DNA from: Rugalucina vietnamica
Lineage: Eukaryota > Mollusca > Bivalvia > Lucinida > Lucinidae
NCBI GenBank assembly: GCA_964017185.1
Contig: OZ024869.1
Span: 66,806,315 to 66,870,314, forward strand
Direction of reading: 5' to 3'
DNA length: 64,000 nt
A program made the position numbers and the translations under genes. The notes under the pieces are model-generated. The model had not been told where the DNA came from. It worked only from the letters and a program-made list of their open reading frames with translations, and made no database searches. How positions within the stretch are numbered: the first letter of the stretch is position 1; each line of letters begins with the position of its first letter. Of this stretch, positions 1 to 64,000 are shown piece after piece.

Positions 1-3000
1 CTGCTGTTGACACTACCATCCAAGCAGTAAAATTTGGAAAATACAACATTCCTGTTTTTCATTCTTGTGCAGCCATTTACTCAATGGCATTGTATACACT
101 CAAGCATTTGGTAAATAACATAAAGTTAATTCTTCATAACAAAACATTCATATCATAGATCATCATACCACAAATTGGGTCCGATCCAGACCATCCTGTG
201 CTGTTAGCCCCACACTGTCTTTCACTAGCACCACTGATCGTGTAGCCACTTTCACAGGAATACTTCACCGTAAACCCATCGTCTGACAGCACATACTGGC
301 CATAGTCTGGTTGTACAGGTGGTTCACATACTGTAAAATAAATAATTATTCTATGTTTACCCCACAAAACGGGAGAAACACTAATTTTATATCTCCAATA
401 TGGGCCACGTCATGAGAGAACTGGATTTTTGCCGAGGCGAAAACAAAGGCGCAGACCAGCTTCACGGTAACTGCAAAGCTGATCAGTGCCTTTGTTTTCA
501 CTACTCAGATAGTACAATTCCTCTTCTTCTTAAATCCAAATTTTATAGCTTCTAGCCTTTTTCTGTGACTGTACAGGCCGGTTTGTGTTTGACCTGGTCG
601 AAAATCCCAAAGACCGGTTTTCTCACGTCACAGCTCATTATTGCCAGCCCAATTAAAAACGTGTATCACAATGACAAAAGACATTGTCTTGAATTGAAAC
701 ATTTACAGGTTTAGGCAGAACAGCTACCAAAGCTGTACAAGTGTGGCTCTATCGAGACCATATCTGTCATTATCCTACTTTTTTGCTGCAACACAGTGAC
801 AGTTCTTTGTTGTTGTTATTTTTTAAATGTTGATCGTAATCTTTAATGTTAAACCATTCTTTCTTACCACATATAGGGCTAGAATCACTCCAAGACCCAT
901 TAGTCTGACAAATCAGAATATCAGTCCCAACAATTTTGTAGCCTGTATCACAACTAAAGTTTGCTGTAGAAGTCTGACCATCTGTGTCTATCTTGACATA
1001 ACCACTATCAGGGTCTGATAGATCAGGACACTCAACTGAAATAGACAATGTTTGATGTTAAAATGTTATTTTTAGAAATTTTTAGATCTCTATTTAGACT
1101 AATTGATTTTACAAACCTTCTCCGGCAGTTATTTTGAATACATTCAAGCCAGTGTAATTCAATTCTGGGTTGATTAAAAAAATCTTGCATTTGAAAAGAA
1201 TGGCCTATAAATCACTGTATACATCATCTACAAAAGAAATTGAGATATTCCATTATTAAATTAAAATGTCAAACAAAATTTACCACATGATGGTTCCGGT
1301 CAGTAGATTGGTTCCCATCAGCATAGACCCAAATTCACAGGAAGCTGTGGCTATTTATCTTAACCAGGCTACTATTTACCACTACTAAAAATTATAATTA
1401 CCACATGAAGGTTCCAGTTGATCCCATGTACCATCACTCTGACAGGTCAGTAGCCCTACTCCCAACAATGCTGACCCAACCTCACAGGCAAAGGTGGCTG
1501 TGGTCACTATACCATCGCTTGACAGGTTCAGGCTACCACCAGGTGGGGTAGACAGAGATTGGCAGGTTGCTGAAAGAGATGAAAAACGCTGAGCATATGT
1601 GTGAACATCTGTAATTTTGACTTTCATGTCCATGGTTCATTATTACATCCAAACTAATTTGTAGAAAAATATGCCTGCAAGAGAAAAAGATAAAGCATGT
1701 AAACATCAAAAGAAAGAAACAAAGAAAGATTATTCTATGTTAGTTTGATGGCTTTACAACCCAGTGAACACTCTTTAAGTCATGTTAGGAGGAAGCCACT
1801 GAGGTGTTAAAACCAGTTCTAAGTGGTGTAAATGTATCTTGATGAAGTACAGAACAAGGAGCCAGTGGATTTCAAACCTACAATGTCTGATCAGAAGTCC
1901 GACATTCTACCACTAGGCCACTGCCCTCTAGGCCACTGCCCTCTCAAGAAATAAAGTTTACTTACTACAATTAGGACTCACTCCAGGCCATCCAGAACCA
2001 TCATTCCCACACTGTTGTATACTGTCACCTATCAAGTTATACCCAACATCACAGGTATAGGTAAGAGTCTCTCCATCCTCAGATACTGACAGGTTACCAT
2101 TTACTGGTGATTCTGGTACTATACACACTACAAAAAAATCACAATGAACAGATTAGGATTATTGTCAAAAGTGCTTTAAAGATGGTAAAGGATTTACATA
2201 TCGAGCCTGATCAAACTAAACTATTATCTTCAAAGCTTTAATGGCCCTTACTGCACTTAACCTTTCCAGCTTTCTTCAAACATGTACACTACAACCTCAT
2301 TATAACACACCCCATTACAATGCGGTTTTCAATATAACACAGTCGTGTCATGGCTCCAAAATTGATTATTTTGCTATCTGTCTATTGTAAACAACCTCAT
2401 TATAACACGCTTCATTTATAACACAGTCTGTTTCTATGGACCCCAAAGATAGTGTTATAATGAGGTTGGACTGTACTGAGCCTTTGATAATTCTGTCAGT
2501 GTCATATTTGCTTTTTTGACAATACAACTGTTACATTTTTTCACAAAAGCACAATGGCCATTTTTAATATCGCATTCATTGCCCTCTGCAGATACATACA
2601 GCATTTGACATCTTGTCCCATCCACAGACCAGTGTCTTGACATGTTCTGACGGCGTCCCCAACCAGGTTATAACCCTCGGCACAGGTATAGACTGCTGTG
2701 GAAACTGACCCATTGGTAGATGTGTCAAGAGTTCCACTCGATGGTGTGACCAAGTTGGGGCATGGCACTGGAATAACAATTCATTCAGTTATTTTATTCT
2801 AGTGGGTACTTAGCAAGAAATTACAAATTATTTTGCTCATATCCCCATATAACCTTAATAAGTACTCATTAGAAACAACTTGCCAAGACTTATATAAGTA
2901 CCTACAATGTATGTTTTAGAGTGAAAAACACAGCTTTTAATTTCACAAATATCCAGCTCTATCAAAATTCTGCTATAAAATTCAAGTTTGAACAAAGCTG

Positions 3001-6000
3001 GATTGAAAAGAATATAAGAATCTTACATGAGTGTCAGGTATGGATAGACAAATCTGTCCCGAGTGTCACATTTTGGCATCACGAGGCTCGCCTCGTGATG
3101 CCAAACTGTGACCCGAGGGACAGATTTGTCTATCCATACCCGACACGCATGATGGATTCTTTTTCTTGCACGCCTTAATGCGACGAAGCTTGATTTTCAT
3201 ACTATTTACCCAGAAAAATGCTACAATTGCGCGTCCGCCATTTTGAATTTAAACGTTTTGACATTGTGACGTGTGCGCTTAGCGACAAAATTACGTGACG
3301 TCCTTTACAACCATTGTTAAAAAAGAACACTTGAACTCATCGTGCGACCGGGGTGAGATAACAAGGGTGAGATAATAACTTCTCATATGGGGTAAAACAG
3401 GGAATTTCTCTATCTGGTGTGCAAGAAATTAAGATTCTAAAAAATCTGCAATAAGATTTTACTTATCTATTTGATACCGCAAATCTCAAGCTTTCTTATG
3501 ACAGGGATCATATTGTTTTACTCACCACACCATGGGGCCACTGTATCCCAAGTACCATTAGCCAAACATATGCTGTGTTGGGTACCAGTTAATGTAAATC
3601 CAGCATCGCAGGTGTACTTGATCTCTGTTACTGTTCCGCTTGTTGAGTAGTTCAAATTGAGACCATTGGTCTCTGTTAGGGCTTCACATTCAACTGAAAC
3701 AGCCATTCACACAACTTACACTTAAATGAATTAAATGTTGAATTTGTTGATGATAAAAATGTGCCATTTCAGTATTCTATTCATCTCTCAATGAAAAACA
3801 AACATCAATTGTCAACCCTTATAATTCATATACATATTTTATATCAAAGACGGGACCTTGAAAACACAAAATTTCAATAGTATTTTGATGAAATGAAGTA
3901 AAAATACATGTATTTTGGTAACTGAAAATGAGCTAAAATGACATCAAAAATCGTGAGTGACAATCGTTGTGATGACATTACATTAGCAAAATTATGCCAC
4001 CTTGTGCCAAAATTGGCATTTTCCATTCCAATTCAATGACATTTTTTATGATTTTAATCTATTTAGATAGCTTCGCCTCAGTCTATAACCATTTCCTCAG
4101 GGTGAAAATTCTTACTATCACCCACTCAGTAATATAGTATTTATATACTGGCCCTAGTTTTTCTGAACCTCATAGTAGTGTAAGATTAATCTAAAATCGA
4201 AATTAATTTGATGCCTTAAAATTATTTACGAAGATTTTGTTTGTTTGTATTGAGGTTTAACGTCCCAGTCAACAATTTTACAGTCATGTCCAGTACTCTG
4301 GGGAGTTAATGTGTTTTGCTCAAGCCACTAGTGGGGATCATACCCAGGACCTCTTGATTGGGAGTCTGATGGTCTACCTCTCCCCCACCAAGTAAGTTAT
4401 AAATACCACAAGCTGGAGGTGTATCTGTCCAACCAGGCCCCTCAGGTTGGCATGTCTGGTCTGTAGTTCCACTCGCAGAGAATCCTACATCACAGCTGTA
4501 TGTAACAGACAGTCTGTCCTCTGAATACAGCAATGAACCATTCTGGGGAATCTCTGGTTCCTTACACACTGGAAAATATATGGGAATGGTCAAATTATGA
4601 AAACATTCCAAAGAAATACACAATTTTTTTGTATAGCAATAAAACTGAACCCCCATCCCCCGCCCCCCTCCCCCACTAAAAAATACACACTATTTAAAGC
4701 AATCTCATTTTCATTGTAACATTCATAACTCTCCTCTATATTACTAAAATATTAATGATTAATAACTCGTCATGGACAGCTAGCAGTGATATTGCCAAGA
4801 TCACCCTAAGACCCGAACCAGACTGCTCTATAAGAAGCATACTGAACTCAGTTCAAAAAGCAGTCTGATCATTTTTGTATTTCTACTATTCGCATAATCT
4901 CACCACAAGTGGGTTCAACCCCATCCCAAAGGCCAGAATCTTCACAAGTCAACAGGTAGCTGCCAAAAACCTCATATCCTGCTATACAGGTGTACTCTGC
5001 TACTGTCACTGTGCCATTGGTCTTTAGACTGACAGTTCCACTGATAGGGTCTGACAGTGACTGGCATTCAACTGTTTGAAAAAAAAAATCTTTTCTAAGT
5101 ATTTTGTCAATAAAAATGATCTTTAATCAATAAACATCTTTAAAAAAACACACTTTTTGCCAGAGTTTATCTAGCTTTTCTATATGAAAACTTCCAAGTC
5201 ACAAATATTATTTATTTGATTTGATGTTTTACATCTACTCTAAAAAGCTGAGATAGGTTATTACAATTAATCATCTTTATCACAGTGTTCCAGTGTAAGC
5301 CTGCCAAAAGCACTTTACCATTACTTAGTGCACATTCTTTTGCCATCAACTGACATCAACTCTTTTTTAAGATAAAGAATAGCTGCAGAAATAATTCAAA
5401 AATTTTCACAAGTTTGCATGTGCAGAAAGTGGGGGTTAATCATGGGTCGGTAATTTTGCAAATTTCATGTGTACACCCTGCCGACTAGATTATTCCCAGA
5501 CAAAGTAATTGTGAAGCTGATCTGCGCCTTTATTTTTGCATATGCAAAAAGTAAATTTTCTCTCGACTCAGGGTCAGCTTTCTTACCACATTCAGGTTTG
5601 ACTGTATCCCAAGTCCCATTCTCAAGACAAGTTGCCTTATCTCTACCATTGATTGTATACCCTCTGTCACAGGTGAACATTGACACAGTTATTGCACCAT
5701 CTGTTTCTAGACTGATATTGCCGTTCTTTACACTGCCAAGGGAGTCACATTTATCTGTGGAAAGAAGTAATGAATTAAGGGGTGCATGTCAAAAGCAACT
5801 TAACAACTCTGGATGCAAAACACACGTTTGACAGAAAAACTTTACCAAGTGAGTCATATTTTTGAGTCCTTTCATCCATGCACATCAGATGTTGCATCAC
5901 TGAATTATTTCTGCACTAAATAGATTTGTCTTCAAGTGGGATTCACCAACGTGTTCTCAAAATGCTACCCAATTGTTCCAAAAATATCCACCATAATTCC

Positions 6001-9000
6001 TTTCATCTGGCAAAATAAATGGCTTTTACAACCAAAGAGATAGGAATCAAAAATAAAGAAATTAATTACTATCATGACCATTAGATTATCAAGAAACCTC
6101 CACTTACTGCATGTGGGTGCTGTTCCATTCCACCAGGCTCCATTACTTTCACATCTTCTTACAGAGGTCCCACTTAAACTATAGCCATTGTTACAAGAGT
6201 AATTTACCAACAGTCCATCAGCTTCAACTGAACCATGGGTGGGTGGGGTAGGAGTGTCACAAACTGTTAATATTGAGAATAAACTTAGAATTACATTGTA
6301 TTATGTTATATTCTCTGCTACACATCTTAGGATAGAGACCCAAATTACAAATCTATAGCCATTTGAGCCGCCTCGTGGGAAAACCAACAATGTGGTTTCC
6401 GACCAGGTCCGACACAAACCGGCCTGTACACTCTCAGAAAAGAGCTAGAAGCTTGAAATTTCGGATTTAAGTAGAAGAGGAATTGTACTATCCGAGTAGC
6501 GAAAACAAAGGCGCTGATCAGCTTCGCGGTTACCGCGAAGCTGATCTGCGTCTTTGTTTTCGCCTATGCAGATTGTTGGTTTTCCCATGAGGCGGCTCAT
6601 TTGTCAAAAGTATCATTTGTAAACAGTTGATCCAACAGGTAGTTTCCTTTGATTTAACCCAGTATTTAGACCCCAACAAAACAGTACAGACTCATCAGAC
6701 TCCAAATTTTCCATCCAGCTTGCACCTTCTAGAGACATTCTGCGAACATGATTTTGACATGCAATATTTAAAATATATTTATATATAACAATTACTATGA
6801 TATTTACCACAGAGAGGTACAGTGCTATCCCAGGCACCAGTCGAGTCACATGTCAGCTGATCTGAGCCAACAATATGGTAGTTACTGACACAGCTGAAGG
6901 TTGCCATGGTTATGGAACCATCTGTTGTCAGAGTATAGGAACCACTGTCTGGTGATGCTAGTGTGGCACACTCAACTAAAATTGTCAAATAAATTATTAT
7001 GAAACTGTAAACCTTGCTTTGTATAATGACTTTATGTCCTGTTCAGCAAAGTTTCAGTAATATCAGGTAAGAACCACTCGTGACTGCTTTCTGGGTTCCT
7101 AACCAGTACTATAGGCAGCAAACATACCCTGCTCAAGGGCACAACTCTTGGTGGTTAGAACCCAGGACCCCTCAATTTGATTGACTGATTTTCTGTTTGT
7201 TATCCCTTTCATCTGGAATCGCACCCACAACCTCTTAATTACAGGTCAAGTGACTTAACCACTAGCCAAATTAAAATTGTAAAAATTATTATAGATATAT
7301 GTTCACAGTGAAATTCAAAGAAGGAAAATGGGAAATAAAGGGATATACGCAACCACATAGTGCGCCAGTATTACAATCTTCAAAGTTTCAATTTGATAAT
7401 AAAATGCTACATACCACAGGAAGGTGTGACAAAGTTCCAAGTCCCATCCCCTCTACATGTGACATTTGCCTGGCCTTGTAATGTGTAGCCAGGGGAACAG
7501 GTGAAGGTTGCTATGGTAGTTTTCCCATCTGTTGCCATGGAAACATCACCACTGACAGGAACTGACTGCGGGTCACAGGACGCTATGAAATAAAAAAGTG
7601 TAATAAGAGATAAAGTCAGATGACAACTATAGCAGCAAGCATGAATTGTTCAGGCATTTTCATTAGCTCTTTTGATGTTTTATTTGGAGCTACAACCATC
7701 AGAAATGTTTCAGTCAGACTTACTGCAAGTGGGAGCTCAATGCTTATAATTATAGTGACGGTGGTGTTTCTGCTTTATGTACCACTCAACAGCTATTAAT
7801 ATGAGTAGACCGGACTTTTGTTTAACCCATATTTGACGAATGGATTCTCCCATCATTATCAACTGGGTGAGTCCACTTTCATTTTAGGGGTGTTAGGTGT
7901 GATTTTTATTTTTTATCTCATTTTTTGATGAAAGTACTCTGTGCAAACAGAATAGCCCCAGATGGGACACCGCGTTCTGCAGTGTCACATCTGGAGCTAT
8001 GCTGTTTGCATGTGTCCCATAAAAAGGACGACAGGCTTATACGAGTCGAATATGAAAGGTTTAAGAAGCTGGACTCAAATATGCGATCACTTGTTTCTAG
8101 GTAAGTGGCTTGACTGAAATGCCACACAGGTCTCACACAACTACATTTTTGCATCGCGAATATATCATGTTCTACACTCTTACAGTGACCAGCATATAAA
8201 ACTGGCAATTGCTCTGTTAATAGCTAACCAAGACGCAAAAACGTGAGAAAAAATGGTCTTCAGGATTTCAAACCAGGTCCGATACAAACCGGCCTACATA
8301 CACAGAAGAAAGCTAGAATCTTGAAATTTTGGGATATTATTATGGGAGGAATGCTACAATCCGAGTAGAGAAAACAAAGGTGCTGATCAGCTGTGCAGTT
8401 ACTGCACAGCTGATCTGTGCCTTTGTTTTTGCATATGCAAAAAAAAAAAAAAAAAAAAAAAGGTTTTCTAATGATGCGGCTCAAACCACTTACTGCAAAC
8501 TGGCGGCACAATATCCCATGATCCATCACTGCGGCATGTCAACACTGAGCCGCCATCAATAGAATAGCCGCTGTCACAGTTATAGACGGCCTGGGTCTGT
8601 TGGCCATCTGTAGTCATGGTAACATAGCCGCCATTGATGTTGTCCAGAGCCGCACAGCTGTCTAAAAATAAAGAAAAATTTTCTAAGATGAGTCATTCTT
8701 GAAGAGCCCAGAAGGATGAATATATTTTGTTTGATGCCTTATGTTCGTGACAAACAACATCATGTTGGGACAGTGAGATACTTTTAAAACAACTCTTTTC
8801 CTCGAGATACCCAACTTGCCATGGATGAGAATTCAATATGATCCCATGGTAGATTCAAAAGTAAACAACTTCTGAAAACAACTTCTCAACATTTGTCCAA
8901 CTTGGAAACAGACAAAAACTTTGTAAGCATACTCACTGCAAATAGGGCTAGCCTCATCCCACCCTGAACCATCAGTCTGACAATTTCTGGTAGCAACACC

Positions 9001-12000
9001 CTCCAGAGAATAACCAGATTTACAGGTGTAGGTCACTGTCATACCATCTGTTGATACTACCAAGTGGCCGTTTACTGGTGTAAGTGGTGGGATGCATACT
9101 GAAAGAAATTTGAGATAATGAAACAGCTCATCAACACCTTTGATTTTGGAACAATCTGACTGCTTCTCAGGCCCAAATATTAAAGTTTGTCCATCTTCTT
9201 TGGTTGTTTAAACACATTTTTTGTCCACAAGGAGCTTAAGAGACAATTTAATCCTTTTGGGAGCTTTAAATGTGATTGGATTTGGTCCATTATGGCATTA
9301 ATGTCATTTCAAATTATTCATAAAAAGAAATGAAAAAACAACAGAAAAAAATCCAAAAATAAAATGTGTCTCTCACCGCAAACTGGATCTGTTGAGTCCC
9401 AAACACCATCTTCTGAGCACACCCTCTCTGCAGAGCCCAGTAGCTTGTAGTCTGACAAACAGGTGTAGTTTGCAACAGTTCTTGTACCCTCAGATGAGAT
9501 GGTCAAACTACCACTGGCAGGGGGTATCAAGCTTGGACAAGAAACTACAAAAATAATGGCACAAAATATAGTGAAACCATTGTCTAAGCACACTCTCTCG
9601 GATAAACCCACTAGCTTGTAACTGGACTGACAAGAATAGTTTGTTAGTTTTTGTACCAGAAGATGACGTACTCCAACTACCACTGGCTGAAGATGTTAAA
9701 CTGGTACAGGATACTACAAAATACATAAGAAAGGCTAACATAATCTTGTTGATATGGAAGTTAGAACACTGGAACAGAACAGGAGATTAAAAGTATTTCT
9801 TTAAGACATGAAAATGATTAAATGAGTTTGATACATCTAAGATATGCTAAGTTTATTCTTGAAATATTCATTAGAAGCAATCTTATATGTGCTCCATAGG
9901 GTAAGAAAGGAGATGCAAGAAGTACATGTATTATGCCTTTAATGATATCATTTTAAACCTAATGGTACACAAATATGCATCGACCATGCATACAAGCAAG
10001 AAGACAGCATACCACATGTAGGTGTTGTATCATTCCACAAACCAGAGACCAGACAAGCTAGGTACGGCGAGCCTTTCAAAGAGTAACCTGAGTCACAGTC
10101 AAACTTGGCGGTTGTTGTCGCACCATCTGTGTTGGTTGTCAAGGTACCATCTGCTGGGCTGTCCAGGGTAGGGCATGGGACTGGAGACAAAAGGGAGAAA
10201 AGTCAAATTAAATTTAATTAGGCATGCTATGACAAAACTAAATGAGCCGTGATGCCAGAAAAACAGACTTTTGCCTATGCAAAAACAAAGGCGCAGATCG
10301 GCTGTGCAGTAACTGCAAAGCTGATCAGTGCCTTTGTTTTCGCTACACAGTACGAGGGGGGAGCAAAAAGTTTGTGGACTTTGTTAATTAAATCAAAAGT
10401 ACTGATGCAATTCATCTAAAATTACTGTATGTTTGCAGTCAATTTAATATGAACTAATAGGGAAAGTTTCAGACAAATCACCTGATAAACGTTGTTGTTA
10501 TGACAATTTGTTCGATGGGTGTTAGCGCTACCCGGAGCACACCAAGACGTTTATGTCATTTGACACTGAAATTTCTGTATACATTGGCCGAGTCAAAAGC
10601 TCCTATAAATACATTATTTCTCATTCCACTTTAAGCAAAGTTTCACATCTTTATTCCCCAGCCTTGCAGGATTAGAGTTGGAGTCAAAGGCAAATCGATA
10701 GAATTTTTTAGTTTTTATAACAACTTCTGCAACAGATGTTAGGATTATCCGGGGCATGCCATGCTGTTACGTTGTTTGACATAGATTTTTTGCTTACTTG
10801 TGCTAACTTGTCGTTTTGTACCAGCTATTTCTTTGTGACTAACAATTGGTACATCATTGAACAATGTTGAATCATTAAGTTCTGATATGTCTTTAGCTGT
10901 TTATAACAAATTAAACGTTTCTGTAGGTTTTATTCGGAAGTCTCGCACAAATTTTATTGATGTGTGTGTTTCCCCCATTAATCAGTAACATCATTTTTAC
11001 TGAATTTTTACTTAGACTTGTCTTCCAAAAAGTGTCACTGTAGCGTTGTCTTTTGAATGTGAGGACAGAAATTTCACATTTCAAGTCGAATTATATCATT
11101 ATCAATATTTCCATAATTTAAGGAGATTTCGATAGGGCTTTTTCAAAATATTTTTATATTTATAAACATGTAAACAGAAATTTTACGACGTGCTCCGGGG
11201 TAGCAAACCCCACATGTTTGTCAATGTAATTTAACCAATCATCTATTATAAAAGTTATTAAGAAAGTCCTCAAACTTTTTGCTCGCCCCTCGTACAATTC
11301 CTCTTCTTTTAAATCCAAAATTTCAAGCTTCTAGCCATCTTCTGTAGGTGCAAAGACTGGTTTGTGTCAGACATGGTCAGAAACCCCGAAGACCGGTTTT
11401 TTCATGCAGTGGCTCAAATGCTTATCAATATTTCTCCATCAGCAAGCCAAACATAACAAACTGGAAAGCTATCAAAGTCATCCAGTAAAAACATTTAAAA
11501 CTTTCTTGGCAAAATTATTTTATCCTGATTGTTACCATATACATGTACTGCGTTAAAGCCCCTGTCACACACTTATGAGTTGGACCTAAGAGTTAAGCTC
11601 TGCCCACTTTTTTGGTAGACTCGAAGCAACTCGTACTCGCCAAATGTCCGCGGTTCTCGTACACAAGTCTTCCCAACTCGTAGCCTGTCATGGAATGGCT
11701 ACGAGAAATTTCAAGGATTTAAAATTCTTGTAGAAACTCGCCATCTAAAAATGGGTGGAGCATAGCTTGTACTGATCTAGTAGCTTATCATACAGAACTT
11801 GTAGTAATGGCGTGGGATGTCGTGCATTCTCGGCGTCATGTCAAATATGGCGAAGTACCTACAAGTTGCTACGATATTCAAGGCCTCTTCTTGCGAGTTA
11901 CCACATCTAGCGAGTTTTCAATGACATGCCTACGAGTATCTGCGAGATTCCATGACTTATATCGTAGTGATATCGTGTAGAACTAGTAGGACATTATAAC

Positions 12001-12774
12001 TCCTGGCAACTCGTGCGACAAGTGGCAAGTAATGATTTGCGCTAACCCGTAGCATGTCGTAGCTTCAACTCGTGAGTGTGTGGCAGCTTCTAAATTTTTC
12101 CAACTTAACTTGTGGCATCTCGCGCGACAAGCGGCAACTTATAACTTGTGCCAAGTCGTAGCATGTCGTAGCTTCAACTCGTGAGTGTGTGACAGGCCCT
12201 TAACATATACCAATTAACAAAGGATTCAGTGTGTTGGTATGGCTCCTTTGGAATAGGAGTATAGCTTAATTCATAATAGGAGCACGCCATCAAACTTTCT
12301 TACACATTAGTCCATTACACTGGCATTGCTACATCAAACAAAGAGCGGCTAACATCAAGTGTTTCTAAATCAGGACTTCAAAGTCTATGTAAACCTTTGT
12401 AGTAAAAAGTGAACTAAATTAACCTCAAGACAGCAGCATCTGACTGAGCATAGCCAATGATTAGCCAATGCTCAAGCTTGTAGATAAACCTAAGTCCCGC
12501 CCATATAATTTGTGTGACAGCTGACCAGTTTAATTGAAATCAATATTGGATAAAATGTCATTTAGAGCAATTGTAAATTTTATGATGTTTGAGAGTGGTT
12601 TGTTTTGGCTGCTGAAAAGATGCTTGACCTGTCAGTTGTAATCTAATATGTCATAATTTAAATAGGGTTGATGTATTTTCACACAATTGACCAAAGATTA
12701 CCCCTACAGGGCAACAGAAAGTATATCTATTTGCATTTCAAATTAATAAACAATTATTGTATCTAAGATCCCAT

Positions 12775-12817
<43 letters not shown>

Positions 12818-13193
12818 GTGTTTGATATAAAACCATGCTGAATTAAACATATCTTCAGTGCGTATCAAAATTGGCCTTAATGCAAGGAGTTAGTTGTAGC
12901 ATATTTCATTAAAGGTAAGGTAAGCTGAATATGATTATATGTTATGACAATGGCAAAGCTGTTGAAGTCTTGAGCAACGTATTCCAAAACAACTCTGGTA
13001 TCCAACATTAACTCATTTAAGCCTGGTGCCCCTTTGGACAAACAGAAAAGTCCCAGATGGGACGCCACAGAACGCGGCGTCCCATCTGGGGCTATTCTGT
13101 TTGCTTAAGGAATTTTCATCGAAAAAATGAGATAAAAATTGAAAATCACTCCTAACACCCCTAAAAATGAAAGTGGACTCACCCAAATGCTAA

Positions 13194-13244
<51 letters not shown>

Positions 13245-16200
13245 ACAGCGTCATCCTCATTACTGAGTATTATGCGCAGAGAAGCGTGCGAGAGAATAAA
13301 AGTAAAAAAAATTAAAGTGAGACTTAAAAGAATGACAGTGAAGCATGAAAAAAATATGATAGTGTTAGATTTGTAAGTAAAGATGATAGGTTAAAAGCAG
13401 GCTAAAAACAACATTTCTCTCTATGGCATTGAATAGTTGATCTTGCTCACCTCCCTCTTGAAGGAGTCAAGATCAGGTAGAAGTACTATTGAGGCTTGGT
13501 TAGTGGGGTAGGCAATATCCCATATCCCAAAATAAACCGTCCAAAATATCCCATATCCCAAAATTTGTTTAACTCATATCCCAAAATAAATTCCAATATC
13601 CCATATTGGCCCTTATCCCAAAATTCCTGAATATCCCATATCCCAAAATAAAAAGGGTCAATATTCCATATCCCAAAATACACATGGGTGAATATCCCGT
13701 ATCCCAAAATACCATATACAAGCCTCACTATTTCTGATGTCTTTTAGTACTATTTTACTTTTATTTTAGGTGTAGATCTGAAGGCATAATTCCAGCAGAA
13801 TCGCGATCTGATTCTAACTTTGATGCAGGGAGTTTCATTGGGTCTTGGAAGCTTGATCAGACCATGTCAGACACAAATCAGGCTGTGCAGTCAGAGAAGA
13901 AAGCTAGAAACTTGAAACTTTAGATGCAAGTAGAAGGGGAAATGTACTGGGCCAGCCATGAAGCAAAAATAAAAAACAAATAACTGCACAGCTGATCTTT
14001 ACCATTTTTTTTGCTTGAGCGAAAATCCGGTTTTCTCATGATGCAGCTCATGTGTCCATTAACTTGGGAAATAAAAAAAATTATTAGGAATTTCATAGGG
14101 GCAAATAGTTTGAAGAGAGCAGACCCTGTTCATCCTGTCTTGAGTTTTGGCTTGATTAGTGCAATGGTCTAGTTACAGATCTTTGCACTCCATTAAGGGA
14201 CAGGTCTAACAAACCCCATCTCAGTCATTTCACTGAACAAGATGCATGTAATTGAGCTACCCCTAAGTACTATTTCTTACCTATTCTAGGAAACAAAGTC
14301 TCAGTCCAGAAATGATTCGAAAATTGTTTTCTTTGGTATAAAACAAAACAACCCAAAGCCAATTCAAATAACTATCCACTTACTTTATAAGCAATAACCA
14401 CACTCGAACAACACCACATTTAGATGTAGCCTTTTATTGCCTTTGCAGTGACGAGTCGGGTATGACGTTCAGAAATAAAAACAACTAAAATGTTATGACA
14501 GTTGCTAATTTTATTTACTATGTACATTTATGACATTTAAAAACGTCTAAATGATGAAGTTCTAACATAAAATTGAATTTAAATTAAAAGGAAATCAGAT
14601 TTCTATTCTGAAAACTGTCAAGTTTATATCCACAATTAAAAGCATACATCAAATGTACATTCCATGATACATTGTCCAGCTGACATACAGAAAGCCATAC
14701 TTCCACATTGTAACTAGGAAAACATGTCCATGAAATGTATAACTCCTTGAACCCCACTTTTAAATTGAAACGAAGCGGGTTATGGGAACTACACTTTGCA
14801 TGCAGTAACCTGTCATAATGGCCACATGCAAAATTCTCGATTTAGTGGTGTTATCGACCTCCGCAGTGTTCTTGTTTAATATAAGAATTTCGGTTTGGAC
14901 CCACGTATGGGCATTACGGTCATCTATGACATGTGAACTAGACTTTTTTATACAAATTTTCGTTTTTGCCATCCCATTTGATTGGTCATGTGACTTCTGA
15001 GGAAAAGGCATTTGAATGTTTTGGTGATTCAAATGTATATGTCTCCGGCGAAATTACATGCAATCCATTGGACAACTATTTTTCATTACATCCATTATTT
15101 GTCCAGTATTTGACCATTTCCTTTAAGTGACATTTTCAGAGTTTTCACCCATTCAGCTGCATAGGCGGTCAAAGTTCAGATAGTCCTACAAAATGCAAAG
15201 GTCTTCCAAAATCCATCATAGAATATTTTAAAGGTTTTCATCATTAGCTCACCTTAGCCGAAGGCTCACAGGTGAGCTTATAGCATACCCATGATCCGGT
15301 GTCCGTCCGTCCGTCGTCCATCGTCGTCCACAATTTTGTGTGATGTCATTTAACAGTTATTTGTCACAATGATTTGCATGAGTCGCAAACTGGTCAACAG
15401 ACAGTTCCACTCAACGAGACCCCAATGTCAAAATTATGTTTTATGGCAAACTGGCTGTTGTCGCTTACTTGTCACAAACTAGTGTCCATTAACCATCACA
15501 TTCTAGTGAGATACTAGCTTTAGAGAAACTGTCAATCACATCGAGGAAAATGTGACTTTTTGCTCAATGCCAGTTATGCCACAATGAACAACGAACCAGA
15601 GTCCTACATTTTGTCATTGTCCCAGCTCATCATGGTGGTTATCAAAATTTATCTGTTTGTCCCGGATGATTCATTGACTAGTTAGAGATGCACCGATAGG
15701 ATCGAACAATTAATTAAATGTTGTGACATGCGAGGATCCAGAGGGGGGGACAGGGGGTCCAGACCCCCCCCCCCCCCCTGGAATCTGAAAATTTTACCTA
15801 AAAAAAGGTAAATTTCTGTATTTTTAGAGGTTGGCCCCCCCCTCGTCTGTGACCAAAAATTTCCATTTTCGTTGGACCCCCTCTCATGAAAATGTCTGGA
15901 TCCGCGCATGTGTGAACAACTTCAGAGGCGGATGGTGAGGTTAGGATCCTGTAAAACCAGTTTTATAAAGCCCCCAGTAATTTTATATTACTTATAAATC
16001 CAAGGCGATACCTTTATTGTGGCTCTTATTGTTTTATGTTTTGGCATTGAATTTTTGTGCTGTTTGCACCTTTGTATGTTGTCATATTTTTGGTTAAGTT
16101 CTGGTAATTGAGTGGTCACCTATTGGGAAAGAGCTGCTCACTCAGCTTTTGATATGGTTTCTTAGTATAAATACCTATTTTCCCCTCCATCTCAATTTTT

Positions 16201-19200
16201 GGAGTGGAAATTTCTTTCTGATTGCACCATTTCCTGACCACTGCCTACAATTTTACTTTTCCATTCACAAAGAAGTTAACATTTCAATTTCAAAGATCAA
16301 TTCTGATTTACTAATTTACAATAAAATTCCTACTGAACACCTTAAAATAAATCAAAATGTGAACATAATACTCTTTCATCCCACTCAACAATCTATCTTG
16401 AATAAATTACAAGGATCGTTATTTCTCTTCTTTAATCTGTTCAAACAAATATCCATGGTCTAAGGGGATGGTTGAAACAAATTGCAAGACATACATTTGA
16501 TCTAATTTGTTTAAATGTGTTTTTGTACCTGTCTTCAAAACTCCTATTATTGACTTTATGAAATAAATTCAGTGGCTGTCAATATCAGAGGTCATGTAGT
16601 TCCTCCTTCAATGGTGGGCGGAGCTAAACTGTTACTGTCTAAATGTACTGAACTTGAACCCTTATACTGATACTATTTTTGGAACACAAATGACAGCAGT
16701 GGTGGTCCAGTTTCTTTGATCTTATGGTGAGACATCATCCAGGTGTTATGTCAGAAAACTACCCAAAGTGCTCGAATTATGAAATTTCCTGTAAATCTTT
16801 TCAGGCTTTTTGCAATATTGTTGCCATTTGGACAACAAAATTTCAATAAACAAAGTTGATAAATCATATTAAATTATTTCAAAGTCCATTTTTTTTCAAA
16901 ACCATATTTCTAAACTGGAATTATTTGAGAAAAAACTGTACCACAAACTGGATCACTATCACTCCAGCCTGACCCATCAATCCCACATTGTCGTTCACTG
17001 ACACCATCTAGAGTGAAACCTAGATCACAGGTATACTCTGCTCTGTGGCCACTGTCTAGAACAACCATCTGTCCATTATCTAGGCTCTCTGGGGCGTCAC
17101 AAACTGAAGAAAAAATGTTTTTAACATCATTTTAAAGTCTTTAAAAGGTTATTCATACTGCTATGATTCTGTATTCGTTCAATGGCACCATCTTTGGTAA
17201 AACCTAGATCACAGATATACCCTGCTGTGTGGCCACTGTCTTGGACCACCATCTGTCCATTATGTCATTTGAAACATTACACACTGAAATATGGTTATAA
17301 GCATTTGATTTGTAGAAAAAATAGAATTAATTCTCAGACACTGCCTTGAGAAGCAAGGTATACACTTAAACATATGCCCATCTTTTTTTTTACAAGATCA
17401 TTTGGGGGATAAAATGCTGAAATATGAACAAACAAACAGTTTTAGTATGTCGACATGGAATTTGAATCCTTTCAGTTATGATGTTAGTGGCTTGGTTTTC
17501 TTGCTTCATTTGACAAACAATTTAAAAATAGTTTGATAAGAATTTGGAAAACCATAGCAAAATCTCTCAAACGTAAAGTAAAGCATAATTACCACAGGTT
17601 GGGACACTGTCGCTCCATACCCCTGTGAGTTCACAAGTCAGATAAGCACTACCTGACACATAGTACCCTAGGGCACATGAGAACTCTGCTGTAGACTTGC
17701 TACCATCCGTAGAGGTCACAACTTGGCCACTAGCAGGGTCTGTGAGGTCGGGACATGTTACTGAAAATAAATACCATCTTTTTAATCCTTTTTTTTTTCT
17801 TTTGCAAGACAAACTCTCTATAACCTAGATCAGAATTAACATGACTATAATTTCCTGTGGCAGTAAAGCCTCGTTTGTGCAAGACCTGTAATTCCTATGC
17901 TTCAAGGGGATACCATTTCAGTCAGAGTACCTAATCTATGAATCTATGCCACCAGTCTGAAATGTTTGTCAAGATGCCTTGTCTCTCCAACATTAAATGA
18001 GCTACCTCATGAGAAAACCAACAATCTGCATATGCGAAAACAAAACGCAGATCAGCTTCGCGGTAACCGCGAAGCTGATCAGCGTCTTTGTTTTCGCTAC
18101 ACAGATAATACAATGTCTCTTCTTCTTAAATCCGAAATTTCAAGCTTCTAGCCTGCTTCTATGACTGTACTGGCTGGTTATGTCTGACCTGGTCGGAAAC
18201 CCCGAAGACCGGTTTTCTCACGTCGCGGCTCAAATGATAAATATAACACATCTTACCACAAGTGGGGGCAGCAAGATCCCAAGAACCATCTTCCAGACAA
18301 GTAAGAATTTGATTTCCAAGTAAACTGGTTCCTACATCACAAGTAAACACAGCTAGGGTCTGAGAGCCGTCCGATGTGAGATTTAGACTGCCTCTTGATG
18401 GTGCAGTGATGAAGTCACATGTAGCTAAAATTAACAAACAGAGCAATTTGATGTAATAAGATTATGACACCTTCTTGCAGAAATATCTATGCACATAGCT
18501 ATTTGAAGATACTGTCGAACAGAATTGAAGCTGTATTGTTCAAGTCATAAATTTGCATGCCGCCGTAAAACTATTTTTAAATGAAAATTTGGCAGGCTGC
18601 ATTAAATAGAAGATCTTACATGAGTGGTCATTTCATATGAAATTTATTAAACGAGACTTTGCCGAATTTAATTAATTTCATATCAAATGACCACGAGTGT
18701 AAGATTCGTTAAATCATATGGCTTTTAAAATAGGATTTTTTCACCTTCAAAGTGGACATATTTTCAATGAAAATTTACGTTGTTGTTACAGATGTTGTCA
18801 ATGATGTTACATATTCCTGCAAAAGTATTAAAACACCTGTGGTCATAACACTTTTTATTACATGACATTATCCACTGGAAACAGCGATGTCATAAAATAA
18901 AGACCATTTCATAGTTTACCTAATGTTACATTTTTATGCTGTAGCTTTTCTCATTTCATTGTATTGTAAAGCCATACCAAATATGTAGTTTTTGAAGTTG
19001 TATGCACAAAACCTTTTAAAAGCCCAATAATAAAACCGCCAATTACATAACCCTTGCACCACCCTTAAAAAGAAGTATACAATCAAAATGAGAGAAAACA
19101 ACATGACTTACTACAGCTGGGTTCAGTACCACTCCATCCAGAACCATCATCTAGGCAGCTTCTTTCAGTGTTCCCTGCCAGTATATAGCCTGTATCACAC

Positions 19201-22200
19201 TCATAGCTAGCTGTCAGTCCATCAGTTGAAACACTGACATTACCATTGACAGGAAATAAGGGCGGCTCACAAACTGTAAAACAACACCAGTTAAAATTGT
19301 AATTTTCCAAGTTCCCTGTCAGTACTACAAAACTCATATGAGCTGCCTCCAGGGAAAACCAACAATGTGGTTTCCGAACAGGTCTGACACAAACCGGCCT
19401 GTACAGCTACAGAAGCAGGCTAGAAGCTTGAAATTTTGGAGTGAAGTAGAAGAGGAATTGTACTATCCGAGTAGCGAAAACAAAGGCGCTGATCAGCTTC
19501 ACGCCGCGAAGCTGATCTGCGCCTTTGTTTTTGCCTATGCATATTGTTGGTTTTCCCATGGGGCGGCTCATATAACACTTGCGGTCAACCCATCAGTTAA
19601 AATGCTAAACTGACAATTTCCATAAAATAAGGAGGAGAGGCACACAAACCTGACAATCTATAAACCAACCTAAATCTATTATGTCAGACAATATAAGGTT
19701 TAATAAGGAAATGGTGCAAAAAGTGCACTTTGCTTTAGCTAAACAGATAGTACATCTTTTCTTCATCCTAAATTCAATTTATTCAAGCTTTTACCTAAAT
19801 AATTACACCATTTTTCCAGGTTTCTTTCCAAAGTTCATATGCATACAAAATAAAGAGAACGTACTGCATATGACATCAGAACCATCCCATAGACCATCTT
19901 GCCCACAGGTCCTAGTAATTTCTCCTACAGAATAATAGCCTTCAGCACAGAAATATGTCGCCATGCTGGTGGTCCCATTAGTTGATATGGTGATTGTGCC
20001 ACTGGTTGGAGGGCTCAGTGAGGCACATGACACTGAAATAGAAGTATCAAACCAAATCTGGTCCTATACTGCTTGCCACCCATTTGAATATTTTAAAAGG
20101 TATTTTGCTAAAACATTCTTTGAAAATAAAAAAGCTATCTAGCCTATGATTTTATATGAGCCGCCTCGTGGGAAAACCAACAATGTGGTTTCCGAACAGG
20201 TCCGACACAAACCTACCTGTACAAGCACAGAAGATGGCTAGAGACTGGAAATTTTGGATTTAGAAAGTAGACGAATTGTACTATCCATGTAGCGAAAACA
20301 AAGGCGCTGATCAGCTTCGCAGTTACTGCGAAGCTGATCTGCGCCTTTGTTTTCGCCTATGCAGATTGTTGGTTTTCCCATGTGGCGGCTCATTTGTGTC
20401 TATAATATTTGCATTTGTACATCTACACTTTACATTGCATATTTGTAGAAAGATATGTACACAATATCAATTCTAGAAAAAACTAGAAATTGGCTGCAAG
20501 CAAGGCTTTCAGTATACCCCCCGCAAAATTATCTGAAGCTGGCCAATAACTTCCTAAGTCAAACATGCAGAAAATTTGCCAAAGATATTTTTTCAGCATT
20601 ATAATTCTTCATGTACATCCTCAGCACGCCAGTCACATCTATATGATATTAAAAGTATATAGTAAAGCTTGAGGTTGATTTCACTGTATGCACTATGATC
20701 ATTGTTTATCATGAGAAATGGTAAAAAATTGACTAAGTTAAATAAAGCTGTAAATTTGTCAAAAATTAACTTTTCAGCATGAAAATTATTCATGCACATC
20801 TAAAATATATCTGGAAGAAATCTACAAAGAATTTAAAAGAAACGCTGAAAGCCCTAAGAGGAGTTGATTTCACAAAGTATGCACTATCCATCATTATTGT
20901 ATACATACAATGGTCAAGAAATAACTATGTTGAAAAATGATGTAAATTTGTCTAAAATCACTTTTTCAGTATTATAATTATTCATGCACATCTTCAATAT
21001 GTGTGGAACATGTCTGCAAAGTATTGAAAAGAAATACTGAAAGCCCTAGGAGGAGTAGATTTCACAAAGTATGCACTACCAACCATTATTGTATATAAGC
21101 AATGGTCAAAAAATGGCTATGTTAAAAAATGATGTAAATTTGTCAGAAATTAATTTTTCAGTATTATAATTCTTCATGCACATCTTCAATATGTGTGAAA
21201 CATGTCTGCAAAGTATTGAAAAGAAACACTTAAAGCCCTTGTAGGAGTTGATTTCACAAAGTATGCACTACCAACCATTATTGTATATAAGCAATGGTCA
21301 AAAATGACTATGTTAAAAAATGCTGTAAATTTGTCAAAAATTATTTTTTATCATTATAATTCTTCATGCACATCTTCAATATGTGTGGAGCATGTCAGCA
21401 AAGTATTGAAAAGAAATACTGAAAGCCTTAGGAGAAGTTGATTTCACAAACTATGAACTACCAACCATTATTGTATATAAGCAATGGTCAAAAAATGGCT
21501 ATGTTGAAAAATGCTGTAAATTTGTCAAAAAATATTTTTTCAGCATTATAATTCTTCATGCACATCTTCAATATGTGTGGAACATGTCTGCAAAGTATTG
21601 AAAAGAAATACTGAAAGCCCTAGGAGGAGTTGATTTCACAAACTATGCACTACCAACCATTGTTGAATATGGCAATTATCGAAAATTGGCTAAGTTCAAA
21701 ATGCTGTAAATTTGTCAAAATTCATTTTTTCAGCATAATACTTCTTCATGCATATCTTCAATATCTCTGGCACATATCTGCAAAGTATCAAAAGAGAATA
21801 TTGAAAGCTGTAGGAGGAGTTGATTTCACAAAGTATTCACTATTAGCACTATTGCAAACATTGTATGTATAGGTTTAAAAAGTCCCATAACTCTTGCAAA
21901 ACTGACCCTTTGGCCCCTAAATTCATATCACACATGTGTTGTCTAATGGTGCAGGTGTGTTGAAAATTTGAAGAACATAGAGCAAAAACTACTTAAGTTA
22001 TTCAGCAAAGATGTCAAAATGTTGACGGAATGACGGAATCACAGAATTACGGAATCACGGAATCACGGAGTCACGGAATCACGGACAGGCTGAAAACAGT
22101 ATACCCCCCTAAAACTTCGTTTTGCGGGGGGTATAATAAGACAGGATTTTTTAAGGAAATGCAGACAGTACTAACCACAAGTAGGTGCAGGCTGATCTAG

Positions 22201-25200
22201 CTGCCCATCTGTCTGACAGTTGGCTACTTGTGACCCTGTCATTGTATAGTTCTCGGCACAACTGAACTGTACTGAGGAAATAGTCCCATTGGTTGAAAAG
22301 GTTGAGTTGATACCAGGTTTGGTGCTATCTGCTGTACACTTCACTGGAAAAAGAAGCAAAACTGAGAAAGGTGTTGCATATCTCAACTAGAATTTGTTTT
22401 CTATGTGAAAACTGATGTCTCCCCGCTTTCTACGCGCATGTCCAAAATATGCAAGCAAGAGTTATAGTTCTTGTGCATCACATATCCTGTCATTCTGTTT
22501 TATAAGTGTACCAAGTTTCATTGAAATATCTCTTACGGATTTCAAGTTATAGAGCCGGCACAAAACTGTATGGAAAATAATCAAAGGGAAATAACTCCAA
22601 AGATATGAAAGCAAGAGTAATGATTCTTGAGCATGAACCATCGTTTCATCATGCTTTATAAGTGTACCAAGTTTCATTGAAAAATCTCTAATGATTTTTG
22701 AGTTACAGAGCAGACACAAAATTGTATGAAAAATAATCAAAGGGAAATAACTCCAAAGATATGCAAGCAAGAGTTATGGTTCTTAAGCATGACACATCAT
22801 CTCATCATTCTTAAGCATGACACATCATCTCATCATGCTTTATAAGTGTACCAAGTTTCATTGAAATATTTCTTATGGTTTTCAAGTTAAAGAGTGGACA
22901 TGAAATTGTATGGAAAAATAATCAAAGGGAAATAACTCCAAAGATATGAAAACAAGAGTTATAATTCTTATGCATGACACATCGTCTCATCATGCTTTAT
23001 AAGTGTACCAAGTTTCACTGAAATTTCTCTTACGGTTTTCAAGTTATAGGGTGGACACGAAACTGTATGGAAAATAATCAAAGGGAAATTACTCCAAAGA
23101 TATGCAAGCAACAGTTATGGTTCTTTAGCACGACATATTATCTCATCGTGCTTTATAAGTGTGCCAAGTTTTATTGACAAAATCTTAAACGGTTTTCGAG
23201 TTATAAAGGGGACACGAAATTGTATGGAAAATAATCAAAGGGAAATAACTCATAAAATACTCAAGCCAGAGTTATGATTCTTGTGCATGACACATCGTCT
23301 GATCATGCTTAATAAGTGTGCCAAGTTTTATTGAAAAATCTTAAACGGTTTTCAAGTTATACAGCGGACACAAAATTGTATCGAAAATAATCAAAGGGAA
23401 ATAACTCCAAAAATACTCAAGCTAGAGTTATGGTTCTTATGCATGACACATCGTCTCGTCATGGTTTACAAGTGTATCAAGTTTCATTGAAAAATCTTAA
23501 ACGGTTTTCAAGTTATACAGCGGACACGGAATTGTATTGAAAATAATCAAAGGGAAATAACTCCAAAAATACTCAAGCTAGAGTTATGGTTCTTGTGCAT
23601 GACACATCGTCTCGTCGTGGTTTACAAGTGTACCAAGTTTCATTGAAAAATCTCTAACTGTTTTCAAGTTATACAGCGGACACGAAATTGTATCGAAAAT
23701 AATCAAAGGGAAATAACTCCAAAAATACTCAAGCTAGAGTTATGGTTCTTGTGCATGACACATAGTCTCGTCGTGGTTTACAAGTGTACCAAGTTTCATT
23801 GAAAAATCTTTAACGGTTTTCAAGTTATAGGGTGGACATGATTTGTGACGGACAGACGGACGGACGGACGGACGGACGGACAGACGCACGGGGAAAAACA
23901 ATATGTCTCCCTACCCTGTCGGGGGGAGACATAATAACACTTAAGGATGTTCGCTGCTAACATTTGACATTTCGGAACTTCCGGTTTTTCTTTTCTTGAA
24001 TATCTCATAAACGGTTGCAGATATTTTCCAAATATTTTATATTTGGATACATATTGATGATATGCATTGAATGAGCCATGAAAATTGTCAATCTAAGAAA
24101 CTTCATTTTTTCACCCCATTTTCTGCAACTTTTCAGAAAATTTTAATTGTCAGTAAAAATTAGGGGGTAGGGTAGATTAAACTTGAATATTACACATCTT
24201 CATATTAATTGCACTAGTTCGATGTTTATTTTAGCAGCAGTATATGTGTACATGGTCTTCTAAGTCATTCTTTGCGTATCTGGTGCGTTGGTTTTAAAAT
24301 TTTAGGTGGTTTTATGAATTGGGTTTTTTCAAACAAAACAGCCGAAGAAAGGCTGAAAACGGCGATTTTCAAGTTGTTGGATCTCTCTTATATGCTCACT
24401 ACCCTATATATTTCTTTCTTTAATTCAAACAATATTACCAAGTTCTATGTTGTGTGAAAATACAAGAAAAAGTTTGAATCAACAAATATGGGTTTGGCAC
24501 ATTTCAAAATATTGATTTTTTCCGACTTTTTAAGTATGGGGGTAGGGTTGGAAAAGGAATCGTAAAATTTTGTCATACACTCCAAGTTGAAAATTTTCCT
24601 ATGCTTTTGGTCCAAAATAGTCTGCGTTACGTAAATATTATGACTTTTGAAAGCAGTCTAGGTGTAGTTTTGTTCAAGACATGTATGTTTCGAAGAATTA
24701 AAAATTAAATTAATTTTACCAAATTTTAAACATGGAGCTCAGTGGTCTCATTCAGAGGCCTGTAGCTTGAAAAAATGCACACTACCCTATATTTATTTTG
24801 TTTTCAAATGTCTTGTGTTGTATTTTGGAATCAAAAAAGAGTGATTAGAAAAAAAGTTTGAATACTTTTTCATTGGCAGCGAACATCCTTAAAAGAGGAA
24901 ATAGATACATTGTTAAAATGCCATGTTATACTATCCCTATTATATATATATTTATCTACGAAGTTACACATTTACTAGATCTATCCATTGATTTTACTGG
25001 CTACTTGCAGCATCATATTTTGCAAAAGATCAAATCTGTACATTATTTCCCTTTTTGGATGTTATTAAGAATCGTAAATCAACAGGACACCAGGGTGCTG
25101 TGTCTCTATGCTTTCATAATCAGCATGTCAAATTAACGTTTCCAAGTTCTTGAAAAAATGACCAAGGGAATCAGATCCTGGTGATTATTTGTCTTAGGCA

Positions 25201-28200
25201 AAATTTCTGTGTGCAAGTTTCTGTGCACAGTTGCTACAAACCTTAAGATTGCCTCTATTTTTATAATCTCTGAATTTAAGCAATTACCACAAGACGGTGC
25301 TGATTCACTCCATGACAGTCCAGCAGGCTGACAGATTGTAGTGGCTGTTCCTTCTAGAGTATAGCCTGCATCACAGCTGTACGAGGCTGTAAGCCGATCA
25401 CCAGACAGATTAACCGATCCATTTGTAGGGACTGGAGGGGTTTCACATACTGCAAATAAAAACTGACATTCAGAGACGATGACAACAATTGAGCGGCCAA
25501 ATGGGAAAATAAACAATCTGCATAGGCGTGAACAAAGGCGCAGATCAGCTTCGCATTAACTGCGAAGCTGATCAGCGCCATTGTTTTCGCTACACATAGT
25601 ACAATCCCTCATCTTAAATCAAAGACCTCAAACTTCTAGCCTGTTTCTGTGGCCGTACAGCCGGGTTCTACAGCCATCATCTAATATGATACATCCTTTT
25701 TAGTGTCAGACCATATTTCTGCATACCGGTAACATACTTCAATTTAGTTATAGCTCTTACCACAGCTTGGCTCTTGTGAGTCCCATAAACCATCAGCATT
25801 ACATGATATAATGGTAGGGCCAAATACTTCATATCCTGCTACACAGTTAAACGTTGCCGATGTGACAGTGCCATTAGTATCCAGAAAGAATGACCCACTG
25901 TCAGGGTCAGACAGCTGAATACACGGTGCTGGAAAATATAAGAAATGGCAGGTGAAAAAAAAAACAAGATGCCTGCAAAATTTCATGGAATTCCATCCAT
26001 GTGTCTAGAACATATTAAAGAAACAAAACATGAAGCACAAAACATCATATACAAAATGTCATGGATTAACTGACAGACAGATGCGAAAACAGCATACCCC
26101 CTTTAAATTTTGTATAAAAAGGCCAGAGGGGGGGTGGTATAAAGACAAACTTAGCTGCTGCATAACTGTAGTTTGTGACAAAAATGATTGAAACACATAA
26201 TGGCACAAATACTATAACTCAGTCTTTATTAACACTGCTTTGTTGATGATTCTATCTTAATGGCAAATCTATTGGTTTGAAAATGCCCAATATTTCTCGG
26301 TTTTGTTGATTGAAGCTCATATCCTAAATTACATAGTCATACATAGCCATACATAACATAGAAAGCCAAGCATAAGCATAGCCATACATAGAATATTCAA
26401 ATGGAAGAGTTAAGCTTTATGTCAAAAAGATCTGTTCAATTACATCATAGCCATGGCTACATGCGCAAGCAAAAATGTTTTTAGAGGATTGCAGTGGTGT
26501 AGTAGTTCAAGCATAAAACTTATATGAGCCACGACAAGAAACCAGAGGACCAATGGTCCTGTAAACGCTCACCTGAGATCTGCTGCATATACCAATAAAC
26601 ATAATAAATAAATATTATGGTATTTAATCCCAGTGCAGGGGCAGATGAAGCCCTTGGGCCATTTTCTTTTTCAGAATAATCAATATTTTGTCCATTTGCC
26701 AATTTCCTGCTGGCTTTTTCCTTCAAATGACATTTTAACAGTTATTCCCATTCAAATGCATTGGCAACCCATGTTGACCTTGCCATAAACTGGGTCAAGG
26801 TCATCACAGGGTCATGATTTATATATACATTGTAGTACTTGAGCCATCGATGCTTCAAGCCACGTTTCCTTGAAATCGGTCCACTGGTTCCGGAGAAGAA
26901 GATTTTTGAGAGATTTTTACCATATATGGGCCTGGCGGCCATGTGACCTGGATTATTTATATACACATTGATTATCCCATCCTATAGATGCTTCACATAA
27001 AATTTGGCTTTGATTGGCCAAGTAGTTTCAGAGGAGCAGATGTTTGAATATTATGGAAATATACATGTCAGTCCTAATGCCCATTTCCTGCAAGACTTTC
27101 ACTTTAAATGACATTTTAAAAGTTTTCCCCATTCAAATGCATTGGCGATCTATGTTGACCTTGCCATAAAATAGATCAAGGTCATCACAGGGTCATGATT
27201 TATATATACATTGTAGTGCTTTAGCCATCGGTGTTTCATGCCAAGTTTCATTGAAATTGGTCCACCGGTTCCAGAGAAAAAGATTTTTGAAGGGTTTTTA
27301 CCATATATGGGCATGGCGGCCATGTTGGTCATGTGACCTGGATTATTTATAAACACATTGGTTATCCCTTCCTATTGATGCTTTACATAAAATTTGGCTT
27401 TGATTGGTCAAGCGGTTTCAGAGGAGCAGACGTTTGAATATAGTGAAGATATACATGTATATTGCCCCGGGGTGGGGGCACATGAGCCCCTGGGGTCCAA
27501 TTTTTTTCAGAATCATTAATATTCAGTCCTACTGCCCATTTCCTGCAAGACTTTCACTTTAAATGACATTTTAAAAGTTTTCCCCATTCAAATGCATTGG
27601 CGACCTATGTTGACCTTGCCGTAAAATAGGTCAAGGTCATCACAGGGTCATGATTTATATATACATTGTAGTGCTTTAGCCATCAATGCTTCATGCCAAG
27701 TTTCATTGAATTTGGTCCACCGGTTCCAGAGAAAAAGATTTTTGAAGGGTTTTTACCATATATGGGCATGGCGGCCATGTTGGTCATGTGACCTGGATTA
27801 TTTATTTATACATTGGTTATCCCTTCCTATTGATGCTTTACATAAAATTTGGCTTTGATTGGTCAAGCGGTTTCAGAGGAGAAGACGTTTGAATATAGTG
27901 AAGATATACATGTATATTGCCCCGGGGTGGGGGCACATGAGCCCCTGGGGTCCAATTTTTTTCAGAATCATTAATATTCAGTCCTACTGCCCATTTCCTG
28001 CAAGACATTCACTTTAAATGATATTTTAAAAGTTTTCCCCATTCAAATGCATTGGTGACCTATGTTGACCTTGCTGTAAAATAGGTCAAGGTCATCACAG
28101 GGTCATAATTTATATACACATTGTAGTGCTTCAGCCATTGATGCTTCATGCCAAGTTTCATTGAAATCGGTCCACTGGTTCGGGAGAAGAAGATTTTTGA

Positions 28201-31200
28201 AGGGTTTTTACCATATATGGGCATGGCGGCCATCTTGGTCATGTGACCTGGATTATTTATATATACATTGGTTCCCCCTTCCTATAGATGCTTCATATAA
28301 AATTTGGCTTTGATTGGCCAAGCGGTTTCAGAGGAGATCATCTTTGAAATTGTGGACGGACGACGGACGGACGCCGGATCATGGCCATCCTATAAGCTCA
28401 CCTTGTGAGCCTAACGGCTCAGGTGAGCTAAAAACCAGCAATGTGGTTTACAAACATGTCCGATACAAACCAAGTTGTACAAGCACAGAAGATGGTTAGA
28501 GGCTGGAAATTTTAGAATGTAGAGGAACTGTACTATCCGTATAGCAAAAACAATTGGCGCTGGTCAGCTTAGCAGTTACTGTGAAGCTGATCTGCACCTC
28601 TGTTTTCCCATATGCAAATTGTTGGTTTCCTCATGACGCGGCTCAAATGAACTACTTACAGCATAGAGGTGGCTGTGTATCCCAGCTACCATCTGGCTGA
28701 CATGCTGAAGTAGGGGAACCGCTAACTGTATAACCAACACTACAGGAAAACATTGCAATCGTAGTCTGACCTCCTGTTGTGAAATTTATGCTGCCATTTG
28801 GTGGGCTGCTGATGGTCTCACAAGTCACTATGAGAGAAAAAAACATCAATATTATTTTAGAATTGCTATAATTCTGTAACATAATGGATAAAAATCATAA
28901 TAACACACAGTAAACAATTATTCAGTCATGACCGGATGGAACCACTGATCCTTGGGCATTATCGGTGTAACCAGTACTATAGGGAGAATCACAGCATGAC
29001 ACCTCAGTGGGCATTGAACTCAGATTCAAATGCTTCATCACTAGGCTACCACACTCTCTTTTGAGAAATGGCAGCTTTAGACCAGGTCCCAAGGTTATAA
29101 AACTTTTTTCATGTTCAACTCAGCTAAACTAAAATTTATCCTGCTCATAAATGTTAAAATGCCAACAATTGTTAGCATTTTAATATTTATGAGCAGGATA
29201 AATACTAGTTTTTGAGTTTTGAACCTGAATTTTCTACCAATTTTGACTGTTTAAACATTCATAAGCAGTTGAAATTTCATGCTCAGCTGAGCTGAGCTTG
29301 AAAGAAGTTTTATAACCGCGGGACCAGCACTAATGACATTCTGATCAAAGTCTTTGTTAATGAATGTTAAGATAGAACATCCTTGCTGCTCATCACTGGC
29401 TAACGATAATGATACCCATTTTTCGTTTGTTTTGAGGTTTAACATCCCAGTCAACAATTTTTCAGTCATGTCGGGACAGAGCCACCGCTTCCGGAGTTTC
29501 AACCAGTACTCTGGTGAGTAAATGTGTCTTGCTCAAGGACACAACATGGTGCAGCCTGTGGGGATCAATCTCCGGACCTCTTGATTTTGAGTTCAATGCT
29601 GTACCACTACACATTTTTGAAAAGAATAAAAATAGTATTCTTTCTAGAACAGAAGACAGTAAAAACAAAAGAAGGGTGCAGTAAAATAGTGTATAATGAA
29701 ACCATGTTTTCAAGACATCAATCACTCACCACAGACTGGTTGTATACCACTCCATCCAGTACCATTATCAGCACAGTCTCTCTGGGTCCACTCCGACAGG
29801 GAATAGCCAGTGTCACATGTATATACTGCCAGGGTCCCATTTGATGTCACAGCTCCATTTTGTGGTGCCACTGGGTCATCACACACTGTAATACATGCAG
29901 ATTGATAATAAATGTGGGTCATGTCTGCAAAATGCTTCTTTTTGCTTTGGTTTTCCCAAAAGTGTTTTTTTTTTTTTCATCCCATCAGACACATGTATGA
30001 AATAACCAATGTGAAATGTAGATACTGTCAGAGAGCCAATGGGTGCCAAATCTCCATTATGTGAGCCCCGCCATGAGAAAACCGGATTCTGCCTATGCAA
30101 AAACAAAGGCGCAGATCAGCTGTGTAGTAACTGCACAGCTGATCAGCACCATTGTTTCCCTACATGGATAGTACAATTCCCCTTCTTCATAAATGTGAAA
30201 TTTCAAGCTTCTATCAATCTTATGTAGCTGCACAGGCCAGTTTGTGTCGGACCTGGTCCGAAACCCTGAAGACTGTTTTTTTTCGTGTTGCGGCTCTTGT
30301 AGAGCCATGGTGACAGTACATTGGTTTTAAGTCTCTTAACTGAAGATTAAACTTATGACCCCTAGTTTATAATGCAAAAGCTAAAACTTTCTCCTTCATT
30401 TTTGTCCTTTTCTTTCTTTTCTTTTCTTCTTTTTCTATTCTCTTTTTTATCAAGGAGGGAGATTATGTTTAGAGATGCTCAGTGAAACACCACTCTAAAG
30501 CCTAGCCCCACCACAGGTCCACTCTGTAGTTCCCAGTATATGATAGCCTAACCCACAGGAGAACCATTGCAGTAGCTATTCTTCCATGAGGCCATCTATT
30601 TTCCAAAACTGTATCCAAAATGTTGTGCTTACCACGAGTTAGTGAAACACCACTCTAAAGCCCAGCTCCACCACATGTCAGCTCTGTGGCTCCCAGGATA
30701 TGGTAGCCTGACACAAGATAACCATTACAGTAGCTATTCTTCCATGAGGCCCTCTATTTTCTAAAACATTATCAAAAATGTTGTGCTTACCACAAGTTGG
30801 AGCGTCACCACTCCAAATCCCAGCCACACCACAAATCAGCTCTGTGGCTCCCAGAATATGGTAGCCTGATACAGAGGAGAACCATTACAGTAGCTATTCT
30901 TGCATAAGGTCCTCTATTTTATAAAACATTATACAAAATGTTGTGCTTACCACAAGTTGGGGGATCACCACTCCAAATCCCAGTCCCACCACATGTCAGC
31001 TCTGTGGCTCCAAGGATATGGTAGTCAGTCACACAAGAGAATCTGGCCAGGCTGTGGGAACCATTGCTGGATACTGATACTGCACCACTTGGGGGATCAA
31101 CTATTGTTGAACATTCAACTTGGAAAAAAAATATCATCCACTGCATAAGAAAACCAACAAAATACTTGGGCGAAAACAAAGGCGCAGATCAGCTTCGCGG

Positions 31201-34200
31201 TAACCGCGAAGCTGATCAGCGCCTTTGTTTTCGCTATATGGATAGTACAATTCCTCTACTTTCTAAATCCAAAATTTCCAGCCTCTAGCCATCTTCTTTG
31301 ACTGTGCAGGCCGATTTGTGTCAGATCTAGTCGGAAACCCCGAAGACCGGTTTTCTTGCGTCGCGGCTCATATCATACTTCATACTATTAGTATCATGAA
31401 TATTGCTGCTGTACATTCTTTGCTTTTATTATTAAAAAACATGTATTATAAGAGCTGAGCTGAGAGAAAACCGGTCTTCGGGGTTTCCGACCAGGTCCGA
31501 CACGAACCGAATGTCATTTACCATATATCATTTAGCAGTTTGCACTTAAGATTTAGAATTTACCTATTCTATGTCATTTATGCATTTGTCATTTAGCAAA
31601 GTTTTGAGTTTACCTGAAAGATAAAAATACGGGTCCTCTTAATTTTCATATACAAACTACATACCAAATCTCAAGATCCTAGCACTAACGGTTCTGGACC
31701 GAGTGCAAAGGGTTACTCACGCACTTCACAGACTCACAGACTGACTGCACTGCACTGCACTGGACAGACAGACCCAAACCAATATGCCCCCTCAACTTCT
31801 TCCAAAGTTGGGGGCATAAAAATGAAGCTGCTAAAAACGTATGGCGCACATGTTTAGGACCAACATACTAAATCTGTGTAAAAAGAAAACTGCAATATGA
31901 CCTTAACAGTTGAAAAGGCTAGTTTTATACTTCACTTTCATGTTTTGCTTGGCTTGCATTGCTGACTTGTGTTTATACAAAAATGACCATTGCTAAGGTG
32001 CACATATTTTTGTACTAAAATGAAATTAATAAGAAAGACTGAAAACCATTCCAAAGGATCTATCACAGGTCAGTGTTGCCAAGTCCAAAGTCCCATCACT
32101 CCTACAGTTACTGGTACCCAACCCATTGAGTCCCAGCTGTTGTAATATGTGTAGGTTGTAATCAAGTTTTTGTTTATTCTTTTTTTTAACTTTTTTCATG
32201 ACAAAGAGTGAAAATCATCACATACCACAGGTTGGTGTGGCAGAGTCCCAAGTGCCGTCACTTCTACAGTTACTGGTACCCGACCCACTGAGTCCGTAGC
32301 CGTCAGAACAAGTGTAGGTTGTAGTCGTCACTTCGCCATCCGTTTTCTGAGTGTAGGAACCGGCCCCTGGGGTCATGGGGAGGTCACACAACACTGGAAA
32401 ATGGTTGGATACAAATTACTTTTTAAATACATGAGTCTGTGCCTGACAAAACCAACAATTGGGTTCGGACCAGGTCCAACACAAACCGGGCTGTACAGTC
32501 ATAGAAGAAGGCTAGAAGCTTATTGGAACATGGGCGCTAATTAGAACAAATACAGTATTTAGGTTAGAAACTATAGCCTTTTTCAATTCAAAGACATACA
32601 CTTTAGACTATTTTACCCAAAGACGTACTAACATCTTTTACTTACCACAAGATGGCGGGGAAAGATCCCACGATCCATCACTTCGACACGTCAGTAGTGA
32701 GACGCCATTCATCGTGTAACCCACTTGGCAGGAAAAGTTTCCCTGAGTTATGGTTCCTGTAGACACCAACTGTACACTGCCCCCTGCCACATTGGGTAAT
32801 GTCTGACATGATTCTACAAAAACACATATTGTTAGGATGTAATGATAACAGAACATTCATGAAATGTAAGATTGTGCAACCCACATGCAACCCACGTGGC
32901 AGGAAAAGTTTCCCTGAGTTATGGTTCCTGTAGACACCAACTGTACACTGCCCCCTGTCACATTGGGTAATGTCTGACATGATTCTAAAAACATAAATCT
33001 GTTATTTTACAAGAAAATATTAGGGATTCCAAACAGGTCAGTCACAAATTAAGTAGACAATTTCTCTAATGACTCTTGATTATGTCATAATCAAGAAGGA
33101 TTATTGTATGACCAAACCAAAAATGTGCATTTAATTGCTTGCAGTCCACAGCCAATGCCAAAATCAAGTGACCCTAAAGGGTTTAAAGACATTTCTTGGT
33201 CAATCTCTATGAGTATGATATGAGCCGCGACGCGAGAAAACCGGTATTCGGGGTTTTCGACAAGGTCTGACACAAACTGACCTGTACAGTCACAAAAGCG
33301 GGCTAGAAGCTTGAAATTTCGGATATAAGAAGAAGAGGAAATGTACTATCCGTGTAGCGAAAACAAAGGCGCTGATCAGCTTCGCGGTTACCGCGAAGCT
33401 GATCTGCGCCTTTGTTTTCGCATAGGCAAAAATCCGGTTTTCTCACGATGCGGCTCATATCACAGTGTTCATTGTTTATGCTGACATTATGGCATTTGCC
33501 AAAAATCATACAATCAACAATAATAATGATATCATACCACATGACGGCTGGCTACCAGTCCATCCTGTTCCATCACTACTACAAACTCTCCCACTGGACC
33601 CAGAGATTGTATAGCCAGAGTCACAGTGATAGTTCAGGGATAACTTGGTATCTGATAGGATAACTTGGCCATTTGGTGGCGCCACTGGTACATCACAGTC
33701 TGAAAGCATCAAGAAAACATCTATGTGTAATGAATACCCCCTTATACCCCACTTTTATATAGTAAAACTGGGGTATACAATTGTTCTTATTTTGAGCCAA
33801 AACATCAAATAAGGTTGAGGAGGTGCGAACGTGTGTACCCACAATCTATAATTTGAGTACATTTTCAATGTTTAAATCTGAAAAAAATCTCTGTATATAG
33901 CATTGGTGTGTTTTTGTAATTAAGAAATAAGTTTACTTTACGGTGAATTATCGTGATTAACACGGGATGTTGGAGGGCAGATTGCGATGTATTAATTAAC
34001 GACAGCGCAGCTGGAGTGAATTAAATATCGCATCTGCCCGACAACATCACGCGTTAATCAAAGATAATTCACCGTAAAGTAAAATTATTTCAATTCTAAC
34101 ACGACTGATAAATATTTGCTTACATTTTAGAATGTTTTCCAGTGGACTCATTGTCGGCGGACATAATTGTTTATGTGCGATGTCACAAAAACGCCACCTT

Positions 34201-37200
34201 ACGCGCGTAATTTTGTTTACTGTGAATTATTGTTAATTTGCACACGGTGACGTTTCCATTAAGTCCAATGGGAGAAACGATAATTGTTTTCCAGCCTTTG
34301 ATACTGTAAATTCAGGAACTTTGTGACTTCTATTTCGCAAATTTTCTGTTTCTGAGTAATTTCTTGAATTTGTAAGACTTAGTGTTCCTATGCACTTTAC
34401 GGTTTATATTGATTCATTTTATCAACAAACTTGAAGTCATGAGGCAACAAATTTGCAAATCATCACAAAAAAATAAGTTCTTGCAAACAATTTCTAACTT
34501 AGTATTTTCACAATTCATGGGCCAAAAGATCAATCATGAAAACTTATGTTGTTGTTATTGTTATATATGAGCTGTGTTATGAAAAAACGGATTTTTGCCT
34601 ATGCAAAAACAAAGGCACAGATCAGCTGTGCAGTAACTGCACAATTTCTCCTCTACCTACAACCAAAATTTCAAGCTTCTAGTCTCCTTCTGTGACTGCA
34701 CAGACCGGTTTGTGTTGGACCTGGTCGGAAACCCGATTATCTCGCGTCGCAGATCCTATCATTTATGGCATTTTATTGCTGCCAAGCAACTCTATGTGCT
34801 TCAAATTAGCTTTAATTATAGCTTACAACAATTTGGAGCTGTAGCATCCCAAGAACCATCTTCCAAGCAGAACGAACTGGTCGCCCCATCAACATAGTAT
34901 CCTGGAGAACACTCATAGGTAGCCTGGCTCACGGTGCCATTGGTTGTTACATTTACAGAGCCACTGCTAGGATCTGTAGCACTGTCACATGGAACTGAAA
35001 TCATTGACATTACAGGTCAACCTCATTATAACACTAACTTTGGGTTCCATAGGAACTGATTGTGTTATAAGTGAAACCTTGTTCTAATGAAGTTACTTAC
35101 AACTAGAAAATGTGTTTATGAAACACTATGCCCCCAACTGGTACCTCACTTTTAAGATGTGAAAATGTCCAATAAATGACCAAGTTCAAATTGCAAAAAA
35201 AAGTGACAAAAATTTATCTGAGGAGTATATCCAAACCACATGCATATCTTCAAAGCATGGTCACAATGTCTGTAAAGTTTCAAAAGTATCGGTATTAAAC
35301 TGTAGGAGGAGTTGCGCACAAAGGGTACCCTTTATCCATTCACTCAAATGCCCGAAAAAAAATGACTAAGCTCAAATTGTGAAAATAATGACAAAAAATA
35401 ATCCGAGAATTATATCCAAACCACATGCATATCTTCAGACCATGCCCATAACACATGTAAAGTTTTAAATCAATTGGCTTGAAACTGTAGGAGTTGTGCA
35501 TACAAGGTATCCACTGTCCATTCACTTTCATTGTCAAAATGCCCGAAAAAATGGCTAAGTTCAAAATTGAACAAAAAATTAATCTGAGGATTATATCCAA
35601 ATCAAATGCATATCTTCAAAGCATGGTCACACCATCTGTAAAGATTCAAGAAAATCGATATTAAACTGTAGGAGGAGTCACACACACAAGGTACCCACTA
35701 TCTATATTCACTTTAACAAGAACTAGAAAATGTGTTTATGAAACACTATGCCCCCAACTGGTACCTCACTTTCAAGATGTGAAAATGTCTGAAAAATGAC
35801 TATGTTCAAATTGCAAAAAAAGTGACAAAAATTAATCTGAGGAGATATCCCAACCACATGCATATCTTCAAAGCATGGTCACAATGTCTGTAAAGTTTCA
35901 AAAGTATCGGTATTAAACTGTAGGAGTTGCACACACAAGGTACCCTCTATCCATTCACTAAAATGCAAAAAATGTAATTGGACTCACTGGACTCACTCCA
36001 GGGACAGACCCAAACCAATATGCCCCTTCAACTTGTTCCAAGTTGGGGGCATAAGAAAAATATGGGTCCTCTTAATTTTCATATACAAACTACATACCAA
36101 ATTTCAAGATCCTAGCTCTAACGGCTAAGCGTTACTCAAGCACTGCAGGGCAGTCACAGCAGTGCACTGCACTGGACAGGACAGATGGACAGAGCCAAAC
36201 CAATATGCCCCTTCAACTTCTTCGAAGTTGGGGGCATAACAAAAAGGGTGATAAGACTATAATCCAATTTTGTAAACATGTCATGTTTTTGTACTTTTAA
36301 ATATCGACTAATCCTCGAAAACGGGCGTGCAGGTGAGCTGACGAAATTAGACGCATAGTACCGGAGATTTTCGGGAAGTCCGTTATAAGTAAGTAAAGAC
36401 TTTACGTAAAGAGGGTATCTACATTTAGCATATATTCATGTACACATAAAAATGAGAATATGTGCAATAGCTAATCTTCCATGAGGCCCTCGTGAGGTGA
36501 ACATGCGTATTAGATCATGTGCGTTTTCTACATTGATTCCCAGTTAAACACTAACCGTGTGGCTACGAGTCCGTCGTGCATTACAACATATTGTACAGGT
36601 ATGAGGATGGGGGCTGAGGTTCGAAACCAATATGCATTTATTTATTTTTTATCTTCTGAATTTTATTTGTATTCTTTCACAAAAGTATAACTTCGATTTT
36701 AATATATAATTTATACATAACTAGTAAGCAATAGTTAATTGAAATATTCAGTTTCTGTATTAACAAGGATGATTTGTGCATATATGTATATATGTACGTG
36801 GCACTTGCATAATGGACCAGTCATTCGTATCTCCGGTATAGCGGGGGCAAAGTGGGACTGAAGTGCCGGGATTAAACATTAGACGAAACCCGGCAGTACC
36901 AGAGATTTGCCTTAGTATTGTCAGCTCATGACAGGGGTCAACAGGCGTAGAATCTGGAGAGTTTTACATAAAATATTATAAAATAAATACAGGCAATAGT
37001 GTACTAATAAGAGGAAAAAAAATCTAAAAAAGAAAAATAAAAAAAAAAAAAAAATGTCAAAAATGGGATTCGAACGCCTACCAAAATATAATCGTTACCT
37101 AAACGCTTAGAGATGCATGGTCGTACTATCACGACTATGACTGCAGCGTTATCTTATTTTGGATTCTAAATATATTTAGCATAAAAGGGAGAACTCTTAA

Positions 37201-40200
37201 TTCTCCGGAAAAAGGCGTACACTTTCCGGATTGCTATTTATAACATGTTTACCTATTTCGACGCTGTAAATGGAATGTGCGACCTATTGACATGACAATC
37301 AACAGTGCGCGGATTATAATGTTGATAGTCGGGGAATCATTGTTGGTAACCAACCACCTCCGGTCCAATCCTACTAACTAAATGTCAGTGGTTTGTATAT
37401 AACTACAACACTATCAATAATCACAAGTTACTGCTTTCTAAATTTGCATAAATCAAATTTATAGCTGTTTGATATCATTTATAAAGTCTAGCATCCATTT
37501 TACTATTAACTATAAAATAGTAGTACAATTAGATATCAGTACTTAATCTTAATTCATACATATTTGAGGGAGGGTGTCACTACATTTAAGAAGCAGCAGA
37601 AATCGTATTAAATATCATTTTATCCTTGCTTTTCAATTCTATTTCTGTAGTTCGGTATCCCAAATCGACCAAAAATAATTTTGCATGATTATGTGAAAAG
37701 TAAGGTTCTGTTGACTTTTACAAAAACTGTACAGTTGATCAGCATTTTTGTTTTTGTCAAAGAAATGATATGATACATTCTTTTTACTGCCTAAATCCAA
37801 AATTCAGGCCCTTTTCTTTATTCTAAGGCTCTACAGCTTTTTTATGTAACAATAAGTCCAAAACATTGTAACAGACTTCTCAAAGTGCAGCATACGAGTA
37901 TGCAGGTTACTTTAAATTCAGTGAACATATTTTGTGACTATTTTCCACCATGACAAAATAAGCCTTGCTCTAGCCTGATTTTGCCCCGAAAGCTAGTAAA
38001 AGGTTTAAAATTTAACCCATATTTGACGAATGGATTTTCCCATCGAGTCCACTTTCATGTTTAGGGACGTCAGGAGTGATTTTTAAATTTTATTCAATTT
38101 TTCGATGAAAACTCTTTAAGCACACAGAATAGCCCCAGATGGGACACCGCATTGTGCGGCGCCACATCTGGGGCTATTCTGTTTGCTTATGTCCCATAAA
38201 ATAGACGCCAGGCTTAAATGAGTTAAGATAATATGAGAATCTGTTGTTTATACAAATGACAAGTAATTTTTGTACTGAGACTTCCATGTGAACAAGGAAG
38301 TTTATTGGACACAATAGGAGCCGCATCGTGAGAAAACCAGATTTTTTCCTATGTGAAAACAAAGGCGCAGATCAGCTTCGCAGTAACTGGGAAGCTGATC
38401 AGCGCCTTTGTTTTCGCCACGTGGATAGTACAATTCCTCTTTTTCATAAATCTGAAATTTCAAGCTTCTAGCCTGCTTCTGAGACTGTACAGCTCGATTT
38501 GTGTCAGACCTTGATGGAAACCCCGAAGACCGGTTTTCTCGCGTCGCGGCTCAAAGAATATTGGAAACCCTTGTGTATATTTAAACAAAGAAAGAAATCC
38601 CAGAAATTTTATTTACAATATGTATATTTTAGTATGATAAATATAGAATACTTAATTATAGAATAAATATAGATAAATAAAGCCAATGACCATGCAATGA
38701 CAAACAAAAGGAATAAAGTACTTCTCCTTAATAGGGCAAAATATATTTCAAATAAAACAAATAAACAAAATTGTTAAAAATTCAAATGATAAGTTAAACT
38801 ACTATCAATTATGCATCAATACAACAAGTTTTAACAGAAAACATAAATATGCAAATTATGAACCAATTCAAGAATATTTGTGTAAACAGTTGGCTTTATA
38901 TACAGCTTCAGTACACATTATCAGTATGGACTGGACCGGAGGCAGTTGGTTATCCATTCGAAACTACCCGACTACCAATATTAGTCTGTCCGAGTTTTTT
39001 TGTTTTAAAATTCAATTTTTACAACTTATTTCATTTATCACATTTCATCATTTCATTTTATTAAAACCATGAGCTGCTTATTGTATTAATATGGCAATCT
39101 ATAGCCCGCAGCAGATGAGCCACGACGCGAGAAAACCAGTCTTCCGGGTTTCCGACCAGGCCCCGAGGTTATAAAACTTTTTTCATGCTCAACTCAGCTG
39201 AGACTAAAATTTATCCTGCTCATAAATGTTAAAATGCCAACTACATGTATTGTGGGCATTTTAACATAAGCAGGATAAATCAATAGTCTTTGAGTTTTGA
39301 ACCTGAATTTTCCATCAATCTTGACTTTTTCAACATCTATGAGCAGTTGAAATTTGATGCTCAACTGAGCTGAGATTGAAAAAAAGTTTTACAACCTCGA
39401 GGCCAGACCTGACACAAACTGGCCTGTGCAGCTACAGAAGAAAGCTAGATCCTTGAAATTTTGAATATAAGTAGAAGAGGAATCGTACTATCAGTGTAGC
39501 GAAAACAAAGGCGCTGATCAGCTGTGCAGTTACTGCACAGCTGATCTGCGTCTATGTTTTCGCTCAGGCAAAAATCTGGTTTTCTCACAACGCGGCTCAG
39601 ATGATTTATACAATAAAGCTTTAAAGGCTATGTTCTCATTTTGATTTTTTTCTCAATTTCCTACACAACTCAGCTTGAAACTATCTTATTCTTAGATTTG
39701 TTTGTGTTATGTTGTGGTTCAATGTCCCAGTCTACAGTTTTTCAGTCATGTTGGGACATAGGCATCACATCTTCAGTATTAGCTAGCACTAGGTGGAGAA
39801 GTAAGTCTTGCTCAAGGACGCAACCAGCAACCACGCCCCGAGGTTATAAAATTCTTTTATGCTCAGCTCAGCGGAGCCTAAAATTTATCCTGCTGATAAA
39901 TGTTAAAATGCCAACAGCTGTTGTTAAAATGCCAACAGTTGTTAACATTAGCAGGATAACTTACCAGTTTTGACGGTCTAAACAGAAAATTGGCTATTTC
40001 GGTATTTATGAGAAATTTAAATTCCATGCTCAGCTGAGTTGAGCATGAAACTAGAAATGTGTATATGAAACACTATGCCCCCAACTGGTACCTCACTTTC
40101 AAGATGTGAAAATGCCCGAAAAATGAAAAATTCAACTTGCAACAACAGTGACTAAAATTAATCTGAGGAGTATATCCCAACCACATGCACATCTTCAATG

Positions 40201-43200
40201 CATGGTCACAATATCTGTTATGTTTCAAAAGTATCTGTATTAAACTGTAGGAGGAGTTGCCCACACAAGGTACCTTCTAACCATTCCCTAAAATGCGCGA
40301 AAAAATGACTAAACCCTACTTGTAGGACAGTTCTACATGTTACCACTGTAATTTTGGAAATTTTTGCCGGTCATTTATCTGACAGAATAAAATATTTTGT
40401 CAGTCAGAATGAATATTTGCTGATTTTGACCGACAGACCAGCACTTTTCGCAAAGACTGCAAGGTACCTACTATCTATTCACTTTATCAAGAATTAATAA
40501 GGGACATAACTCTCATAGAATAGGCCCCTTGCCCCTTGAATTTACCTGAAAGAAAAATTATGGGTCCTCTAAATTTTCATATACAAACTACATACCAAAT
40601 TTCAAGATCCTAGCTCTAACGGTTCCTGACCGAGTGCTAAGCACTACTCACACACTGCACTGCACTGCACTGGACAGACGGACAGAGCCAAACCAATATG
40701 CCCCCTCAACTTCTTCGAAGTTGGGGGCATAAAAATGTAAGACCAACAAGCCATATGACAAATTAAATCCTCTTACCACAAGTTGGCATATCACTATCCC
40801 ATGTACCATCGATGTGGCACACTGACATTATAGGGCCACTCAGGGTGTAGCCACTGTCACAAGTGAAGGAAGCCACCGTCTGAGACCCTATTAGAGACAT
40901 TGTAACATTTCCAGCTGGTAATTCTGGAAGGTCTGGGCATTTTACTGAAAAATAACATTGATGTAGGCATTATACAAACACACAGAAACCCAGAAAATGC
41001 AAATTTAAATATGAATCCAGCCTTAACCACTGGAGCAACGTAGGCCGACTTTGTCTGGGACTATGGTAAGGACTTTACTTGCTATCATTTACCGTTTGTC
41101 TGGTACCTTAACGACTTTGGTACTAAGCTACCATTTATCATTTGCCTCCTACTGTGGTAAAGCTTTTCTATAAAGGAGATAGAAAAGGCTATTACCAAAG
41201 GAACCCAGCCTATCGGTAAGGTAGCTACCAAGGTTACTTTGGTAAACTCTTCTGTTATAGAGGTTTCTAATGATGGCTGTGATTGGTCAATATCATTTGT
41301 CATTGAGGAAATCAATTTGCTGGAACAGCTACCATAGTTACACCATAGTTAGAACAGGTCAGTTCTGGCCGAAGTCAGTCACAGTTTCAAGCTGTTCTAT
41401 CCACTAAACAAACCCTGACACTACTTCAGTTAAGTGTGAAGCAAGAATTGCATGTGTTCATAGTTATTTAAGCATATGGCATTACAGAAAAGAAGAAAAC
41501 AACAAATTTAAATCTGAATCCAATCTTACCACATGTTGGGGCAGTGCCGTTCCAGGCTGTTCCATCCATTAGACAAACCCTGGCCATGTCGCCATTGAGT
41601 GTGAAGCCAGGATTGCATGTGTATGTAGCAGTGCGACCATCAGTTGATAGTGTGATATTACCATTGGAAGGTGGGGTCAGTGACTCACACACTGAAACAA
41701 AAGTACCACATAAGCCGCGTCGCGAGAAAACCAGTCTTCGGGGTTTCCGACCAAGTGTAACACAAACCAGCATGTACAGTCTCAGAAGAAAGTTTGACTC
41801 TTTAAATTTTGGGTAGAGGTAGAGGAGGAATTGTACTATCCGAGCGGCGAAAACAAAGGCGCTGATCAGCTGTGCAGTTACTGCACAGCTGATCTGCGTC
41901 TTTTTCACACGGGCAAAAATCTGCTTTTTTTCATGATGCGGCTCACATAATGTTGTTGTTTTTTTTTCACTTTGTCATTAAGTTATAGGTAAACAGAGAA
42001 GACAAGGACCAGACTCACCTTTAATATCTGATAAAAACTCTTTGCATTACACTGTAAAAATATACCTTTCAGTCTCTAAAACCAACCAAAAAACCTAGGT
42101 ATACATCTTAAGTCAAATCTTTGTAATTTACCATACTCAGGTTCTGCTGTTTACCCAAACTCCAGAGGATGTACACAACAACTGCTCCAGGCAATGTGAA
42201 CTGGTACTCAGTAGAGCAGGCAAATGTTGTAGTGCTCTTGAAAGCAACTGTTAACTAACTATACATTAAATAAATTATGAAAAAAATACTTACTACATTC
42301 CGGTTCTATCACGTCCCATGTTCCATTAGTTTGACACACCAACGGTCCAGTGTATGTCAACTCGTACCCTTGTGTACAGGCAAATGTTCCAATGCTGGTG
42401 AAACCGTCACTGCTTACACTGTAGGTACCTTGTTGGGGTCTGCTCAGGGATGCTCAGGGATGGACACTGAACTGAAATGATGTAATAAGAATGAAATGAA
42501 AAGATGTAAAAACCAAGGGGTCAGATCAACCCAAAGGCGGATTTAGAGGGAGTTCAGGGGTTCGAGTTAAACCCAGTCTGAGTTCATATTATTTAAATTT
42601 CATGAGCAAAATAGGGTGAAATTAAATAAACAAACCCCCATTACTAGATTTGAACCCCCTCTCCAGAAATCTTGGATCCGCCCTGCAACCTCATAGTAGT
42701 TTTGAGTGTGTCCCAGGACCCTTCTTAATTGCATAGCATCACTTGCTGCACTCAGGAAACAGTGGACAGAATAATCAGACTTTTAATAGGAATGCCACAT
42801 AGTTTGGGCTACAGAGCCAATTGCAGCACATCAAAATATCCAATCTAAGCAAATTCTTGTAGAAATAAATCTTTTTAACTTTAGATTGTCATTCTATTGC
42901 AGCAAACATATTCATTACAATAATTCTGAACCAAATACTTGACAAAGAAATAAGCCACTGCATAAGAAAAACAACAAAATGCTTGGGCGAAAACAAAGGC
43001 GTAGATCAGCTTCGCAGTAAGCTGATCAGCGCCTTTGTTTTCGCTACAAGGATAGTACAATCCCTCTTCTACTTAAATCCTAAATTTGAAGCTTGTAGCC
43101 TGCTTCTGCGACTGTACAGGCTGGTTTTTGTTAGACCTGGTCGGAAACCCAAATTGTTGGTTTTCTCATGCAGTGGCTCATATACCACAAGTGGGTTCTG

Positions 43201-46200
43201 TAGAATCCCAGGAACCGCCATTCAAACAATATCTTTCTTTCACTCCCACAAGCGTGTAGCCAATGTCACATCTATATGAGGCTTTAGAGGTCGGGCCGTC
43301 TACTGTAATGTTGACTGAGCCACCGGCAGGATCTGCTAGAGCGTCACATATATCTGTAATATAATGTATTGGATCATAATTATGGCCACATTTCTTTCTC
43401 ATCCACCAGTTTTTAGCCAACATCACATCAGTAAGAGGCTTTAGAGGTCGAGCCATCTACTGTAATGTTGACTGAGCCACCAGCAGGATCTGCTAGCGTG
43501 TCACATTTATCTGTAATATAATGTATTGGATCATAATTATGGCCACATTTCTTTCTCATCCACCAGTGTATAGCCGATGTCACATCTATATGAGGCTTTA
43601 GAGGTCGAGCCATCTACTGTAATGTTGACTGAGCCACCAGCAGAATCTACTAGTGTGTCACATATATCTGTAATATAATGTATTGGATCATAATTATGGC
43701 CACATTTCTTTCTCATCCACCAGTTTTTAGCCAACATCACATCAGTAAGAGGCTTTAGAGGTCGGGCCGTCTACTGTAATGTTGACTGAGCCACCGGCAG
43801 GATCTGCTAGAGCGTCACATATATCTGTAATATAATGTATTGGATCATAATTATGGCCACATTTCTTTCTCATCCACCAGTTTTTAGCCAACATCACATC
43901 AGTAAGAGGCTTTAGAGGTCGAGCCATCTACTGTAATGTTGACTGAGCCACCAGCAGGATCTGCTAGCGTGTCACATATATCTGTAATATAATGTATTGG
44001 ATCATAATTATGGCCACATTTCTTTCTCATCCACCAGTGTATAGCCGATGTCACATCTATATGAGGCTTTAGAGGTCCGGCCATCTACTGTAATGTTGAC
44101 TGAGCCACCAGCAGAATCTACTAGTGTGTCACATATATCTGTAATATAATATATGAGAACTAAGTTCCAGCTATTAATCTGTCACAAAACCACATCTTAT
44201 ATCGCCAATGTCACATTTATAGGAGGCTTTAGAGGTCCAGCCATCTACTGTAATGTTAACTAAGCCGCAAATGGAATCTGCTCGAGTGTTACATATATTT
44301 GTGATATAATATCAGCCTTACCACCAGCAAGCCTGTTTTTGGAACTCACAATTGGGTCTGAAACAAAACTACCTGTACAGTCATGACAGAAGGCTTGAAG
44401 CTAGAAATTTTGGATTCAAAAAGTAGGCAGACTGGGCCCAGTTGTTCAAAACTTTGTTAGCTTAACGCTGTCATTAAGCCCTCAATTTGTTACCTATATA
44501 TCGACTTCAATTTTAGCAAATACACTGTTATTATTTGTTGGAAAAATGTGAGAATCCTATGCATTGCATTATCAACAAAAAATATCAGAGTATGTGCAAT
44601 ATTCATGTTTGAAATTTTAACAAATCGTTAACTAACAACATCGTTAATTTTGAACAATTGGGCCCAGATCTATCTGTGGTGCACTTACTACATAGAGGAT
44701 CTTACACGAGTTGTCATTTCATATGAAATTTATTAAACGAGCTTTTGGCGAGTTTAATAAATTTCATATGAAATGACCACGAGTGTAAGATTCGTTTTAT
44801 CATATGACTTTTAAAATAGGATTTTATCGCCTTCGAAGTTGACATATTTTCAATGAAAATTTATATTGTTGTTACGGACGTCATCAATGACGTTACGTAT
44901 TCCCGCAAAAGTGTTAATACACGTGTGGTCATAAGATTTTTATGACATGACGTTATCCACTGGAAAACAGCGACGTCATATGATAAAGTCTGTTCTCAGA
45001 ATTAAGATTAAGCTGATTCGGATGTGGCACTTCATAATTTTATAATTATTATTCATTATTATTGTTATTAATATTATTCTTTTAACCAGGGTGTAAGTTT
45101 ACATGTATCCCAATATGTCAAATTTTAAAGCTATGATTAAATATCATGAAAATATCTTAGATTTTTCATAATTTATATTTTTTACCAACATAAAACTTCA
45201 ACTGCCGTACCACAAGTTGGGTCAGTTCCATTCCAAGCTTTGCCATCATCTTGACAGTACCGCTCCCTATTCCCAGTCAGTGTGTAACCAGCTAGGCAAT
45301 TATAGGTGGCAACCACGCCATCATCCGAGACTGTTACTTCACCGTTAGTGGGTGGGGTAGGCTCGTTACACTCTGAAAATTTTAAATGAATCATGTATCA
45401 TGAAATCTTCAAAAGTCTAAGCTGGAAGTTACGCAATTTTTCTTAAAAGAAATACTTCTCTTTTTTATACAAGTGTTTACAGCTTATTTTGTCTTATGGT
45501 TTAGCATTTAAGTTGACCAACAATTTTCCAGTCATGTTGGGACGGAGGGACTGATTCCTTGGTATTTACCACTACTGTGGGGAGTTTGTGTCTTGCTGAG
45601 TCGAGTTCCAACCCAGGGTCCCTCAAGTCTGAATCCGATTATCACTATGCCATCACACTCTCTACACTTATAAAGCATCTTGGCAACTTTAAACATTGTA
45701 TAGGCTGATCTGTGTCTAATCTAGTTGGTAACAACAATAGGGAGAAACCAGTGCAACCTCGGTCCAAATCTGCACTGAACCACTATCGTGACTACTAAAT
45801 GCTTATTACATGCTGTTAAAATGAGCTCTCACATCAGGAAAACATTTCCGTGAAATAAATACCCCCTCATACCCCACTTTTATATAGTAAAACTGGGGTA
45901 TGCAGGAGTATGCCTATTTTTCTTATTTTTGCTCCAAAACATATTGTGGGTACTCGTTAGTGGGTACTCACCGAGGCGGTTCTAACGTGTACCCACAATC
46001 TATGTTTTAAGCAAAAATAAGAAAAATATCAAAATTTTTCTACCGAAATAACTTTTCTCTGTATATTGCATGGGCAAGTTTTCGTAATGAAGTGTTATCA
46101 TGGAGACGTGTCCAAATCTCAGAACTAGATTGATACATATACAGAACCACTATCATGGCTGCTGGATACTTACTACAGGCTGGCATATCATATTCCCATG

Positions 46201-49200
46201 TGTTATCACTGAGGCAGGTCCTAATCTCTGCGCCATATAGAGAATAGTCCTCGGCGCACTGGTAGCGAGCAGTTGTAACGGCCCCATCAGTCTGGACAGA
46301 TACTGAACCACCATCAGGGCTTACAGGTACAGGACATGTTGCTACACAAAAATTGCTTTTTCTGAATTGACATTTTGAAAGGCATGCAATATTCTGCAAG
46401 TTTTAAAGGGTGTTAATGACAGGTTTTGCAAAAATCTGAAAGTTTGTTATATTTTTCTTATATACATTTATTTCTTCTCAAAACATTGATCATTGAAACA
46501 AAATGAAATTGCCATGCTCAAACCATTCTAATCAATGAGCAATTAGCTGCACATTTTGGTCAAATCATTCTTCTATTCTTTTCCCACCCAGCAGGCACAT
46601 GACGTTTAAATGACGTCAGATTGACGTCGATGCGACGCCATCCCTCTTCTACTTAAATACAAAATTTCAGCTTCTAGCCATCTTCTGTGACTCTAGCCAT
46701 CTTCTGTGACCTGGTTTGTGTCGGAGCTGGTCGGAACCCAAATTGTTGGTTTTCTCACGCACAGGCTCAATTGATACATGTACTTTTTACTAAGATGAAT
46801 GAATACTTACGACATGTAGCTGTAAAATAAAAAGAGAAATTGGTATCAAAAATAACAAATATTGAATCATTTTGCTACAATATAATGTTCCACCAACTGA
46901 TCTAAACAGCTGTTTTAGTATTAGTTAAGAGATTTCTATCTCAGCATTTCATTAATTTTTGTGTTGTTCTTGTTTCTCAAGTTTGTGTCGCCTAGAAGGA
47001 GCTCTTTTCATTCACTAAGTATCAAATTGTCTGTACAAAATAATTTTATAACATTACGAAAACATGCCCATGCAATATACAGAGATTTTAAAAGTTGTAA
47101 AAAAAGAAAATTTTCATGAAAATTTTTGATATTCTTATTTTTGCTCAAAACATAGATAGTGGGTACACGTTAGAACCGCCACGCCGAGGCGGTTCTAACG
47201 AGTACCCACAATCTATGTTTTGGAGCAAAAATAAGAAAAATAGGTATACCCCTGCATATCCCAGTTTTGCTATATAAAAGTGGGGTTCAAGGGGGTATAC
47301 ATTACACAGACATGTTTTCCTGATGGATAAACATAGTAAAATGAAACAGTGTCTTCATCATCAAAATAGTAAACCTGATTGACCACAAACAAGCACCAAA
47401 ATCTACCCAAAAGTAAATATATTTCAAAAATCTGTCCCGTTAGCGGAATGGTGAGCGTGTCCGCTTCAGGAGCGTGATGTCGTGGGTTCAATCCCAAGCC
47501 AGGTCACACCAAAGACGTGAAAAGTGGTACCAGTGGTTCCCTTGCTTGGGACTCAGCATTATAAGGCAAGCACTGGGACAAGCCTGTCGTGCTGGTGACA
47601 AAATGTTCATCCTGACTGAATAAATGCAAACAGCCCATGGGAGTGTAACAAAATGACTGAATCTATGACTGAACAGGCCATTATAGGAAGGTGGTATATC
47701 AAACAATTGAGCCGCCTCATGGGAAAACCAACAATCTGCATAGGCGAAAACAAAGACGCAGATCAGCTTCGCGGTAACCGCGAAGCTGATCAGCGAATGT
47801 TTTCGCTACACGGATAGTACAGTTCCTCTACTTTCAAAACCCAAAATTTCCAGCCTTTAACTATCTTCTGTGACTGTACAGCCCGGTTTGTGTCTGACCT
47901 GGTCCGAAACCACGTTTGGTTTTCCCACGAGGCAGCTCAAATCTTACTGTATGCATTAGGTATGGTCATAGTAGCTCCAACAGGCTGCCCAGTATTAGCC
48001 ACAGGAACACTATCAGGTGTCTGACCCTGTCGACAATACTTTGAAGCTACTGAAGCTCTGCTTCCATCTGCTGAGATAGCCTGTAATAATGATTACTAGA
48101 AATTGGCTGCAAGCAAGGCTTTCAGTATACCCCCCGCATAATTATCTGAAGCTGGCCAATAACTTCCTAAGTCAAACATGCAGAAAATTTGTCAAAGATA
48201 TCTTTTCAGCATTATAATCCTTCATTTACATCCTCAGTATGCCAGTCACATTTATAAGATATTAAAAGAATATATTGAAAGCTTGAGGTTGATTTCACTG
48301 TACGCACTATGATCTTTGTTTATCATGAGAAATGGTAAAACCAGAGGACCAATGGTCCTGTAAACGCTCACCTGAGATCTGCTTCATATACCAATAAACA
48401 TATTTGAATATTATGGTACAGGGGCAGATGAAGCCCTTGGGCCATTTTCTTTTTTCAGAATAATCAATATTCTGTCCATTTGCAAATTTCCTGCTGATTT
48501 TCTCCTTCAAATAACATTTTAAAAGCAGATGAGCCCCTGGGGTCCATTTTTTTGTTCAGAATCATTAAATTTCAGTCCTACTGCCCATTTCCTGCAAGAC
48601 ATTCACTTACAATGACATTTTAAAAGTTTTCCCCATTCAAATGCATTGACGACCTATGTTGACCTTGCCATAAAATAGGTCAAGGTCACCACAGGGTCAT
48701 GTTTATATATACATTGTAGTACTTGAGTCATCCATACTTCATGCAAAGTTTCGTTGAAATCGGTTCACCGGTTCTGGAGAAGAAGATATTTTAAGGGTTT
48801 TTACCATATATGGGCATGGCGGCCATCTTGGTCATGTGATCTGGATTATTTATATACAAATTGGTTCCCACTTCCTATAGATGCTTCATATAAAATTTGG
48901 CTTTGATTGGCCAAGCGGTTTCAGAGAAAAAAATCTTTGAAAAGTGTGTATGGACGACAGACCGGCCAAGGTCAAGAGATGACCTTGACCTAAATTAATC
49001 ATATACCTTCATATATCCATTAGTTGTTTGCATCTACCACTTTTCAGCTCTCAGGCTGCAATAGTTTTCAAAAAATAGCTAATTTCCACTTTTCCCATTA
49101 TAAGTCTATGGAAACTTAAAGTTACCATAGCAACTAGAGTTCTTATCCAACTGGAATAAAAAACACAAATTATGTAGAGGCTACTGTCAGGAACATGTAT

Positions 49201-52200
49201 ACAAAGTACAGGATTCATCCACTTGACAGTTTCTGAGGAGAAGATTTTTGAATGTTTTTTTTCCAAAATTTTGCCCTTTATGGGGCCCCAGCAACCAATC
49301 AAAATAAAGGATTAGGACAAAACTCGCAAGAAATATCAAACACTACTCAATAAACATTTCTGCAAAAACAAAATTCAAATGTCTGCAATTTTAGCGGAAA
49401 AATAGCCGATTTCCACTTTTCCCATTATAAGTCTATGGAAACTTTAAGTTGCCATAGCAACCAGAGTTCTTATCCGCCTGGAATAAAAAACACAAACTAT
49501 GTAGAGGCCACTGTCAGGAACATGTATACAAAGTATAGGCTTCATCCCCTTGACAGTTTCTGAGAAGAAGATTTTTGAATGTTTTTCGAAATTTTGCCCT
49601 ATATGGGGCCCCTGCAACCAATCAAAATGAAGGATTAGGACAAAAGTCACATGAAACGTAGAGGACTACTCAATAAACATTTCTGCAAAAAAAAAAAATT
49701 CAAATATCTCCAACAAGACAGCAAAAACTGGCAATTTTCACTTTTTTCCATTATAAGTCTATGGGAAGCATAAGTTGCCATAGCAACCAGAGTCCTTATC
49801 TGATCAAAAAAAAAACACAATTATTCTTTCCCCCTACCTGTAGATGGTGTATGTGTAATATGAGAACAATTGGTCCAGCGGTTTCAGAGAAGAAGATCTT
49901 TGAAATTGTGGACGACGACGGACGACGGACGGACGGACGACGGACGGACGGACGGACGCCGGAGCATGGGTATACTATAAGCTCACCTATGAGCCTTCGG
50001 CTCAGGTGAGCTAAAAAGTTAAATAAAAGCTGTAAATTTGTCAAAAATTAAATTTTCAGCCTGAAAATTAATCATGTACATCTAAAATTTATCTGGAACA
50101 AATCTAAAAAGAATTTAAAAGAAACACTGAAAGCCCTAGGAGGAGTTGATTTCACAAACATGTGCACTACCAACGATTATTGTATATAAGCAATGGTCAA
50201 GAAATGGCTATGTTGAAAATTGATGTAAATTTGTCAAAAATCTTTTTTTCAGTATTATAATTATTCATGCACACCTTCAATATGTCAGGAGCATGTCTGC
50301 AAAGTAATGAAAAGAAATACTGAAAACCCTAGGAGGAGTTGATTTCACAAACTATGCACTACCAACCATTATTGTATATATGATCATATATAGGCAATGG
50401 TCAAAAATGACTACATGTATGTTGAAAAATGCTGTAAATTTGTCAAAAACTAGAATTGTCAGAGAATCTGACTATAGCCCCGCTTCTCAGCTTTTTTGCA
50501 GGGTGAAAAAAAACAATGACAGGTAACTATCACAAGCTAGATCTCATCAATATTGATGCGCATACAAAATTTGGTCTGAATATGTCAATTCGTTCTCAAG
50601 ATATTGAGCTGAAACAAAATTCTGACCTCAATAAAGGGCCATAACTCTGTCAAAATTGTGCAAAAAATGACAGGTAAAAATCCCAAGCTAGATCTTGTCA
50701 ATGATGATGTGCATACAAAATTTGAACGGATTCTGACATTTTGTTCTCAAGATATTGAGCGGAAACGAAATTCTGAAGTCAATCAAGGGCCGTAACTCCG
50801 TCAAAAATTTGCGAAAAACAACAGGTAATGATCCCAAGCTAGATCTTGTCAATGTTGATGTGCATACAAAATTTGGTTGGATTCTGTCAATTTGTTCTCA
50901 AGATATTGAGCGGAAATGAAATTCTGATGTCAATCAAGGGCAGTAACTCTGTCAAAATTTTGCAAAAAAAGACGTGTAACAATCCCAAGCTAGATCTTGT
51001 CAATGTTGATGTGCATACAAAATTTGGTCGGATTCTGTCGATTCGTTCTCAAGATATGGAGCGGAAACGAAATTCTGACGTCAATCAAGGGCCGTAACTC
51101 CCTCAAAATTTTGCAAAAAATGACGGGTAACAATCCCAAGCTAGATCTTGTCAATGTTGATGTGCATACAAAATTTGGTCGGATTCTGTCAATTTGTTCT
51201 CAAGATATTGAGCGGAAACGAAATTCTGACCTTGATCAAGGGCCGTAACTCCGTCAGAATTTTGCGAAAAATGACGGGTAACAATCCCAAGTTAGATCTT
51301 GTCAATGTTGATGTGCATACAAAATTTGGTCGGATTCTGTGAATGCGTTCTCAAGATATTGAGCGGAAACGAAATTCTGATGTCAATCAAGGGCCGTAAC
51401 TCCGTCAAAATTTTGCGAAAAATGACAGGTAACAATCCCAAGCTAGATCTTGTCAATGTTGATGTGCATACAAAATTTGGTTGGATTCTGTCAATTCGTT
51501 CTCAAGATATTGAGCGGAAACGAAATTCTGACGTTAATCAAGGGCCGTAACTCCGTCATAATTTTGTGAAAAATGACGGGTAACAATCCCAAGCTAGATC
51601 TTGTCAATGATGATGTGCATACAAAATTTGGTCAGATTCTGTCAATTCGTTCTCAAGATATTGAGCGGAAACGAAATTCTGACGTCAATCAAGGGCCGTA
51701 ACTCCATCAAAATTTTGCAAAAAATGACGGGTAACAATCCCAAGCTAGATCTTGTCAATGATAATGTGCATACAAAATTTGGTCGGATTCTGTCTATTCG
51801 TTCTCAAGATATTGAGCGGAAACGAAATTCTGACAACAATCAAGGGCCATAACTCCGTCAAAATTTTGCAAAAGATGAAGGGTAACAATCCCAAGCTAGA
51901 TCTTGTCAATGTTGATGTGCATACAAAATTTGGTCAGATTCTGTCAAGCCATTCTCAAGATATTGAACGGAAACGAATTGTTCACGGAAAGACAGAATGA
52001 CAGAAAGACGGAATCACGGAAGGACAGGGTGAATCCAGTATAGCCCCACTTTTCCAAAGCAAGGCTATAATGATGGGTAATAATCCCAAGCTAGATATTG
52101 TCAATGATGATGTGCATACAAAATTTGGACGGATTCTGTCAATTCATTCTCCAGATATTGAGCGGAAATGAAATTCTGATGTCAATAAGGGCTGTAACTC

Positions 52201-55200
52201 CATCAAAATTTTGTGAAAAACGACGGGTAACAATCCCAAGCCAGATCTTGTCAATGTTGATGTGCATACAAAATTTGGTTGGATTCTGTCAATTCGTTCT
52301 CAAGATATTGAGCGGAAACGAAATTCTGACGTTAATTAAGGGCCATAACTCTGTCAAAATTTAACAAAAACTGAAGGGTAACAATCCCAAGCTAGATCTT
52401 GTCAATGTTGATGTGCATACAAAATTTGGTCGGATTCTGTCAATGCGTTCTCAAGATATTGAGCGGAAACGAAATTCTGACGTCAATCAAGGGCCGTAAC
52501 TCGGTCAAAATTTTGTGAAAAATGACGGGTAACGATCCCAAGCTAGATCTTGTCAATGTTGATGTGCATACAAAATTTGGTCCGATTCTGTCAATTTGTT
52601 CTCAAGATATTGAGCGGAAACAAAATTCTGATGTCAATCAAGGGCCATAACTCCGTCAAAATTTTGCGAAAAATGACAGGCAACAATTCCAAGCTAGATC
52701 TTGTCAATGTTGATGTGCATACAAAATTTGGTCGGATTCTGTCAATGCGTTCTCAAGATATTGAGCGGAAACGAAATCCTGACGTTAATCAAGGGACGTA
52801 ACTCCATCAACATTTTGCGAAAAATGACGGGCAACAATCCCAAAGTAGATCTTGTCAATGTTGATGTGCATACAAAATTTGGTCGGATTCTGTCAATTTG
52901 TTCTCAAGATATTGAGCGGAAACGAAATTCTTACGTCAATCAAGGGCCGTAACTCCGTCAAAATTTTGCGAAAAATATCAGGTAACAATCCCAAGCTAGA
53001 TCATGTCAATGTTGATGTGCATACAAAATTTGGTCGGATTCTGTCAATGCGTTCTCAAGATATTGAGCGGAAACGAAATTCTGGCGTTAATCAAGGGCCA
53101 TAACTCCGTCAAAATTTTGCCAAAAATGACGGGTAACAATCCCAAGCTAGATCCTGTCAATGATGATGTGCATACAAAATTTGGTCCGATTCTGTCAATT
53201 TGTTCTCAAGATATTGAGCGGAAACGAAATTCTGACGTCAATGAAAGGCCATAACTCCGTCAAAATTTTGCGAAAAATGACGGGTAACAATCCCAAGCTA
53301 GATCTTGTCAATGATGATATGCATACAAAATTTGGTCCGATTCTGTCGATTCATTCTCAAGATATTGAGCGAAAACAAAATTCTGACGTCAATCAAGGGC
53401 CATAACTCCGTCAAAATTTTGCGATAAATGACAGGTAACAATCCCAAGCTAGATCTTGTCAATGTTGATGTGCATACAAAATTTGGTCAGATTCTGTCTA
53501 TTCGTTCTCAAGATATTGAGCGGAAACGAAATTCTGACGTCAATCAAGGGCCATAACTCCGTCAAAATTTTGCGAAAAATGACGGGTAACAATCCCAAGC
53601 TAGATCTTGTCAATGTTGATGTGCATACAAAATTTGGTCAGATTCTGTCAATTCGTTCTCAAGATATTGAGTGGAAACCACATATTCACGGAATCACGGA
53701 ATCACAGAATAACGGAATCACGGATTCACGGAAAGACGGAATGACGGAAGGTCAGGGTGAATCCAGTATAGCCCCACTTTTCCAAAGCGGGGCTATAATT
53801 ATTTTATCTTCAATTAGACTTGTACAAGTCTACTACTTTTTTTCATTTTTTCATTTCTTTTAATCATTTTTCTCTGTCTTTTCTATAGAACACTTTTGGC
53901 TGAAAAAGCTATCAGAGAGATACTAAGATGCTAGAAAATTATTGTCAAGATAGATTAAAGAATTAGAGACTGAATATCAGTCTAATCTTTAATATATGTG
54001 GAACACGTCTGCACAGTATTGAAAAGAAATACTGAAAGCCCTAGGAGGAGTTGATTTCACAAAACATGCACTACCAACCATTATTGTATATAAGCAATGG
54101 TCAAAAAATGGCTATGTTAAAAATTGCTGTAAATTTGTCAAAAATTATTTTTTCAGCATTATAATTCTTCATGCACATCTTCAATATGTGTGGAACATGT
54201 CTGCAAAGTATTGAAAAGAAATACTGAAAGCCCTAGGAGGAGTTGATTTCACAAAATATGAACTACCAACCATTATCATATATAAGCAATGGTCAAAAAA
54301 ATGGCTATGTTGAAAAATGCTGTAAATTTGTCAGTTTTTTTTTTTTTTCAGCATTATAATTCTTCATGCACATCTTCAATATGTGTGGAACATGTCTGCA
54401 AAGTATTGAAAAGAAATACTGAAAGCCCTAGGAGGAGTTGATTTCACAAACTATGCACTACCAACCATTGTTGAATATGGCAATTATCGAAAATTGGCTA
54501 AGTTCAAAATGCTGTAAATTTGTCAAAATTCATTTTTTGAGCAAAATACTTCTTCATGCATATCTTCAATATTTCTGGCACATATCTGCAAAGTATCAAA
54601 AGAACATATTGAAAACTGTAGGAGAAGTTGATTTCACAAACTATGCACCATTAGCACTATGGCAAACATTCTATTTATAGGTATAAAAAGTCCCATAACT
54701 CTTGCAAAACTGACCCTTTGGCCCCTAAGTTCATACCACACATGTGTTGTCTAATGGTGCAGGTGTGTTGAAAATTTGAAGAACATTGGGCAACAACTGC
54801 TAAAGTTATTCAGCAAAGATGTCAAAATGTTGACGGAATGACGGAGTCACGGAATCACGGAATTACGGAATGACGGACAGGCTGAAAACAGTATACCCCC
54901 CTAAAACTTCGTTTTGCGGGCGGTATAAATATGTTGTTAAGGGATGTAAATTAAAGATTCTCAAAGCTGACATCTTTTAAGGGACTCTTTCACAATAAGA
55001 CAAGTCCACTTTAATTTCAGGGACACCAGGATTCATTACAGGCTACCCGCGCTATCTCAAACTCGGTTGTCTCGAAAACCCCACTTATGTTGAAGTGATC
55101 TCTCACTCCCGAGCGTCTCTCCCTATATGTTATTGTATTTCAACCTTGCTTGTGTCGAACTCGGTTATGACGAAAACTCGGCTGTGTCGAAGTGATAATT

Positions 55201-58200
55201 TGCTCCCCATAGAAAAAATACTATTAGTTTCACCCTTCCTGTGTCGAACTTCGAAGTCAAATATTATCAGTCAGACTTCATGATCAGCAAAAAAGAAGAA
55301 AAAGAAAGATGTAGAGAATAAAAAGTCAATTTTCGGAACTGCGTTTTCCATATTAGCAAACTCATACAAAGCCCAAAAACAAAGACAAAGAAATTTACCT
55401 CAAATAGATTTTTAATCCACTGAAATTTGTCATTTAATCCATCATAATTTTAGTTTCATTTTCACAATTCCACGTGGCGTCCGATAACACACAACAATGG
55501 GGTTAATTGGTTTGGTCGGTCGCTTTGTGTAAACTAATTGACCTTTAACCGTAACACATGAGCAATTACCGGCGTCTTTGAAATTTAATTGTTTGAACAC
55601 TGTTAAGCAGCGGCGTTTGATGTTAGCTATCAGAAGCATTCTTTAACTGTAACAATATCGTCTCAACATTTGTGTCACAATTGAGTAGCAGTGTTCTAAT
55701 AACAGCCGGCGGCCGGTGATATTGCCGATTTGCGCTGTATACTTTTTTAGCAAAAAATACGAAAGAATCAAGAATAGCAAATGATTTGACCATTCCTGAC
55801 GTTTTCTGGTCGTTTGCTTGATGTATTTTCGTGTTTTTATTCAACACGACAGCATCGGTGTTTTTACCGACGATGGCCTACCCTGCGCCAATAACGGCGT
55901 ATTACATTCTTTATTGAACGAGAACATATTGATTATCTACCTTCTCGTAAGCGCTACTTGGCGGTGACACTGGTCTCCAGTGTGTCCTAAAGTTTATATT
56001 GCAATATCCGATAATGACAAGATCCAGTATTGGGGAAAATCTCGAACATGAAAAACAAGCAATTAATTTACGATAAATAGCCAGTCTATGCCGGAACGCA
56101 ATCACTGGAATTGTTAAAGAAAGTTTCATTTGAAACCGCTATCAATGGAGTAAACATGGTGGAAAACGAAAGGAGAATCACTCAGTCCGTCAATGTGAGA
56201 GAGTTGAGCTTTTTGGTGTCAATTTGCTTATCTCGAACTTCGGAAAACTCGAAGTGTTTTCCCCATTCCCCTTGATTTCGAGATAGCGAAGGTGGCCTGT
56301 TTTTGTCATTTTCATTCTTTGATGAAATACCTGAAATTCTAACACACCTCACCTATATAGCCAATGGTAAAAAAACGTGTTATATTGTGCAACAATTTCA
56401 CTGGGCGAATAGGCGTGACGTTACTTTGCGGCATTTGTGACGTCAGCTATCCCACAAAGCAGCGTTAGACGGTGAAACGTCGTTTTAGCGCACAACAAAC
56501 GTAATAAGTGTGTGTAAATACCAGCATTACAGTCAAATATTTGGCGGGATATCTGCAATGCAATGGCAGAAAGCTGAACGATATTGACAGTTTCAGCAAC
56601 ATTTATTCCGTTTATTGTGTGTTAGAATCGAAATAGATCAGCTCAAGTGCGTGAATTGTTGAGTAATAATTCACTGTTTGTCGGTCAGTTGTAAGAAGAT
56701 AAATCACTCGCGCTACGCGCTCATGATTTGATCTTCTTTACAACTGACCTCCAAACAGTGAATTATTACTCAACAATTCACTGCTAGAGCTGATCTATTC
56801 CTTAAGCAAACAGAATAAATCTGGGGCTAAAGTGTTTGTCTAACAATAGGGTACTGTCTTATGTATGTGGATTAAGGATTTTTTATTGAGAAAAACTTAA
56901 CTTGCTTGAGTTTAATGATCATTTCAACAAATTTCTGCATGTTGGAATATTCTAGAATTTCTTACAAAACATGAGTATGTGTATGTTGTAGAATCATCAA
57001 CTGTAGCATCTTGATAATTATAGATTGTCACATAATTGTTCCCATCCAGGGGCACTGTGTCTATACATAACACTGACGGAGAACCTGGAAAACACAGTAT
57101 GTAAAGACTAGATATGAACTTTAACCATGACTAAGAGAGCATGCTTTTTGTAATGACAAAAAGGTGTTGGTTACAGCTGATCAGGATTCTTTTTGAACCT
57201 TTCTTAACAGACTGATTTGGGTCAGCCATCAGGATAACATGTCCCTGACATGTATACCACCTTGAACCCCACTTTTATATAGTAAAACTGGGGTATGCAG
57301 GGGTATACCTATTTTTCTTATTTTGCTCCAAAACATACATTGTGGGTACTTGTTAGAACCACCTCGGCAAGGCGGTTCTAATGAGTACCCACAATCTATG
57401 GTTTGAGCAAAAATGAGAAAAATATCAAAAATATTCAATTTTTACAAATCTCTGTTTACTGCATGGGCATTTTAGTAATGCATGTGGAACTTCTTGCAAT
57501 GAAGCAATGATTCTAAGATCATTTTAGCACTGATTTTATGGAGAGAAAAATGACAATAGGGAATGATTTTTTTTCCACTCTTCGTTAAAACGACAAAAAA
57601 TTCAAAATGATCATCTGATTAAATGACATATTTCACACCTTAGAATGAAGTTGTTCCAACTGACCTGAGTAGGCTACTTTAGTAGGACACTGTCCGAGAT
57701 TGAAACTCATTCTGGTATTATCAGAGCACATGTCCCAGAGATTATTACCCGACGAGCAGGTCTGCGTGCCGTCAGCCGAGGTATGGGTGTAGTCGTAAAC
57801 TCCAAGAAAGTTGTAAGGACATGTGATGGCTGCTGACATCTCACTTCCTGGAGAAAATTAAACTTAAAAAATTAAACTTAGTAGATGTGATATGATAAAG
57901 TTTTTAAAACAAATACTAAGGGTCCAGTGAAGACTCAGCAGCCTGGTCATATTCTACTTAAACACCTGGAGAAAGATTACCTACAGTGTACAATTATTAT
58001 AGGGCACCAGTATATACACTAAACAGCCTAATCATTGGCTAATTTTTACTCTGACGTCCATGTGTGTTTAATCATACTTCTTAAATCTAAAACAACTACT
58101 GTATTACAGCAGGACTTGTATCCTTCCATGAATATATCAGGCTTTAAGTCAGTTACAGAGAGATGGATATAGGAAGAAGATCCTGAAAAGCTGCACAGTC

Positions 58201-58538: not shown

Positions 58539-58599
58539 CTGTTGAATAGAACATAGAACTTTGGTTTGGATTGTTGCTTAACGTTCTTGGAAAACAAAT

Positions 58600-58738
58600 T
58601 CTAAATGAATTCAGGATGAAGTTATGATTTTCTGTTTACAATGACTAAACCAGTACCTTTGAGAGCTTAGAGTGACTTGCTCAGGTTTAAAACACTAGAC
58701 CTTGTGCTCCACATTCCATTGCTTTACCAGTTGAGCCT
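58600..58738 (-). mobile_element. SINE remnant
   Basis: ctggtaaagcaatggaatgt and cctgagcaagtcactct on the minus strand recall the same SINE family. Confidence 0.35.
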
Positions 58739-58968
58739 CCAAGTGAGAAAACCAACAATTTGTGTTTCTAATCAGGTCTGACACAAACTGGCATGTACAG
58801 TCACAGAAGAATGCTAGATGCTTGAACTTTACGATATAAGTAGAAGAGGCATTGTACTATCCACGTAGCGAAAACAAAGACGTTGATCAGATTCGCGATT
58901 ACCGCGAAGCTGATCTGTGCCTTTGTTTTCGCATATGCAGATTGTTATTTTTCTGATGCAGCGGCTCA
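58731..58968 (+). mobile_element. MITE-1 copy
   Basis: Forward copy with intact hairpin (gatcagattcgcgatt / accgcgaagctgatc) and slightly worn TIRs. Confidence 0.75.
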
Positions 58969-59124
58969 GTTACGAAACCACATCCCTAGAATATAAAACT
59001 AGTCTGTGAAACATATGCATACATGTATTTGATTCCAATGTTGGGTTGTACCAGAGGACAGCACACAAATTATTTTTTTTTAATTTTATTTGTTTTACTT
59101 CAGTTACAAAGAAAGCTCACAGAA

Positions 59125-59128
<4 letters not shown>

Positions 59129-59211
<83 letters not shown>
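59129..59211. repeat. (TA)n microsatellite
   Basis: About 40 TA units directly outside the 3' end of Penelope-like copy 1. Confidence 0.95.
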
Positions 59212-59214
<3 letters not shown>

Positions 59215-59215
59215 G

Positions 59216-61144
59216 AGATTTAGGTAATACATGTATACATCAAACAATCAAACCCTGTCGGTAGCACTGGATCCAATTTGGATGCTAAAATGATATGCGG
59301 TAAGTATATATGGAGATTTTATCATCAACAGTGCAAAATCCTATTTGTGCCTGAGCGCGCTTTCGCCTTTCGGCTTCTTCAGAGGCTTACTAAATACTAC
59401 ATAATAAGAGTGTGATATCTACATCTGCCTCCGGTGTTTCCAATCAGAGCGGTGACCATTGATACGCTTATGGAGGGGTTGTCCAGTTTCACCTATATAC
59501 TGCTTGTTGCACTTTGTGCAGGTGATCAGATAAACCACATTCTTGGATTTGCAGTTTGTCTGGTGTTTGAGTTTCACTGGCGCGCCGTTGGACGACTTGG
59601 CAACCTGAGTAGGTGTCATGACCTTGCAACAAGAACATGCCCTTCCCCCACAAGGCTTCGACTCCCCAGGTGGGGTGTTGTCCATAGGGTCTTGTGGTAG
59701 TCTAGCTTTGACTAGAAGGTCCCTGAGACTCTTAGGGCGTCTATATGCCATCACGGGCTTCTTAGGAAATACCTTCTTCAGGCGTTCTGAGGAATCAATG
59801 ATGGACCAGTGTTTGTCGACGATTTCCTTAACTTTGGGTAGTTCAGGATGATATGTCATAACAAGAGGGGTGGCCGTATCTGTCGACTCCTCTTTGGGTC
59901 TGTAAGATAGTAGATCCCCTCTTTTGTGTGATCTGGCTTTGGCGATAGCAGTACTGATTTCCTGTAAGCTGTAACCCCGTCTTTTCAGATGGCTGGTCAA
60001 TTCCTTGACCCTGTTCTCAAATGCATCCGTTGTAGAGCATATGCGTCTGATGCGCAAGGCAAGGCTGTACGGAATGTTACGGCATATGTGTTTGGGATGA
60101 CAACTGGTGGGAAGGAGGTATTGGTGAGTGTCAGTGGGCTTGGTATACAAGTCCACCTGGATGCTATCACCTACCAGGGTAGAGTTGGTGTCTAGGAACA
60201 CATGGTTGTCATTGGAGGTTTCGGCCGTGAACTTTATGGTTGGGTGAAAGTTGTTGGCCTCCTCCAAGAAGGTCTGGAGATTGTCCCGACCATGACCCCA
60301 TTTCATGTCGATGTCGTCGATGAACCGGAGCCATGAAAAGGGTTTTAGTTGTACTGTCCGGAGAGGCTGGCCTTCTAACTTTCCCATGAATATATTTGCA
60401 TAGGCTGGTGCCATTTTTGTTCCCATTGCAGTCCCTTGTACTTGAAGGTAATGTCTACCATTGAATTCGAAGTTATTACACTTCAAGATTATTGTAAGAA
60501 GCTCTACCAGTGTTTTAGTTGGAGGGTCTTTGACATGTCTCCTATCCCATGCCTCCTCACAGGCTTGAATGCCGTCTTGGTGGGGTATGTTTGTATACAG
60601 GGCTGTAACGTCAAGGGATACTAGGAGAGTTTCTTGGGAGACCGGACACGCTTCGTCCAATTTTCTTAAATAATCTGTGGTATCTTTCAGGTGAGACGGT
60701 AGATCTAGGACATGGGGCTGCAAGTGGAGATCTACAAATTCAGAGATCTTCTCTGTAGGATGCCCATTAGCAGAGACTATAGGGCGTCCAGGGTTGCCAG
60801 CCTTGTGTATCTTAGGGAGTAGATAGAATCGTCCGGCTCTTGGTCGATCAACAATGAGAAAGTCCATATTCTTCTCAGAGATATGACCATCTTCATACAT
60901 GGAATGAACAGCCAAAAAGACTTTCTTGGCGAATTCATCTGTTGGGTCATGATCAAGGGGCTTGTAGTGCCTGGAGTCCGACAATTGCCTCTCTGCCTCG
61001 GAGATATAGTGCTCTCTATCCATAACAACAACAGCCAAGCCTTTGTCAGCCGGTTTAATGACAATGTCATTGTTTCTTTGTAGAGAAAAGAGAGCTTGGC
61101 GTTTGGCCTTGGTAAGGTTGTCATGTCTTGGATTATTTGGCTTG
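59216..61144 (-). mobile_element. Penelope-like retroelement, copy 1 (RT plus GIY-YIG)
   Basis: A 539-codon open frame on the minus strand (59419-61038). It has RT motif [13 protein letters not shown] (about residue 141), motif B GTAMGTKMAPAYAN (202) and motif C RFIDDI (238). A cysteine-rich linker (CGGRACSCC) and the start of a GIY-YIG nuclease (VVYLITCTKCNKQYIGETGQ, about 490-510) follow. This pairing defines Penelope-like elements, which prime reverse transcription at nicked DNA. The element is 5' truncated against an inverted partner and the nuclease is incomplete. Its 3' tail (59216-59418) contains a hammerhead-like motif. Confidence 0.9.
59349..59386 (-). ncRNA. Hammerhead-ribozyme-like motif in Penelope-like 3' tail
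   Basis: Minus strand GCCT-CTGAAGA-A-GCC-GAAA-GGC-GAAA-GCGCGC-TC-AGGC. The core boxes CUGANGA and GAAA are present, stem I (GCCU/AGGC) and stem II (GCC/GGC with GAAA loop) pair, and stem III is minimal. Penelope-like elements are known to carry short-stem-III hammerheads. An extra A before stem II departs from the consensus, so activity is doubtful. Confidence 0.4.
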
Positions 61145-62883
61145 GGAGAAATACCCTAAGTTTGTCCTCAAAAGTTCATGGCAACCTCCCAAGCAGGGTC
61201 GAGATCTTGAGACCTTCATTTCAAGTGTCGAGTCAGATATTACTTCACACAAGCCAAATAATCCAAGACATGACAACCTTACCAAGGCCGAACGCCAAGC
61301 TCTCTTTTCTCTACAAAGAAACAATGACATTGTCATTAAACCGGCTGACAAAGGCTCGGCTGTTGTTGTTATGGATAGAGAGCACTATATCTCCGAGGCA
61401 GAGAGGCAATTGTCGGACTCCAGGCACTACAAGCCCCTTGATCATGACCCAACAGATGAATTCGCCAAGAAAGTCTTTTTGGCTGTTCATTCCATGTATG
61501 AAGATGGTCATATCTCTGAGAAGAATATGGACTCTCATTGTTGATCGACCAAGAGCCAGACGATTCTATCTACTCCCTAAGATACACAAGACTGGCAACC
61601 CTAGTCTCTGCTAATGGGCATCCTACAGAGAAGATCTCTGAATTTGTAGATCTCCACTTGCAGCCCCATGTCCTAGATCTACCGTCTCACCTGAAAGATA
61701 CCACAGATTATTTAAGAAAATTGGACGAAGCGTGTCCGGTCTCCCAAGAAACTCTCCTAGTATCCCTTGACGTTACAGCCCTGTATACAAACATACCCCA
61801 CCAAGACGGCATTCAAGCCTGTGAGGAGGCATGGGATAGGAGACATGTCACCCTCCAACTAAAACACTGGTAGAGCTTCTTACAATAATCTTGAAGTGTA
61901 ATAACTTCGAATTCAATGGTAGACATTACCTTCAAGTACAAGGGACTGCAATGGGAACAAAAATGGCACCAGCCTATGCAAATATATTCATGGGAAAGTT
62001 AGAAGGCCAGCCTCTCCGGACAGTACAACTAAAACCCTTTTCATGGCTCCGGTTCATCGACGACATCGACATGAAATGGGGTCATGGTCGGGACAATCTC
62101 CAGACCTTCTTGGAGGAGGCCAACAACTTTCACCCAACCATAAAGTTCACGGCCGAAACCTCCAATGACAACCATGTGTTCCTAGACACCAACTCTACCC
62201 TGGTAGGTGATAGCATCCAGGTGGACTTGTATACCAAGCCCACTGACACTCACCAATACCTCCTTCCCACCAGTTGTCATCCCAAACACATATGCCGTAA
62301 CATTCCGTACAGCTTTGCCTTGCGCATCAGACGCATATGCTCTACAACGGATGCATTTGAGAACAGGGTCAAGGAATTGACCAGCCATCTGAAAAGACGG
62401 GGTTACAGCTTACAGGAAATCAGTACTGCTATCGCCAAAGCCAGATCACACAAAAGAGGGGATCTACTATCTTACAGACCCAAAGAGGAGTCGACAGATA
62501 CGGCCACCCCTTTTGTTATGACAAATCATCCTGAACTACCCAAAGTTAAGGAAATCGTCAACAAACACTGGTCCATCATTGATTCCTCAGAACGCCTGAA
62601 GAAGGTATTTCCTAAGAAGCCCGTGATGGCATATAGACGCCCTAAGAGTCTCAGGGACCTTCTAGTCAAAGCTAGACTACCACAAGACCCTATGGACAAC
62701 ACCCCACCTGGGGAGTCGAAGCCTTGTGGGGGAAGGGCATGTTCTTGTTGCAAGGTCATGACACCTACTCAGGTTGCCAAGTCGTCCAACGGCGCGCCAG
62801 TGAAACTCAAACACCAGACAAACTGCAAATCCAAGAATGTGGTTTATCTGATCACCTGCACAAAGTGCAACAAGCAGTATATA
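61145..62883 (+). mobile_element. Penelope-like retroelement, copy 2 (inverted, broken)
   Basis: Plus-strand copy, almost identical to copy 1 where they overlap. It extends about 105 bp further 5' (EKYPKFVLKSSWQPPKQGRD). RT motifs A, B and C and the cysteine-rich linker are recognisable. The frame is interrupted in about three places and the copy ends inside the GIY-YIG domain at NKQYI, where unrelated sequence begins. Not functional as seen. Confidence 0.88.
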
Positions 62884-63945
62884 CCGTACTTCGCGATGTA
62901 TTATGCGCACTCGTGCATAACACGCACTCAATTTTTAGGGGTCAAATCTGGTGAAAAAAGTCATGTTCCTATACATAACACGCGGCAGATTTGGACCACA
63001 GATCGAAGCTGTACTAAACTGAGCATTGTAAGTTCATATAAACCTTCCTCTCCAATTTCAATCACCCATCGTAGTATACGACACTGGCATCTCATCAATG
63101 ATGAATTGAAAAGAAAAAGAAAATTAAAAAGAAAAGAAAAAAAAAGAAAGAAAAAAATTGTTTGCTAGGCATTCGCCAAGGTGCAGTTTTCTTTAAGTAT
63201 CTCTTTATGGTACTTTGAAAAAAAAAAAAAAAGAAAGAAAGAAAAAAAAAATCGTTTTCTAGGCATTCGCCAAGGTGCAGTTTTCTTTCAGTATCTCTTC
63301 ATGGTACTATGAGAAAGAAAGAAAAATAAATAAAAATAAAAAAAAAACATCGTTTGCTAGGCATTCGCCAAGACGCTGTTTTCTTACAGTTTCTCTTTAT
63401 GGTTCTATCAGAAAAGAAGAAAAAAAATCGTTTGCCAGGCATTCGCCAAGGTTCTGTTTTCTAACAGTTTTTCTTTATGGTACTATGAGATCAAGTAATA
63501 TAACTCATCTTCCGGCAGTAAAAACTTAAAAATCATCTTTTCTAATAGAAAGCATAATGCGTGTATGAACCGTGTCGGCTGCCTAAATAGCTTGTGTATT
63601 CACAAGTGATAATTGTCATTTTTAGACAACACAGTATAATGCTAGCAAAGCGTGAATGACACACATTGTTTTCTTAAGATTAGTGATAAAAGCTGTGAAA
63701 ATAAGGCAAGCGATGCACAATTACCCGCTAGGGGATTATCGATAGACCGTAACGTGACCATAAACAAAGGTTGCTGAAGGCTATTAATGACACCTGTTAC
63801 GCAACGTTGCTCGATGTTTTCGTTCAGTGATTACTGAAGTCCAAAAATTGGGACACCTAAATCTTGTATTAATCTACCATTTTCTATAATGTACTTCTTC
63901 TTTCGTGCTTGAGAACGGAGCATTGTAAATACGGTATCGTTATTG
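62884..63945. other. Unassigned sequence interrupting copy 2, possible TIR element
   Basis: Begins taccgtacttcgcg; near 63929 is attgtaaatacggta, roughly its inverse. A DNA transposon spanning this interval is possible but the match is short. Confidence 0.3.
63112..63490. repeat. Four-copy tandem repeat with A-rich spacers
   Basis: Unit of about 77-96 bp: ctaggcattcgccaaggtgc, then ttttctttcagtatctct, then tggtactatgaga and an A/G-rich run whose length varies. Starts near 63161, 63254, 63350 and 63427. Confidence 0.8.
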
Positions 63946-64000
63946 TAAAGGTATAACACCACAAGCAAAAGTGATTCAAGTCCGGTTGCGCCGAAAAGTC

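Follow-up and report, generated by a model that had tools for sequence, protein, structure and literature searches.

The 64,000-nucleotide stretch of Rugalucina vietnamica DNA analysed here (the window) carries 37 CCP (sushi) exons on the minus strand, detected with an HMM trained on the window itself (Table 1). Their sizes, their order and the motifs that they share agree with the first-pass annotation of the sequence. The array continues for another 133 kb beyond the window's left edge, and in the window and the leftward sequence together the same HMM finds 99 full exons on a single strand, from -133235 to 46336, each encoding one module. (Modules are numbered from the 5'-most in the window, 1, to the last in the window, 37; modules 38-99 lie to the left of it.) Splice sites and phase fit in 98 of the 99 exons. 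The exons are phase 1-1, so a block of them can be copied or skipped with the frame intact. Judged from its sequence, the locus is probably one animal gene with at least 99 CCP modules.

Table 1. CCP exons in the window, with their module type and their counterparts in the 16-module register
Module	Exon	Position	Strand	Remarks
1	beta2-position, 168 nt	46174..46341	-	5'-most CCP detected
2	alpha, 162 nt	45211..45372	-	
3	beta1, 168 nt	43186..43353	-	partial tandem copies upstream, 43391-44310
4	beta2, 178 nt	42294..42471	-	10-bp tandem duplication, frame-shifted in this assembly
5	alpha, 162 nt	41530..41691	-	
6	beta1, 168 nt	40777..40944	-	
7	beta2, 168 nt	34827..34994	-	
8	alpha, 162 nt	33538..33699	-	
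9	beta1, 168 nt	32646..32813	-	starts lag-16 diagonal; partner 25
10	beta-m, 168 nt	32226..32393	-	partner 26
11	beta2, 168 nt	30951..31118	-	partner 27; DYHI/NYHI
12	alpha', 156 nt	29730..29885	-	partner 28
13	beta1, 168 nt	28660..28827	-	weak partner 29
14	beta2, 168 nt	25761..25928	-	mutual best match 30, DNA-level likeness too
15	alpha, 162 nt	25288..25449	-	mutual best match 31
16	beta1, 168 nt	22176..22343	-	mutual best match 32
17	beta2, 168 nt	19865..20032	-	mutual best match and starred sister 33
18	alpha, 162 nt	19112..19273	-	partner 34
19	beta1, 168 nt	18257..18424	-	partner 35
20	beta2, 168 nt	17593..17760	-	partner 36
21	alpha, 162 nt	16942..17103	-	partner 37
22	beta1, 168 nt	10013..10180	-	mutual best match and starred sister 38 (left of window)
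23	beta2, 168 nt	9377..9544	-	weak partner 39
24	alpha, 162 nt	8937..9098	-	partner 40
25	beta1, 168 nt	8494..8661	-	partners 9 and 41
26	beta-m, 168 nt	7415..7582	-	mutual best match and starred sister 42
27	beta2, 168 nt	6808..6975	-	partners 11 and 43
28	alpha', 156 nt	6108..6263	-	partner 12; 44 weakly
29	beta1, 168 nt	5587..5754	-	partner 45
30	beta2, 168 nt	4904..5071	-	partner 14
31	alpha, 162 nt	4407..4568	-	partner 15
32	beta1, 168 nt	3526..3693	-	partner 16
33	beta2, 168 nt	2600..2767	-	partner 17
34	alpha, 162 nt	1966..2127	-	partner 18
35	beta1, 168 nt	1402..1569	-	partner 19
36	beta2, 168 nt	868..1035	-	partner 20
37	alpha, 162 nt	169..330	-	partner 21; modules 38-99 continue leftward

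Against the Pfam Sushi profile (PF00084, cut-off 20.7 bits), modules 21, 5 and 99, the three for which scores are given, reach 35.5, 36.2 and 23.1 bits. Of the 99 rows in the alignment, 98, 99, 99 and 99 retain the cysteine of columns 1, 28, 44 and 59, respectively, and 97 retain Trp 51; from first to last Cys the modules measure 51-56 residues. AlphaFold, supplied with an alignment of every window module except module 4 (36 sequences), models module 18 with strands only (pLDDT 93.3), a small all-beta fold like that of a CCP. The sole missing first Cys is that of module 4, whose exon has a 10-bp tandem duplication that brings it to 178 nt and shifts its frame in this assembly.

Read at the sequence level, the array has three levels of order: a grammar of module types, a 16-module unit and an 11-module unit. 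The grammar is beta1-(beta-m)-beta2-alpha, in threes or fours. Ser stands at column 10 in 26 of 29 beta2 modules, in none of 28 beta1 and in 1 of 13 beta-m, and Thr or Ser at column 33 in 1/29, 27/28 and 11/13, respectively; the beta2 mark at that column is Tyr or His. Alpha always follows beta2, across a linker of one residue (29/29), and the linker before beta modules has two residues in 67 of the 68 measured (three in the other). Diagonals had been expected at 3 and at 16 modules, and only the second appears; at lag 3 there is no residue diagonal (z 0.34), yet the split between beta1 and beta2 is clear.

The 16-module spacing proposed in the first-pass annotation is borne out. No module spacing in the window other than 16 reaches significance (for lag 16, z 5.94, familywise p 0.0005, in shuffles that keep module class), and with the four subtypes held fixed lag 16 still gives z 4.74. 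Over modules 9-45 this lag reaches z 7.09 (p 0.0002), the segment limits 9, 41 and 46, here and below, having been picked after the data were seen. The diagonal extends through 21 pairs without a break, modules 9-29 matching modules 25-45. Of the 21 lag-16 pairs in the window, 8 are best partners in one direction or in both, and over pairs 9-29 this holds for 12 of 21; in the window, the corresponding counts at lags 3, 6, 10, 13, 15, 17 and 19 are 2/30, 1/23, 0/22, 0/22, 0/8, 0/7 and 0/16. The only distant exon pairs that are alike in DNA (same strand, E below 1e-8), 9/25 and 14/30, are both 16 modules apart. Could this likeness be a by-product of the alpha/beta alternation, same-class modules being alike at any class-matching distance? 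The alternation is real and provides many matching pairs. However, shuffles that preserve class or subtype fail to reproduce lag 16, and other class-matching lags (3, 10 and 13) are at background, leaving this explanation so improbable as to be negligible. Chance as the source of lag 16 is likewise rejected by the shuffles, as is growth neighbour by neighbour, lag 1 having a z of -1.41.

The unit itself consists of five groups, 4+3+3+3+3. In a tree of the modules, in which those 16 apart were expected to be sisters, this held for the starred pairs 17/33, 22/38 and 26/42, and 52 of the 96 branches are open. Among the 12 starred groups, one consists of neighbours (70, 71 and 72 with 82), and 63/96, 87/97, 13/74, 10/60/69 and 4/35/66 lie at other distances. 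A tree of the opening five modules of every unit, concatenated, groups the three 16-register copies (87/93, unstarred); it carries a warning of long branches that meet elsewhere in it. Left of the window, the two 168-nt exons and the 162-nt exon that had been predicted are present in that order, and the first is the mutual best match of the exon at 10013. Their predicted likeness to the exons at 10013, 9377 and 8937 holds for the mutual best matches 22/38 and for the pair 24/40, and is weak for 23/39, a position that has drifted along with 13/29 and 28/44. Lag 32, which three 16-module units should also produce, gives little signal (z 1.94, familywise p 0.72). The history first proposed is partly supported: duplication of a 16-module unit stands, and for the "tail of unit I" modules 1-8 have no residue support as a homologous unit tail, with p 0.64 against modules 17-24 and 0.29 against 33-40.

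How old are these copies? Their synonymous sites have come close to saturation, which makes the copying old. Small-scale tandem duplication is active at the locus, where partial exon copies adjoin 14 of the 99 exons, and to that extent modules 16 apart might owe their likeness to recent gene conversion or to duplication in the assembly and not to old block duplication. This is highly improbable, since four-fold sites at lag 16 are near background (87 of 242 identical, 36%, versus 31% in other pairs), the introns have no lag-16 excess (24/1358 matches, other lags giving up to 75), protein identity of the lag-16 pairs is just 0.49 on average, and a search for near-identical exons or introns 16 apart found none.

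From about module 41, the 16-module register is succeeded by one of 11 modules (z 3.71, p 0.003 for lag 11 over modules 41-99). All 48 pairs that are 11 apart from module 41 onward have identical subtypes. This unit consists of three groups, 4+4+3, and modules 41-99 comprise five complete units and an incomplete sixth. The 11-module level is statistically weaker than the 16-module level: lag 11 is not significant over all 99 modules (p 0.69), lag 22 with subtypes fixed has a familywise p of 0.11 over modules 41-99 and 0.36 over 46-99, modules 76-99 taken alone have no significant lag, and a tree of the five 11-module units does not resolve them. Neither relatedness of the 16- and 11-module units nor descent of either from the other is supported (p 0.10).

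Is this one gene? The three largest gaps are of 11 kb (between modules 45 and 46), 22 kb (60/61) and 16 kb (75/76), and across all of them the 11-module register keeps its sequence of classes unbroken, which favours a single array from which no module has been lost. In the flanks on the minus strand (46340-56241 and about 6.8 kb downstream of module 99), no other Pfam domain scored above the cut-off, and the same search gave one chance-level hit (E 0.11). By simple rules, no signal-peptide exon in fitting phase was found in 46337-59400, and no clear terminal or membrane exon was found. The gap between modules 75 and 76 has a long open frame that might be taken for a gene start, but this is a BEL/Pao retroelement. 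The 22-kb and 16-kb gaps, gene ends not found in the searched flanks and the frame shift in exon 4 would all suit a row of separate CCP genes or a gene cluster in decay, in which the registers would reflect gene duplication and not one giant protein. On the other hand, the class pattern crosses all three gaps with no module missing, frame and splice sites are kept in 98 of 99 exons, and the long open frame in the 75/76 gap is the retroelement and no gene start. We consider the multi-gene reading quite unlikely.

Multi-module CCP units are known from CR1, in which, according to the relevant portion of PMC6883348, four LHRs derive from a seven-SCR unit in a protein of 30 SCRs. A profile of 10 alpha modules from the window has its best sequence match among solved structures in CR1 and, as in the LHRs described there, a unit of several CCP modules has been duplicated in tandem; homologous modules return at a constant spacing of more than one module, at lag 16 over modules 9-45 and, more weakly, at lag 11. 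Unlike CR1, with its unit of 7, the array has units of 16 and 11 modules, two registers in one gene, as well as at least 99 modules, linkers of 1-2 residues and old copies near synonymous saturation. A CR1-type seven-module unit is absent from the window (lag 7, z -1.08). Factor H has 20 modules. In the relevant passages of PMC2806952 its modules measure 51-62 residues and are joined by linkers of 3-8, and no super-repeat is mentioned there. It shares with the array the tandem CCP modules, of comparable length, and not the linkers: those of RCA type, at least three residues by the factor H range, contrast with 1 or 2 here, and once 3. The same genome holds a second CCP array (C10, about 17.317-17.355 Mb) with at least 17 modules, in tandem and on the minus strand like the giant one. 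Its mean module identity is 0.85 (0.89 without the outermost), and on this sequence evidence it is a recent single-unit expansion, unlike the giant array. Other than CR1, no super-repeat CCP gene was found among the matches listed in open-licence PMC text.

The nearest parallel in architecture, though not in family, is titin. As far as the sections concerned of PMC10665226 go, its A-band super-repeats are -AC-ABC in the D-zone and -AC-ABC-ABC in the C-zone, typed modules stand in short tandems, some with an extra module, very short linkers occur at fixed places, and one chain uses the same tandems to make two super-repeats of unequal length. The groups of three or four and the units of 16 and 11 modules form a hierarchy of this kind, made of CCP modules in an extracellular-type protein instead of the FnIII and Ig domains of titin. 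A CCP super-repeat was thus already known from CR1 and typed super-repeats from titin; new in this array are the two registers, the module types, the 99 modules and the very short linkers.

How did the nested order arise? We think it likely that the locus is one gene of phase 1-1 exons whose three levels were produced by block duplication. The 16- and 11-module units would have arisen by tandem duplication of exon blocks with breakpoints in introns. For the 16-module register, the simplest history would be a late single duplication of modules 14-29 into 30-45, with an older likeness beneath it of modules 9-13 to 25-29 and 41-45. The duplications are old, with module order retained afterwards. 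The protein would presumably be a long, rather stiff extracellular rod, in which the beta2-alpha junctions may form tight two-module joints and equivalent faces would return every 16 or 11 modules. By analogy, it might work like CR1, with one kind of ligand site repeated along its length, or like titin, where the super-repeats are believed to be in step with the spacing of a partner. A stronger version, which we hold to be unlikely, makes it a titin-like extracellular CCP ruler, some 5,500 residues long. Its two registers would set two different spacings of equivalent binding sites on a stiff rod, and selection would have fixed the order and number of modules even though failed tandem duplications continue to arise at the locus.

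Must the super-repeat have a function at all? The same block duplications could have left a frozen accident, functionally meaningless, and this alternative, which competes with the proposed working only, is plausible if a little less than evenly probable. Exon symmetry by itself permits block copying, three lag-16 positions have drifted, and common descent with ordinary purifying selection could yield everything seen. The array makes the question testable: do the super-repeats of long multi-domain proteins come from a selected order of modules, or just from phase-1 exons that are easily copied in blocks? The freshly expanded second CCP array in the same genome is a built-in contrasting control. 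The array repeats every 16 modules near one end and every 11 near the other, blocks of modules having been copied inside blocks; the pattern is much like that of titin, here in a protein of extracellular type. As a single gene, these 99 CCP modules, with their grammar, their almost constant linkers and their super-repeats of two lengths, would exemplify titin's building principle independently.

The HMM search, with a model trained on the CCP peptides of the window itself, confirmed the 37 full CCP (sushi) modules of the first-pass annotation, all on the minus strand, each with AG in front, GT behind and phase 1-1. In the flanking DNA (140 kb and a further 40 kb to the left, 60 kb to the right), the array runs on for 133 kb leftwards past the window, making 99 full modules from -133235 to 46336 in window coordinates (98 with a stricter HMM cut); no significant CCP match was found in 46337-124000 or in -180000 to -133236. 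Numbered 5' to 3', the exons belong to classes B (beta; 168 nt in 63 of 70, the exceptions, modules 4, 49, 57, 60, 74, 78 and 91, being 165-178 nt), A (alpha; 24, each 162 nt) and a (alpha'; 156 nt, modules 12, 28, 59, 73 and 84), in the order BABBABBABBBaBBABBABBABBABBBaBBABBABBABBABBBABBBABBABBBABBBaBBABBBABBBABBaBBBABBBABBaBBBABBBABBABBBA. The first and last exons of the gene were not found in the sequence around the array. The start of a short minus-strand frame at 46870, some 530 bases upstream of module 1, resembles a signal peptide; the frame has a GTAAGT donor, and its phase does not directly fit module 1. Close to its start, the exon of module 4 (42294-42471) has 10 bp duplicated in tandem, which throws it out of frame in this assembly; the allele may be null, the exon, being symmetric, may be skipped, or the assembly may be in error.

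Was the array built from a three-module ancestor, as first proposed? The betas right after (beta1) and right before (beta2) an alpha are distinguishable kinds, and like types are closer than unlike ones inside single units (difference 0.73 Z, p 0.0003). Serine occupies alignment column 10 in 26/29 beta2 modules (10/12 in the window), 0/28 beta1 (0/11 in the window), 1/13 middle betas and 1/29 alphas, while Thr or Ser stands at column 33 in 1/29, 27/28, 11/13 and 27/29, respectively. With modules 1 and 4 excluded, the linker before alpha is one residue in 29/29 cases (Val in 14), and that before beta two residues in 67 of 68 measured (three before module 75). The lag-3 diagonal (modules three apart) is absent (z 0.34), so the ancestor is seen in type marks, not in general likeness.

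Modules 16 apart were expected to be sisters in a tree. In a maximum-likelihood tree of the 99 modules (54 columns; poorly resolved, bootstrap not settled, 12 of 96 inner branches starred and 52 open), the lag-16 pairs 14/30, 17/33, 22/38 and 26/42 sit on starred branches, modules 9, 25 and 41 form a starred clade with 86, and the starred group 16/32/85 includes one such pair. Against the 16-module reading, neighbours 70, 71 and 72 are starred together with 82, and other starred groups (63/96, 87/97, 13/74, 10/60/69, 4/35/66) lie at other distances. When every exon was compared by blastn on the same strand, only two distant pairs reached E < 1e-8, 9/25 and 14/30, both at lag 16.

The block duplications date far back, and no re-homogenization followed. 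Mean residue identity is 49% for lag-16 pairs (9 to 29), 39% for other same-subtype pairs and 35% for neighbours. Among shared residues, 87 of 242 4-fold sites (36%) are identical in lag-16 pairs, against 31% in other pairs (sd 3.3% for sets of 21 pairs) and 28% expected from base composition; intron matches at lag 16 (24/1358) show no excess. By contrast, the C10 array, with 17 modules at 85% mean identity in the parts covered, is a recent expansion of a single module.

Partial local copies adjoin 14 of the 99 CCP exons, and beside module 89 a 129-nt unit recurs up to 11 times. The partial copies are failed exon duplications that left extra splice sites behind. Exon overlap is seen in 6 of 54 tandem-repeat rows, representing 5 distinct arrays, and module sequence makes up 8.5% of the DNA, so there is no clear enrichment. 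The two facing reverse-transcriptase elements are presumably Penelope-like.

Features in and around the array and other CCP arrays (window coordinates on C1, the window being C1:66806315-66870314 of a 1.09-Gb genome; contig coordinates on C10 and C5)
Feature	Contig	Position	Strand	Remarks
Partial exon copies, window	C1	43391-44310, 41384-41457, 32886-33004, 32034-32163, 30605-30881, 17175-17263, 9576-9721		
Partial exon copies outside window, examples	C1	-112681 to -111210, -110826 to -109453		
BEL/Pao retroelement	C1	-89914 to -83588	- (gene's strand)	Intron between modules 75 and 76; uninterrupted frame of ~2,109 residues
Reverse-transcriptase element	C1	59419-61155	-	RVT_1 above cut-off, GIY-YIG just below
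Reverse-transcriptase element	C1	61084-63168	+	RVT_1 match at 61840-63165, below cut-off
Separate CCP array	C10	17317085-17354933		Covered in part; near-identical 55-residue modules
Intron-less CCP array	C5	45776172-45780923		Ten of the Sushi matches listed, in one uninterrupted 1731-residue frame

What kind of protein would this be? When 10 of the 12 window alpha modules were combined into a profile, CR1, CR2 and factor H headed its PDB relatives (best 60 of 92 sequences at E <= 0.001), and one module is predicted as a confident small all-beta domain (pLDDT 93.3). Apart from one of 3 residues, the linkers, at 1-2 residues, are shorter than the 3-8 residues that PMC2806952 gives for factor H, with modules of 51-62 residues. 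No further Pfam domain scored above cut-off in the searched stretches adjoining the array. Modules and measured linkers total 5,476 residues, with an N-glycosylation motif in 81 of 99 modules, and the product would be a long, rather stiff extracellular rod. A CCP module is about 4 nm long, which would predict a rod of near 350-400 nm. The 16-module (modules 9-45) and 11-module (modules 41-99) registers mean that equivalent faces would recur every 16 or 11 modules. Our guess, by analogy with CR1 (PMC6883348) and titin (PMC10665226), is that some partner may bind these recurrent faces.
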